A DNA stretch of 64,000 nt. Origin: Closterium sp. NIES-65 (Eukaryota > Streptophyta > Zygnematophyceae > Desmidiales > Closteriaceae). The notes under the pieces are model-generated. The model did no database searches, had not been told where the DNA came from, and worked only from the letters and a program-made list of their open reading frames with translations. Below, piece after piece: positions 1 to 64,000 of the stretch. The position numbers were made by a program, and so were the translations under genes. Positions within the stretch are counted from its first letter, which is position 1, and every line of letters begins with the position of its first letter. The stretch spans positions 1,486,001-1,550,000 of the forward strand of contig CANXME010002579.1 in NCBI GenBank assembly GCA_948144175.1. Direction: 5' to 3'.

Positions 1-218
1 GGGAGGAACAAGGGATAGGTGGAATATGGAGTTCTCGAGGACTTCTGTTGCTGTGGACCGGGCTGCTCTGAGAGCTAGGTGACCTTTGTGCTTTCGATGG
101 ATGGGCTTGCTCAGTTTGCTTGTTTTTTCTAGCTTCTTGGTTGCTTCCATGTTTTAGACAAGCTAGTCACCACCACTTGCCATGCCTGTACCTTGTGACC
201 CATATCAATACATGACTG

Positions 219-221
<3 letters not shown>
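1..221 (+). mobile_element. 3' UTR tail of an upstream GA-LINE copy (E0)
   Basis: No coding frame is visible. The last ~50 bases (CATGCCTGTACC, then ATATCAATA and GACTGCTTGAGAGA) match the 3' ends of the other GA-LINE copies at about 6775-6820, 11997-12041, 15865-15910, 17200-17245, 61230-61271 and 61345-61393. The segment is therefore read as the 3' end of a copy whose body lies left of the window. The first ~150 bases are GT-rich and resemble the 3' UTR of E1. Confidence 0.75.

Positions 222-311
<90 letters not shown>
222..311. repeat. (GA)n microsatellite between E0 and E1
   Basis: About 90 bp of essentially perfect GA dinucleotide. It directly follows the conserved 3' terminal motif of E0 and directly precedes the 5' end of E1 (AGGCACTTAG...). 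It serves both as the 3' tail of one element and the 5' flank of the next, as expected for insertion into a GA array. Confidence 0.95.
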
Positions 312-314
<3 letters not shown>

Positions 315-445
315 GCACTTAGTCCCTTAGCCTCTCAGCCTCTCAGCCGCCCCTACCCCTGCTATTTAAGGCCGAGGGCCTGGTGGGTTGATCATTATTC
401 AGTTTTGGGTTCATTCCTTCTAACCCAGCGGCCTTCGGCTGCGCA
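312..445 (+). promoter_or_regulatory. E1 5' UTR with putative TATA promoter and initiator
   Basis: After the GA run comes a pyrimidine-rich block (CCCTTAGCCTCTCAGCCTCT), then a TATA-like CTATTTAAGG at about 361, and about 30 bp later ATCATTATTCAG. The same three parts with the same spacing occur in E2 (6941/6971), E3 (12247/12277) and E4 (17394/17424), so they are probably core promoter and start site. An imperfect hairpin around GCGGCCTTCGGCTGC lies at about 430-444. Promoter function is inferred from conservation and spacing. Confidence 0.6.
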
Positions 446-562
446 TGAGGGAACGGCAAGGGAGATAAGCACGAGAAATTATAAACCAAGACATACACGC
501 AATGACTACACCTACACTTGCCTAGGAAGCACATGGGAACACCATGACGCAGGAACAGGCGG

Positions 563-2137
563 ATTCTACATCTGATCCGCATCAAGGACGGCGAGAAGAC
601 CCGTCAGAGAGCGATGAAGCTCGCGCACCACCACATTGGTTGCGCCGATCAAGTCGACTGCAGTCGCTGCACGCATCGCACGGCGCAGCCCACGGAGCGC
701 AGTCCCAAGCTGTCCAACGCCTGCAACTCCACCCCGCGCGGGCGCAGCCAACACGGGCGCAAGGAGCTCGGCAAGCCGATCAGCGGCATCAGGGCACTCG
801 TCCAGGGGGCCGCCTACAAGAGGCACACCATGAGACAGAGCCGCGTGGCAATACACCTGGATCAGGTGCACGGCCCGCAGACCCTCAGAAAGGCGCCAGA
901 GTTGCCCGAGTGCCACCTCGGGGACATCCGCCGAAGGAGAAGGCCCTACCAGGGATTGTAACGGAAGATCAGCTGCCGGAGGATCAGGAGCGACACGCAG
1001 CAGGGACGGATACTGCGGCGTCACTGGTGCCCCGCTCGCAGTCACAAACTCCACCCCTGCCACTGGAGGAACCCACGGCAGTCGGAGGCGGTTCCCACGA
1101 GCGGCAGCAGACGCAGCGTGAGCACGAGGAGGAGGAGCGGGAGTCGAGGGAAGAGGAAGAGCAGGCGCATGGGGCGCTGGCGCAGGATGAGACACCGGCG
1201 CAAGAGCGTGGCGCGGCGAATTTCTCAGACTCGCCCGCCCGTTCCGCTCCTCGCGCATCGCGTCAGACACAACTCGTTGCAAGTCGGCCATTGACACCGG
1301 CTGATCATACCTCTAGCCGCCACCGCGACCACGCCCTCCCCACCAGCCTCCTGGGCCGCCGCGAGGTGCAGCCCAATTCGCCTGCGACCCACGGCGGCGA
1401 GGTGAATCGTGACGCCGCCGTGACGTCTCTCGCTCGTCACGCGGGGCAGGGGAATGGGGCCGATTCTACCGACGGCCGGGGGACGGAGGACGTTGTGCAC
1501 GCGGAACATGAGCAAGGGGTGCAGGAGCAGGACCCGCCTGGACGATCGGAGGCGGCACCTTTGCATGCGCAGATGAAGGGGCGGGAGCATCCGGAGGAGA
1601 CACGCGAGCCGACTGAACCTCCGCTCAGCTCAGGCTGGCGCTGGTAGCTGGAAGTGGCTGGTACGTCGGGTCCGCCCCAACAACACCAGAAGGCACCACG
1701 ACAGGCGCGACCAGCGGCGGCGCAGAGGCGTCCAGCAGCTGCAGACGACGCCGCAACCACAGGCACGGGCGCCGGCATGGGGACAGGTGGAACCACCGGC
1801 GCAGGCGCAGAGGCGTGCGCAGGATCAGACGCTGCAACAGGCCCAGGGGCAGGGGCGGGAGCGGACACCGGGGCGAGCCCGGGAGCAAGTGACAACGCGG
1901 GCGCAGGACCAGGCGCCACGCCAGGGGCGGGCAACGTCGCCACGGCGGGTCAGCCGGCGCCAGGACACGGCCATCCTGAGTCACCGACGACGGCGCAGAT
2001 TGAGGTGCGGGAAGAGGCGACATCCCCACAGCCGCAAGCGCCGGGGACGACGAGGCAAGAGGGGCAATTGCAGCTGACCCCACGGCAAAGGGCTGCGGCG
2101 AGTACGAATGATACTCGTCGCCAATCGACACAGGCAT
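563..2137 (-). pseudogene. Antisense SR/RGG protein of E1 (conserved, with stops)
   Basis: The minus frame from an ATG at 2137 to a TAG at 563 is alignable residue by residue with the antisense frames of E4 and E7. Conserved parts in order are SPGRR, HSPAPRDERETSRR, HDSPRRRGSQANW, a GGWWGGRGRGGG block, then DQPVSMADLQRVVSDAMREE, VPEVALGQLWRL, DAADRLAELLAPVLAAPA, and a C-terminus TGLLAVLDADQM followed by TAG. Three nonsense codons (1625, 1466, 1313) break this copy. The basic SR/RGG part suggests RNA or DNA binding and the C-terminus looks helical. No family is recognised. Conservation of this frame against the sense frame is the reason for calling it. Confidence 0.6.
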
Positions 2138-4756
2138 CGCGTGGCGGACGAGGCGGCGGACGTGGAGGAGCGACTGGAAGGGGAGGCGGACCGGAGAATG
2201 GCTTCCAGAGGGAAGCTCGACGCGCCTTAACTCGAAGAGTGGAGAACACAGAAGCTGAGGAGGAGGCAGGAGATCCAACGTTTATAGCGGAGGTGGTGGA
2301 AGAATCCACCACAGAAGAATCGGGGGAGTTTGAGGAGGAGGAACGGGAAGGCAGACATTGGGCAAACCCAACACCACGTCGAGCCGCTTCAATTCCAGCA
2401 TCAACAGGTGGCGAATTAAACCGGACGGTACCGGACACCACCGCATCAGAGACCCGCCAATTCTCACCTGAACAATTGGCCAGGGACTTGGTGCGGTTCG
2501 GCGAGGTAGAATTATGGGACCTGACCCCTTTCCGTGACAGTTGTCAGCCCCCACTCTCGTGCAAACTCCCTGCTGACATTCGCCCACTATTCGCCACAGC
2601 CCTCCTGACACCACTCCTCCACCTCGCGCGTAACCCTGCGTCAGTCGCAGGCTGGCGCCTGCTACTCTTGCTCCCGCGCCTCACCCTTCGCCTGGCGTCA
2701 ACGGAGAAGCCTGATTGGCCGGCGGTCAAGAGCAGACTTCGCCAATTTAACAAAGGCGAATGGCAGCGACTTTACGATTCAACTATTACCGCAATCACAG
2801 GACCACACCCGCCTCGCCACACGCCAGATGCCCTCGGCAAACGTGCCAGGGCAGAAGGCCTCGCACGAAAAGGAAGCCTTCGCAGGGCGATCATCGCCCT
2901 CGAGTCAACGCCGGTCGCTGACCCATCCGCACCCATCCTCGCCGCCCTCAAAGCAAAACACCCCCCCGCGCCACCTGGCATCATCGATTGGAACGTCCCC
3001 GAAACTGTGCAAGCGGCGTCGATCGAAAAGGGGGATTTCATTAAACTGTTGTGCTGTTGTGAGAACGGGGTGGGAGGAGGACTGTCGGGTATGACATTTG
3101 AGCACCTGCGCGACGCATCACTCGCCAACGCGGCGGTTACCACACACCTCCACGCCCTCGTCAATACTATTTTGGGAGGTAAACTGCCCGACGAAGTTTG
3201 CTCGCTATTGACAGCCAGCCGGCTCATAGCTCTGGCCAAGCCTGACGGGGGAGCTAGACCGATAGCAGTAGGCGAATGTATACTACGACTAGCCGCCAAT
3301 TCAGCCCTCTCAGCCCTTTCCAATAAATGCAGTGCGCATTTCCTCCCATTACAGTACTGCGTGTCCGTCCCGGGCGCTAGCGAAGCGATTATCCACGCCG
3401 CGCGGGCCTTCACTTATGCAAACCCAGGAACGCTGATACTGCAAGCCGACTTAGCGAACGCCTTCAACTCGATTAGCCGCGCAGCAGTAGTCAATGCACT
3501 TCGCAACACTGACCTCCAAGGCCTTATTCCCCTCGTCAAAGCATCCTATAGCAAGCCGGCCCAGTTGTTCCTAGACGCGGGGTTTGGTTGCGAAGCACTA
3601 ACTAGCAAGACAGGCGTGCGACAAGGAGATCCGCTCGGCCCGCTGCTGTTCGCCGCTGGGATCCACCCTGTTCTCACCACGACAGCCGCAACCTTCCCTA
3701 CGGTTCTATGCCTCGCATTCGCTGATGACATCACCTTCTTAGGCCCCGCTGCAGACTGTTCCGACGCTTTCCGCCACTTCACGGCTTGCCTACGCGACAC
3801 AGGACTTACCCACAACCCAGGGAAGTGCGCCACGTAGAGCACAGCAGCAACAGACCCCCAGCAACTGCCCGAGGGCGTCCCGCTACGCAGGGAGGGGCTG
3901 AGAGTGCTAGGAAGCTTCATCGGCACAACTGACGGTGCGGCAGCCTTTATACGATCTCAGCTAGAGACACTGTCGTCCCCGCTGCCCCACCTAGCAAAAA
4001 TGGACCCCCAGGTAGCGGCATTACTCCTAACACGGTGTATCTCCAGGCACATCTCATACCTAGCCCGCACCACATCCCTATACCTGTTACCCGAAGCGGA
4101 GTGGTCACGGTGGGGCCAGGCGCTGCTATACACACTCCTAGATGCTTGCGGGGTGCGCCACCCAAGGGGGGAATCAGAAGACACACGTATCTGGGACCAA
4201 GCCTCACTCCCACCAAGCCTAGGTGGCCTAGGCCTCGCCAACCCAGCAGTAGAGGGCCGGTACAGTTTCCTGGCTAGCTTTGTGCAGGCACATACACTTC
4301 TCGGTCAGCTAGAGGGGCAGGCAGGGGCCACTTTGACAGCAGCATTAGACACCCCCGCAGCAGCCGACCACAGCCCCAATGAGCTGCAGAGGTGGATCAG
4401 GGACTGCAGGGACAGCCTCACGCAGGAAGGGAGGGACCTCATCTCGGCGAAGCGGAAAAAACCCAAGGGCCAGCTGCAGCACCGCCTCGCTCTCCTAGTC
4501 CAAGGGGGGCGGAGTGCTGCCCAGATCACCGCGTCGAGACAGATGGACCTGAACCCACTGATGGGCCACACCCAACGCCTCATGTCTCTCACGGGATATG
4601 GGGCAGGGGACTGGCTCATGGCGATCCCCTACATGCCAGCGCTCCGGTTATACCCCTGCCACTTCACGTTCGCCCTACAGTTCCAGCTCGGCATGCCGCT
4701 CTCGGTGCCAGACTGCTGTGATTGCAGCAAACGAGTCCCCATTCCAGACAAGAGGC

Positions 4757-5018
4757 TGTCGAAATATTTTGTCATGTTTTATAACTGCTTGTAGTTGTAG
4801 TTAGTGTAGTTATTTAAACTGTTGTTAGTGGTGCACCTTATTTGGTTTCTATGCTATATGTACCCTTGAACCTATAGTGAAACCATCTTCATTTTCTCCC
4901 ATTTTCCTCTCTCAACTCACTCGATACCTTCCCTAGGGGAAAACCCGCTCGACACCTAAGTTCGGGCCTAGGCTACTAAGCCTAGGCCCCACCTCTCAAC
5001 TTACTTATTATCTCGACA
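4757..5018 (+). repeat. TRIM 5' LTR
   Basis: 262 bp, TG...CA, near-identical to 5754-6015. It contains the inverted motif GGGCCTAGGCTACTAAGCCTAGGCCC near its 3' end, which could fold in RNA. Confidence 0.9.
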
Positions 5019-5032
5019 TGGTATCAGAGCAT
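5019..5032 (+). promoter_or_regulatory. Primer binding site of the TRIM
   Basis: TGGTATCAGAGC directly after the LTR CA end is the classical complement of the plant initiator-Met tRNA 3' end. Confidence 0.85.
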
Positions 5033-5083
5033 TTTTACGACCTGGCCTGTGTGCCCGCCTTACGCTTCCGCGATGAGTTTTTC

Positions 5084-5312
5084 GGTCGCGCGCCTAGGGC
5101 GCGTGACGATTTTTAATTAGTCCCGCCCACGGGTGTGTGGCTCCTTCTCTGCCCGTCGCGCGCCCCGTGGCACGCGACGGTGCCCTTCATCTGCCCATCG
5201 TGCGCCCCATGGCACACGATGGTGCCCTGCTCGTCGTGCGCCCCTAGGCGCACGATCGGGCCCGTTTTCTTCTTCTACCCGTCGTGCGCCCCGTGGCACT
5301 GGCACGCGACGG
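5084..5312 (+). repeat. Five tandem hairpins inside the TRIM leader
   Basis: Five units share a CGCCCC-type loop and a palindromic stem. Stem arms lie at about 5086-5106, 5154-5160/5173-5179 (CGTCGCG with CGCGACG), 5196-5202/5215-5221 (CATCGTG with CACGATG), 5234-5242/5247-5255 (TCGTGCGCC with GGCGCACGA) and 5280-5286/5305-5311. Stem sequences differ between units yet stay self-complementary, which suggests selection on RNA structure such as dimerisation or packaging. That role is inferred. Confidence 0.7.
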
Positions 5313-5753
5313 GCCTTTCTGCCCCTGCTCTCCCTGAAGCCGCCCCTGACCCACTGCACCGACACCTTTTCGCCGCTCTGCAGCTTTCTTCCTTCCCACC
5401 CCCTTCCTCCTTTGTCTCCCTGCATCCGTGGGGAGGAGGGTATGGGGGTGGAGGGTGTTGGAGTGTGGCGTCACCTCTCTCCCTTCCCCTCCTCCTTCTT
5501 TCAGTCCCACCGCTGCAGCTGCCGCTGGGGGGGGAGGGTGTGAGGATGTGGGGGAGCAGGGGGAGTGGTACCGGGGTGGCGGGTGTGAGGCAACATGCAG
5601 CCGTCCCTCCACCTCTCCTCTCTTCCCCCCCTTCTCTGCTGCTCCTGCAGCAGTGTGGGGGAGGGGAAGGAGGAGGGTGAGGAGATGGAAGGGGTACCTG
5701 CTGTTGCTTGCTATGCTGTAACTACATATCTACCTACAAGCATTATGGGGGCG

Positions 5754-6015
5754 TGTCGAAATATTTTGTCATGTTTTATAACTGCTTGTAGTTGTAGTTA
5801 GTGTAGTTATTTAAACTGTTGTTGGTGGTGCACCTTATTTGGTTTCTATGCTATATGTACCCTTGAACCTATAGTGAAACCATCTTCATTTTCTCCCATT
5901 TTCCTCTCTCAACTCACTCGATACCTTCCCTAGGGGAAAACCCGCTCGACACCTAAGTTCGGGCCTAGGCTACTAAGCCTAGGCCCCACCTCTCAACTTA
6001 CTTATTATCTCGACA
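5754..6015 (+). repeat. TRIM 3' LTR
   Basis: 262 bp copy of 4757-5018, ending CGACA and followed by the GAGGC target duplication. The interrupted endonuclease frame resumes just after it. Confidence 0.9.
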
Positions 6016-6816
6016 GAGGCTGCCGAACCACTTGCTGCGGTGCGGGACTGGCCACGGCCGGACTAATACGCACAATGAGCTACGGGACGAATGCATCCGT
6101 ATGGCGCAGGATGCTGGATTTGACGTGCACAAGGAGTGCACCGCCTTCAGCCCGGTCGACAACAAGAAGGCCGACCTGGCCTTCAGGGATGGGAGCTCGA
6201 GGGCAGTGTGGCTGGGAGATATCACAATCACAGACCCCATCAGCAAACGGGACGAAACTGCAAGGAAGGGGAGGGGCTGGGCAGCGCGAGAGGCAGCAGA
6301 TAAGAAGATAGGACTATACCTCGGCAGGGCAGAGTATGTTGGATTTGTCCCGTTGGCAGTAGAAACCTATGGCTGCCCCTGCGATGAGGTACCCACCTTC
6401 CTGAAGCTTATGGCAGATAAAGCTGCACGGAAATTCTCAATGCGGACCCATCTACCTATCAGGCCGCGAAGATGCTCCATCAGTTCCGCCAGCGCTGGTC
6501 CATTGCCCTCCAGAGAGCTCAGGCAGTGAGCTTCCTCACAAAGCTGAACCTGGCAGCACGAGCAGAACACCCCCCACTAGGGGGGCCAGAGGGGGAGATG
6601 AACCCCGGTGACTGCTTCACAACACTAGAGGCACCTTAGAGGGAACAAGGGGGGCGGGGAGGGGGGGGAAGAGAGTAGGGAGGGAGGTGTTTGCTGGCTT
6701 ATCCTTGTGTTTGCTTGCTACTCCTTGTGTTTGCTTGCTTGCCCTTTTTGCTATCTAGGTTCCATCCATAGTCTTTGCATGTCTGTACCTGCCCTTATTA
6801 TCAATACAAAGGACCG

Positions 6817-6819
<3 letters not shown>

Positions 6820-6898
<79 letters not shown>
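6820..6898. repeat. (GA)n plus G-run between E1 and E2
   Basis: About 70 bp of GA repeat follows the E1 3' end motif (CAATACAAAGGACCGTTTGA). It changes to an uninterrupted run of about 11 G at 6888-6898, and E2 begins with ACTTAGCCTCTTCCC. The G-run is unique to this junction. Confidence 0.92.
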
Positions 6899-7035
6899 AC
6901 TTAGCCTCTTCCCTCCTAGCCTCTTCCCCTTCCCCCAGCTATATAATGGCCAGCCGGCACCTTCCCTAGCTCATTATTCATTTGGTGATTCCAAATTTTC
7001 CGGCGCTCGCGTGCGCGGCCTATGGCCGCGCATTT
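6899..7035 (+). promoter_or_regulatory. E2 5' UTR promoter and hairpin
   Basis: Pyrimidine-rich CCTCTTCCCTCCTAGCCTCT, then CTATATAATGG at 6941 and CTCATTATTCA about 30 bp downstream, matching E1, E3 and E4. Past the putative start lies a perfect hairpin, GCGCGGCC-TAT-GGCCGCGC, at about 7012-7030. Confidence 0.6.
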
Positions 7036-7142
7036 TAGGAGGCTGCTTAGGTAACGGGACAACTTTAGCAGACAGCATGGCGACAAACAACATCAACTAG
7101 CAGGCATCATGGAGAAGGTCTACACAAGACAAAGGGGGGCAC

Positions 7143-8444
7143 CTACATGCGGTCCGCCCCCAGAAACAAGAGCATTCCGCGCGTGGTCTGCCACAAGTGG
7201 CGGACCACTGACACGCAGACGGTTAGAGCATCTCCGGGTGTGCCTTCAGCCGACCCTGCAATGTGCCTCAGATCCAGGGCCGCGCGAGCCAGCAGGTTGG
7301 CTGCGTCTGCACCCGGGGAGGGCGCTGCCTACAGTGGCGCCAAGAGGGATAGGATCTCATCCGCCGCCCCCAAGCACGCTGCTTGCGGTTTCTCAGCAAA
7401 TGTGCTCGGGCGGGATATCGGCATCGACGCACGAGTCGACCGGAGAACACGCGCCAGTGCCTCTAGGCACTCCGACAGTATCCACAGCTGACGCAAGGTC
7501 GCCGTGGAACATGAATACTCCGCCTCCTCAAGGCAAGGACGAGGGTCACGATACGGACCCCTTGCTGGGCCTCCGCCAGCGCCAACAAAACCCGGGAGAA
7601 CAGGCGGCCGCTGGACAGAGCGCGGCGGGGACACCGCACGACTGGCTACCTCGACAATGGCGGGAAGAGAACGAGGAGCGTCTGGCGGAACGGAGCGACA
7701 GGCTGTCGCCGCCTGCGACTCACGGAGAGCGGTTGCGAGCACGTCTAGAAGCCTCTCCAAGGCGCGCGCAAGGTCCGACGCAGACTGGCGACCACCGCCT
7801 CCGCGTCCGCGGCCCCCGCGACTGCCACCCCGACCACGACTATTCGACCATGAGCGGGCTGGAGATTGGGGCCGGGACGTGCTGCGCGGGGGGAGGGCAG
7901 GGGATCGCTCACGACGCGATGGAGAATGGCGCCGCCGACGCTTCACCGGCGATTCGCGCGGAGAACGGCGAGCTTGAGAGCGACGCCCTGAGGATCGGCG
8001 TGCGGGTGAATGACCGCGAGGCGAATGGCGAGACGGGGAACGGTGACTTGGCGAACGACGCCCAGGGGAACGGCTGCGGCTCCCCTGACGACGAGGGGAG
8101 CGACGCTCGTGGCGATCTCCACGCCGCCCCTCGCAGCGTTCGTCACAAGGCTCAGGCGTCTGACGATGCGGAGAACGCCCCCGGTGCGGCTCCGCCAAGG
8201 AGCCAGAACGCACAGCGGACTCCACGCGGGTTGCCACTCTCGGAGGCGAATCAGCGACACGCGGCCCGGGAGGACGGCGCAGGCCCTCAAATCGACGCCG
8301 GATTTGGTCCGCAACAGCAGGAGGACGAGCAGGAACGCTCACCGCCGGGCGTGGCGGAAGCACAGGTGCACTCTCCGCGGTGCACTCGCGGTCGTGGGCA
8401 GACGGAAGCGCCATCTGCGCAAGCACAAGGTGCAAATCCAACAC
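7143..8444 (-). pseudogene. Antisense SR/RGG protein of E2
   Basis: The minus frame is open from 8444 to a TAG at 7143 with one internal TAG (7329). It is in the same phase relative to the RT frame as in E1, E4, E5 and E7. The N-terminal half is strikingly SR-rich (SRSRSPGRRSPSHRSPSRHS), followed by GRGGSRGGRGRGGGG, then DLARALERLLDVLATALRES, which aligns with the MADLQRVV helix of E1. The C-terminus (LGAADEILSLLAPL, TTRGMLLFLGADRM, TAG) aligns with the E1 C-terminus, including the stop position. No ATG matching the E1/E4/E7 start was found, so the 5' limit is uncertain. Confidence 0.55.
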
Positions 8445-10053
8445 AAGGGGAGCCTACAACCCCAACTCTCCCCACGCAACAGGCGGCGCTAGCAGCACGG
8501 ACCCCGCAGAGCGGACGGGGAAGCGCGCGGGGGAGAGGATCGCGACGAGGAGCGCGCGTGCGATAGAGGAGCGCAGTTCAAGCGGCGAGGGGGCGCGGGC
8601 GCCAACCACCGAGCCCAATCTGGCTAGGGGAGCCGGCGGAACGAATCACGCGGCAGTCGTTCGTTAGGCGCGGGGCGAGAGGTGGTGCACCAGCGCAAGC
8701 AGGGAGGAACGTCGATATCCTCAGAGAGGCGAGCGACGAGGACTATATACCGTCAGATCTGAGGCAACCAGACAATCCCGACTCACCTCGCGCGGAATCA
8801 GGAGAGGAGGTGGCGCAGCAACGGGAGAGAGGAACCAACCGCAGATAGCAGCGCAGAGCCCAGCCCCCACCGGACCAAGCCCTATCTGCGTCCTAGCTGG
8901 CCTCGCGGGAGGATCTTTTCCAGATCGCGATGACCTGGGACCTTACGCTCCTAACATCCATCGCTCACCAACCAATCGTCCGCCGACTGCCGCCGCAGAT
9001 CCTCAGCGACTACTCCACCTGTATGCTGGCTGCCTTACTCCGGATCTCAAAGCTGCCTAATTGCGCGGGAGCGTGGCGGGTCCTCATGTTCCTGCCACGT
9101 CTCACGCTAAGACTTAGCCGGAGATCCAGCTCTAGGTGGAAACTACTGCGGGCACAGATGCATCTATTCCAATGTGGCCACTGGACCCAGCTGTACACCG
9201 AATACTTGGGGGCAATGCACCTGGCCGAACCACCCCAGCACCAACGTGACCCGCTGGGAATCTGCTCACGTGCGGAGGGGTTGGTGAAAAGGGGTAACCT
9301 GCGAAAGGCGTTAGCGGCCCTTCAACCCTCGCCATCAGCACCAGCGACACTCGCGACACTGCAGCAGCTGGAATCGAAACACCCCCAACCCCAAAATGAC
9401 CTGCCCGACTGGGTCCACTCCTACACGACACCCACACAGTTTTCAACCACCCTGGAAAGCTTTTCGGACGTCATCGGGGAATGCCCCAGGGGAATTGGGG
9501 CTGGCCCATCGGGGTCAACCTTCGAACACTACCGCGATCCAGCGCTAAGTAACATCGAGGTACTAGGGCACCTCCACTCCGCCGTTAATCACCTTCTCTC
9601 GACAAACCTTTCCACCGAGGTTGCAGCCCTACTCGCCCCGTCCCGCCTTATAGCCTTCGCCAAACCAGGGGGTGGGGTACGCCCAATCGCAATTGGAGAA
9701 ACATTGCTTAGGCTGGCGGCGAAAGTGGCACTCTCAGACCTGCAAGGAGAAACGCGAAATTACTTCCTACCTCAACAATTTGGCGTCGCAGTCCCGGGAG
9801 GTGCTGAGTTCGTCATCCATGCAGTCAGAGACCTCACTACCATGCAGCCCTCCAGCCTAGTCCTCCAACTCGACATTGAGAACGCGTTCAACTCAGTCAA
9901 GAGGAGCGCGTTCTTCAACGCGCTTATCGGCTCCTCGCTAGCCCCCCTCATCCCCTTCACACGCTCTTTCTACGCAACACCATCACCGCTGCTGCTAGAT
10001 CCATGCTTTAATTCCACAATACTCACCAGCGGAAGAGGAGTCAGACAGGGGGA

Positions 10054-10185
10054 TGAGAAAGTACGAACGAGAAGTGAAATGACTATGAACGAAGTGAGTA
10101 CAAATAGGAAACCCTAATTGGGTTGTACCCCCTATGGGATACCCCACTATAGCCTACAGAAACAAGTAAGCTATAAGTTCTGACA
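10054..10185 (-). mobile_element. Solo LTR of the Copia-1/2 family in E2
   Basis: 132 bp starting TGAGAAAG and ending TTCTGACA, flanked by GGGGA duplications (10049-10053, 10186-10190). It is colinear with the 136-bp LTRs at 20280 and 27817 (AAATAGGAAACCCTA, GGGTTGTACCCCCTATGGGA). No internal region is present, so it arose by LTR-LTR recombination. Removing it rejoins the RT motif RQGDPLGPLL of E2. Orientation follows Copia-1. Confidence 0.92.
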
Positions 10186-12040
10186 GGGGATCCCCTCGGA
10201 CCCCTGCTATTCGCGGCGTCTATCCAGCAGCACCTCAGGCACGTGGCAGCGGAGCACCCGGAAGTCACCGTCCTCGCGTACGCAGACGACATAACCATGA
10301 TTGGACCCGCGACGGCGACGCTAGACGCGCTACGGGAGCTCACGCCGCTACTAGCATAGGATGGCCTCACCTGCAACTTCATGAAGTCGTCGGCATGGTC
10401 CTCCATGCCGCTTGGAGGTGTCATGCTCCCTGAAGGCCTCCCCCACACCCACGAGGGGGTACGGGTGTTGGGAAGTCCTGTGGGGTCGCAGAGCTTCTGC
10501 TCTGCCTCTGTCCGCAGTACCCTGACAGACGCGGCAGCCCCCTTGGGTTCTCTGGCGTCCATCCACCCACAACATGCCCTCCTGCTACTGACCCGTTGCA
10601 TCAGCCGCAGAATCGGCTACCTGCTACGCACTACCCCAGCAGACGTCTTACCCCTCTCGGAATGGCACACATGGTGCTCCGAACTACTGCACACAGCCCT
10701 GACCGCTGCCAGCATTCAACCGCCACGCCGAGAAGCCGAGTTCAGCCTCCTGCTCCGACAAGCAACTCTTCCAGTCGCCCTGGGCGGGCTGGGACTTACA
10801 GACCCCACAACAGAAGCAGCACCGGCCTACCTGGCATCAACGACGGAGGCGCTACGACTGCTCCGCTCCCTTGACCTACCAGCAACCACGGCACTGGGGG
10901 CCAACAACAACACCCTGCAGCCGTCCGCAGCGCACTCGGTAACCATCCAGGACATGGAAGGGCGCCTGCCGCCGCTGGCGCTTCAAAACCTCCGGGAGGA
11001 GCAGCAAACCCCGTCCCAAGACCAGCTGCAACGCGCCCTCTCTCAGGAGGTGCACGCGGCAAAGGCCGACGCCCTGACGGAGGAGTCATGCACCATCTAG
11101 TCAGCCCCCGAGATGGGTCACTCCCTCCGCCTCATCACCGTGAGAGGGGATGGAGCAGGAGCATGGCTGCAGGCCCTACCTTTGACCCCGGACCTCTGCT
11201 TCTCACCAGGACAATTCCGAGCAGCCCTGGCCTTCCGCATGGGCATCCGCCAGAATGTACCCACTGTGTGTGAGTGTGGAGAACTCGTAGCCGGCTGCAG
11301 CCTACCCAACCACCTACTCCGCTGCAGCACAGGCCCCGACAGGACACGCACACACAACCAGCTAGCTTTTGCCGTGGCTAGAATGGCAAGGGAAGCAGAG
11401 CTGGTGGTATACCTGGAGAACGCCATGTACTCACCGCCGGATGACCCGAAGAGAGCCGATGTGATTGTACGCAACCCGGACAGTGGAGAGACTTGGATCA
11501 CAGACACGACTATCACCGACCCCGTGCTGCAGAACCGGGACCCCACAGCCCGCAAACCCCCAGGCTGGGCTGCTAGAGAGGCACAAAGGCGGAAGGAGAG
11601 GGAGTACTACCGACACACGGAACACGTGGTGTTCTGCGCCCTAGCCGTCGAGACCTACGGGGCAAACGCGCCCACCACGACCGCGTTCCTGAAGCTGCTG
11701 GCCACGGCAGCGGCTAGGAACAGGTTCAGGGCCAACCCCTTGGCAAAATCGGCCAAGAAGATGGCCTGCCACTTCAGCCAGCGCTGGTCAGTGGCCCTCC
11801 AGCGCTCCCAGGCGAATGCCCTGCACACCAAGGCCAGGGCTGGGATCGAGGCAGCGCACCCCCAGATGGCAGCGGACCCCTGGCCGCTGCACCTGGGGGA
11901 CATCCTCCACACGCTGGAGGGCTAGAGGGTCACTCTGTGGGGGGGTGAAGAGTGGTGAGCTTCGGGGCTTAAGGGATGGAGGCTATCATGGATAGCACCG
12001 CATGTTTGTACCCCTGCTGAACTAATACAAAGGACCGTTT

Positions 12041-12054
12041 GAGAGAGAGAGAGA
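12041..12054. repeat. Short (GA)7 junction between E2 and E3
   Basis: GAGAGAGAGAGAGA then CGGGAG. It follows the E2 tail ACCGTTTGA. This is the shortest GA tract in the left array and may have contracted. Confidence 0.85.
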
Positions 12055-12109
12055 CGGGAGAGGATAAGGGAATGTAGATGAATGTAGGGTTGGCTTGCAT
12101 GTTCTGCTT

Positions 12110-12295
12110 GAGTATAGGCAGTACGGGCTCCTATATATCTCAACTAGTTGGCTAGTATAGACTTAGTTTAGCCTAGCCCTAAGGCTCCATATGCTTTGTG
12201 TCCTTAGTGTAGCCACTGCAATAGGCCTATAAGCAATACGGGCTCCTATATATCCCCCTTGGTTCCTTCATTCCACTCATTATTCTCTGGTAAGT
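12110..12295 (+). promoter_or_regulatory. E3 duplicated 5' UTR promoter unit
   Basis: ACGGGCTCCTATATATC occurs twice, at about 12122 and 12237. The second is followed ~30 bp later by CTCATTATTCTCTGG, the presumed start-site motif. CTGGTAAGT at 12288, just after it, matches a strong splice-donor consensus, though no acceptor was identified. Repeated 5' units recall the monomeric promoters of some mammalian L1s. Confidence 0.5.
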
Positions 12296-15200
12296 GTGGA
12301 TCCCCCCAACCCAGCGGTGGAGGGGGCGGTGGTCGTAGAAGAGGAACAAGTGATCGGGACTGACAGGCGCCGAGGAGGAACAGCACGGCAGAGGCTGCTG
12401 CGAGAACGCGCGGCGGAGGCGGCGGCGGGAAACCCGCCGGCGGAAACTCGGGGTAGAGCGCTTGTGGCGGGGAGGGGACGCGGCGGACGAGGTGCGCGAG
12501 GTTGGGCAGGGCGAGGGGGCCTGGCAGCAGCCGTGGCTAGAGAGAAAGCTAGATCCGGACCTTGGCGGGAAAGGCACGGGAGGCCAGAGCGAGAGCAGGG
12601 AGGAGCTCCAATGAATGACGACGAGGAAGATGGGGACGAGGAATATATGGAGGAACAAGGGGATTCAGAGGACGTGTCATTGGAGGATGAGCAAGGCATC
12701 CCAGCGGGAGGGACAAACCGAGGGGCAAGGGGTGAAGGAAACCAAGCTGAAGCCAATGAGGGTGAGTCACGTGGCGCCCAGCCCAATGAGACGGCCAGCA
12801 AGGCAAGATCACGAGCAGATATCATCGATGACCCAGACGTCTGGCGCCAGGTGGAAGGGTGGGAGCTGGGGCCAATGTGTTGCAGCGCTCAACCCTTCCT
12901 GTTCCGAAAGCTTCCCCCCAAAATCCTGGGAGTCTACGCCTACTACATGACGATTCCTCTGCTGCAACTCGCGAAGGTTCCAGGCTGCGCGGGGGCATGG
13001 CGAATCGTGCAATTCCTACCCAGGTTGACCCTCCGAGCCGAAATTGAGAAGGTTCAGAGAAACCGCTGGGTCGTGGTGGAGAAGCGACTTCAGCAATTTC
13101 AAGAAGAGGAATGGGAGGTGCTCTTCTCGGAAGCCTGCATCATCCCCCCGAACCCTCAACCAAGCAGACACCAATCCGACCCGGAAGGCATGTGTGCATG
13201 GGCAGAGGGCCTAGTACAAAAGGCGAATCTGGCAAAAGCCTTTGTAGTGTTACAGTCAACCCCCCTCGCCGAGCAAACACCAGCGATGCTCGCTGCACTT
13301 CGCGCTAAATATCCGATAGCGGGGGAGGCAACGCCAGGGTGGGTTACCGGATACGACACATCTTCCCTTAGGATAGTAGCGGACGAATTCCGCGAAGTCT
13401 TAGCTAAGTGCCTGAATGGAATTGGGGCGGGACCGTCAGGCACGTGCTTTGAACACTTACGTGACCCCGCGCTGCTGAACTGAGAGGTCTTCGTGCTCCT
13501 GCACCAAGTAATCAACTCGTTGTTGAGCACCTACCTTAGTGAGTTCCTTAGGGATCTTCTCCTACCGGCGAGGTTAATAGCTTTGGATAAGCCAGGAGGA
13601 GGGGTCAGACCGATAGCCATTGGCGAAGCGATAATTAGGCTAACGGCGAAAGCCGCGCTACGGAAACTCTCACCCGATATTCGAAAGTTTTTTCTCCCAG
13701 TTCAGTTTGGCGTGGCGGTGCCCGGAGGGGCAAAGACAGTGATCCACGCCACCCGAGCACTGCTGAAGGACAAACCAAATCGAATCGCTATACAGTTGGA
13801 CGTCGAGAACGCATTCAACTCCGTCGAACGTGGGAGCTTCTTCACAGCGCTATAATGGACAGCGCTCGAGCCGCTTCTACCACTGGTTCGCACGCTCTAT
13901 GGCGCACCGGCTCGCCTCCTGCTAGATCCGGGCTTCGACGAACGATACATCGAAAGCGCTCGAGGTGTGCGCCAGGGAGACCCACTGGGGCCGATGCTCT
14001 TAGCGGCGGCCATACAACCAACACTATTGAGGGCGGCAGCGATGTGCCCCAACTCGGTAGTGATGGCATACGCGGACGACATCACAATCATCGGCGAGCC
14101 GGCGGAGGCGATCAAGGGAGTGAACATCATCACCGAGGAGCTGCGCAAGTGCGGACTGCGTTGCAACCTGGAGAAGTCATCGGCGTGGGGCCCGGCAGGT
14201 TGCGCGGAGGTTCTCCCTGAGGGACTGGTGGCGGCGGTCGACGGGATACGGGTGCTGGGGAGCCTGATAGGGACTAGAGAGTACGGGAGGAGGTCCATAC
14301 GGTGGCGTCGCCACTGAACCTCATCGGCAAACTGCACCCACAGCACGCACTCCTCCTCTCGAGGTGTGTGTCGAGTTGCATCTCTTACATGCTCCGAACT
14401 ACCCTGGCAGACACACTTCCCCTGGTGGAATGGAGGGATTGGAGCGAGGAACTGCTGTGGATGGCACTCAAAGCTGCAAAGATGCACGCTCCTGCAAGCA
14501 AAGTGGAGCAGAGCCTAGGGGGCCTGGGGCTGATAGACCCGCTTTCGGAGGCACCAGCCGCATACATGGCCTCCCTACATGCAGCCAACACCCTCCTCAG
14601 ACACATGGCGATGACAGCAGACAACCCACTGCAGCGGGTGGCAGACCTCGTATCACCAATGGGAGGCATCCAGGGGGCAGCGGCAGGGGAGGTGACACTA
14701 GTGGACCTTCGGAACCGGCTCCCCGATCAGGCCCGGGAGGTCCTGAAGGAACACCACACGAAGGGGGAGATAAAGGGGCACCTGCAGCTGATCCTCTCAA
14801 AGCACATAAATCTAGATCAGGCGGCCGAGCTTGTGAGAGACACGCGGGCGAACAAGCCCGAAGCGGACAATGGACACGTGATTCGGCTCATCAGCCGTCA
14901 AGGGGTGGGGGCGGGAGACTGGTTCCATGCAATTCCCACAAGGGGTGACCTCACCTTCTCCCCCGGACGGTTTGCGGTGGCGCTAGGCTTCCGGCTAGGT
15001 CTGCCAGTGGCGGTCACGGACAAGTGCCCTTGCAAAGGGAAGCGGTCGGACATCGGGGACAGAAGCCTACCCAATCACCTGCTGCGGTGTGCCGATGGAG
15101 GGGACAGGACTAACACTCACAACGCTCTGGCGTACGCGGTGCTCCGGATGGCTCAGGAAGCGGACTACACAACCTTGTACGAGTCAGCGGCCTTCTCGCC

Positions 15201-15699
15201 CATAACCAACCAAAAGCGAGCAGACGTGGTGATTCGCGACAAGGAGTCCAACGAGACCTATGTCACTGACGTGACGGTCACGGACCCCGTCCTGCAGTGT
15301 CGTGATAAGAGAGCGGTAAAGGCACCAGGGTGGGCGGCAGAGGACGCGGCACGAGTGAAGCGGGGCCTGTACGAGGGCCGCCCGGGTTTTGTCGGGGTGT
15401 TTGGTCTGGCGGTGGAAACCTACGGGGCCCTAGCTAGGGACACCCAATGGTTCTTCCGCCTCCTGGGCACCCAGGTGGCTAAGAAGAAGCACAGACAGGG
15501 GAGGCTAAGTGCAGTAGCCTCCAGACTCACGGCACATTACCAGCAGCGGTGGTCGGTGATGCTCCAGCGCTGCCAGGCAAATGCTCTGATGGCCAAGTCC
15601 AACAGGGCACTTGAGGCAGCACACCCCCAGGCAGCAGCGGACCCATGGGAATCAAGCCTTGGGGACCTGTGGCAGGTCCTTGAGGATGACCTGGCCTAG
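12296..15699 (+). pseudogene. E3 RT-RLE polyprotein, decayed
   Basis: The frame opens near 12296 (GTG, no clear ATG) with an RGRGGRG stretch, GPWRERHGRPER and a D/E-rich tract. RT motifs follow: IGAGPSGTCFEHLRDP, RPIAIGEAIIRL, DVENAFNSV, RQGDPLGPM, YADD (~14070). Breaks are TGA at 13481 (a Gly codon in relatives), TAA at 13853 and a frameshift near 14290. The frame from 14302 to the TAG at 15697 is intact: knuckle CPCKGK...HLLRCA, endonuclease KRADVVIRDK...YVTDVTVTDPV, and the end SLGDLWQVLEDDLA. Subfamily B also includes E5 and E6. Confidence 0.85.
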
Positions 15700-15906
15700 C
15701 TACTCGACTTGGGGGAGTAGAGGGCCGGGCCAGGCCATAGGGGCCCGCCCACACAGAGGGCTCTCCTCAGCTGGGCGGGCCGGGAAGGGATTGAGGCGCC
15801 CTGTAGGAGGCTGAGCAGGCCAGCAGAGGGGGTGCTGTAGGGCAGAATGTATGCCAAACTACTTATGCCATGCTTGTACCCTATGACCATTATCAATATA
15901 GGACTG

Positions 15907-15909
<3 letters not shown>

Positions 15910-15997
<88 letters not shown>
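15910..15997. repeat. (GA)n between E3 and truncated E3b
   Basis: About 88 bp of perfect GA. It is followed at once by mid-ORF sequence of another GA-LINE copy, so the boundary is a 5' truncation point. Confidence 0.95.
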
Positions 15998-16000
<3 letters not shown>

Positions 16001-17166
16001 GGGGTGCTGGGATTGCAGACCCTCTCATCGAAGGCGTTTACGGATTCGTCGCAAGTTTCACGCAGGCGGCGCAGCTCTTCTCCACGCTCACTCTGTCCCC
16101 AGATTCTGCCCTATCGCACTAAGTCAGCCATATGCTCCTGCCGACAGACAAGAGCACTCCACTCCACTCCTGGCTCACTGAGTGCGAGACCACCCTGCCT
16201 TCGGACGCGCGTGAACTGTTGGAACGGGAGTGTCTGAAACGGACGGACGTGAGGCTGCAGCACGCCCTCGCCCTCCAAGTCCACGGCAGTCGCTACGCGG
16301 TGCAGGTTCAGGAAACGAGGAAGATGCCGCTGAATCCGTTTGCGGGCCACACGCAGCGGATGTTCTCCTTGACGGGATACGGTGCTGGGGATTGGTTGAC
16401 AGCGATACCAATAGCCCCGAATAGGCGCATTGGACCGGTCCAATTCGCCAGCGCCGTCAGATTTCGGCTCGGCTTGCCCTTCTCCACTCCCAAAAACTGT
16501 GACTGCGCGGACCACACAGCGATCATCGACCCCCGCCTCCCAAACCACCTCCTACGCTGCGGCACCGGCAAGCACCGCATCAACACTCACAACGAGGTCC
16601 GTGACGCCTGCATTAGCATGGCCCAAGATGCGGGATTCATAGTCCACAGCGAGTCGGGGGCCCATTGCCCCATCGAAGAGCAGACGACCGACTTCACCAT
16701 GACCGACAGGAGCAGCGGGGCAGTATGGGTGTGTGATGTGACTGTGACTGACCCTATCAGCATACGGGACCCGGAGGCACAGAAAGGAAGGGGATGGGCG
16801 GCAAGAGAGCAGGCAGACAAGAAGATTGGGCACTATGCAAGTAGACCTGAGACGGCTGGTTTCTTCCCATTGGCGGTGGAGACCTATGGCTGCCCTTGTG
16901 CAGAGGTCCCCGTCTTCCTGAAACTCCTCGCAGACACGGCGGCTCGGCGCCACTTCAACGCCGATTCTAACTCCTACTATGCCGCTAAGTTTCTGCATCA
17001 GTTCAGGCAGCGGTGGTCGGTTGCACTTCAGAGAGCACAGTCAGTGGGGTTGCTCATGAAGTTGGGTGAGGCGGCAGCCGCTGAGAACCCCCCGGTCGGG
17101 GGTATCGGCCATGAATTACACCTAGGAGATTGCTTTGCTGTTTTGGAGCCACTTGTGGAACTGTAG
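15998..17166 (+). pseudogene. E3b C-terminal RT-RLE fragment
   Basis: One in-frame TAA at 16120, otherwise open from 16132 to the TAG at 17164. It encodes the region after the RT core: GHTQRMFSLTGYGAGDWLTA, the knuckle CDCADHTAIIDPRLPNHLLRC, THNEVRDACISMAQDAGF, the endonuclease segment TTDFTMTDRS...WVCDVTVTDPIS and KGRGWAAREQADKK, and the end LHLGDCFAVLEPLVEL. The first acidic residue sits in TDF rather than the ADV of other copies. It gives the cleanest view of the subfamily A endonuclease that E1 and E4 have lost to insertions. Confidence 0.85.
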
Positions 17167-17244
17167 ATGGGATAGGTTCTGACTTGCATGCTTACCGAAC
17201 CTGTACGTGTGTACCTGTTGGCCATATCAATATACGGACCATTA
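15998..17244 (+). mobile_element. 5'-truncated GA-LINE copy E3b
   Basis: Begins inside the coding frame (GGAGIADPLIEGVYGF aligns with GGVGISDPLVEGVYGY of E4) directly after (GA)n and runs to its own tail and GA run. A 5' truncation with an intact 3' end is the hallmark of incomplete target-primed reverse transcription. Here it shows that the insertion target itself was GA repeat. Confidence 0.88.
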
Positions 17245-17259
17245 GAGAGAGAGAGAGAG
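17245..17259. repeat. (GA)7 between E3b and E4
   Basis: Short GA run after the tail TATACGGACCATTAGAGA. E4 5' UTR sequence (GGCACCTAGGCCTC) starts immediately after. Confidence 0.85.
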
Positions 17260-17551
17260 GCACCTAGGCCTCTACCCTTAGCCTATTGTTCGGTTATTCA
17301 TACTCCTAACCGAGCGGCTCGCGAGAGAAGAGAGTGAGAGAGAGAGAGAGGCACCTAGGCCTCTTCCCTTAGCCTCTCAGCCCTTGTTCCTTTGTATAAA
17401 GGCTCTAGCAGCCAGCCTAGCTCCTCATTGTTCGGTTATTCATACTCCAAACCGAGCGGCTCCCGTGTGAGAGGTGGCAAGATACACACAAGACAAGCTA
17501 CTATAGGCAAGCATACAAGCATGGCACACAAAACACTAGCCTAGGATAAGC
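17260..17551 (+). promoter_or_regulatory. E4 tandem 5' UTR monomers
   Basis: Two copies of a unit starting (GA)n GGCACCTAGGCCTCT begin at 17245 and 17335. Only the second has TGTATAAAGG (17394). Both contain TTCGGTTATTCATACTCC and the GC-rich CCGAGCGGCTC hairpin arm. The first unit seems to have lost the TATA section. An internal GA run at 17335-17350 separates them, so the dimer could come from a second insertion event or from unequal exchange between GA runs. Confidence 0.6.
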
Positions 17552-20279
17552 ATGGAGCAAGAGGAGCCCGCATCCACACGCGGTGAGCTCCTGGGGCACG
17601 CGGACGCTACACCTGATCCGCGTCAAACACAACAAGCAGCCCCGACAGCGTGCGATTCAGCTCACGGCGCCAGATCTGACCAAGGGTCACCTCCGGAACT
17701 GGGACCGGACGCTGAGGCCCCAGTAGGGCCGAGAACGGGTACATCGCACCTGCGGACGGGGGAGAGGGATCAACAGGCGGTAGGGGCGTATACTGCGCAG
17801 CAACGGGGACATGAGGAGGATGAACAATTGCAGGAGGACGATGGGCGGCCAGGTCAGGAGGTGCAGTTGGTGGAGGTGCCACTGGAGTCTGAACAACACG
17901 CGGGGAGTGGCTCTAGCTTGCCTGTCCGTTCCGCTCCTCGCGCACAGCAGCAGACACCGCGCGTTGCAGATCAGCCATCGTCACCGGCTGATCAGACCCC
18001 CAGCCGCCACCCCGCCGTTGCGGCCCCCACCAGCCGCCTCGGCCGCCGCGTTGCGCCGCCCAGTTTGCCTGAGAACCGCGGCGCCGCGGGGAATTGTGGC
18101 GGCGCCGAGACGTCGCGCGCTGGTCCGGACGCGCAGGGGATTGGGGCCGCTGCTGACGACGGCCAGGAGACTGCGGATGCGGAGCGGACGGGCGCAGAAG
18201 GATCTACCACCAGTGGCGCAACGGGAACGGCCACAGGCGGCGCAGACAGACCCGCCTCATGCGGAGCTAGCAAAGCAACAGCAGGCTGAACAACAGGAGC
18301 GACCCTAGGCAGCGCAAGAGGAGCACCCGCAAATGGTGCAGGGGGTGCATTCACAGGAGGCACGGGAGGTACAGCCACGGCCTGTGCAGGAGCAGACCCC
18401 GCCTGCAAAGGCGGAAGAGGCGCCGGCGTCGGAGGCGGCGCAGACGGGGGAGTCGGAGAGGCGGGAAGCGCCGGCTGGCCCTGGACGTCAGTGGTGGCGG
18501 AACCCACCGACCGTGCCGGCACGTCGCCACCAACAATCGCCCGCTCGGCGGGCGCAGACGGAGCGGCGGGGTCGGCGCCAAGAAGAACGCCAGGCGGAAC
18601 AGCCACATCAGATGTCGCAGCGAGAGGGACAGACGGAGCGGGAGGAGCAACAATGGGATAGACGGGACAGCCGCGTTCACGTCATGGGGAGCCGTGGATA
18701 CGAGGGGAAGAGTCGTTTCAGCGCCTATTGTCACGGGCTTCGGAGCAAACGGAGGCGGGGACCCCGTCGCCATGGTGCCCGCTCCGGAGACAGACGACGG
18801 CATTCCGAACGCAACCGACGCAGCGCCAGCGCGCATTGGTGAGTAATCGGTCACACCAGCAATCACCATCGCGTGAACGTGGAGCGCGAGGCGGAGGACG
18901 TGAGGCAGCTAGCGGACGGGGAGGAGGGCCGGAGAATGGCTATCAGACGAAGGCACAAAGGGCTTTAACCAGGCTAGATAATGAGGAAGAGAGAATGGAC
19001 CCCTCTTATAGGGAGGAGCCCATGCCCTCAAGCGAGGATGAGGAGACGGAAGGAGAGGAAGGAGCTAGGGAGAACGGGAGGAGGACGGGAGCAAGACCAA
19101 GGCAGTCACTTGGCGAGCAAAGAGACACTGCTGGTGGACCGTCCGATGCTGATCGTACAGGCAAAATTCCAACCACATCAGCACAAGCGAGGACGGGCCG
19201 CACCAGGCGACATCACGCCGCGACACATACGACAGCGGCGCGAGAAAATCCCATTCTCCCTTGCTATTTTACGCTAGAGGAGCTGGCGATGCGGGCAGAT
19301 TGGTTCGCGAACATCGCGAACTAGGATATCACTGCCCTCTGCGATAGTCGGCAGCCAACTCTGGCACGGCGGTTACCGCCGAACTTGTGCCAGTTGTTTT
19401 CACTAACTTTGCTGACCCCGTTGCTGCACCTGTCGTGAAACCCGGAATCAGAGGCAGGTTGGCGCCTTCTACTCTTCCTGCCATGCCTGACGCTTCGCCA
19501 AAGCTCGCCAAGGAAACCGAACTGGTCCCAGATCAAGGCCCGGCTCCGAGCTTTCCAGTGTGGCGAGTGGGACCAACTGTACAGGGACGCGTGCGAAGCA
19601 GTCAACTCACCTGCGCCACCACGTCATCAGCCCGATACTACCGGGGTCATCAGCCGAGCCGAGGGCCTGGCAAAGCGTGGTAGCCTGCGCAGAGCCGTGT
19701 TGGCGTTAGAGTCAACACCAGTCTGCACACCAACACCCGAAATTCTGGAGGAGCTCCGACGGAAACATCCGCCAGCCGAAACAGGACAAACGACGTGGCC
19801 ACCCACACCCGAGAAAAAAATATCAATCACCCACGCTGACTTCGCCAGACTGATGGGGAGGTGCGAGAACGGGGTCGGTGCCGGACCATCGGGAACAACC
19901 TTCGAGCATCTGCGCGATGCGGCAGTGACGAACGGGAGGGTCAGCACCCATCTGCACGCATTGATAAACACTATTTTGGGGGGCAACCTACCAGCACCGG
20001 TGGCAGACCTACTGACAGCCTCGCGACTCATAGCCTTGGCCAAACCTGGTGGGGGGGCTCGACCAATCTCGATCGGCGAGTGCATCAATCGACTGACAAC
20101 TAAGGCAGCCCTCGCAGCCACGGGCGAGGCTGCACGTGACTATTTCCTGCCTCTACAGTACGGGGTGGCTGTGCCAAGAGGAGCCGAGGTAGTTATCCAC
20201 GTGGCACGGGCGTACCTGGACAAACTACCCAACAGCCTGGTGCTGCAGACTGACATCTCGAATGCATTCAACAGCATAT
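17552..20279 (+). pseudogene. E4 RT-RLE polyprotein, 5' half
   Basis: Plus frame from ATG 17552 with stops at 18287 (TGA), 18659 (TAG) and 19322 (TAG, in place of the Trp of EWDILPL in E7). The sense-conserved part starts around 18810 (TQRQRALV, QQSPSR, GGGPENGYQ, RALTRLD), followed by an acidic tract. The expected RRLPPN segment at about 19370-19690 is read in another frame (local frameshifts). RT then continues with GVGAGPSGTTFEHLRDA, RPISIGECINRL and TDISNAFNSI, ending at the Copia-1 insertion. Confidence 0.8.
17607..18869 (-). pseudogene. Antisense SR/RGG protein of E4
   Basis: Starts MVIAG at 18869, as in E7 (MVIAG at 49401), and ends FDADQV with TAG at 17607. The central Pro/Ala-rich part has moved to another frame (open 17992-18606), so two compensating indels are needed. 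Back in phase it reads SPGRRQQRPQSPARPDQR, SRRRHNSPRRRGSQANW, RGGRGGWWGPQRRGGG, DQPVTMADLQRAVSAAVREE, and VPEVTLGQIWR joined directly to RELNRTLSGLLVVFDADQV. The helical block between those last two parts, present in E1 and E7, is deleted in frame. Homology to E1 is clear although the sense strand opposite is much less alike. Confidence 0.6.
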
Positions 20280-20415
20280 TGTGGAGAAGAGAATGAGAAT
20301 GGATTGAACTATGAATGAAGTGAGTACAAATAGGAAACCCTAGCTGGGTTGTACCCCCTATGGGATACCCCACTACAGCCTACACAATAGTATAAGCTAT
20401 ATATATGTTCTGACA
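20280..20415 (-). repeat. Copia-1 3' LTR
   Basis: 136 bp, TGTGGAGA...TTCTGACA in plus reading, matching 27817-27952. Next to it, CACCCCCATAGGCAAAGTGG is the complement of the element's polypurine tract region. Confidence 0.92.
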
Positions 20416-20619
20416 CACCCCCATAGGCAAAGTGGGGGAGAACAAGGGGTCACAAGACCAGTCAAGCAAGGCAAAGCAAAGCTCAGGGTGGATCACAAAG
20501 TCACCACACATTCCGAGCACAAGAGCAAGGCCAAAGGCTAGTTCACATGCAAGAGTACAGACATATATATAAAGCTAGACAAGCAAGAGCAGGTATATAT
20601 ATGTCACAGTACAAGTAAA

Positions 20620-20993
20620 GTCAAGAGGAGAGCAAGTGAGGCAAAACAGGCACAAGACCCAGCTGGGTGCAGAAGCGCTGATGGTCACAAGGCGCGAGTG
20701 CCTTGGTGAACACATCAGCAGTGTTGGCCTCAGAGGCCACGTACGCAAGCCGCAACTGTCCACGCTGCTGTAGCTCACGAGCAAGGAAGTAGCGAAGAGC
20801 AATGTGCTTCGTTCTGTGCTCCAGACGCTGCTCTCGACACAAGGCCAGCATGGCCTTGTTGTCTACGTACAGCACTGGAGGAGAACGAGGCGGCTCTCCA
20901 AGGTCAGTCAGCAGGTAGGTGAGCCAGCGAAGCTCCTGTGCAGCCATGGCCCCTGCGTAAATCTCAGCCTCACAACTGGAGCTGAGAACCGAA
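20620..20993 (-). pseudogene. Copia-1 RNase H C-terminus
   Basis: Encodes SCEAEIYAGAMAAQELRWL, the conserved copia RNase H block with its catalytic Glu, then YVDNKAMLALCREQRLEHR, TKHIALRYFLARELQQ and NTADVFTKAL. It is split from the preceding RNase H part by the solo LTR at 20994. The ADVFTKAL end is typical of copia Pol. Confidence 0.88.
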
Positions 20994-21126
20994 TGTCAGA
21001 GTATTATAACTGATGCATGTTTTTAGGCTATAGTGGGGTAGCACATATGGGGTACAGCTTTCTAGGGTTGTATTTGTACCCAACTCTGACTTAGTCATTT
21101 TCATTCCTGTTCTCTTATCTTTCACA
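20994..21126 (+). mobile_element. Solo LTR nested in Copia-1
   Basis: 133 bp starting TGTCAGAG and ending TTTCACA, opposite in orientation to Copia-1, flanked by CCGAA and CCAAA. The one mismatch in the duplication is a CpG to CpA change. The sequence (GGCTATAGTGGGGTAG, ATATGGGGTACAG) is closer to the Copia-4 LTR at 61411 than to the Copia-1 LTR. Its removal rejoins the RNase H frame. Confidence 0.88.
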
Positions 21127-22361
21127 CCAAAGACGAACGAGTAGCCCGCCACGAGACAGAGCCGGAACCAAGGCTGAAGGTGTAACCCTGTGACGACCGC
21201 TGCGTAGCCTGGTCGTCAGCCCAAGAAGCGTCCGCGTGACCTGTAAGGACCACTGGACTCCGCCCTCCAAGCACTAGCCCCATGCCCGACGTACTGCACA
21301 GGTAGCGCAATACCCTCTTCGCTGCAGCCATGTGCTCTGGTCGGTGTCTCCCAGGAGCAACATAGCGTGCAAGAATGCTAAGAGGGTATGCAAGGTCAGG
21401 TCGTGTGCAGGTCATCAGGTACATGAGGCAGCCAACAAGCTCTGGGTACGAGCCACTCGACTCTACGGACTCATCCGAAGGCAGAGCTGAGAGCGAGTGG
21501 CGGGTAGACAGAGGAGTGGCCTGAGGCGAGGAGTACGTGAAGCCGAAGCGCTGAAGGACCTGCTGCACCATGTGTGACTGAGTCAAGGTACTGGTGCGGC
21601 GTGCTCTGTCCCGAGTGATCTGCAAGCCAAGGTAGCTGCGCAGTTCACCCAGGTCTGTGCACGTGTGTCTCTTCTGCAGCTCGGACTTCACGTAGGCGAG
21701 TCCAGCAGTGTCAGCTGTGGCAAAGACCAAGTCGTCGATGTACACGAGGATGTAGAACGGCGGCAGTGAAGTGTCGGTGCGCAGAAACAGCGACGGGTCA
21801 GCAGTAGAAGGAGCAAACCCAAGAGCCGCAAGCGTAGTCCTCAGTGTGTCGTGCCACTCACGCGGTGCCTGGCGGAGACCGTAGACTGGCCGTCGGAGGC
21901 TCCACTGGGTGCCAGGAGGGAAAGTCCCAGTGAAGCCAGGTGGACGGCGCAGCCAGATCTCCTCGTGCAGGCTACCCTGCAAGAACGCAGTGCTGAAGTC
22001 GAGAGAGTGAAGCTCGTAGTCGCGCTGAGTGGCTATGTGTAGCAGCACCCGAAGAGTGGTCATCTTCGGGGTGGGAGAGAAGGTCTGAAAGTAGTCAACT
22101 CCCTGCCGCTGACTCAAGCCACGAGCGACGTACCGCGCCTTGAAGACAGGTGGAGAGCCCGGCGGCCGCTTGACCCTGAAGATCCACATGCCACTGACGA
22201 TGTTCGCCCCAGGAGGGGGAACCGCGTCAACGTAGGTACCTGTGGACTTCCAGGAAGCCATCTCTGCATCCATAGCTGCCTGCCACTGAGAGGAGTAGGG
22301 ACCCTCTACGGCCTCCGCGTAAGAGCGCGGAGTCGGGATGTCTAGTGCATCCGGGTCTCCC
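21127..22361 (-). pseudogene. Copia-1 reverse transcriptase and RNase H N-terminus
   Basis: Minus frame MDAEMASWKSTGTYVDAVPP (from 22273), VKRPPGSPPVFKARYVARG, FSPTPKMTTLRVLL, DFSTAFLQGSLHEEIWLRRP, VYGLRQAPREWHD, the catalytic YIDD box in LVYIDDLVFATADTAG (~21740), DLGELRSYLGLQITRD, RPDLAYPLSILARYVAPG, then the first RNase H motif GHADASWADDQATQRSS. This is the standard RVT_2-type copia RT. It is open until the solo LTR and lies in a different frame from the IN-side linker. Confidence 0.92.
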
Positions 22362-23657
22362 TCAGGAGCAAGCAGTACAGACGCGAGATGAGGTGAAGCA
22401 GCAGCGAGACACTGTACTCCTCCTGCCTGTCCTCAAGGACGTCCGTGCCAAGAGCACACTCACCCCCGACGGACGGAGGACAGACAGACGCAGACTCAGC
22501 GTAGTTAGACGACAGCGAGCAGCAAAGTCAACGAGCTCAGCGACAAGAGCAGACGCAGCAGTGGACTCAAAAGAGGGGTCAGTGACGACAGTAGCAAGAA
22601 GACGCGTGACAGTAGGACTGGCAGCACGAAGGGAGTCTGACTCAGGGTCGGCAAGCGCAGGAAGAGAGGACTCAGGAGGAGAAGGCAAAGGGGCACGAAG
22701 AGGAGCAGTGGACGGACGCAGAGACATCCGGTGCGTGCCAGGGACAGGAGGAGGACGCTGACGCGAACCGCGATCACTAGCGCGAGCAGCACGAACAGGC
22801 GACGCGGGACGAGACGCAGGCTCACGACGCTCACCAATACCTCCAGTAGGACCAGTGTAAGGAGAGGGAGCAGGCAGTGGGGAGGAAGGCTCCAACAGTG
22901 ACCGCGACTGAACAGGCTGTGGACACTCTACCGGAGGAGAGAGACCAAGAACCTGCTGCAGGAGCGGAACGAAGTACGGCCGAGGCCGCGCGGCAGCTCC
23001 AGACTCAGCAGAAAGAGCACCAGCACCCTCAGCGACAGCACCAGCGCAACCAGCACCTCCAGCGGCAGGACCTCCAGCAGCACCAGCAGCATAGCCACCG
23101 CCAGGACAGACAGCAGTAGTCTCAGCACCAACACCCTCAGCAGCTCCAGCTCCAGTAGGACCCGCAGGCCCAGCAGCTCCAGGACCGGCGGCACCAACAC
23201 CCTCGACGGTCGAAGAAGCTCCAGCTCCAGCAGTACGCCTCCAGCGGCGAGCAAACCACTCGCGCAGCTCCTGTGGAGAGAGGGGCTCCCGCCGAGACGC
23301 AGCACCAGGAGAAACCCCAGGCTCAGGAGCTCCAGACTCAGCACCCCCAGGCTCAGCAGCGCCAGACTTAGCACCCCCAGGCTCAGCAGCTCCAGACGCA
23401 GTACCCCCAGGCTCAGCAGCTCCAAACTCAGCACCCCCAGACACAGCACCCCCTAGCTCAGCAGCTCCAGGCACAGCACCCCCCGACTCAGCACCCCCAG
23501 GCTCAGCACCCTCAGCAGTAGCACCCCCAGGCTCAGCACCCCCAGTGGCAGCACCTCCAGGCTTGGCACCCCCGCGAACAGCACCCCCAAGAGTCAGCTC
23601 CCCCAGGCTCAGCACCCACAGCAGCACCAGAGTCACCAGTAACCTCGACCGGGTCAA
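22362..23657 (-). pseudogene. Copia-1 IN-RT linker with GGAEPGGA repeats
   Basis: A low-complexity linker between integrase and RT: about 100 residues of degenerate pentapeptides of the GGAEP type, then REPLSPQELREWFARRWRR, PRPYFVPLLQQVLGL, PAPSPYTGPTGG and SPTVTRLLATVVTDPSFES. The same order is found in Copia-2, so it is a real part of the polyprotein and not a shadow frame. No catalytic motif. Confidence 0.7.
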
Positions 23658-25335
23658 CAGCGTCTACCTGGGACACACCTGAGGGGGCAGGAACCTGAGG
23701 GGGGAGGGGGTCTACCGGGGGGGAAACCGGCACAAGGAAGTCCGGCGGCGGGGGGAGGGAAGGAGTGCGGTAGGGGAAGAGGCGGTAGAAGGGGACTGAC
23801 TCGTCGAACATGACGTCCTGGGAGGACAGAACACGACGGGAGGAGGGGTGGTAGAACTGCCACCCTGGAGCGTCAGGGGGGAAGCCAAGGAAGACACAGG
23901 GAGCAGCACGAGGGGACAGCTTGTCCGCAGACAAGTCGCGGACAAACGCCCGAGATCCCCAGACACGGAACGCAGACGCATCGCCAACCTTCCCCGTCCA
24001 CAGCAAGACTGGGGACATCGCAGGCCGAGAGACCCTAGGGTGAAGGTTGAGCTGATGCGCCGCGTACCGCACCGCAAACGGCCACAGGAAATGGGGGGCA
24101 GCCGCATGCAGCATGGACGTACAAGCGACATCCATGACCATGCCAATGCGGCGCTCAGCAATCCCATTTTGCTGTGGAGAATCCGGAAGCGTAAAGGTCT
24201 GGCGGATCCCCCGTGCACGACAGTACTCTTGCAGAAGGCGAGAGGAGAATTCCCCGCCTCGGTCAGAGTGCAGACGCAAAACAGGAAAGTCCGAGCCGAA
24301 GCTCCTCCTAAGCTGGAGACGAGCCTCGCGGATCCAGTCGATCAGCACCTCAGTGACAGCACCCTTGCTGCCCAAGGGGAAGACTGTGGTGTAACGCGAG
24401 TAGTCGTCAACCACCAACAGGAAGTAGCGCTCGAGACCCTGCCCACGGACGGGGGCTGGGCCCCACACATCCATGTGAAGTGTCTGCAGAGGAGCCTCCG
24501 TCGGGGGAAACTGGGAGGAGTGAGGAGCAGCCCGGAGGCGCCCCTTGACACAGGGGACACAGGAAGGTCCTGGTCCCGAAGGGAGGGGAGGGAGAGACCG
24601 GGGAAGACCTGAGACAAGGACACGGGAAGCCATGCCCCGAAGACGGGACAGGGAGGGGTGGCCAAGACGGTGGTGCCACAGGAGAGTCTCGTGAGACAGG
24701 AGGCGACACGAACAGGGGGCAGACTCAGGGCCAGACCGGGACGCAGCAGCAAACACCTGACCTGACGCAGCTACCTGACGAGACGCAGGGACTGGAGGAG
24801 ACTCAGTGGTCAGGGTGTAGAGGCTCGACCCCGGCCGACGCAAGAACGTGGCCAGGTGCCGCCCTGTGCGTGCGTCCGTTCAGTGGGTCACCCGCTGACT
24901 CGCAGGAGTGAACTGGTGAACCCCCGCATCCTGTAGGCCCGCACCACTCACCAAGTTCGTCGAGAACGAGGGAAGGTACAGACCAGACAGGGTGCCCGAG
25001 GGGGCAGCCGGACACGAGAGGACAGTGGAAAAGTGAGAGAGGACAGGACCCCCAGAGGGGTCAGCCAGGGTGACCGCAACCGGCCGGCCAAGCGGCGTGA
25101 GGGTGGTGCGGTCTTGAAAGAAGGAGCGAGAAGCCCCGGAGTCAAGTGTGAAAGTGAGGGAGGACGAAGGCGACGCAGTACCTGAGAGCGCAGTCTCACC
25201 AGTACCTGAGAGCGCAGACGCACTGGCACTTAGAGCAACAGCCTCACAAGCACCTAGCGCCGCAGTACCAATGCCCGGGTCGGGCGGGAAACACCGGTAA
25301 CAGTCACCCTCCTCACTATTAGTCACAGCATACAT
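23658..25335 (-). pseudogene. Copia-1 protease and integrase
   Basis: Protease: LTFTLDSGASRSFFQDRTTL at about 25170, an aspartic protease with the DSG active site. Pre-integrase: LLWHHRLGHPSLSRLRGM...CVPCVKG (HHCC-type zinc site). Integrase core: HMDVWGPAPV, FLLVVDDYSRYTTVFPL, LRLHSDRGGEFSS and DSPQQNGIAERRIG, giving the D, D and E residues. A TGA at about 24889 separates protease from integrase in the same frame. Confidence 0.9.
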
Positions 25336-25609
25336 AGCAGCAAGGATAGCATCAAAGTCAAGATCAAAGATCGCTACACCAGCCCTAAGAAGCTCATCCC
25401 AGCGGGGAATCTCACTAGCCTCGGGGAACTGCTGACGCCAAGCGTCCGTCAGGCGGCCAAAGCAGCGCTGGGTGGGGTGGGCACCCCCACACTGCTCACC
25501 CGCGCGGTCGCCGGAACGAAGGACGTAGGCACACGGATCAGCACCCCCACCACTCTGACGCCGAGCGTACCACTCACGGAGCTGCTGGGGTGGAGGGATG
25601 TCCCGCGAA

Positions 25610-25641
<32 letters not shown>

Positions 25642-26700
25642 CTGACCACTACCAGCACCGCTCTACTGCGAGGTACCACCCCGACCAGCTCCACCCCCTC
25701 CGCCACCACCGCCTCCTCCTGCGCCTCCTCCGCCGCCTCCACCTCCACTGCCGCCACCACCACCACCGCTGCCTCCACCACCGCCACCTCCGCCGCCGCT
25801 GCCACCACCACCACCACCCCCTCCACCACTCCCGCCGCCACCCCCACTCCCTCCGCCGCCTCCACCGCCACCTCCACCGCCCCCTCCAGCTCCACCCGCA
25901 CCCTTGCCCCCCTTGCCCTTGCCAGAGCGGCGTCTCCCGCTAGGGGCAGACGCCGCGCCGACCGACTCAAGACCAAGCAGGTCGGCAGCAGCAGCAGAGG
26001 CAACAGAGGGCAGCAGGGGGGAAGGAGAGCACCCCTCAAAAATAGGGGTGCGAGGGTCACCACGAGAAGCTCCTACAGCGACGATGCTCTTCTCCGCCGC
26101 TAGGAGGGCCTTCTCGAGGAGGTCGACAATGAGGGTGGTGGGACAAACTGAGAGAAAGTGGTCCCTGACTACGCGAAGAGAGTCAGGGAGGCGAGCGACT
26201 ACGTAGTAGAGAGTGATGTACATGGGGGGGGGGGGGGGGTTCTTGGCGCAGAACTCAGCAGGAAGGGCGGCGCGGTAGCGAGTGTCAGTAGTGCGGAGGT
26301 GCGTAATGAGGTCAGCGACAGTGGGAAAGGCAGAGAGGTCAGGAAAGAGGTAGGGAAGCATGAGACGGCTCAGTGCAGCAGTGGCAGGGGAAGAGTAGCG
26401 CGCAACTACAGCGTCGTACAAGGTCTGAGCACTCTTGTACTGACTAAAGTGCGCGCGCTCAGAGGTAGGGAGGTGGCGACGCACAGCAAGACGTGCAGCA
26501 GCATCGCGGGTGGCCCACTGAGAGCGCACAGTGGGATCAGCATCAGCAGCAGGGGCAGGATAGGCGCCAGAAGTGAGGTCAAAGAGAGAAAGGCCGTCTG
26601 CTCTATCGCACTGTAAGAACAGCTGCAAGTCGTCGACCCAGACGTCAAAGTCAATGGCGCGACCCTCAGCGTCAAACGCTAGGACACTAGGGGTAGCCAT
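25336..26700 (-). pseudogene. Copia-1 Gag
   Basis: Start at ATG 26700 (MATPSVLAFDAEGRAIDFDV). It has the WVDDLQLFLQ and SAQTLYDAVVARYSSP blocks of copia Gag (UBN2-like), LIVDLLEKALLAAEKSIVAVG, then GRRRSGKGKGGKG and a ~90-residue Gly-rich tract. A TAG at 25663 lies within it. The same frame continues with QQLREWYARRQSGGG and GEQCGGAHPTQRCFGRLTDAW, a knuckle-like Cys/His segment. A poly-G run at 26227-26240 encodes a Pro run. Confidence 0.82.
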
Positions 26701-26769
26701 GACAGCAGTAGACGGTCTCACCAGACAGGGCGGGTCGGGCAGCGCAGTAGCACAGCAGCACAGCAGCAC

Positions 26770-27800
26770 AGCAACTCAACCGGCTCAGCAGCAACAGCAG
26801 CTTCGCAGGACCAGCGGCTCGGCTCCGCAGGTGGTGCAGGCGGCTCGGGCGGCTCGGGGGGCTCGGGCGGCGCGGGCGGCTCGGGCGGCTTGGGTGGCTC
26901 GGGCGGCTCGGGCTGTCAGCGGCACAGGCGGCTCGGCTCCGCAGCTGGGCAGACGGCTTGGGCGGCTCAGGCTGCACGGCGGCGAACGGGCGGCGTGGGG
27001 GCCGGGACGGCGGCGCGCAGTAGGGACGGGCGGCTGGCGGGCGGCTGGGAGCGGGGCCGGGACTGGTGAGGGGCCAGGACGGGCGGTGTCCTGGCGCCTA
27101 GGGGCCGAGACGGGAGAGCGCGGCCGGGGCGGGCGGCACAGGGCGGCTTGGGGCCGGGTCGGGCGGCTCGCGGGCGGTGAGGGGCCGGGACGGGCGCTCG
27201 CGGGCGGCTAGGGGCCGGGACGGGCGCGCGCGGGTGGCTAGAGGCCTTGACGGGCGGCGCGTTGGCGGCTAGGGGCCGGGACGGGCGGCACGCGGGCGGC
27301 TAGGGGCCTGAACGGGCGGCGCGTGAGCGGCTAGGGGCCGGGACGGGCGGCGTGCGGGCGGCTAGGGGCCTGAACGGGCGGCGCGCGGGCGGCTAGGGGC
27401 CTGAACGGGCGGCGTGCTGGCGGCTAGGGGCCTGAACGGGCGGCGCGCGAGCGGCTAGGGGCCGGGACGGACGGCGCGCGGGCGGCTAGAGGCCGGGAAG
27501 GGCGGCGCGCGGGCGGCTAGGGGCCTGAACGGGCGGCGCGCTGGCGGCTAGGGGCCTGAACGGGCGGCGCGCGAGCGGCTAGAGGCCGGGAAGGGCGGCG
27601 CGCGGGCGGCTAAGGGCCGGGACGGGCGGCGCACGGGCGGCTAGGGGCCTGAACGGGCGCGCGCGGGCGGCTAAGGGCGGCGCGCGGGCGTCTAGGGGGG
27701 GCCGCAGGGCAGGCCGAAAGAACGAAAGAGAGGGCCCGGAGCGCGCTCCGGGCAGAAAAAATTTAAGAGTGGTGGGCCCTACGCACAGTTCCCACGGGGG
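26770..27800 (-). repeat. 31-bp minisatellite in the Copia-1 leader
   Basis: From ~27060 to ~27700 a 31-bp unit (GGGGCCTGAACGGGCGGCGCG plus CGGGCGGCTA) repeats about 20 times with point variants (CTGAAC/CGGGAC, GCGCGCG/GTGCTGG). It lies between the primer site and gag, where the packaging leader would be. 26770-27060 is more irregular GGCTCGGGCGG repeat. No gene is seen. Confidence 0.85.
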
Positions 27801-27816
27801 AACCTGCTCGATACCA
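27801..27816 (-). promoter_or_regulatory. Copia-1 primer binding site
   Basis: On the minus strand TGGTATCGAGCAGGTT directly follows the 5' LTR. The same site follows the Copia-2 5' LTR at 38288. It is a variant of the initiator-Met tRNA primer site. Confidence 0.8.
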
Positions 27817-27952
27817 TGTGGAGAATAGAACGAGAATGGATTGAACTATGAATGAAGTGAGTATAAATAGGAAACCCTAGCTGGGTTGTACCCCCTATGG
27901 GATACCCCACTACAGCCTACACAATAGTATAAGCTATATATATGTTCTGACA
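27817..27952 (-). repeat. Copia-1 5' LTR
   Basis: 136 bp, pair of 20280-20415 with about three substitutions. It is followed by the CATAT target duplication and then by E4 coding sequence. Confidence 0.92.
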
Positions 27953-29553
27953 CATATCCCGACAAGCCATCGCTACAGCACTACATGAGCCCGGGCTTTC
28001 GCCTCTAGTGCCGCTGGTGAAACTGACCTATGGTAACCCGTCCAAGTTACACCTCGACGCAAATTTCGAAAGTGACCCGCTGATCAGCGAACGGGGCGTG
28101 CGTCGAGGGGCCCCACTTGGCCCGTTACTATTTGCGGCGGGAATACATTCAGCACTTCGCGACACTGCTGAGGCGCACCCCTATGTGCTTTGTCTGGCTT
28201 ACGCCGACGATGTCACATTCCTGGGGGAGGCGGCGGACGCGATAGCCGCATTCCACTACTTCACCGAGAGGCTGGCGCACCTGGGGCTAATACACAACGC
28301 ACAGAAATGTGCGGCCTGGAGCAGGGAAGCAGCGGTGAAGGATCAGCTGCCACATGGAGTTCCATTCTCGCAGGACGGCGTACGCCTGCTGGGAAGCTTC
28401 GTGGGCCCGGACAGCAGGGCGTCACAGTTCCTATCGGGTCAGCTACGGGAAATGGCGAAACCTCTGCCACTCCTTGAGAAAGCCGACCCCTAGGTAGCAT
28501 CGTTGCTACTCACCCGCTGTATCTCGAGGCGGGTGGCATACCTCATTAGAACTACACCGCTTCATCTTCTGCCTCGCGACACCTGGAGTCAGTGGGGCAC
28601 TGATTTGCTTGCAGCACTACTCACTGCTTGCGGCATCCGCGTCCCCACCTGCCGCACTGAACAAGCACGTGTCTGGGCGCAGGCCTCACTGCCGCCGTCC
28701 TTGGGAGGGGTAGGAATTTCTGACCCCCTAGTCGAGGGAGTATACGGGTACGCGGCGAGCTTCACACAGGTCGCGCTCTTCCTGGCGTCACTAGGCGGCG
28801 CTCCTGACGGCGCGTTGACGCGGGCTCGGGACCACATACTGCTGCCTCTACACGCATGGCTATCGGAGTGCGAAGCGGCTTTACCGGAAGATGCACGGGA
28901 AATCCTGGAGAAAGAGCGGCTGGAGCGATCAGACATCAGGCTCCAGCACGCACTGGCATTAAGGGTACATGGGAGCAGATATGCCGAACAAGTCAGGGAG
29001 ACACGATGGATGGCGCTGAACCCACTGTGCGGACACACGCAGCGGATGTACTCAATGACTGGGTACGGGACCGGAGATTGGCTGACCGCTATCCCCATTG
29101 CGGCCAACAGGAGGATAGGGCCAACTCACTTCTCTAATGCCGTGCGTTTTTGGCTGGCCCTGCCCTTCTCCACCCCCAAGAAGTGTGACTGCGCTGACCA
29201 CATCGCCATCACGGACCCCCGCCTCCCCAACCACCTACTCCGCTGCGGCACGGGCAAGCATCGCATCAACACCCATAACGAGCTGCGCGATGCCTGCATT
29301 AGCATGGCTCAGGACGCAGGGTTCATTGTCCACAGCGAGTCGTCGGCGCACTGCCCCATTAAGGAACAGACGGCAGACTTTACAATGACGGACAGGAGTA
29401 GCGGGGCCGTTTATGTCTGCGACGTCACCATTACCGACCCTATTAGCACAAGGGATCCGGAGGCGCGGAAAGGCAGGGGCTGGGCGGCACGGGAGCAAGC
29501 GGACAAAAAGATCCAGCACTACGCCACCCTGCCAGAGACGGTGACGTTCCCAC
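27953..29553 (+). pseudogene. E4 RT-RLE polyprotein, 3' half
   Basis: Resumes at SRQAIATAL, LVPLVKLTYGNPSKLHLDAN, then RRGAPLGPLLFAAGIHS (a degenerate RQGDPLGP) and the catalytic YADD (~28200). A TAG at 28490 replaces the Gln of DPQVA. The frame from 28503 continues through GHTQRMYSMTGYGTGDWL, the knuckle CDCADHIAITDPRLPNHLLRC, TADFTMTDRS...YVCDVTITDPIS and GRGWAAREQADKK. It is cut by Copia-3 after LPETVTFPL. The frame reading past 29553 is LTR sequence, not protein. Confidence 0.87.
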
Positions 29554-30431
29554 TATTATGTGATGCTATCATTTGCATTCACGTCTGTCTGCCTCCCATC
29601 ATGTGTTCGTGCGTTGCATGCGTGAAATGAGCGTGCGCAAGAATTTGTGTTTTCTGTGGTTTGGATTTTCTGAGTCTGTGTGAATGCTATTTGGCTTGAG
29701 CAGATATCTGAAGTGACTCCACTGCTCAAGAGCTTTCCAACAAGCCAAGGATCACTTCAATCGGAGCACGAACAAGAAAGTTACGAACTTTCGAAGTTCG
29801 TATGCTTTTCATATTTGATTGTGGCAACTGTGGGAAGTTGTGGGGTTGACTCCATATGGGGTACAGACTTTTGGGGGTTGGGAAATTCGAATCCATCACT
29901 GTAGATGCTGCAATGTGGTTGGGAGAAGCCAAACCAGGTTGGCAAGTGTGGCCAAGTTGGAGTGAGGTGGATTATGGAGGTTGGGATAGAGACAAAGGTC
30001 AAAGTTGGGTTGCCTATGAGGAAGGGAATTGTGTGGCATGGAGTTTCCTTGGTTGGGGACTCCTTGGGGACCTTCCCTCTCGTCCTCCTCTTCCCTCCTA
30101 CCTGGTTTAGTGCTACTCTAACTTTCTTGTGTAGCAATCTTGAGAATTGTGAGAACTCTTGTGATTGAGTTAAGTTCTTATGGCAGCATACCCCCCTGTG
30201 CGCCGAAATTCATAAGTCGATAAATACTCCACCTTATTGTACGATTCAACTTGAGAATTGTAGCCACGGAGTAGAGCTACATCATATCTGAGTTTGGTGA
30301 AGTTTTGACTGTAAACTTTTTGTCGACGGCGTTTTTTGTGAACTCGACGATTCTGTCCAGAATTCTAAGCCAACGATTTTGTGATAATTTCGGCTCCTAA
30401 TCTTCATAGACTCCGTCCTTAGTCTCTAACA
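29554..30431 (+). repeat. Copia-3 5' LTR
   Basis: About 878 bp. It includes the inverted motif GAACTTTCGAAGTTC (~29785), and its AATTC-rich 3' part (30200-30431) is missing from the 3' LTR. It ends TCTCTAACA just before the primer site. Confidence 0.85.
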
Positions 30432-30433
30432 AG

Positions 30434-30448
30434 TGGTATCAGAGCAGA
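30434..30448 (+). promoter_or_regulatory. Copia-3 primer binding site
   Basis: TGGTATCAGAGCAGATT, two bases after the LTR end, complementary to initiator-Met tRNA. Confidence 0.88.
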
Positions 30449-30652
30449 TTAAGGACTTTGTGGAGATTCTACTGAAATGTGAAGACCCTCCTAGACCCAC
30501 CATGGCCTGTGGGCGTGCTTAAGTGGAGTTCTAGAGGTTGCATGTGACTTCCGTAAAGGGGAAACTCTGCCGAAATTTCGTTGGCGCCGACACTTGTGAA
30601 AATTTTGTGGGACTTTGGTGTGGACAGCAAAAGGGGGAGCTGGAACCTATGA

Positions 30653-31717
30653 TTGGGAGCTGAGGAGATGAGTCAAGGGAGTGGAGAAGCAGCTGAGAAG
30701 AGAAGTGAACCGCCACCATCCAAGATTGAGGCGTTGGATGGCTCCAACTACGAGGAATGGAGTGGGCGGATGCGGAGCGCCTTCAAGCGCTACAAGCTGC
30801 TGAAAATTGCAATGGGAGAGGAGAAGATACCGGAGGAAGGAGATGCCCGCGATCGGTGGATTGAGAAGAGCGCGGTGCTGTACGACCTCATCCTCCAATC
30901 GGTCAACAACGACATGTTCCAGCACATCAAGGATTTGGTGGAGCTCGATGACTCAGGACCGAAGGCGTGGAAGCTGCTACGCGACGTGATTCAGCCCAAC
31001 ACGCTGCCCATGGTGATTGTGCTCGAGAAGGAGTTGGCAGCCATCTCCATGCGATCGGGAGATGATGTGAAGCCGGTCCTTGACAAGATCAAAGACACCT
31101 ATGCAAGGATGGCAGCAGCGGGCTGCGAGGTGTCGCAGATGCAGCAGTGCACCAAAATCATCTCGGTGCTCGACAACTCATGGGACAACCTCATCCCCAC
31201 CCTCAACGTTCAGCAGGACAAGTGGGCGCCTGAGTGGCTACGGCAGCAGATCCTGCAGGAGGACTTCCGCAGGCGCCACACGGGAGGTGGTGCTGCCAAC
31301 AAAACTGCTGAGGGGTATGGAGCTGTAGGAGGCAGCAGGGGAAGAGGGGGTGGGAGAGGCCGAGGCCGTGGGAGAGGTTTTGGCAGAGGGAGAGGTCGAG
31401 GTGACTACAATGAGGGGCATGGGAGCTCTAATGGCAGGGGGAGCACCCGAATGGAGGGTGCGTGCTGGTACTGCAAGAAGGCTGGACACCCGTGGTTCAA
31501 ATGTTTCAGCCGGCCTGAGGGATGGGCGCCCCTAGGCATGAAGCTGCCAAGCGGTGAACGTGCACGAGGTGGCGCTGTGCAAGGTTCAGGTGCACAAGGT
31601 GATGGTGCACAAGGTAAAGCTGACCCTGGGATGTTCCTCATGGTTGAGGATGTGAAAGGGAGTGAGGGTGATGTGGGTTTTGTTGGGAAGGTTGTGATGC
31701 ACCCCCTCACTCACTAG
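30653..31717 (+). CDS. Copia-3 Gag
   Basis: 354 codons; the likely start is the ATG at 30668 (MSQGSGEAAEKR) or 30653. It contains KIEALDGSNYEEWSGRMRSA (copia N-terminal motif), the UBN2-type helical domain (LYDLILQSVNNDMFQHIKDL, AWKLLRDVIQ, ILQEDFRRRH), an RGRGRGRGFGRGRGRG tract and a CCHC knuckle CWYCKKAGHPWFKCF near residue 275. It ends at a TAG right before the protease motif; the frame continues beyond, so in the ancestor Gag was probably fused to protease. It forms the capsid-like particle in this family. Confidence 0.88.
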   Translation: MGAEEMSQGSGEAAEKRSEPPPSKIEALDGSNYEEWSGRMRSAFKRYKLLKIAMGEEKIPEEGDARDRWIEKSAVLYDLILQSVNNDMFQHIKDLVELDDSGPKAWKLLRDVIQPNTLPMVIVLEKELAAISMRSGDDVKPVLDKIKDTYARMAAAGCEVSQMQQCTKIISVLDNSWDNLIPTLNVQQDKWAPEWLRQQILQEDFRRRHTGGGAANKTAEGYGAVGGSRGRGGGRGRGRGRGFGRGRGRGDYNEGHGSSNGRGSTRMEGACWYCKKAGHPWFKCFSRPEGWAPLGMKLPSGERARGGAVQGSGAQGDGAQGKADPGMFLMVEDVKGSEGDVGFVGKVVMHPLTH

Positions 31718-32092
31718 GTGATCGATTCAGGTTGCACAAGTCACATGACCCCGCGGGCAGATTTGCTTGATGAGGTGAAGCCCCCTGGAAAGATCAAGTT
31801 TGTGGCTGCCGCTTCAGGTGCTTTGCTCCCTGTGATTGGTGTGGTGAATGCCAAGGTGATGGGAGCCAATGGGGAGCTTGTGGGGCTTGGGAATGTGCTG
31901 TTGGTTGAAGGTTTGACCGCTAACCTTCTTTCTGTGCGCCGGCTGCAGAAGAGCAAGGCTGAAGTTACCTTCGGCCCAACCAGCTGCCGTGCAAAGCTTG
32001 GGAAGTTGCTGCTGTGGGATTTGGAGAAGAAGAGTAGCTGCATCAAGGACCTGCGGCAGCTGCCCATCATCCCTTGGAGGGATTGGAGGTGA
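31718..32092 (+). pseudogene. Copia-3 protease
   Basis: VIDSGCTSHMTPRADLLDEV at the start carries the DSG active site, followed by VLLVEGLTANLLSVRRLQK, the usual copia protease/pre-integrase link. It is in frame with Gag. The frame ends after IIPWRDWR, and integrase continues in another frame, so the pre-integrase HHCC region is damaged by an indel. Confidence 0.85.
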
Positions 32093-33084
32093 AGGGGGGA
32101 GCAAAGGAGATTGGGAGCTGCCCTACCTGCCTTGAGACCAAATTCACGAAGTTTCCCTTCAGCAGCAGCACGGGACCAGCCAAGGCACCGCTCTCGCTTG
32201 TGCACATGGATGTGGTGGGCCCCACGAGGGCCCTTTCTCTCTCGGGCAGCCGCTACTTCTTGACCATTGTGGACGACCACACGCGTGCGGTGTGGGTCTA
32301 CCCTCTGAAGACTAAGGGGGAGGTGGCAGCGGCTCTTCTTAAGGATTGGATGCCGAGAGCTCAAAGGTTGAGCGGACACAAGGTGAAGGTGATCCGCACC
32401 GACAATGGGGGAGAGTTCATTGGTGCTGTTTTTGAGGCGGTGCTGAAGAAGAAGGGAATTCAGCATCAGCTCACAGTGCCCTACAACCCTCAGCAGAACG
32501 GCGTGGCTGAGCGGTTCAACCGGACCCTGCAGGAAGGTGCTCGTACTCTTCTTGGGCGTGCAGGGCTGCCGGATCCGTTTTGGGTGACTGCACTGCGGCA
32601 GGTCGCCCTTGTGAAGAACAGGGTGCTGGCGACTGTGGGGGACAAGCAGTGGGTCCCCTATACCAAGTGGTATGTGAGTGCACCAGCGGTGAACATGCTG
32701 AGAGCCTACGGGTGCATGGTGGTGTTTCATGTACCGATGGAGAAGAGGGGAAAGCTGGAAGCTTCTGGGAGATGGGGTGTGCACTTGGGGCTTGCTAAGG
32801 ATCACAAGGGCTGGCTGATTTGGGACTTGACCAGCCAGCAGCTGACTGTGTCAAGGGATGTGAAGTTCCTTGAGTCCTTGTACTACAAGGAGTGGAAGCA
32901 GCAGCAGCAGAAGCTTCCTACGACACCGCTAATTGTCGAGGCCGATGAGGTGCAGCGGCCTTCAAGGCAAGTGGAGGTTTCTGTCTCTGAGAATGAGATC
33001 TCTGGGGTGACTGAGGATGGGGGAGAACCTGAGGTCGAGGAGCAGCAGCAGCAGCAGCAACAGCAGCCGCAGCAGCAGCAGTAA
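32074..33084 (+). pseudogene. Copia-3 integrase
   Basis: CPTCLETKF is the last zinc-site pair. The core has HMDVVGPTRALS, FLTIVDDHTRAVWVYPL, IRTDNGGEFIG and YNPQQNGVAERFNRTLQEGA (D, D, E), then a C-terminal domain and a CAG-repeat-coded Gln tract broken by TAA at 33082. The frame continues after this stop without change, so it is a point mutation. Integrase would insert the cDNA. Confidence 0.9.
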
Positions 33085-34824
33085 GGTGCTCCACAAGGTG
33101 CCGCACGTCCGGCTGAGCGTCCAAGGAGGGAAGTGCGCCCTCCTAACCGGCTGAGCTATCCAAGCTTTGGCAAGCCAAGTGTGGTACGGGTTGGGAGTGT
33201 GGCTGAGCAGTGTGGTGAGGATGAGATGGCACACTGCTACTGGGCAGCCGTCCCTGAGCCCAAGACACTAGCTGAGGCATTGAGCGGGCCCGATGCTGAG
33301 AAGTGGAAGCAGAGTGTGAAGGAGGAGTATGACTCTCTGCTGGAGAACGAGACGTGGGAGCTGTGTGAGCTGCCTCCAGGGAAGAAGGCCATTTCTTCCA
33401 AGCTGATCTTTAGGCATAAGTACGGACCCGATGGGGAGCTGACCCGCTACAAGTCAAGGCTTGTGGCTAAGGGGTTTCAGCAGACAAAGGGGAAGGATTT
33501 TGACGAGATTTTTTCTCCTGTGGGGAAAGGCATAACACTGAAAGTGTCACTAGCAATGGCTGCAAACCGTGGATGGCGGGTGAAGCAGATGGACATTACC
33601 ACCGCCTTCCTCAATGGGATAATTCTGGAGGAGCTGTACATGTTACAGCCTGAGGGGTTTGATGATGGGAGCGGCAGGGTGTGCAGGCTGAAGAAAGCCA
33701 TCTATGGCTTGAAGTAGGCTCCTCGTGCATGGTACCACAAGCTGGAGGAGACACTGCTGGCTGGGGGTTTCAAGAAGAGTGAGTGTGATCACATCTTGTT
33801 CCTGCTGCAAGAGAAGGAGCAGTTTCTCATGCTCCTGGTGTATGTGGACGACATCCTCCTCTTCTCTGAGTCGTGTGCAATGATTGAGCGTGTGGAGGAG
33901 ATGCTGGAGATGCAGTTTAAGTGCTCCAAGATGGGAGATGTGAAGTACTACCTTGGGATGCATGTGGAGAGGGACCTTGACAAGGGAGTGTTGAGGTTGC
34001 ACCAGAGAAAGTATTGTGAGGGGCTGGCTGAGAAGTATGGGCTGCAAGATGGAGGAAAGCCAGCCACCCCACTGTCTTCGAGGTTCACTGTGGAGCCCTG
34101 TGCTGATGAGGTGAACAGGAAGCTGTTTCATTCCATGGTGGGGGCACTCAACTATGCGGCTAACCACACGCGGCCTGACATTGCCTTTGCTACATCTAGG
34201 CTTGCGAATGTGGTTTCACGCCCCAGTCATGAGCAGCTGGAAGCGGCCAAGAGGTTGGTCCGCTATGTGAGCGCTACAGCGTCTGTGGGTCTGGAGTACA
34301 GTGCTGTGCGACAAAGGCTGCAGAGGGGTGCAGCTGATTTGGCCAAGGGGGAGATGCTCCTAACTTGCTACACCGACGCCAGTTTCAACTCTGTGAAGGC
34401 GGATGGCACCAGCATTGGAGGTTATGTGTGCCTGTTTGAAGGTGGTGCAGTGAGCTGGCGCAGCAAGAAGCAGAATGAGGTGGGGCAGTCCTCGTGTGAG
34501 ACAAAGTACATGGCCCTGCATCATGGGGCAAATGAGGTGGTGTGGCAGAGGCGTTTGTTGGAGGAGATCGGAGTGTGCCAGAGGGAGCCTAGTGTGATAT
34601 TCCGTGACAATGAATCTGCAGTGAAGTTAGCCAAGAACGCTTGTCTTCATGGGCTGACCAAACACATCAGGCCTAAGTGGCATTGGGTGAGGAGGCTCCT
34701 GGACAAGGAGGTGCGGCTGGAGATTGTGAAGACCCATCAGCAGGTGGCTGACATTCTCACCAAGCGCCTGGCTGAATCTGAGCATTGGAAGGGCATGAAG
34801 CTTGCTGGGATGAGTGTGCATTGA
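33085..34824 (+). pseudogene. Copia-3 reverse transcriptase and RNase H
   Basis: Same frame as integrase. AEALSGPDAEKWKQSVKEEY, RHKYGPDGELTRYKSRLVAKG, DITTAFLNGIILEELYMLQP, then TAG at 33715 in place of Gln of GLKQAPRAWYHKL. YVDDILLF (~33840) is the catalytic box. RNase H shows YTDASFNS, GQSSCETKYMALHHGANEVV, RDNESAVKLAKN and HQQVADILTKRLAE. It ends at TGA 34822. Only point stops separate this from a complete copia Pol. Confidence 0.92.
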
Positions 34825-34861
34825 GGGTGCATGCTTGAGCTATGGCATGTGGGATGATGGT

Positions 34862-34881
34862 TGGCAGCCAGAGGGGGAGTT
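34862..34881 (+). promoter_or_regulatory. Copia-3 polypurine tract
   Basis: CAGAGGGGGAGTT sits directly upstream of the 3' LTR start TGTTATGTG. Purine runs at this position prime plus-strand DNA. Confidence 0.75.
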
Positions 34882-35522
34882 TGTTATGTGATGCTATCAT
34901 TTGCATTCACGTCTGTCTGCCTCCCATCATGTGTTCGTGCGTTGCATGCGTGAAATGAGCGTGCGCAAGAATTTGTGTTTTCTGTGGTTTGGGTTTTTGG
35001 AGTGTGTGTGAATGCTATTTGGCTTGAGCAGATATCTGAAGTGACTCCACTGCTCAAGATCTTTCCAACAAGCCAAGGATTGCTTCAATCGGAGCACGAA
35101 CAAGAAAGTTATGAACTTTCGAAGTTCGTATGCTTTTCATATTTGATTGTGGCAACTGTGGGAAGTTGTGGGGTTGACTCCATATGGGGTACAGACTTTT
35201 GGGGGTTGGGAAATTCGAACCCATCACTGTAGATGCTGCAATGTGGTTGGGAGGTTGGCAAGTGTGGCCAAGTTGGAGTGAGGTGGATTATGGAGGTTGG
35301 GATAGAGACAAAGGTCAAAGTTGGGTTGCCTATGAGGAAGGGAATTGTGTGGCATGGAGTTTCCTTGGTTGGGGACTCCTTGGGGACCTTCCCTCTCGTC
35401 CTCCTCTTCCCTCCTACCTGGTTTAGTGCTACTCTAACTTTCTTGTGTAGCAATCTTGAGAATTGTGAGAACTCTTGTGATTGAGTTAAGTTCTTATGGC
35501 AGCATACCCCCCTATGCGCCGA
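34882..35522 (+). repeat. Copia-3 3' LTR, truncated
   Basis: Matches 29554-30203 with small changes, including a ~20-bp deletion (GGAGAAGCCAAACCAGGTTG missing near 35252). It stops at GCGCCGA. The remaining ~230 bp and the right target duplication are absent; E5 sequence begins at 35523. Confidence 0.85.
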
Positions 35523-35536
35523 GGGAAAGACAGCAG

Positions 35537-36847
35537 CTACTCAGACAGGATCCAGCAGAGTCTCCCGTCCATCCAGCGCAGGACGGATGCGGCTACTGAC
35601 ACGAGGCCGAGTGGGGCCCCCCGGACAGACTCGGCAAGTTGCAGCAAAGGCCGGGGGCCGGGCTCGAGCGCAGCATCAGGGGAGCCGGGCACGTAGCCAA
35701 TCAAGGGGAGGAAATGCTGCAGCTCCCCCGCTGCTAACTCAGCCGCCGCCCGTTCGGTTGGCGACAAGCCCTCGATCTAAAGACCCTATCGGGACAGGCA
35801 CAAATGAAGCTGATCAAGCACGTATGACAGGAGAGTCAGACAAGTCCCCACGTTCATTGCGCGCTCAGCGACGCCATCAGGGAGGCTCCCGTCAGCAGGA
35901 CTCCACCCCGCCCCAGGAAGCACAGCCTGTGGAGCCGGCGGCGCTGGAGAGGTCAGCAGTCCCCATGGGATTGGCACCTCCTGCCCGCCAACGAAGAGCC
36001 GAGGGTACGAGCCTGCGCTCAGCCCGGCCTGAGAAGGGGAGGAGGAGCGAGTGGGAGGAGACGATGGGACCGGAGCGGACGGAGGAAGAGGCTGCTGCTA
36101 CAGTGGAGGCTGGAACCGGCGCTGAGGTTGCGGCGGAGACGGTGGAGGCCGCGACGGCTGGTGCTGTGGCTGTGGCGGTGCCCGAGGCGGTTGTGAATAC
36201 GGGGCCTGAGGCTGCGATTGGTGGGACAACTGGCGCAGCTGCTGCTGCTGGCGTGCCTGCCGCTGCCTCTGACGACGGCTCCGTTTCACATTCTGCCACC
36301 CCTCATACTGGGCCACTGTCTCCCGAAGAGCGGGAGCCGCCGGCGGAGGAGGGGCGGGCAGGGGAGGGGGAGCTGGCTGCGTCCCCGGAGCCGATGGGGC
36401 CGGCCGTGATTGCTGCGGTCGTGACTGCCGTGGAGAGACGGGATGGCCAGCCGAACGGCGAGGAGCGTACGGCTGCCTCTGAGTTCGCCGGAACTTCTGT
36501 TGCTGACGAGGGCGCAGACATGCAGGGGCACGGCCAGGCGGCGGGCGATAGTCAGGGGCCCGTGAACGGCGCTCCTTCCGGCGTCTCAAAAGCGAAGCCG
36601 AAGAGGAAGCTGCAGGTACAGCCAGCGCCGAGACGGCCCGGAGCAGGCCTGGGACCCGGCGCCCCGGGACCCCTCCTGGGCTGGCTTCTGCAAGGGCAGC
36701 CGCCACGAGAGTCAGAGCATTGGGGGGCATCTCAGGGCGCGCCCGCACTGTCCGCCGCCACGCAAACGGCTTCGCATGCGCCAACGACAAGGGCGCCGAA
36801 CTTGGGGGGAGGTGAAGGAGTGGCACAAGCTGCAGTGGTGGCACCAA
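35537..36847 (-). pseudogene. Antisense basic protein of E5
   Basis: In the same relative phase as the antisense frame of E1, E2, E4 and E7. A 250-codon open block (36847-36098) is rich in Arg/Pro/Gln (RRRKERRSRAPDYRPPPG, RQQQKFRRTQRQPYAPRR, QYEGWQNVKRSRRQRQRQ) and ends at a TAG at 36095. The phase continues through further stops to a hydrophobic C-terminus (LGLVSVAASVLRWMDGR, CWILSE) and a TAG at 35537. The C-terminus resembles the E1 end in pattern, not in sequence. The upstream limit is unknown. Confidence 0.4.
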
Positions 36848-38156
36848 CAGGAGCAGGTGGGGACAATACGGTGGCAGCAGTAGGCACCAAACGCTCAGCG
36901 AGACTTGGGGCGATCACGTGGGTGCCGGCGGGCCGTGGCAACGGCGTGGTGGAAACGGCGGGAGCAGCAGGAAGGGGACAACGCGGGGTTTTACGCGGGG
37001 GGACGAGAGGCGGAAGGGGAGGGCGCATTCAAGCGCCTAGGGCGGAGATACCAGTGAGAACCGGCCCCTGGCAAGAGCGCCACGATAGGCCAGAGAGAGT
37101 GCTCCTGCAGGCGGAGGGGGAACAGGAGGCTACTGACAACCAGGGAGCCGACCCTGCCGGGGAGGAAGAAACCTCAGAGGAGATCTCTGTGGACGATGAG
37201 ACCACACCCAGGAGAAACAACCCAGAAACCCGGGCAAGGGAGGTGGCGGCGGGCATCCCAAGTAACACAGGGGAACCTGTAGCTACTGCCACGGAGGAGA
37301 CCGACGTGCCCTCTCCAGCTGAGCTGGCACGCGACGATGCCATCTGGAACCTGGCAGGGGAGTGGAATGTGGACGTGCTTCAGAGGGGGGACCAGCCATT
37401 CCTCGTCCGCCGGCTGCCACCACAAATCCTAGACAGATACTGTCTGTGCATGCTGGCGACGCTTATCCGCCTCGATACACACCCGAGCTGCCTGGGTGGC
37501 TGGAAAGCGCTGCTGTTCCTGCCGAGGCTCACTCTTAGGCCAGCACCCGAACCTGTTCTGGGGAGTCGCTGGGCAGGGATTGAAACACGGCTGCACAAGT
37601 TTCAACGAGGCGACTGGGCCGAGCTTTTCGAGGAGGCAGGGGTTATCCCCGACACAGGCAACCCGGTACGACACCAGGCAGATGTGGAGGGGATTTGTGC
37701 ATGGGCGGAAGGTTTAGTGAAAAAAGGAAACATTGCGAAGGCGGTGGCGGCGCTGCGAACAAGCCCTATGGCAGAGGCAACACTGGCTACACTCGAAGCT
37801 CTGCAATCGAAACACCCTACAGCGGGGAGCCCAATACCGGCCTGGGTTACCGGAATCACAGACTCCGAACTCACGGTCCCGCTGGATTCGCTTCGTGAAA
37901 TCCTAGCGAAATGCCCGAACGGGGTGGGGGCTGGACCGTCCAGCACTTGTTTCGAGCACCTCAGAGACCCAACCCTGGCCAATGAAGAACTGCTGCTGCT
38001 TTTCGCCAAGGTCGTCAATCGTCTGCTCAGCACCTATCAAGCCTCCCATGTTCGAACACTCCTCTTGCCTTCTCGTCTGATCGCTCTAGAGAAACCGAAT
38101 GGTGGCGTGCGACCTATAGCGATAGGCGAAACGCTGCTCCGCGTAGTAGCAAAGGC
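35587..38156 (+). pseudogene. E5 RT-RLE polyprotein, 5' half
   Basis: Open for ~857 codons up to the Copia-2 insertion. The first ~400 residues are Ala/Glu/Gly-rich. Then come RGVLRGGTRGGRGGRIQAP, GPWQERHDRPER and a D/E-rich part (TSEEISVDDE), matching E3 and E6. The RT N-terminal domain follows (RRLPPQILDRYCLCML, LLFLPRLTLRP, ICAWAEGLVKKGNIAKAVAAL), then GVGAGPSSTCFEHLRDP and RPIAIGETLLRVVAKA. The reading past 38156 is LTR sequence. Confidence 0.85.
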
Positions 38157-38287
38157 TGTCAGAACATTATAGCTTATGCTGTTGTGTAGGCTATAGTGGG
38201 GTATTCCATAGGGGGTACAACCCAATTAGGGTTAGTACTTGTACTCACTCATTTCATAGTTCATTCATTCTCGTTCTACTTTTCTCA
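38157..38287 (+). repeat. Copia-2 5' LTR
   Basis: 131 bp, TGTCAGAACATT...TTTTCTCA, followed at once by TGGTATCGAGCAGGTT, the primer binding site (38288-38303). Confidence 0.92.
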
Positions 38288-38399
38288 TGGTATCGAGCAG
38301 GTTCCCTCGTGGGAACTGTGCCTAGGGCCCACCATATCGAGACATATTTTTTCCTGCCCGAAGCGCGCTCCCCCGAGTCGCGCCTCGGGCTGTCACCTC

Positions 38400-39010
38400 G
38401 TCGAGCCGTCCTAGCGGCCCTCCCTCCCTTAGCGGCCCCGCCGCCCGTTCGTGCGGCCCCACGGACCGCGTTCTCGGCCCCGCCGCCCTACATCGCGACC
38501 CCGCCACCCTACTCACGCGGCCCCGCCGCCCTACGTTGCGGCCCCGCCGCCCTACGTCGCGGCCCCGCCGCCCTACGTCGCGGCCCCGCCGCCCTACTCC
38601 TGCGGCCCCGCCGCCCTACGTCGCGGCCCCGCCACCCTTCTCGACGGCCCTGCCGCCCTACGTCACGGCCCTGCCGCCCTTCGCGACGGCCCCCGCCGCC
38701 CTACTTCTCGACGGCCCCGCCGCCCTACGTCGCGGCCCCGCCGCCCTACTCACGCGGCCCCGCCGCCCTAAGTTGCGGCCCCGCCGCCCTAAGTCGCGGC
38801 CCCGCCGCCCTACTCACGCGGCCCTACCGCCCTACGTCGCGACCCCGCCGCCCTACTTCTCGCGGCCCCGCCGCCCTACTAAGTCGCGGCCCCACCGCCT
38901 TTCTTGACGGCCCCGCCGCCCTACTTTGCGGCCCCGCCGCTCTCTCTCGCGGCCCCACCGTCCGACTACTGCGGCCCCGCCGCCCTCTTCAGCGGACCCG
39001 CCGCCTCCTA
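38400..39010 (+). repeat. 21-bp minisatellite in the Copia-2 leader
   Basis: The unit GCGGCCCCGCCGCCCTACGTC and variants (CTACTCAC, CTTCTCGAC, CTAAGT) repeat from ~38440 to ~39000. It is open in all three plus frames because the unit is a multiple of three without stops; I do not regard it as a gene. It occupies the same leader position as the unrelated 31-bp repeat of Copia-1. Confidence 0.85.
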
Positions 39011-39039
39011 CTTCTTCCGCGTCGCCCTACAGCAGCACT

Positions 39040-40140
39040 ACCGAGCGCACTTTAGCTCTGACCTTGTACGACGCGGTAGTCGCGCGCTACTCCTCCCCTT
39101 CCACTGCGGCACTAAGCCGTCTCATGCTACCGTACCTCTTCCCTGACCTTGCTGCCTTTCCCACCGTCGCTGATCTCATTACGCACATCCGCACTAGTGA
39201 CACTCGCTACCGCGCTGCACTTCCTGCTAACTTCTGCGCCACGACCCCCCCCCCCCCCCCCCCATCTACATCACTCTGTACTTCCTAGTCACTCGCCTCT
39301 TTGACTCCCTTCGAGTAGTCAGGGACCACTTTCTCTCAGTCTATCCCACCACACTCACTGTAGACCTCCTCGAGAAGGCCCTCCTCGCGATGGAGAAGAG
39401 CATAGTTGCTGTAGGAGCCTCTCGAGGTGACCCGCGCACCCCCATCATTGAGGGGTGTTCTCCCTCCCCCCTGCTGCCCTCTGTCGCCTCTGCTGCTGCG
39501 GCCGACCTCCTTGGTCTGGAGTTGGTCGGTGCGGCGTCTGCCCCTAGCGGGAGACGCCGCTCTGGCAAGGGCAAGGGGGGCAAGGGAGCTGGAGGAGTGG
39601 GCGGTGGAGGTGAAGGTGGAGGCGGTTGGGGGAGTGGGGGTGGCGGTGGGAGTGGAGGTGGGGGTGGGGGGGTCGGTGGCGGCACTGGAGGCGGAGAAGC
39701 CGGCAGCGGTGGCGGTGGGAGCGGAGGTGGCGGAGGAGGCAGTGGTGGTGGCGGCGGCGGAGGTGGCGGCGGCGGTGGAGGGAGCGGAGGCGGTGGAGGC
39801 GGTGGGGGTGGCGGTGGAGCTGGTCGCGGGTCTTTGCAGAGGAGTGGCTCCGGTGGTGGCTCGCGCCAGCAGCAGCAGCGCGGTCGTGCGAACCTGTCCC
39901 CTCAGCAACTCCGTGAGTGGTACACTGCACGCCAGCGGGGTGGGGGTTCTGGTCCATGCACCTACGTCCTGCGCACCAGTGACCGTGCGGGTGAGCAGTG
40001 TGGGGGTGCGCACCCCACCCAGCGCTGCTTTGGCCGCCTGACGGACGCGTGGCGTCACCAGTTCCCGGAGGCCTCAGAGATCCCTCGTTGGGACGAGCTG
40101 TCTAGGGCGGGTGTTGCCATCTTTGATCTTGACTTTGATG
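39040..40140 (+). pseudogene. Copia-2 Gag
   Basis: Fragments LYDAVVARYSSPSTAALSRL, LMLPYLFPDLAAFPTVADLI, then a poly-C run at ~39245 that breaks the frame, MEKSIVAVGASRGDPRTPII, GRRRSGKGKGGKG, a long Gly tract, QQLREWYTARQRGGG and GEQCGGAHPTQRCFGRLTDA. Colinear with Copia-1 Gag; the N-terminal ~100 residues are missing, replaced by the minisatellite. Confidence 0.8.
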
Positions 40141-41851
40141 CTATTCTATCTGCCATGTATGCTGTGTCTCATAGTGATGAGGGTGACTGTTACGGGTGTT
40201 TCCCGCCCGATCCGAGCATCGAGACTGCTGCTCCAGGTACTGGTGCGGCTGCTGCCCTAGGTGCTTGCGACGCTGCTGCTCTAGGTGCTGGTGTGTCTGC
40301 GTCCTCAGGTACTGGTGAGTCTGCGCTCTCAGGTACTCCGTCGGCTTCGGCCTCCCTCACCTTCACCCTTGACTCTGGGGCGACTCGCTCCTTCTTTCGG
40401 GACCGCACCACACTCACGCCGCTTAGTCGGCCGGTTGCGGTGTCCTTGGCTGACCCCTCTGGGGGTCCTGTCCTGTCTCGCTTCTCCACAGTCCTACCGT
40501 GTCCGGCGGCTCCTTCTTGCACCCTGTCTGGTCTCTAACTCCCCTCGTTCTCGACGAACCTGGTGAGTGGTGCTGACCTACAGGATGCAGGTGTCCACCA
40601 GTTCACTCCTGCCCGTCGGCGAGTGACCCACTATACAGAGGCTGGCACAGGCCGACACCTGGCTACATTCACCCGTCAGCCGGGGTCAAGCTTCTACACT
40701 CTGACCACTGCGTGTCCTCGAGTTGCTGAGTCTGGTAGGGTGGCTGCGTTGGGTCAGGTGTTTGCTGCGTGTCCAGGTCTGGTCTTGAGTCTGCCCCCTG
40801 TTCGTGTCGTCTCTTGTCTCACGAGACTCTCCTCTGGCAGCACCGCCTTGGCCACCCCTCTCTGCTTCAGCTCAGAGGCATGGCCTCCCGTCTTCTTGTG
40901 TCTGGTCCCCCCCGGTCCCTCCCTCCCCTTCCTCAGGGCCCTGGCCCTGCCTGTGTCCCCTGTGTCGAGGGGCGCCAGCGTGCTGCCCCTCACTCCTCCC
41001 AGTTTCCTCCGACGGAGGCCCCGTTGCAGACACTTCACATGGACGTGTGGGGCCCAGCCCGCGTCCGTGGACAGGGTCACGAGCGCTACTTCCTGCTCGT
41101 TGTTGACGACTTCTCGCGTTACACCACAATCTTCCCCTTGCGCAGCAAGGGTGATGTCACTGGGGTGCTGATCGATTGGATCCGCGCAGCTCGTCTCCAG
41201 CTGAGGCGGAGCTTTGGCTCGGACTTTCCTGTTCTGCGTCTACACTCGGACAGAGGCGGAGAGTTCTCCTCTGGCCTTCTGCGAGCCTACTGTCGTGCAC
41301 GAGGCATCCGTCAGACCTTCACGCTTCCGGACTCACCGCAGAAAAATGGGATTGCTGAGCGCCGCATTGGCATGGTCATTGACGTCGCTCGTACGTCCAT
41401 GATGCATGCGGCTGCCCCCCATTTTCTGTGGCCATTTGCGGTGAGGTACGCGGCGCATCAGATCAACCTCCACCCCAGGGTCTCCAGGCCGGAGACCTCC
41501 CCAGCCTTGCTGTGGACGGGGAAGGTTGGCGATGCGTCGGCGTTCCGGGTCTGGGGATCACAGGCGTTTGTCCGCGACTTGTCTGCGGACAAGCTATCCC
41601 TTCGTGCTGCTCCTTGCGTCTTCTTGGGGTTCCCCCCTGACGCGCCTGGGTGGCAGTTCTTCCACCCCACCTCTCGACGTGTTCTGTCCTCCCAGGACGT
41701 CACGTTTGACGAGTCGGTCCCCTACTACCGCCTCTTCCCCTACCGCACTCCGTCCCTCCCCCCACCCCCACTCTTCCTGGTACCAGGTCCCCCTCAGGTC
41801 GACCCCCTCCCCCCTCAGGGACCTGCCCCTTCAAGTGTGTCCCAGGTATAA
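40141..41851 (+). pseudogene. Copia-2 protease and integrase
   Basis: Protease LTFTLDSGATRSFFRDRTTL (~40370) has the DSG site. After a stop at ~40538 and frame changes, pre-integrase LLWQHRLGHPSLLQLRGM...CVPCVEG and the integrase core HMDVWGPARV, FLLVVDDFSRYTTIFPL, LRLHSDRGGEFSS and DSPQKNGIAERRIG follow. Terminates after APSSVSQV. Confidence 0.88.
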
Positions 41852-41859
41852 GCATTCGA

Positions 41860-42506
41860 ACCTGACTCCGGTGCTGCTGAGGGTGCTAAGGCTAGGGGTG
41901 CGGAGCCTGGGGGTGCGGAGCCTGGGGGTGCTGAGCCTGGGGGTGCTACGCCTGGGGGTGCTACGTCTGGGGTCGCTGAGCCTGGGGGTGCTTCGTTTGG
42001 GGGTGCTGAGCCTGGGGGTACTGAGCCTGGGGGTGCTACGCCTGGGGGTGCTGAGCCTAGGGGTGCTGAGCCTGGGGTTTCTACGCTGGGGGGTGCTGAG
42101 CCTGGGGGTGCTCCGCCTGGAGGTTCTCCAGGTGCTTCGTCTCGCCGTGAGCCATTCTCTCCACACGAGCTGCGCGAGTGGTTTTCCCGGCGCTGGCGTC
42201 GTGCTGCTGGCGCTGGAGGTTCTTCGGCTACTGAGGGTGCTGCGGTCGCGGGTCCCGGAGGTGCTCGTACTGGGAGTACTGGAGCTGCTGGACCTTCGAG
42301 TTTGACTGGACCTGGTGCTGCTGAGGGTGTTGGCGCTGCGACTACCGCTGGCGGTGCTCCTGGTGCTGCTGGAGGCTTCTGGCGTCGCCACGCGGCCTCT
42401 ACCGTACTTTGTTCCACTCCTGCAGCAGGTTCTTGGTCTTCCGCCTTCTACTGGTCCTTCTCCTCCCTTAGAGGGTCCACTACCTGTCCCGTCACAGTCA
42501 CAGCTG
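41860..42506 (+). repeat. Copia-2 IN-RT linker with 15/30-bp repeats
   Basis: GGGGGTGCTGAGCCT-type units repeat at 41880-42130, coding GGAEP-like pentapeptides when read in the frame matching Copia-1. After them come REPFSPHELREWFSRRWRR and LPYFVPLLQQVLGLP, up to the foreign insertion at 42507. Confidence 0.75.
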
Positions 42507-43685
42507 TCAACGGGAGTTGTGTGTTGGCCCCGTCCACGCTTGGGCGGAGCCGACTTCGTGGTGGGGTGTACGGAAGGTACAGCCGACTTGCAGCAGTGGG
42601 CGACGCCGACTTGGACGAGCTGGTCGACGGGGTTGGTCGACTTGCACGGCGCCACTGCAATACCGCCGACTTGGGAAGCCAGTGGCCGACTTCAACTGGT
42701 GGTCGGCGATGTGGCACGTCGACCTGGAAGTCGGCGCCGACTTGCAAGGTCACCGACTTGCAAGGTCACCGACTTGCAAGGTCACCGACTTGCAAGGTCA
42801 CCGACTTGGGAGGTCACCGACTTGCAAGGTCACCGACTTGCAAGGTCACCGACTTTGCAAGTCGGCGCCGACTTGCAAGGTCGCCGACTTGGGAGGTCGC
42901 CAACTTCAAGAGGTCAGTCTGGAAGTCGGCGCCGACGTAGAAGGGGCGTCGACCTGGTGACGCCGACTTGGGTAGCTGACAACTGCACTGGTCGACCAGG
43001 AGTGACGTCGACCTGGATCTGGTCGACCGGAGGAGTGGTCGACCTGGTGAGGTCGACCTGGTGTGGTTGTCGACTTGGGAGGTCGACGAGCACATACAGG
43101 AGCAGCTGGTCGACATAGTTGCCCGGTCGACCAGGATACCTGGGTGACGAGTTTCTGCGAAGGAGTGCGACGGTCACCCAGGCGAAGTTGGCGAGACCGA
43201 CCTCCATGGTGGTATCCCGAGGTCGTCGTGGCGGATCAGAGGCAGTCGCTAGCCCGAGGTTGACGTGGTGTGTGCGCTGTGCAGGTGACGAGACTTTGCA
43301 TGCCAATCATCTGCGCGCACCTGCAAAGCGGGTGCACTGCTGTCCTGCGTGAGCAATGCTGGCACACCGTCAACCTGCAGCGTTGGCAAGCTGTCGACTT
43401 TGCACTGCTGTAGCGTGGTCGACCAAGTCGTGCTGGAACGCGGTCGACCATGCTGTGCTGGCAGTCGACCAACCTGAATGCTAGCTCTGATGTAGTCTTG
43501 CATTGCCAACTTTATTGGACCATTATTGACAACTTTCTCTAGTGAAACTCTTGCCAAATTGCCCCGTGAACTAGCAACCAGTGTGAGCACTAAGAAAACG
43601 TCTAAGGACCAACGAACGCAGACATCACACGAGCACACGTGCCTAGCCAGTACTCTAAGCTCCCGTTGTAGTAGTTATCTTCTCA
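42507..43685. mobile_element. Unclassified 1,179-bp insertion in Copia-2
   Basis: Flanked by ACAGCTG on both sides (42500-42506, 43686-43692). Removing it with one copy restores the Copia-2 frame as QSQLHPASPLPAPSPYGG, colinear with Copia-1, so the boundaries are firm. It starts TCAACGGGAGTT and ends ATCTTCTCA; a 9-bp subterminal inverted repeat, CAACGGGAG/CTCCCGTTG, lies at 42508-42516 and 43660-43668. Inside are a 16-bp repeat array, a 24-bp perfect palindrome and many GTCGAC sites. No protein motif is seen. A non-autonomous DNA transposon is possible, but no family fits clearly. Confidence 0.7.
42739..42880. repeat. 16-bp tandem array and 24-bp palindrome
   Basis: The unit CTTGCAAGGTCACCGA repeats about seven times (42740-42850) with one CTTGGGAGG variant. 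It is followed by a perfect 24-bp palindrome at 42855-42878 centred on GGCGCC with arms TTGCAAGTC/GACTTGCAA. Confidence 0.88.
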
Positions 43686-45412
43686 ACAGCTGCATCCTGC
43701 TTCCCCTTTGCCTGCTCCTTCTCCCTACGGTGGTCCTACTGGTGGTCTTACTAAGCGTCGTGAGCCTGCGTCTCGTCCTACGTTGCCTGTTTGTGCTGCT
43801 CGCGCTAGTGGTCGCGGTTCGCGTCAGCGTCCTCCTCCTGTCCCTGGCACGCACCGGATGTCTCTCGGTGCGTCCACTGCTCCTCTACGTGCCCCTTTGC
43901 CTTCTCCTCCTGAGTCCTCTCTTCATGCTCTTAGCGACCCTGAGTCAGACTCTCTTCGTGCTGCCAGTCCTACTGTCACGCGTCTCCTTGCTACTGTCGT
44001 CACTGACCCTTCTTTCGAGTCCACTACTTCGTCTGCCCTGGTTGCTGAGCTAGTCGACTTTGCTGCTCGCTGTTGCCTAGACTACGCTGCTAGTCTTGTC
44101 GCTGAGTCTGAGTCTGTCTGTCCTCCGTCCGTCGGGGGTGAGTGTGCTCTTGGCACGGACGTCCTTGAGGACAGGCAGGAGGAGTTCCAGTGTCTGGCAG
44201 CTTCTTCACCTCATCTCGTGTCCGTACTGCTTACCCCTGAGGGGGACCCGGATGCACTTGATATCCCGACTCCGCGCTCTTTCGCGGAGGCGATAGAGGG
44301 TCCCTACTCCTCTCAGTGGCAGGCAGCTATGGATGCAGATGGCTGCTTGGAAGTCAACAGGCACCTACGTTGACGCTGTCCCCCCCCTTGGGGCGAACAT
44401 CGTCAGTGGCATGTGGATCTTCAGGGTGAAGCGGCCGCCGGGTTCTCGGCCTGTCTTCAAGGCACGTTACGTGGCTCGTGGCTTCAGTCAGCGGCAGGGA
44501 GTTGACTACTTTCAGACCTTCTCCCCCACCCCAAAGATGACCACTCTTCGGGTACTGCGGCACGTTGCTGCTCACCGTGACTACGAGCTGCACTCTCTCG
44601 ACTTCAGCACACCTTTCTTGCGGGGCAGTCTGCACGAAGAGATCTAGCTACGCCGTCCACCTGGCATCACTGGGTGTTTCCTTCCTGGTACCCTGTGGAG
44701 TCTCCGGCGTCCAGTCTACAATCTCCGCCAGGCGCCACGTGAGTGGCACGACACACTAAGGACTACGCTTGCGGCTCTTGGGTTTACACCTTCTACTGCC
44801 GACTCGTCGCTGTTTCTGCGCACCGACACCTCTCTGCCGCCGTTCTACATCCTCGTGTACGTCGACGACTTAGTCTTTGCCACAGCTGACACTGCTGGAC
44901 TCGCCTACGTGAAGTCCGAGCTGCAAAAGAGACACACATGCACAGACCTGGGTGAACTGCGCAGCTACCTTGGCTTGCAGATCACCCGGGACAGAGTACG
45001 CCGCACCATTACCCTGACTCAGTCACACATGGTGCAGCAGGTCCTTCAGCGCTTCAGCTTCACGTACTCCTCACCTCAGGCCACTCCTCTGTCTACTCGT
45101 CACTCGCTCTCAGCTCTGCCTTCGGATGAGTCCGTAGAGTCGAGTGGCCCGTACCCAAAGCTTGTTGGCTGCCTCATGTACCTGATGACCTGCACACGAC
45201 CTGACCTTGCATACCCTCTTAGCATTCTCGCACGCTATGTTGCTCGTGGGAGACATCGACCCGAGCACATGGCTGCAGCGAAGAGGGTGTTGCGCTACTT
45301 GTGCAGTACGTCGGGCATGGGGCTAGTGCTTGGAGGGCGGAGTCCAGTGGTCCTCACTGGGCACGCGGACGCTTCTTGGGCTGACGACCAGGCTACGCAG
45401 CGGTCGTCATAG
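43686..45412 (+). pseudogene. Copia-2 linker end and reverse transcriptase
   Basis: Resumes with PAPSPYGGPTGG, SPTVTRLLATVVTDPSFEST and TPRSFAEAIEGPYSSQWQAA. RT: VDAVPPLGANIVSGMWIFRV, FSPTPKMTTLRVLR, DFSTPFLRGSLHEEI then a TAG at 44645, and YVDDLVFATADTAG (~44855) after a frame change. RNase H starts GHADASWADDQATQRSS, followed by a TAG at 45410 where Copia-1 has Gln. Confidence 0.88.
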
Positions 45413-45841
45413 GGTTACACCTTCAGTCTTGGTTCCGGCTCTGTTTTGTGGCGGGCTACTCGCCCGTCTTCTGTTCTCGGCTCCAGTTGTGAGGCTGAGA
45501 TCTACGCCGGGGCCATGGCTGCACAGGAGCTTTGCTGGCTCAACTACCTGCTGACTGACCTTGGAGAGCCGCCTCGTTCTCCTCCAGTCCTGTACGTAGA
45601 CAACAAGGCCATGCTGGCCTTGTGTCGAGAGCAGCGACTGGAGCACAGAATAAAGCACATTGCTCTCCGCTACTTCCTTGCTCGTGAGCTACAGCAGCGT
45701 GGACAGTTGCGGCTTGCGTACGTGGCCTCTGAGGCCAACACTGCTGATGTCTTCACCAAGGCACTTGCGCCTTGTGATCATCAGCGCTTCTGCACTCAGT
45801 TGGGTCTTGTGCCCGTCTTGCCTCACTTGCTCTCCTCTTGA
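45413..45841 (+). pseudogene. Copia-2 RNase H C-terminus
   Basis: Continues the same frame after the TAG: GYTFSLGSGS-like start, SCEAEIYAGAMAAQELCWLN, YVDNKAMLALCREQRLEHR, NTADVFTKALAPCDHQRF, ending TGA at ~45839. The spacer 45842-46054 holds a (TA)n run and the G-rich CTATGGGGGTG just before the 3' LTR. Confidence 0.88.
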
Positions 45842-46054
45842 CCTTGCTTGTACTCTCACATATATATATATATATACCTGCTCTTGCTTTACTAGCTTTA
45901 TATATATGTGTGTATTCTTGCATGTGAACTGGCCTTGTGGTCTGGACCTTGTGCTCGGACTGTGTGGTGACTTTGTGATCCACCCTGAGCTTGCTTTGCT
46001 TTGCTTGACTGGTCTTGTGACCCCTTGTTCTCCCCCACTTTGCCTATGGGGGTG

Positions 46055-46185
46055 TGTCAGAACATTATAGCTTATGCTGTTGTGTAGGCTATAGTGGGGT
46101 ATCCCATAGGGGGTACAACCCAATTAGGGTTAGTACTTGTACTCACTCATTTCATAGTTCATTCATTCTCGTTCTAGTTTTCTCA
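46055..46185 (+). repeat. Copia-2 3' LTR
   Basis: 131-bp pair of 38157-38287 with about two differences, followed by AAGGT and by E5 coding sequence. Confidence 0.92.
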
Positions 46186-47676
46186 AAGGTGGCGCTCCAT
46201 ACTCTAGGACCTAAGATTAGGGATTTTTTCCTGCCGGTTCAGTTTGGTGTTGCGGTCCCTGGAGGAGCGGAGTGCGTCCGCGCCCTTCTCCGAGAAGACA
46301 AGTCCCGCATCGCCCTCCAGCTCGATGTCGAAAACGCCTTCAATAGCGTTGAGCGTCAAGCCTTCCTAGGCGCACTGCAGTGGTCGAGCCTAAGCCAGCT
46401 GCTCCCCCTAGTCCGCAATCTCTACAACGTACCCTCACCCCTGCTCGTCGACGCTCGCCTGGGCGTCAACTCCATCCTGAGCTCGAGTGGCGTCAGATAT
46501 GGGGATCCTTTGGGTCCTCTCCTATTCGCGGCGGCGATCCAGCCTACTCTCCTGAGTGTTTCGGCATCATCGCCAGAGGTTGCTGTAGTGGCCTATGCGG
46601 ACGACATTACTATGGTCGGCCCTCGGAAAGATGCGTGCCTAGCTTTCACCAAAATTTCAAGAGACCTAGCCGCGTTCGGGCTGCGATGCAACATCTCAAA
46701 GTCCTCGGCGTGGGGCACCATGAATGGTGGGGAACACGGAGAGCTTCCACTGGATTTAGCCGCGAACGTGGGCGGCATCAGGGTTCTCGGCAGCCCTATC
46801 AGCAGCGACGACTTCTGCACCACCCAACTCCGAGCGGCGCTGGAGGAGGCCGCCTCGCCACTCTTCCTAGTCTCTCAGCTGAACCCGGAACACGCCGCGC
46901 TGATCGTCTCACGTAGCATCTCTCGCAGCATCTCTTACATGCTGTGAACTACGCCGGCTTCGACACTGAGCCCGGAAGAGTGGAGGGAATGGAGTGAGGC
47001 GCTGGTGGGTTCAGCGCTCACGACTGCGAAGCTCCGCATCCCCACGTCGGAGCTGGAGCAGAGCTTACTGTGGCGGCAGGCTACCCTCCCGATTCGCCTG
47101 GGGGGCATGGGGATCATTGACCCCATCTCGGAGGCACCGGCAGCCTACATTGCCTCGGTAACAGCGGCGCACACACTCCTGCGGCACCTTAACCTGCCCC
47201 CGGACTGCCTGCTAGACAGAGCCACGAACCTCCTCTCCCATGACTGGACCCCGCTGCCCCCAGACAGCAATGTCCTGTCACGCCTAGAGGAGAGACTACC
47301 TACATAGGCACAGGTGGCGCTGAGCGCCTACAGAACAGGGACGAACGGCACGGGGAGTCTCCAGCTGTGCCTCTCCAAACTCATCAACCAGCAGCGCGCG
47401 GTGGAGCTCTTGGGGGACACAGTGGTCGATTGGCCTGGCAACAATAGGGGCCACGCGCTGCGGCTGATAAGTCTGAAAGGGCCAGGTGCGACTGATTGGC
47501 TACACGCGGTTCCGACGAGAGGTGACCTCTCCATTTCCTCTGGTCAGTTCTCGTTAGCCCTTGGCCTTCGCCTCGGCATGGAGCTCCCAGTGACTGAAGC
47601 ATGCCCTTGCAAACGTGACAACTCGGCGATTGGGGACAAAAGCCTCCCGAACCATCTACTTTGTTGCCAAGATGGG
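46186..47676 (+). pseudogene. E5 RT-RLE polyprotein, 3' half
   Basis: Continues FFLPVQFGVAVPGGAECV, LDVENAFNSVERQAF, RYGDPLGPLLFAAAIQP (Gln of RQGDP changed to Tyr), the catalytic YADD (~46600), LRCNISKSSAWG. Stops: TGA at 46945 (Arg in relatives, CGA to TGA) and TAG at 47305. It then shows GATDWLHAVPTRGDLS and the knuckle CPCKRDNSAIGDKSLPNHLL. Broken after CCQDG, so the endonuclease core is missing. Confidence 0.85.
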
Positions 47677-47960
47677 GTGCCCTGGTATCCCATCCTGCTA
47701 ACTTGCCCGGCTAGGCCAGGACCCGCCATGAGCCTGTCACCTAAGCCCCTTTGCCTGGGGTCCCGTTTGCCCCGGTCCCTCACACACCGAGGGCCGGCCC
47801 CCAGTCCAGGTCGTCTTCCAGGACGTGCCAGAGGTCCCCAAGGCGCGGCTCCCATGGGTCTGCTAGCGCCTGTGGGAAGGCCCTTTCTGTTGCCCTGTTG
47901 GATTTGGCCAGCAGGGTGTTGGCCTGGCTTCTCTGCAGCATTACCGAGAATCGCTGCCGG
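47677..47960 (-). pseudogene. Inverted GA-LINE C-terminal and 3' UTR fragment
   Basis: The minus strand at 47957-47780 encodes RFSVMLQRSQANTLLAKSNR, ADPWEPRLGDLWHVLEDDL and a stop, the last ~60 residues of a subfamily B protein, with about 100 bp of 3' UTR beyond. It abuts E5 in opposite orientation and may be E5's own 3' end inverted, with loss of ~130 codons between. Confidence 0.75.
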
Positions 47961-48011
47961 GACGTACAAGCAATGGCAACCTCATCCGCCTAGGAAACAC
48001 ACGGCACAACG

Positions 48012-50931
48012 ATGGAGCAGGAGGGGGAGGACGCTAGAACTGATCAGCGTCGAGAACAGTAAGGAGCCCAGTCAGAGATTGGTGCAGCTCCCGCACCGCC
48101 GCCGTGCTTGCGCCGATCACATCGGCTCCAGAGCCTACGCGCAAAATCCGCCGCAACCCACGGACAGTTGTACCAAGCTGCCCAACACCCGCAATTACGC
48201 CCATTGCGGGCGCAGCCAACACGGGCGCCAGTAACTCCGCGAGGCGATCAGCAGCATCAAGCAACTCATCCCTCTGGCGACCATCTAGAGAGCCGCCACG
48301 AGAGAGAGCGGCATGACCATGCGCCTGGATCATGTGCACGGCCCGCAAGCCCTCTGCGAGGCGTCACAGCTGGCCAAGAGACGCCTCAGGGACTTCAGCC
48401 ATGGGAGGAGGTTCCCCCAACGCCGGGAACGCCGGCGCGTCACCGGCTGCAGACTGAGGGGGTGGCGCGGCAGGAGGAACCCATGGCGGGATCACGTGAC
48501 GCCCAGGAACCGCAGCAGGAGCAGGGGGGGCGAGTGGAGGAGGAGCAATAGCCACAGGAGGAGGAGACACTGTCACAGGAACAGAGACGGGAGAGGGAGC
48601 TGGAGGAGCCGTCGCAAGGCGCTGCGCGGCCCTCTCCTCGCGAATCGCCGCTGAGACGACGCGCTGAACGTCCGCAAGGGACACAGGAGGAACATACGCC
48701 GGGCCACCGCCATAACCGCGACCCCCCCACCAACCGCCGCGACCGCCGCGATGCCAGTTTGACTGTGGGCGGCTACGACGGGGAGAGTCGCGGCACCGGC
48801 GCGACGATTCCCGCTCCTGACGGGGAGCAGGAGAGTGGGGATGCGAGGAGCGACGACCAGGTGACGGCTGGCCCCGCGGCTGCCCCACAGGTGCAACAAC
48901 AGGCGCCGCTTGAGCTGGCACTGCCTGCTCCACAATCGGGGCCTGGCCGCCAGTGGTGGCGGACACCGCCATCGGCGATGAAGCAACGGCCGCAGCAGGC
49001 GCGACAGGGTCAACAACGGCGGGTGCAGATACAGGGATACGAGGAACGGGTGGGGCAACAGCAAGGTCAGCCACAGCAGGCGGTGCCACAGCGCTCGCGG
49101 GGACGGCGGACGGAACAGCAGGAGCAGCAGGTACAGGAGCCTCAACAGGAGGCGGAGGGTCCGATTCGGCAACAGAGGGCGACGGAACAAGCAGTGGTGA
49201 CGGAAGAGCCGAGCTCGCCACGGGGAGCGGGTCCACAGGCAGAGAGGCAACAGCGGCAGAGGGCGCCGGCTTTGGGGCAGGCGGGACTGGCGGCTTCAGG
49301 GCTGCACTCCCCGAGGCAGACACCGGCGGGGACCTTCCGCTCGCCGCTGACACAGCGGCAGCGGGCTTTGGTGATGGCCACGAGTCGCCAGCAATCACCA
49401 TCGCGTGGCGGGAGAATACAAGGGACGGGGCGGAGTGAAGGACGTGGAGCTAAGGGTGGTCCTGAGAACGCGTTCCAGGCGGCGGCAAGAAGGGCTTTAA
49501 CACGGCTCGATGAGAATACTGATCCGGAAGAAAGGAATGACCCCTCTTATAGGGAGGAGGCGCATGGGTCGAGCAGCAGCAGCAGCGAGGAGGAAGACGA
49601 AGAAGAAAGGGAGAGCTTGTCAAGACGAAGGGAAGGAGGACAGAGAAACACAGCAGTAGAACCAGAACGCAGGGAAGGGCATCAGGATGCAGATTGGACG
49701 GCCACAATTCCAACCCCGCCCTCTGCTCATGCCGCAAGCCGCGGTCGTAGAAATCGGACCGCAAGAGGGCAGGCAAGTGAGCCACGTCAGCCCCAAATTT
49801 CCCGCTACTTTTCGCCAGAGGAATTAGCGGGGCAGACAGACAAATTCGCAGAAGTGGCAGAGTGGGACATTTTACCGCTGAGCGACAGTCGCCAGCCGAC
49901 GGTGTTACGTCGACTACCGCCAAAAGTGCGAGATATTTTCACTCGCAATACTAACACCCCTTCTCCACCTCTCGCGAAACCCTGACTCCATCGCGGGTTG
50001 GAAGTTACTTCTGTTTCTCCCTCGCTTAACATTGCATCAAGCCTCGCCGAGACGACCTGATAGGCCCAAAATCAAGGCCCGCCTCCAAGCTTTTCAACGC
50101 GGCGAGTGGCAGCAGTTGTATTCAGACGCGGTAGAAGCAGTCAATGCTCCTCCCCCACCACGTCACCAGCCTGACGACGTGGGAATCATCAACAGAGCCG
50201 AGGGCCTGGTGAAAAAAGGGAGTTTGCGCCGAGCCGTGTTGGCGCTCGAGTCAACGCCAGTGTGTACACCCAGCCCACAAATACTGGACGAGCTCGGACA
50301 CAAGCACCCGCCGGCTGACCCCGAACCGCTGACCTGGCCAACCAGCGCAGACCCAGCCAAGCTTGAGACTGCATACGCTGACTTCACAAAGCTGCTGAGT
50401 CGATGCGAGAATGGCGTGGGGGGCGGTCCGAGTGGGATGACATTTGAGCACTTACGCGATGCGTCAGTGACAAACGCATCGGTCTCCACCCATCTGCACG
50501 CCCTCGTTAATATGATTTTGAAAGGAAACCTGCCACAGCCAGTCGCCGAACTGCTCACTTCCTCGCTCTTGATTGCACTAGCCAAACCATAAGGGGAGGC
50601 TCGGCCAATCGCAATTGGCGAATGCCTGACCCGCCTAGCGGCGAAAGCCGCGCTGACGACCCTGGGCGAAGCGGCGCGCGGCTACTTCCTTCCGCTGCAG
50701 TACGGAGTGGCAGTGCTAGGGGGGGCAGAGACAATCATACACAGTGCACGTACACACATCGACAAAAACCCTAACAGCCTCGTCCTGCAAACCGATATCT
50801 CCAACGCCTTCAACAGCATCTCTTGCCAAGCAATGGTGACAGTGGTTCAAGACCCCGCCTTTGTAACGCATGACCTAGTCTGCCTAATCTACGGCTAACT
50901 TCCAAAGTCAAACATCGAGAGACTTCCTCGA
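48012..50931 (+). pseudogene. E7 RT-RLE polyprotein, N-terminal part
   Basis: One plus frame from ATG 48012 (MEQEGED) has a TAA at ~48060 and TAG at ~48549 in the low-complexity part. A good internal start is MATSRQQSPSRGG at ~49376, just before the sense-conserved block GGPENAFQAAARRALTRLDE. RT motifs: WDILPLSDSRQPTVLRRLPP, GVGGGPSGMTFEHLRDAS, TAA at 50590, RPIAIGECLTRLAAKAAL, TDISNAFNSIS. A frameshift lies near 50897. Confidence 0.82.
48034..49401 (-). pseudogene. Antisense SR/RGG protein of E7, nearly intact
   Basis: The best-preserved antisense frame: 455 codons from MVIAGDSWPSP (49401) to VLDADQF and TAG (48034), with one TGA (48364) exactly where E1 and E4 have the Trp of LGQLWR. Order: Pro/Ala/Val-rich N-terminus (~190 residues), SPGRRSSHPHSPAPRQERES, SRRCRDSPRRSRPQSNW, RGGRGGWWGGRGYGGG, PPVSLADVQRVVSAAIREER, Pro-rich linker, EVPEASLGQL, LRAVHMIQAHGHAAL, DAADRLAELLAPVLAAPAMG, VRELHQSLTGLLTVLDADQF. 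The basic middle suggests nucleic-acid binding; the end is probably a helical interaction domain. No known family is recognised. Confidence 0.62.
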
Positions 50932-51618
50932 TGAGAAATGACGTGAAGGAAATTGGGAAGGTTGAGTTGGAGAAGAACATTGCTTTGGTTTTCCCAACCC
51001 TCAACCTGGAGGCTTGGGACTTTCCAACCCAACAAATGTGAAGGTTGGGAAGTTTTCCAACCCAACCAAATGAATGTGCAAGGTTGGATTTCCAACCAAT
51101 GGGAAGTTGACAGTTGTTGTTACAATCCACACAAAGTTTAAAACAACCATACAATTGTGCTAAGTTGGGTTTTCCCCAACCAAACTAAAGTGCCACATAG
51201 GCTCCAAGCCTATTAGCTCCCCAACCATGGAAGCCATGGTTGGGAAGAGCCCTAAGGGGTATGATGGAAGGGGTTGGAGCTTTTCAAGCTCATTCCCACT
51301 TCCCAACTCCAACTTACCAACTTGGAAATGGGATCTCTCTAAGTTACTTTGGCTCTCCTAACAAGCTCTCCTACACAACTAGACTTGTGTTATTTTCAAG
51401 GATAAGCTCTACAAGAAGCTACTTATCTACCCAAGTTTCTTCAAGAGCTACAATTTCTCCTCTCAAGATCCTTTAAGCTTAGGCTAAGGCTTGATTATCC
51501 CTTGGTGGGATTAATTAGATAATTTCAAGCATTGTAACTTTGATTTTATATAAATTGTCAAGGAGGATTTACATTGAACCCGCGGTTGCCTGTTGTTATA
51601 AGGGCCGTGGTTGTTACA
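50932..51618 (+). repeat. Gypsy 5' LTR
   Basis: About 687 bp, TGAGAAATG...GTTGTTACA, followed by TTGGTATCTAGAGC. The right end is fixed by the primer site. The left end is set where E7 homology is lost and a TG occurs, so it may be a few bases off. CCAACC/GGTTGG motifs recur through its first 400 bp. Confidence 0.7.
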
Positions 51619-51619
51619 T

Positions 51620-51634
51620 TGGTATCTAGAGCTA
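51620..51634 (+). promoter_or_regulatory. Gypsy primer binding site
   Basis: TGGTATCTAGAGCTAGG resembles the initiator-Met site TGGTATCAGAGC with a small change in the middle. Confidence 0.7.
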
Positions 51635-52091
51635 GGGTTATCCTAAGCCTAGTGGGGATTTTGCCCCTAGAGATTTTTTTTTATAGATCTTAGAGTTGTG
51701 GTTTCTCTTATAAAGAGAATACTCAAGATCTGGAAGCTTGAAGAGTTCAAGATCTACAATATCTACAACTGCAATTTCAAGCTAAGAAGAGAGATTTTTA
51801 TCTCTCTTGCCCACCTTTTGGTGGAAGACTCTCTACTGTTGAGTAGTGGAGTATAAACTTGGATCTGGAGGATTTGTTGAGGGTTATACAAGTTCTCTTC
51901 ATTGAGATTTGGATAGACCCTGCCCTTTCACTTGGTGATTGGGAATGCTTGACAACAAATCTGTTACCTTTGGTGACATTGGATTATTCTGTAGAAGAAA
52001 TTTCTTATATAAGAATTTCTTGCTTTACCATTGAGTTGGTAAAAGGTTTTTAACAGAATCAACCCAGATCTTACAAGCTCCCTTAATCCTT

Positions 52092-53669
52092 ATGGCATCT
52101 GGCCAAGAGAAGGATATGGCAAGGGAGGAAGGGCCCACTGCACCTAATGAGGTGGTGAACAATGCTGCTGACATTGACCTCAATCAAGATGAGGCAATGG
52201 ATGACATTGAGCTGGATGATATTGAGGACTTGGACCTGGACCTTGGAGATGAGCATCACCATGGTGAAGCTGAGAACCATGATGAAGCAGAGAACCCCGG
52301 TGAAGCTGAGAACCATGGTGAAGCTGAGAACCATAGTGAAGCTAACAACCTTGGGGAAGAGGATAACACCGGTGGAAAGGAGGCCACTGGTGATGAAAAT
52401 GACTTCACTGAGGGTGAAGGCATGACTTATCCTATTTCCGAGGAGATTGTCCAACTCCAGGCTAAGGTGGCAACTCAGAATATCACCATCCTGCAGCAGC
52501 AGACGTCCATTGATGGACTCAAGAAGCACACTCGGAACCTCGAGGCTAGGCTGAGCATTACCATGAAGGAGGTTACTGAGTTCCGTCGCAGCCTGGGTAC
52601 TAAGAACCGTGAAATTGAGTGGCTTCAGAAGACTTGCAATAATCTGCAAGTATCATTCAACAAGCTCAATGAGCAGGTCACCAAACTTAGGAGGGAGGGT
52701 ATCTACGAACCTCCTCGTGGGCGTAGGCCCGCTCCTGCTGCTCAGTCGGCACCCGCTCCGCCCGCACCCCCAGCGGGAGGCACTGCGACGGCTATGCATC
52801 AGCCACCTCCAACTGAGACCTCGCCCTTTGGGTCTCTCTCGGCGCCTCTGCCTGAGTTTAACCATCGCAAGACGGAGGTGCAGCCTTGGCTCGACCTGGT
52901 GGATTCCACCATGATCCTTGCGAATGTGCGTCCTGAGGCTCGCGTTACTGCAGCCACTCGTGCATTGGACGAGGTGGCCCGCAGGGCAGTGTATGGTGCC
53001 AAGAAGCAGGCGCATGGACCATTTGGGTGGCCGGAGTTTTGCACCGCGCTAAAAGAGGCATTCATGGTCAAGAAGTCCGACCTGGAACTGCGCGGACGCC
53101 TTGAGCATATCAAGTGTGATGACCGTCCGGTGCAGGAATATGCGGTCGAGTTGGAGGCCGCAGCACGCTCGCTCCAAAAGCCCTTGTCTGAGGAGGAGAT
53201 GATGCACCTCTTTATGAAAGGCCTCCCTGTCAACCTGCAAGAGGCACACATGATCGGCGGCATGACCAATTGGACGACTTACAAGGAGCTGAAGGAGCAG
53301 GTGATCAAAACTGACACCGTCATTCGCACATATATCCATGGTCCTGCAAAGGCGGACCAGCAGCCCCGTGCTGAGGGCTCCGGTGGTCGTGGGAACCGGC
53401 CCCAGAACGCCAATGGCGGAGGCGGTTCGAACAAGCGACCTTTCCAGCAGCATGAGCACCAGCCTGGACCACAGGCCAAGAGGGCTAACGGGGGGGGAGG
53501 TTATGGCCCTAACAAGCCGGACTTCTCCAAGATGCGGTGTCACGGCTGTGGATTTATTGGACACATTCAAAAGCAGTGCCGTAACAAGAACCCAATCAAG
53601 TACTCTGGGAAGCCGAAGCCAGGCGGCGCGGGATCTTCTGGAAAGAAGGATTTTCAGAAGCCCAACTAG
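52092..53669 (+). CDS. Gypsy Gag
   Basis: 525 codons, uninterrupted, start MASGQEKDMAREEGP at 52092. An acidic N-terminus holds a degenerate GEAENH repeat, then a coiled-coil-like stretch (KVATQNITILQQQTSIDGLK, NREIEWLQKTCNNLQVSF). The retrotransposon Gag domain has VQPWLDLVDSTMILANVRPE, FCTALKEAFMVKKSDLELRG and RPVQEYAVELEAAARSLQKP. A CCHC knuckle CHGCGFIGHIQKQC lies near residue 480. A particle-forming, RNA-binding protein. Pol follows in another frame, so a frameshift or a mutation separates them. Confidence 0.9.
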   Translation: MASGQEKDMAREEGPTAPNEVVNNAADIDLNQDEAMDDIELDDIEDLDLDLGDEHHHGEAENHDEAENPGEAENHGEAENHSEANNLGEEDNTGGKEATGDENDFTEGEGMTYPISEEIVQLQAKVATQNITILQQQTSIDGLKKHTRNLEARLSITMKEVTEFRRSLGTKNREIEWLQKTCNNLQVSFNKLNEQVTKLRREGIYEPPRGRRPAPAAQSAPAPPAPPAGGTATAMHQPPPTETSPFGSLSAPLPEFNHRKTEVQPWLDLVDSTMILANVRPEARVTAATRALDEVARRAVYGAKKQAHGPFGWPEFCTALKEAFMVKKSDLELRGRLEHIKCDDRPVQEYAVELEAAARSLQKPLSEEEMMHLFMKGLPVNLQEAHMIGGMTNWTTYKELKEQVIKTDTVIRTYIHGPAKADQQPRAEGSGGRGNRPQNANGGGGSNKRPFQQHEHQPGPQAKRANGGGGYGPNKPDFSKMRCHGCGFIGHIQKQCRNKNPIKYSGKPKPGGAGSSGKKDFQKPN

Positions 53670-53701
53670 GGTGTGGGTACCTAGTTGGAGGAGTAGATCG
53701 A

Positions 53702-54601
53702 GTGGATGAGGCATATGTGCTATGTGATGATGATCTATTAAAGCTAGAGAAGCTTGCTGATTGCAAAATCTCTTGTTTGTTTGCCTCTTCTTTTAATAAA
53801 AACTCTGTTTTTTACACTCGATCGTACCCACTTGAGAACATCACCCTGGCAGCAATGCAAGATAAGTTTTCAATCATTTTCTGTGGCTTGGACATTCTGC
53901 CTTCGGTCATAGAGATTGTGAGCCGTTGCACTCAAGAGCACCCCCTGACTTCGGTCGCGTTGGTGACTCGCACAGTGAAAGGCGAATTGTTCCATGCGCT
54001 TCGTGGATGGCCGGTCCTAGCGGCGTGGGACAAGGGACACCATGTGTGGTGGACCAACTCTCAGTCACATGGACGCGCTCGTCACAACGTCAAGGTGTAC
54101 TTCAAACCCTCGACGAGTATTGTGGCATGTCCTATTCGCCCAAAGCATCAACAAAATTTGTTGCTTGCGGGTAGCGTGAACGGGGAAAACGCAAAAATCC
54201 TTGTTGACACGGGTGCAACTGTTTCCCTCTTTGACGAAAAGTGGGCCACAGCACGCACGATCCTCGTTGAAGGACCGTCTTGCCCCATTCGCCTTGGTGA
54301 TGATAGCATTATCCCAAGCAAAGGGTAGACACGGATCAACATGGATATTGAGGGTTATCACGAAGAAATTTGCGCGTATGTTTTACCCCTTCTCGCAGGT
54401 GTCGACCTTGTCCTTGGAATGGATTGGCTTCGAGCGAATGAAGTCAAGCTGGATTTCCAGGACAATACTGTCTCATTCCTAAAGAATGGTGACACAGTCC
54501 AATGGAAAGTGCCTAAGGACTTGATCACGAACGAACAGCAAACGTCGAAGCGTCCCGATGTGAGTTTTGCGCTTGCGAACGAGTTCGGACAGCATGTTTG
54601 A
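53702..54601 (+). pseudogene. Gypsy protease region
   Basis: NAKILVDTGATVSLFDEKWA (~54190) carries the DTG active site of a retropepsin. A TAG at 54326 interrupts the flap region, and VLPLLAGVDLVLGMDWLRAN (the ILGxDxL-type motif) follows in frame, then a TGA at 54599. These are point stops in one frame. Confidence 0.88.
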
Positions 54602-56185
54602 CAAGCCGATACCTTCTTTGTGGTACAGCTTGAGAACGCTCAACACGAGATGCCTGGGGTCGAAAATTTTCCGCCTCAGATGAAAGCACTGGCGGACGAG
54701 TTTGCAGAGGTTTTTAAACCCATCCCAGATGGCCTTCCTCCGGACCGTGCTGTCGGTCACACCATTCCAGTGGAGCCTGGAAAACTCCCACCTTTTAGAC
54801 CACTGTATCGCCTCAGTCCAGCTGAGTACGAGGAGGCTAAACAACAAATTGAGGAGTATCTCAGGAAGGGATGGATTGAACCAAGCGCATCACCTTACGG
54901 AGCGCCGATCTTGTTCGTGAACAACAAGGGCGGAGGGTTACGCATGTGCGTAGACTACCGTGCTCTGAACAAGATAACGGTGAAGAACAGGTATCCCCTA
55001 CCGAGGATAGAGGACCTGTTCGACAAACTCCAGGGTGCCCAGTGGTTCAGCGCATTGGACCTCGCACAAGGGTATCACCAATTGCGCATCACTGAAGAAG
55101 ATGTACCCAAGACGGCTTTCCGATCGCCGTTTGGTCATTTTCAGTGGCGAGTGCTGAGCTTTGGCTTGACCACTGCTCCTGCATCTTTTCAAAGAGCTAT
55201 GAATGATGTCTTTCGCGAGGCGACTGGACAGTTCGTTCTAATCTATCTGGATGACATCTTGGTTTATTCCAAGACAGAAGAGGAGCACACGCGACACCTT
55301 AAATGGGTGTTAGGGAAACTCCGAGAGCATAAGTTCTATGCTCGCCTATGGAAATGTCATTTCTACAAACGCGAGTTGGAATATCTTGGCCATCTCGTGG
55401 GAAATGATGGTCTCAAAGTAGACCCAAAGAAAGTTGTCGCAGTCCAAAACTGGCCGGTGCCACAAGATGTGGGTCAAATCAGGTCGTTTTTAGGACTGGC
55501 GAACTATTTTCGTCGATTTTTGCAGAATTATTTTACCGTTGTTGCTCCATTGACGGCCCTCACTCGCAAGAGTAGTGCTTGGCAATGGACACAACAATGC
55601 CAAAAGGCATTCGACGAGGTCAAGCGAATGCTGACCAATGCTCCGGTACTGGTTTTACCAGATCCGACAAAGCCCTATGAGGTTGTTACTGACGCCTCAT
55701 TGATTGGGATTGGGGCGGTCCTCTTGCAAGAAGGGAGACCAGTGGCATTTGAGAGTCGAAAGCTCTCCCCGGCAGAGCAGCGCTATACGACGTCCGAACA
55801 AGTATTGTTGGCGGTCGTTCATGCGCTACGCACATGGCGATGTTATCTGGAGGGTGTGGACTTTGTGGTTACGACTGATCACTGTCCAAACACCTATTTC
55901 GCCACCCAAGCCACGCTTACTCGACGTCAAGCCCGATGGGCGGAACTCCTTAGTGGGTTCACCTTCGATACTCGATATCGAGCAGGTTCGACGAACCTGG
56001 CTGACCCCCTCAGCAGACAGCCGATAGGGGCAGCAACATGGCTAGACGACACAGAAGATGCGGCAGTATTTTCTGCTTGCTTCAGTGTCCTAGCAACGGC
56101 TCGAGTGAGTGAGATTACCTTCAGTGGTTTTCTGAAACGCATCCGCACAGGGTATCAGATTGACCCCTGGTTTCAGAACCCATGA
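54602..56185 (+). CDS. Gypsy reverse transcriptase and RNase H
   Basis: Open from 54620 to TGA 56183. RT: PPDRAVGHTIPVEPGKLPPF, GWIEPSASPYGAPILFVNNK, RMCVDYRALNKITVKNRYPL, FSALDLAQGYHQLRI, TAFRSPFGHFQWRVLSFGLT, catalytic YLDD (~55245) in LIYLDDILVYSKT, GLANYFRRFL. RNase H: YEVVTDASLIGIGAVLLQEG, ESRKLSPAEQRYTTSEQVLL, DFVVTTDHCPN. Lengths and order are typical for Ty3/gypsy. The next domain follows in the same frame after one stop. Confidence 0.92.
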   Translation, partial: QADTFFVVQLENAQHEMPGVENFPPQMKALADEFAEVFKPIPDGLPPDRAVGHTIPVEPGKLPPFRPLYRLSPAEYEEAKQQIEEYLRKGWIEPSASPYGAPILFVNNKGGGLRMCVDYRALNKITVKNRYPLPRIEDLFDKLQGAQWFSALDLAQGYHQLRITEEDVPKTAFRSPFGHFQWRVLSFGLTTAPASFQRAMNDVFREATGQFVLIYLDDILVYSKTEEEHTRHLKWVLGKLREHKFYARLWKCHFYKRELEYLGHLVGNDGLKVDPKKVVAVQNWPVPQDVGQIRSFLGLANYFRRFLQNYFTVVAPLTALTRKSSAWQWTQQCQKAFDEVKRMLTNAPVLVLPDPTKPYEVVTDASLIGIGAVLLQEGRPVAFESRKLSPAEQRYTTSEQVLLAVVHALRTWRCYLEGVDFVVTTDHCPNTYFATQATLTRRQARWAELLSGFTFDTRYRAGSTNLADPLSRQPIGAATWLDDTEDAAVFSACFSVLATARVSEITFSGFLKRIRTGYQIDPWFQNP

Positions 56186-57340
56186 AACACGAAGGAAATC
56201 AAGTGGGAGCACGAGCTCTGGTGGCGTAAGAATGAGATTGTTGTACCTCACGTGGGTAACCTGCGGAATGATATTCTGGAAGAAGTGCATGCCACTAAGT
56301 ACGGAGGGCACCTAGGGGTCAAAAAGACCAGGTGGGCCTTGAGTGATGTATACTGGTGGCCGGGATTGGGCACTGAGGTCCAGGAATTCGTGGCGCACTG
56401 CGACGCATGCGCACGAAATAAAACGGACACAAAGAAGCCTGGTGGTTTGCTTCAACCACTCGAGATCCCGAATGAACCTTGGGAGAGCGTATCCTTGGAT
56501 TTTATCACGGATCTTCCCAAGTCTCGCGATGGCCATACAGCGATCCTAGTGTTTGTGGATCGTCTGACAAAAATGGTGCATTTCGTGGCTACTACAACTG
56601 ACGTATCCGCGGAAGATACGGCCAAATTGTTTGTGGCACACGTTTTCCGCTTACACGGGTTACCACGCGTATTGGTGTCCGACCAGGATCCGCGTTTCAC
56701 AAGCCGGTTCTGGCAAGAAGTCACACGGACACTAGGAACGAAGCTTAAGTTGTCATCGGCGTTCCACCCACAAACCGATGGGCAGACGGAACGAACAAAC
56801 CGGACACTTGAGCAGATGCTTCGTTCATTCATTGGCCCAACTCAGGATGATTGGGACGAGTTGTTGCCTGTCGTTGAATTCGCAGTGAACAATTCAGTTC
56901 ATGAAGGTACACGTGAGAAACCTTTCATTCTGAACTATGGTCGGCATCCCACAACACCTGCTACGCATGGGATCGGTGGATTGAAAATTCCTGCCGCTAA
57001 AGACTTTGTTGGCAAGCAGCAAGAAGCGCTTAAGTCTGCTCGCCATTGGCTGCAACTCTCTCAGCAGCGACAAAAGTCTTACGCCGACATGAAACGCCGG
57101 GAAGTCTCATTTGAGGTTGGAGACAAAGTTTTGTTGAGCACGAAGAACATTCGTCTCAAAATCCCTGGAGCACGAAAGCTGTTCCCTCGATGGATTGGGC
57201 CATTTGAGGTGATCAAGCGTGTTGGTGTGGTAGCCTACAAGCTTAAGCTACCTGACACTTTACAGATTCACAACGTCTTCCATGTGTCTCTGTTGAATAA
57301 GTACATTGCAGAGGGCAAGTACTTACCGCCACCAACAATC
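56186..57340 (+). CDS. Gypsy integrase
   Basis: Zinc domain with HATKYGGHLG and CDACARNK, core DFITDLPKSRDGHTAILVFV, LVSDQDPRFTSRFWQ and FHPQTDGQTERTNRTLEQML (D, D, E), then FPRWIGPFEVIKRVGVVAYK and IHNVFHVSLLNKY, the GPY/F-type end. No chromodomain is seen because the element is broken here. Residues read after about 57340 belong to E6. Confidence 0.9.
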
Positions 57341-58392
57341 GTCCTACGGGCGGAGAGGAGGGAACGACCACGGCTGCCGCCACGGCTCAACGGACCCCAC
57401 GGCGCGAAACCCGCAGTGCTACGAGGGCACAAGGCATCACCTGGGGCCAGCCAAGGGCTGGCCAGGCAACGCCGATGCTGACGCCGTGGATCCCGGCGGA
57501 AGCACCGCAACGGGCAGGCCGAGGCGAGCAGAACACCGGCCTTCGGGGGGGAGAAATGGCTCGCGGAGCAAGGGGAGGAGTGCGAGGGGCCAGACGGGGA
57601 CTGGGCGGGAGAGGCCCAATTGTCGGCGGAAGGGTCGCGCTCGTGAGAACGGGAACGTGGCGGGAACGCCACGAGCGACCGGAGCAAGCGGAGCATACAA
57701 CGAATTAAAACGACGAAGCTGATGAAAACACCGATGAGGGGGGTGATTATGTAGCTGAATCGGCGGAGCCATCGGAGGAAATCTCGTTGGAGGATGAGGA
57801 GGGAGCACACATGACGAGAAGAACTGGGGAGCGAAGGAGAACCCAGAACGATGGGGTAAACCCCCGGGGCGATAACCCGCAGGGTACGAGAATTGGGAAC
57901 GAGGGAGCGCCAAGAGTAAGGGGGAACCCAAGTGTGGTGGGAGAAAATGGGGACGCAACCAACGAGGGACAAAGTGACTCTGGGGTCAGATCACCGTCTG
58001 ACCTGGCGGAGGATTCTGCCATCTGGGAGTTGGCAGCCACGTGGGATAAATACCCACTCCAAAAAGGGGATCAACCCTTCTTGGTCCGCAGAATGCCGCC
58101 CAGGATCCTGGAAAGCTACTCGCTCTGTCTCCTGGCGCCCCTCGTTCGACTCTCGAAGAATCCTGACTGCCCAGGTGCATGGGCGATCCTGCTGTATCTG
58201 CCGAGGCTGACGCTACGCCCGGCCTCCGAACCTGTTGAAGGCAGCCGGTGGACAGAAATAGAGCTGCGCCTGCACCAGTTCCAACTCGGCAGCTGGCAGA
58301 CCCTGTACACCGACGCATGAGTTATCCCCGACAATGAAAGCCCGACACGACACCAGCCGGATGACGCAGGTTTATGCGCGAGGGCGGAAGGA
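57341..58392 (+). pseudogene. E6 N-terminal region
   Basis: RGARGGVRGARRGLGGRGP, TWRERHERPEQAE, then after TAA ~57709 an acidic tract (SAEPSEEISLEDEEGAH), LAEDSAIWELAATWDKYPLQ, FLVRRMPPRILESYSLCLLA and ILLYLPRLTLRPASEPVEG. A TGA at 58318 replaces the Gly of EAGVIP seen in E5; the frame beyond is unchanged. Confidence 0.82.
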
Positions 58393-60951
58393 TTGATACG
58401 AAAAGGAAACATTTCCAAGGCGGTAGCAGCGTTACGAACTACACCGCTCGCGAAAGCAACGGCAGAAACATTGACTGCCCTCCAAGCGAAACACCCCGCA
58501 GCCGAAACTTCGCTACCGGGACTGGTTACAGGGTTCAACCGCTCGACCCTCAGTGTGTCAACAGACGAACTTCGCGAAATCCTGAAGAAATGCCCGAACG
58601 GGGTTGGAGCCGGCCCATCTGGCACCTGTTTTGAACACCTCAAGGATCCGGCACTGGCAAACGGGGAGGTGCTTATTCTACTCGCTAAGGTGGTGACGTA
58701 CCTGCTGAGCATGTTCCAAACACAAACGACCCGAGATTTGCTGCTGCCTTCACGGTTGATCGCCCTAGAAAAACCAGGAGGTGGAGTCCGGCCCATTGCG
58801 ATAGGGGAGGCCATCCTTCGAGTCGTAGCTAAGGCGGCATTGCGTGGTTTAACCAAGAACATTAAGGCCTTTTTTCTACCAGTCCAGTTTGGGGTAGCGA
58901 TACCGGGCGGCGCAGAGTGTATCGTCCACTCCGTCAGATCGTTACTGAGAGACGATGACACACGAGTAGCGCTGCAGCTGGACATAGAAAACGCCTTCAA
59001 CAATGTCGAACGGGCGGCTTTCTTCAACGCTCTCTCCCAGTCCAGTCTACTGCAGCTAATGCCCCTGGCCCAAACTCTCTATGAGGCACCGTTGCCACTC
59101 TTGGTTGACGAGCGGTTCGGAGTGAACCAAATCCTCTCGTCACGCGGGGTGCATCAAGGGGACCCGCTCGGTCCACTACTCTTCGCGGCAGCAATTCAAC
59201 CATGCCTGCTAAGTACGGCGACCCTCCTACCGGAAGTCGCGATAGTAGCCTACGCCGACGACATAACGATAGTGGGGCCAAAGGAGGCCTGCTATGAGGC
59301 CTTTGGGGCCATTACCAGGGAGCTGGCAACACTCGGCCTCCGCTGCAACATCGCAAAATCGTCGGCCTGGGGACAGTCGTTGGCGGAAGACGGCGGCACG
59401 CCACCTCCCATCAGCCTGCAGCAGACCACCGACGAGATCCGAGTCCTAGGCAGCCCAGTCGGCGTGTCCACCTTCTGCACCACCCAAGCACAAACACGGC
59501 TTGTTGAGGCGTCGGCCCCGTTACCCCTGGTGGCGCAGCTCCACCCGCAGAGCGCAATGCTCATCCTCACGAGGAGCATATCCCGCCGAATGTCCTACTT
59601 CCTGCGGACGACACCGGCGGAAGTCCTGGGGAGAGAGGAGTGGAGGAGCTGGAGTGAGACCCTGATGGCAACGGCCCTAGCAGCAGCGAAGCTTCGAGTA
59701 CCTTCAGACGAGCTGGAGAGGAGTCTGTTGTGGCGCCAGGGGAGTCTGCCAATCAGGCTGGGAGGCCTGGAGATTCTTGACCTAGTCTCCGAGGCACCTG
59801 CGGCCTACATCGCCTCGGTCACAGCGGCGCAGCAGTTGCTGCGCCAGATGAACTTGCCTGAGGCCTATCTCTTGAGCAGGGGGGTCGAGCTGCTCTGCCC
59901 TGATTGGACCCCAGCCCCGCCTAGCATCAACCCCCTGACAGCTCTGGAGGCCGGGCTACCCCTAGCGGCACGGGCGGCACTACACACTTACAGGGAGCAG
60001 CCGGCGGGACAGGGGAACCTTCAACTGACCCTGTCTCGCCACATCAATGAGACGAGAGCGGCGGAGCTGCTGGCCGACACAATAGAAGACCGCCCAGGGA
60101 AGGACCGTGGGCACGCATTGCGGCTCATCAGCCTGCAAGGGGTAGGCGCGGGGGATTGGCTCCATGCCGTCCCAACGAGATCTGACCTTACTTTCGCCCC
60201 TGGTCAGTTCTCGTTGGCACTTGGCTTTCGCCTCGGAATGGCTCTGCCAGTCACAACCACCTGCCCGTGCAAGCGAGCCAACACTGCAATCACGGACACG
60301 AGCCTGGCAAACCACCTCTTACGGTGTGGGCACGGAGGAGATGTAGTCCGCACACACGATGCTCTAGTGTTTACTCTGCTCCGGATGGCGAAGGAGGCCG
60401 ACTTCACGGTTTTCCACGAAACCACCGCCTTTTCCCCACCGGTGCTGAGGAAGAGAGGAGACCTGGCTATTCGGGACAAGGAGTCAAATGAGACTTGGGT
60501 CACAGACGTGACAGTGACCGACCCAGTGCTGCAGTGCCGTGACAAGCGCGCCCGAAAGCCGCCTGGATGGGCGGCACGAGAAGCCTCAGAGAGGAAACAC
60601 AGGCTCTATGAGGGGCGGCCTGACTACGTGGGTTTCTTCGGGTTGGCAGTGGAAACATACGGTGCCCTAGCTACACACACACAGCAGTTCATCCGCTTGC
60701 TAGCAACCTCGACGGCGAAAACTAGGTTCCGCCAGGGGAGGCTCACCACCACCACTGCTCGGCTCACCGCTCACTACAGGCAGCGCTTCAGCATCATGCT
60801 CCAGCGCTCACAGGCCTCGTCATTCCTGAACAAGTCGAACATAGGGGACGTGGCAGCCTTCTCACAGGCGGCCAGGGACCCCTGGGAACCTAGCCTAGGG
60901 GATCTCTGGCAAGTCCTGGAGGATGAGATGGATGGGGTGATGGGTCAGTGA
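58393..60951 (+). CDS. E6 reverse transcriptase - zinc knuckle - RLE (852 codons)
   Basis: Uninterrupted. The listed start ATG is internal; translation in an intact element would begin far upstream. GVGAGPSGTCFEHLKDP (~70-86), RPIAIGEAILRVVAKAAL (~133), LDIENAFNNVE (~195), HQGDPLGPLLFAAAIQP (from 254; His where relatives have Arg), catalytic YADD 287-290, LRCNIAKSSAWG. Knuckle C624-x-C626...H641-x3-C645. Endonuclease: KRGD at 687-690 and TDVTV with D705, 15 residues apart, then RKPPGWAAREASERK with candidate Lys. The C-terminal motif SLGDLWQVLEDEMD closes it. The order RT, CCHC, RLE matches R2/Dong-type LINEs. It would nick GA-repeat DNA and prime on it. Confidence 0.88.
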   Translation: MIRKGNISKAVAALRTTPLAKATAETLTALQAKHPAAETSLPGLVTGFNRSTLSVSTDELREILKKCPNGVGAGPSGTCFEHLKDPALANGEVLILLAKVVTYLLSMFQTQTTRDLLLPSRLIALEKPGGGVRPIAIGEAILRVVAKAALRGLTKNIKAFFLPVQFGVAIPGGAECIVHSVRSLLRDDDTRVALQLDIENAFNNVERAAFFNALSQSSLLQLMPLAQTLYEAPLPLLVDERFGVNQILSSRGVHQGDPLGPLLFAAAIQPCLLSTATLLPEVAIVAYADDITIVGPKEACYEAFGAITRELATLGLRCNIAKSSAWGQSLAEDGGTPPPISLQQTTDEIRVLGSPVGVSTFCTTQAQTRLVEASAPLPLVAQLHPQSAMLILTRSISRRMSYFLRTTPAEVLGREEWRSWSETLMATALAAAKLRVPSDELERSLLWRQGSLPIRLGGLEILDLVSEAPAAYIASVTAAQQLLRQMNLPEAYLLSRGVELLCPDWTPAPPSINPLTALEAGLPLAARAALHTYREQPAGQGNLQLTLSRHINETRAAELLADTIEDRPGKDRGHALRLISLQGVGAGDWLHAVPTRSDLTFAPGQFSLALGFRLGMALPVTTTCPCKRANTAITDTSLANHLLRCGHGGDVVRTHDALVFTLLRMAKEADFTVFHETTAFSPPVLRKRGDLAIRDKESNETWVTDVTVTDPVLQCRDKRARKPPGWAAREASERKHRLYEGRPDYVGFFGLAVETYGALATHTQQFIRLLATSTAKTRFRQGRLTTTTARLTAHYRQRFSIMLQRSQASSFLNKSNIGDVAAFSQAARDPWEPSLGDLWQVLEDEMDGVMGQ

Positions 60952-61270
60952 GCGGGATAGAAATTGCTTGGGTGTCTAGCTGAGTGTTAGCCAAATGCAC
61001 CTCTGGCTCTTGCCTCTGTGGATTGCCTTGCCTTGCCTTGCTTGCCTGGCTCGGGTGGGCCTTGCCTTGTGTGCCTGTTCTGTGTGTTTTGCACCCCCTC
61101 ACTTGCCCCCAAGTTCCTGACCCACTGGCGTAAAGGACTTGCAAGCCTGGCCACCCGTGGTGCCCACCTCGGCCTTGCCAAGCATTACCGGCTGCTCTTA
61201 GTACTAGGGATGTTGTGCACCTGTTCTTGCCATGCCTGTACCCCTATGAACCTATCAATGAAGGACTGCT
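60952..61270 (+). other. E6 3' UTR
   Basis: Non-coding, rich in CTTGCC repeats (CTTGCCTTGCCTTGCTTGCC at ~61024). It ends with CTTGCCATGCCTGTACC, then ATCAATGAAGGACTGCTTGA, the family's 3' terminal motif likely read by the RT for priming. Confidence 0.7.
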
Positions 61271-61300
61271 TGAGAGAGTGAGAGGGAGAGAGAGGGGGAG
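61271..61300. repeat. Imperfect GA tract after E6
   Basis: GAGAGAGTGAGAGGGAGAGAGAGGGGGAG, a decayed GA array. E8 begins directly after it. Confidence 0.8.
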
Positions 61301-61410
61301 TTGTGAATAGGATTTGGTGCTCTGATTGCTAGTTTGTTACAACCATACACTGCATGTTTGTACCTTGCTGCCATATCAATACACGGACCATTAGACAGAG
61401 AGGGAGAGAA
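61301..61410 (+). mobile_element. Tail-only GA-LINE copy E8 with GA tract
   Basis: Only ~90 bp: TTGTGAATAGG...GTTACAACCATACACTGCATGTTTGTACCTTGC, then CCATATCAATACACGGACCATTAGACAGAGAGGGAG. The end is closest to the E3b/E4-type tail (GGACCATTAGA). It is read as a very short, strongly 5'-truncated insertion into the GA tail of E6. Confidence 0.7.
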
Positions 61411-61543
61411 CGGCATCAAAATGAACAAGAGTGATTGCACTAGGAAAGAGTTGGGTACAAGTAGGAAACCCTAGACTTACTGTACCCCATAGTAACTACC
61501 CCACTACAGCCTAAACAAACTGTAGTAGATATAACATTTGACA
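61411..61543 (-). repeat. Copia-4 3' LTR
   Basis: Shares AGAGTTGGGTACAA, AGGAAACCCTAGA and GTACCCCATAGTAACTACCC with the solo LTR at 20994 and less closely with Copia-1. The outer end is uncertain by ~15 bp because it merges with GA-rich sequence and no second LTR is available. Confidence 0.7.
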
Positions 61544-61768
61544 CACCCCCATAGGCAAAGTGGGGGAGAACAAGGGGTCACAAGACCAGTTTAGAGAGGC
61601 AAAGCAAGCTCAGGGTGGATCACAACGTCACCACACACTCTGACCACAAGCTAAGAGCCACAAGGCCAGTTCACATGGAGAGGCATATATGCAACACAAA
61701 CAGCACTGAGATCTCTACCTAGCAAGGCAAGCATGCAGGTATATATATAGATCACAATACAAGCAAAC

Positions 61769-63400
61769 CTATAGCAGGTGAGGAAAAGTGGGCACTAGCC
61801 CTAGCATAGTGCAGAAACGCTGATGATCACTAGACGGAAGTGCCTTGGTGAATATATCAGCAGTGTTGGCCCGAGTGGCCACGTAACGCAGACAAAGCTG
61901 ACCACGCTGCTGCAACTCTCGAGCTAGGAAGTAATGCAGAGCGATGTGCTTCGTTCTGTGCTCTAGTCTGTGCTCCTCACACAAGGCAATGGTAGCCTTG
62001 TTGTCAACGTACAGCACTGGAGGGGAACGAGGCCGCTCTCCCAAGTCGGTCGGCAGGTAGGTGAGCCAGCGTAACTCCTGTGCAGCCATGGTTGTGGTGT
62101 AGATCTCAGCCTCACAACTGGAGCCGAGAATTGAAGACGAGCGAGTAGAACGCCAAGAAACTGAACCAAAGCCCAGGCTGAAGGTGTAACCCTGTGACGA
62201 CCGCTGAGTAGCCTGTTCGTCAACCCAAGAAGCGTCTGAGTGCCCAGTAAGGACAACTGAGCTTTTCCCTCCAAGCACTAGCCCCATGCCTGATGTGCTG
62301 CACAAGTAGCGCAGTACCCTCTTAGTGGTGGCCATATGCTTAGGTCGGTGCCGACCAGGAGCCATGTAGCGAGCCAACAGACCAAGAGGGTACGCGAGGT
62401 CAGGACGAGTGCAAGTCATCAGGTACATGAGGCAACCAACTAGCTCTGGGTAAGGACCACTCGGCTCTACGGACTCGTCCAAAGGTGAAGCTGAGAGCGA
62501 GTGACCTGCAGCCAAAGGAGTGGCCTGTGCCGAGGACCAGGTGAAGCGGAAGCGCTGAAGGACCTGCTGCACCATGTGTGACTTAGTCAGTGTGATGGTG
62601 CTGCGTGGTCTGTCCCGGGTGATCTGCAAGCCAAGGTAGCTGCGCAGTTCACCTAGGTCTGTACACGTGTGTCTCTTCTACAGCTCCGACTTCACGTAGG
62701 CGAGAGCCTCAGTGTTAGCAGTGCCAAAGACCAAGTCGTCGACGTACACGAGGATGTAGAACGGCGGCAGCGAGGTGTCGGTGCGCAGAAACAGCAACGG
62801 GTCAGCAGTAGAAGGCGCGAACCCAAGAGCCGCAAGTGTAGTCCTCAGTGTGTCGTGCCACTCACGTGGCGCCTGGCGGAGACCGTAGACCGGCCGCCGG
62901 AGGCTCCACTGGGTACCAGGAGGAAACGACCGAGTGAAGCCAGGAGGGCGGCGCAGCTAGATCTCCTCGTGCAGGCTGCCCTGCAAGAAAGCTGTGCTGA
63001 AGTCAAGAGAGTGAAGCTTGTAGTCACGCTGAGCGGCAACGTGCAGCAGCACCCGAAGAGTGGTCATCTTCGGGGTGGGGGGGAAGGTCTGGAAGAAGTC
63101 AACTCCCTCTCGCTGACTGAAGCCCTGAGCAACGTACAGAGCCTTGAAGACAGGCGGAGAACCTGGCGGCCGCTTCACCTTGAAAATCCACATGCCACTG
63201 ACGATGTTCGCCCAAGGAGGGGGAACCTCGTCGACGTAAGTGCCAGTGGACTTCCAGGATGCCATCTCTGCATCCATGGTTGTCTGCCACTGAGAGGAGT
63301 ACTCACCCGCGATCGCCTCAGCGTAAGAGCGCGGGGTCGGGATGTCTGGAGCATCCGGGTCTCCCTCAGGTGCAATCAGCATGGACACGAGATGAGGTAC
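61769..63400 (-). pseudogene. Copia-4 reverse transcriptase and RNase H
   Basis: RT: TTMDAEMASWKSTGTYVDEV, FPPTPKMTTLRVLLHVAAQ, DFSTAFLQGSLHEEI then TAG at ~62957, a YVDDLVFGTA-like box near 62735 in another stretch of frame, TAG at ~62678, then LGLQITRDRPRSTITLTKS. RNase H: GHSDASWVDEQATQRSS, SCEAEIYTTTMAAQELRWLT, YVDNKATIALCEEHRLEHR, NTADIFTKALPSSDHQRF. Nonsense codons only; the order is intact. Confidence 0.88.
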
Positions 63401-64000
63401 AGCAGCGGCAAAGCACTCAAACTCCTCCTGACTGTCCTCAAGGACGTCCGTGCCAAGAGCACACTCACCCCCGACGGACGGAGGACAGACAGACTCAGAC
63501 TCAGACTCAGCAACATCACTGGCAACGTAGTCTAGACGACAGTGAGCAGCAAAGTCGTCAAGCTCAGCAACTAAGGCAGACGCAGCAGCTGACTCAAAGG
63601 AAGGGTCAGTGACAGCAGAGGCCAGGAGACGCGTGACAGTAGGACTAGCAGCACGAAGAGTGTCAGACTCCGGGTCAGCAGGGGCAGGAAGGGAGGACGC
63701 AGGAGGAGAAGGAAGAGGGACACGCTACGAAGCAGTGGAAGGACGCAGAGTCATATAGTGTGTGCCAGGGACACGCGGAGGACGCTGATGCGAGGCACGA
63801 CGACCAGAGCGAGCAGCACGAACAGGCGACGCTCGACGAGACACAGGCGACACAGGACGAGATGCAGGCTCACGATGCTCTGTAAGACCTCCTGTCGGAC
63901 CAGTGTAGGGAGAAGGACCAGGGAGTGGCGAGGCAGCCGGTAAGTGTGACTGCGACTGGACAGGTGGAGGACACTCTAAGGAGGGAGCAGGACAAGGAGG
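63401..64000 (-). pseudogene. Copia-4 IN-RT linker
   Basis: Colinear with the Copia-1 linker: the minus strand encodes CALGTDVLEDSQEEF-like sequence, SPTVTRLLASAVTDPSFES, the MTLRPSTAS and PGTHYMTLRP area, and P/S-rich sequence with PAPSPYTGPTGG-like parts. No catalytic motif. Cut by the window edge. Confidence 0.65.

Follow-up and report, generated by a model that had tools for sequence, protein, structure and literature searches.

Evidence for a conserved antisense protein gene within R2-like LINEs of Closterium sp. NIES-65

Introduction

In eukaryotes, long genes that overlap on opposite strands and are both under selection are rare, and their existence is disputed. The 64,000-bp stretch of Closterium sp. 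NIES-65 DNA analysed here (the window) contains several copies of a LINE in which the strand opposite the first part of the reverse transcriptase (RT) frame is also open. A sequence-only reading of the window had proposed that this strand encodes a conserved protein, which raises the question of which strand is selected, and for what. The phase of the overlap lets the two frames be told apart, and the many natural copies serve as replicates; every copy compared comes from one genome (874 Mb).

Results

An R2-like LINE lineage with an open antisense strand

The copies belong to an R2-like LINE lineage with an antisense ORF of 453–501 aa opposite the first third of the RT ORF. Five in the window fall into three clades, A (E1, E4, E7), B (E2), and C (E5) (Table 1). 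The RVT_1 domain scores above the cut-off in E1 and in the frame at 58321–60948 and just below it in E2, and the best solved relatives of the RT of copy L039 are R2 proteins (9nl3, E = 3.3e-8; 9dou, 4.4e-8; 9nl2, 4.7e-8). The RT is of the non-LTR type found in LINEs, and in L039, L040, L041, and L042 the 3′ UTR is followed, by eye, by a simple-repeat (AG)n tail. No LTRs were noticed at those element ends that were read. Copies stand head to tail; L039, L040, and L042 each follow the (AG)n tail of another copy. Further residues resemble, by eye, the C-terminal restriction-like endonuclease and CCHC motif of R2-like elements.

The window copies are degraded: the antisense frame of E1 is broken between 2137 and 569, and E2, E4, and E7 carry stops or deletions. 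Their intact relatives lie elsewhere in the genome. The G+C content ranges from 0.48 to 0.69 across the window in 2-kb steps. Open frames that overlap between the two strands are frequent in the window, and the Copia-like elements have them as well. For one light-harvesting protein the top PDB hit is a multi-domain chain (9vfj), with plant-type chains such as 8htu and 8c29 next, which points to a photosynthetic host and probably a streptophyte.

Table 1. LINE copies and antisense features in the window.
Feature	Position	Strand	Description
E1 clade A LINE, sense frame	544..4791	+	ATG at 544 near leader, through RT; three pieces in E1; RVT_1 E = 3.4e-15
E1 antisense ORF	569..2137	-	Start MPVSIGD at 2137, stop just below 569; interrupted in E1
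E1 antisense TATA box	2281..2286	-	149 bp upstream of antisense ATG
E1 overlapping open frames	526..1644 / 569..1312	+ / -	
E2 clade B LINE, sense	7055..11922	+	N-terminal frame 7055–8563, RT 8897–10114, C-terminal frame 11101–11922
E2 antisense ORF	7146..8414	-	RS-rich, glycine/arginine stretch, C-terminal domain; internal stop 7329–7331; start codon uncertain
E2 overlapping open frames	7055..8563 / 7332..8453	+ / -	
E4 clade A LINE, sense strand	17540..20293	+	Degraded
E4 antisense ORF region	17610..18869	-	Start MVIAG at 18869; frameshift, stops, C-terminal-domain deletion
E4 overlapping open frames	17540..18286 / 17995..18681	+ / -	
E5 clade C LINE, sense frame	35485..38169	+	895 codons
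E5 antisense open frame	36101..36913	-	Common phase
E5 overlapping open frames	35485..38169 / 36101..36913	+ / -	
E7 clade A LINE, sense frame of 5′ third	48552..49982	+	Open frame
E7 antisense ORF	48037..49401	-	MVIAG...DADQF; internal stop 48364–48366; TATA box 150 bp upstream of ATG
E7 overlapping open frames	48552..49982 / 48367..49449	+ / -	

Frames open on both strands are present in all five copies named by the sequence-only reading. The common phase that it ascribed to them, with antisense position 3 opposite sense position 2, holds for E1, E2, E5, and E7 but not for E4, which is frame-shifted so that its two listed open frames are in a different phase; the conserved block of E4 (about 17625–18191) is in the common phase but has a stop inside. 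The ordered antisense blocks said to be shared by E1, E4, and E7 were found in all three, and DAADRLAELLAPVLAAPA is indeed common to E1 and E7. In the MADLQR block, nine of 14 antisense codons differ between E1 and E4, five silently and four as S/T, V/A, D/A, or M/V, and seven of 13 sense codons differ, none silently. This codon content had been described correctly, at coordinates about 7 bases off (the block lies at 1253–1294 in E1 and 17940–17981 in E4).

The antisense protein and its relatives

Eight copies with a clear start encode antisense proteins of 453–501 aa, which fits the earlier estimate of about 455 residues. The SR/RGG character ascribed to the protein is present as RS stretches and glycine/arginine stretches; the protein also has a short helix-like segment and, over about 125 residues, a conserved C-terminal part. 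We found no known domain in the protein and no Pfam or PDB match to its conserved C-terminal part; bZIP and TRP28 (PF04195) were not among the Pfam matches at E ≤ 1 of ten antisense proteins.

The antisense C-termini of clades A and B are homologous. A tblastn search with the L042 protein recovered E2 (35% over 133 aa, E = 2e-7), and a profile alignment in global mode, which left out the RT slice of L056 (no meaningful match), gave a probability of 99.4 at 36% identity. Clade C has the same codon signature as clades A and B, and a profile alignment using one clade C sequence detected no antisense homology to clade A. Of 40 antisense loci, 34 have sense RT sequence where it is expected, as to both side and strand. 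No Rfam family was found in L039, L041, and L042 including the leader, where the eight matches (E = 0.09–0.69) all scored far below the gathering score, and none of 52 pattern matches in viral contigs was confirmed as a relative.

Codon phase points to selection on the antisense strand

Changes between copies were counted by codon phase in 231 pairs from nucleotide alignments of 22 sequences, among which some loci represent one copy retrieved twice. Antisense position 3, which is sense position 2, is the most changed in all 199 pairs below 90% identity, and leads in only four of 32 pairs at or above 90%. Comparisons among recent clade B copies (L048 against L047, L049, L050, L051, and L052) show almost no difference between positions; we read the weak signal among recent copies as drift after insertion. 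The window copies show the same excess, with changes at antisense positions 1, 2, and 3 of 36, 41, and 89 for E1/E7 (P = 6e-8), 28, 34, and 54 for E1/E4 (P = 0.002), and 64, 61, and 94 for E7/E4 (P = 0.002).

Seven sequence-disjoint pairs gave rates of 0.188, 0.206, and 0.389 at antisense positions 1, 2, and 3. The rates were 0.109, 0.103, and 0.204 for transversions only, 0.181, 0.165, and 0.308 after removal of CpG-context sites, and 0.100, 0.073, and 0.138 with both filters (P from 1.5e-49 to 1.2e-5, with changes treated as independent; the codon alignment used here and for omega has frame-shifted ends in L021 and L019). CpG mutation is therefore rejected as the source of the phase signal, since the position-3 excess survives both filters.

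In a 300-bp scan of L039 against five other copies, the antisense pattern gives way to the sense pattern between about 2400 and 2700, and the antisense start codon of L039 is at 2413. Past this codon, changes peak at sense position 3 at the 300-bp resolution of the scan. The scan is weaker at 2101–2400, with a tie in L039/L041, and the 3′ part of E1 lacks the sense pattern at 5401–6000.

Overlap-aware omega agrees with the phase counts: the antisense protein is under purifying selection. With alignments guided by the antisense protein, antisense omega is 0.22–0.47 and sense omega 0.53–1.09 across 19 pairs, which reuse 16 sequences (19 of 120 possible pairs), and the antisense 95% interval lies below 1 in 18 of 19. 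Plain nucleotide alignments of the same pairs gave 0.18–0.41 for antisense and 0.55–1.07 for sense, with the antisense interval below 1 in 19 of 19. The sequence-only reading had named, as the result that would refute it, an antisense dN/dS near 1 beside a lower one in sense; the opposite was obtained. In four of the 19 pairs the interval for sense omega lies wholly below 1, and weak constraint on the sense frame is therefore possible. In an RT control (L041/L039), omega was 0.23 in the coded frame and 1.65 in the opposite frame; three of four control pairs were saturated in the coded frame. These values and the position-3 excess largely support the interpretation of the sequence-only reading, whose observation is confirmed.

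The sense frame is kept open

The sense frame across the antisense gene is open beyond chance. Among nine clade A ORFs, it contains no stop in five, one stop in three, and seven stops in one, against means of 7.1–14.1 when codons were shuffled with the antisense protein and codon counts held fixed; the eight copies with no or one stop compare with an expectation of 7.1–11.7. Of 2,000 shuffles each, the observed openness was reached by none in six ORFs, by one in two, and by seven in one. This shuffle leaves one of the three opposite-strand frames, the first, unchanged by design, so that frame is uninformative. The clade B copies L048 and L056 have 0 and 2 sense stops against 6.1 and 7.3 expected (1 and 15 of 2,000 shuffles).

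Both ORFs are complete in L039, L043, and L045, in which the sense frame (1,587, 1,576, and 1,575 codons) runs unbroken from a leader-proximal ATG. The converse shuffle of synonymous sense codons yields 3.4–6.4 antisense stops, whereas none is observed in nine of nine (1–53 of 2,000 shuffles reach zero), a test that is biased because the loci were picked for long antisense ORFs. These sequence comparisons give a clear answer: selection acts on the amino acids of one frame and on the openness of the other.

A TATA box at near-fixed spacing precedes the antisense gene

Beyond the evidence of the sequence-only reading, which lacked this box, the pattern switch, and the clade B homologue, we found that 16 of 19 start sites have an antisense TATA box 134–150 bp before the antisense ATG; three have none. 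Eighteen of the 19 leaders are free of any other ATG, and one contains one. The box is kept while the overlying sense residues vary (Y-R, Y-I, Y-M, Y-T, or F-I), and all 12 tyrosine codons at this site are TAT; the RT prefers TAC (15:4 in L039, 11:2 in L045). Clade B has TATATA at the matching D-Y-I-P site, 335–364 bp upstream of the Met used and with other ATGs in between, so that its start is uncertain.

Discussion

The LINE very probably contains a conserved antisense protein gene. A G+C-rich, codon-biased gene can leave its opposite strand open by chance while only the sense frame is selected, and both the G+C content of the window (0.48–0.69) and the frequency of such overlaps in it, Copia-like elements included, suit that explanation. 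The reverse is seen in the lead of antisense position 3 in every pair below 90% identity, in the lower antisense than sense omega, and in the absence of antisense stops from all nine ORFs, the last with the bias of locus choice noted above. On phase, scan, openness shuffles, omega, and the transversion and CpG filters, we reject a chance ORF as wholly improbable. Scarcely easier to credit is conservation of an antisense RNA or promoter for a regulatory or silencing role, with protein coding secondary: the antisense TATA box is conserved, and Dictyostelium TRE5-A is a LINE known to have a minus-strand promoter (PMC4559204), but such an RNA would not predict a third-position excess, a conserved start and stop, or amino acid conservation across two clades.

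The antisense gene could instead be the only real one, with the RT starting near the antisense start codon as a divergent gene and the sense frame across the overlap accidental. This arrangement would suit the near absence of constraint on the sense residues that overlap the antisense gene, and the onset of the sense pattern at the start of that gene. We nevertheless consider it unlikely: in all nine clade A ORFs tested, the sense frame is more open than chance allows (at most seven of 2,000 shuffles), and it is unbroken from the leader-proximal ATG in L039, L043, and L045, and no conserved sense Met was seen near the boundary in their translations by eye. Another alternative concerns only function and leaves the coding claim intact. 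The antisense protein may regulate transcription, silencing, or processing, as do or are suspected to do HBZ (PMC10186651) and the TRP28 proteins of Retand (PMC11963269), both nuclear. With neither bZIP nor TRP28 among the Pfam matches of the ten proteins at E ≤ 1, and with RS and glycine/arginine stretches whose composition better suits RNA binding, a regulator is conceivable but somewhat doubtful.

We thus favour a conserved antisense protein gene, and the element as a whole would be an ambisense non-LTR retrotransposon with an R2-like RT. A sense mRNA from the TATA-bearing 5′ leader would encode a protein of about 1,580 aa, with about 480 N-terminal residues of low constraint followed by the RT and a C-terminal region; the antisense gene, 453–501 codons long and equipped with a TATA box, start, and stop of its own, would run the opposite way through the DNA encoding those N-terminal residues. 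The two promoters would fire convergently, and the antisense mRNA would be translated into a protein that binds element RNA. Its role as an RNA-binding accessory or ORF1-like ribonucleoprotein factor is a tentative assignment, rated only a little above that of a regulator and weakened by the lack of a known domain. It is possible, although we lean against the full combination, that the whole lineage is truly ambisense: its promoters would converge, its first third would code twice, with selection acting on the protein sequence of one strand and mainly on the openness of the other, and its antisense protein would be needed for mobility, serving as a minus-strand ORF1.

R2 elements insert site-specifically in 28S rDNA and are not known to carry an antisense gene. 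The Closterium LINE resembles them in RT kinship and in its single long sense ORF (L039, L043, L045), and differs in its antisense gene, (AG)n tail, and head-to-tail copies. L1 ORF0, proposed earlier as the nearest parallel, is a loose one: it is a 71-aa antisense ORF in the 5′ UTR of a LINE with an antisense promoter (PMC8554170). What the two have in common is a LINE whose 5′ end has an antisense ORF driven by an antisense promoter, here predicted, but the Closterium ORF is neither short nor in the 5′ UTR; it has 453–501 aa, lies opposite the RT ORF under measured purifying selection, and has its TATA box inside sense coding sequence.

The plant LTR retrotransposons Retand, Grande, and RIRE2 have antisense ORFs between pol and the 3′ LTR, mostly encoding TRP28 (PMC11963269). 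In them too, antisense protein genes characterize a lineage of plant retroelements; the Closterium element, however, is a LINE, its antisense gene overlaps the RT ORF, and its protein has no TRP28 match. HTLV-1 HBZ, an antisense retroviral bZIP protein driven from the 3′ LTR (PMC10186651), is likewise an antisense protein gene on a retroelement, but the Closterium protein has no bZIP match. TRE5-A has its own minus-strand promoter (PMC4559204), as is predicted for the Closterium LINE; that promoter is at the 3′ end, and the passages on TRE5-A mention no antisense protein. None of the titles and abstracts listed, from a coverage that excludes preprints and most subscription papers, described a long antisense protein conserved in a LINE.

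If true, DNA that can be read on both strands would be very unusual for LINE-class elements. It raises the questions of how such an element copes with making RNAs from both of its strands that are complementary to each other, and whether the function of ORF1, in a LINE that has none in sense, can be encoded on the opposite strand.

Codon-position pattern in the overlap

In the overlap, sense position 2 lies opposite antisense codon position 3 and sense position 3 opposite antisense position 2; the first positions of the two frames are paired. Because of this phase, selection on the antisense frame and selection on the R2-like RT frame (sense) predict opposite patterns of change. Nucleotide alignments give neither frame an advantage. 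In them, antisense position 3 had more changes than either other position in every one of the 199 pairs with less than 90% identity, and over half of the changes in 35 of these; of the 32 pairs with 90% identity or more, it led in only four. In seven sequence-disjoint pairs, change rates at antisense positions 1, 2, and 3 were 0.188, 0.206, and 0.389, and the position-3 excess persisted when the count was limited to transversions, when CpG-context sites were excluded, and under both filters together (0.100, 0.073, and 0.138). Scanning L039 against L041, L042, L040b (all loci elsewhere in the genome), and the window LINE copies E1 and E7 gave the antisense pattern between about 900 and 2400, less strongly and with one tie at 2101-2400; counts were mixed at 2401-2700 and showed the sense pattern beyond, apart from E1's 3' end. 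The L039 antisense start codon is at position 2413.

The sequence-only reading had proposed selection on the antisense frame, to be checked by per-strand ratios, and these bear it out. The overlap-aware selection ratio (omega) was 0.22-0.47 for the antisense frame in 19 pairs aligned by antisense protein, 18 of which have a 95% interval that stays below 1 (the exception, L041/L046, is too similar), and 0.53-1.09 for the sense frame, with 1 excluded from below in four; nucleotide alignments of the same pairs gave 0.18-0.41 and 0.55-1.07. In the RT control, L041/L039 had an omega of 0.23 in the coded frame and 1.65 in the opposite frame, and the other three pairs were saturated in the coded frame, with 1.20-1.44 opposite. 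The antisense protein is under purifying selection, and a sense omega near 0.8 may reflect weak constraint on the sense frame.

Copies in the window and antisense proteins

The window is part of an 874 Mb eukaryotic genome, for which at least 146 matches to the chlorophyll-binding family are listed; the best PDB match of one such protein is a multi-domain chain, with plant-type chains among the next best. The five LINE copies (clade A: E1, E4, and E7; clade B: E2; clade C: E5) share one orientation, interspersed with Copia- and gypsy-like elements (named by eye). As first described, open frames face each other in the 5' part of all five, and the ordered antisense blocks are present in E1, E4, and E7. 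The proposed common phase holds by frame coordinates for E1, E2, E5, and E7, with antisense position 3 opposite sense position 2; E4 has a frame shift, and although its conserved block keeps the common phase, it contains a stop. The 14-codon comparison of E1 and E4 was right in content (nine antisense codons differ, five silently; seven of 13 sense codons differ, all with a changed residue), and its quoted coordinates were about 7 bases off. The Copia-like frames in the table are probably a young LTR element, because the flanking repeats are 97-100% identical.

Antisense proteins begin with MVIAG, MPVALG, or a variant and a Pro/Ala-rich part. Next come an SR-type stretch and a glycine/arginine stretch flanked by Trp; the segment MADLQRxVSxAxREER follows, and about 125 residues make up the C-terminal part. 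A Pfam search with 10 of them returned only three chance-level families (best E 0.15), and a PDB profile search a single match (E 0.48). From its composition, the protein would bind RNA and oligomerise.

Over aligned parts, the RT of clade A shares 43-46% identity with that of clade B and 36-46% with that of clade C. Clades A and B have homologous antisense C-termini (tblastn E 2e-7; profile probability 99.4, global mode); no homology was detected between the antisense proteins of clades C and A. In clade B, L048 and L056 differ by 74, 109, and 171 changes at antisense positions 1, 2, and 3, and recent copies of L048 have nearly flat counts. Clade C has the same direction (L064 versus E5: 100, 118, 179; versus L062: 95, 116, 146; versus L066: 95, 111, 152).

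Coordinates of features in the window and at other loci
Feature	Location
Identical 262-bp direct repeat, 997 bp apart, 3' side of E1	window 4757-5018 and 5754-6015
Tandem array of 31-bp repeat, 14 copies in register	window 27133-27752
Copia-like frames (flanking repeats 29556-30206 / 34884-35522)	window 29556-35522
LINE copies head to tail	L039 5734-6180; L040 5734-6180; L042 both ends; window 526-20293
GC-rich leader core	L039 820-900; L041 about 800-870; L040 6040-6100; L042 two places; L045
Sense 5' leader	L039 482-832; L042 reverse 333-850
7-codon upstream ORF	L039 about 938-961; L040 about 6145; L041; L042

Both frames are kept open

We permuted synonymous codons in nine antisense ORFs, holding the antisense protein and codon counts fixed. 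Shuffled means were 7.1-14.1 sense-frame stops; the actual count is 0 in five ORFs (L039, L041, L042, L043, and L045), 1 in L040b, L046, and E7 (a partial ORF), and 7 in L044. As for the two remaining frames on the opposite strand, the design of the shuffle fixes one, and the second showed no stop depletion in the nine ORFs (lowest L044, 162/2000 shuffles). In clade B, L048 has 0 stops versus 6.1 expected and L056 2 versus 7.3. The reverse shuffle found 0 antisense stops in 9/9 versus 3.4-6.4 expected, but it is biased, since the loci had been picked for long antisense ORFs. Sense frames run 1,587 (L039), 1,576 (L043), and 1,575 (L045) codons stop to stop, with complete antisense ORFs in all three. 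The sense frame is kept open across the antisense gene.

Candidate antisense promoter and leaders

A start-motif scan gave 43 rows, including mutually overlapping loci and one chance window match, and 37 had a TATA-type box within 260 bp upstream. Among 19 start sites chosen from these to represent different copies, 16 have a TATA that precedes the antisense ATG by 134-150 bp, and 18 leaders lack an earlier ATG. The antisense TATA box lies within sense coding sequence and is conserved: sense residues there vary (Y-R, Y-I, Y-M, Y-T, F-I) while TATA is kept. Tyr codons at the site are TAT in 12/12, and the RT prefers TAC (15:4 in L039, 11:2 in L045); these counts are not independent because the sites are related. 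L027 and L028 have lost the box through a shared deletion. In clade B, TATATA occurs at a matching sense D-Y-I-P site, 335-364 bp from the Met used, and its antisense start is uncertain because other ATGs intervene.

The GC-rich leader core hardly varies across six aligned leaders, while coding parts are about 70% alike. It could fold into two hairpins whose loops are of the TTCG type, and L039, L041, and L042 had no Rfam match. Beside (GA)n runs in the sense 5' leader are repeats of a promoter-like unit, every one with its own TATA box. Four leaders have a 7-codon upstream ORF (MASHTSS, MSSRTAA, MAHTTLA, or MASPTAA, by eye) ahead of the sense start codon.

Copies elsewhere and proposed mechanism

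With the E1 antisense piece as protein query, at least 189 matches were obtained, a lower bound because 150 of 32,229 candidates were scored; many lie in open frames 480-680 codons long. The E2 antisense frame gave 106 and the E5 antisense frame 142, the latter a count that Pro/Ala-rich composition may inflate. Sense RT sequence lies on the expected side and strand in 34 of 40 loci fetched with E1 and E2 queries (the others are L015-L018, L023, and L025); the antisense gene is linked to the LINE. In the loci read, each copy comes after another copy's (AG)n tail, as would arise if such tails were the insertion sites of new copies. L043 and L045 are near-identical at the sense N-terminus/antisense C-terminus and diverged elsewhere, suggesting recombination between families.

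Among the papers listed in literature searches, none describes a LINE with a long conserved antisense protein overlapping the RT ORF. In the parts of the sources consulted, the nearest parallels are L1 ORF0 (PMC8554170), Retand-type antisense ORFs (PMC11963269), HBZ (PMC10186651), and TRE5-A minus-strand RNA (PMC4559204); as described there, none combines these three features. We propose that sense transcripts from the TATA-bearing leader would be both template and mRNA for the long RT protein, and that antisense transcripts from the internal TATA box, overlapping them by about 1.5 kb, would be mRNA for an accessory protein. The antisense gene would be transcribed and translated, and its product would bind RNA and be needed for mobility.
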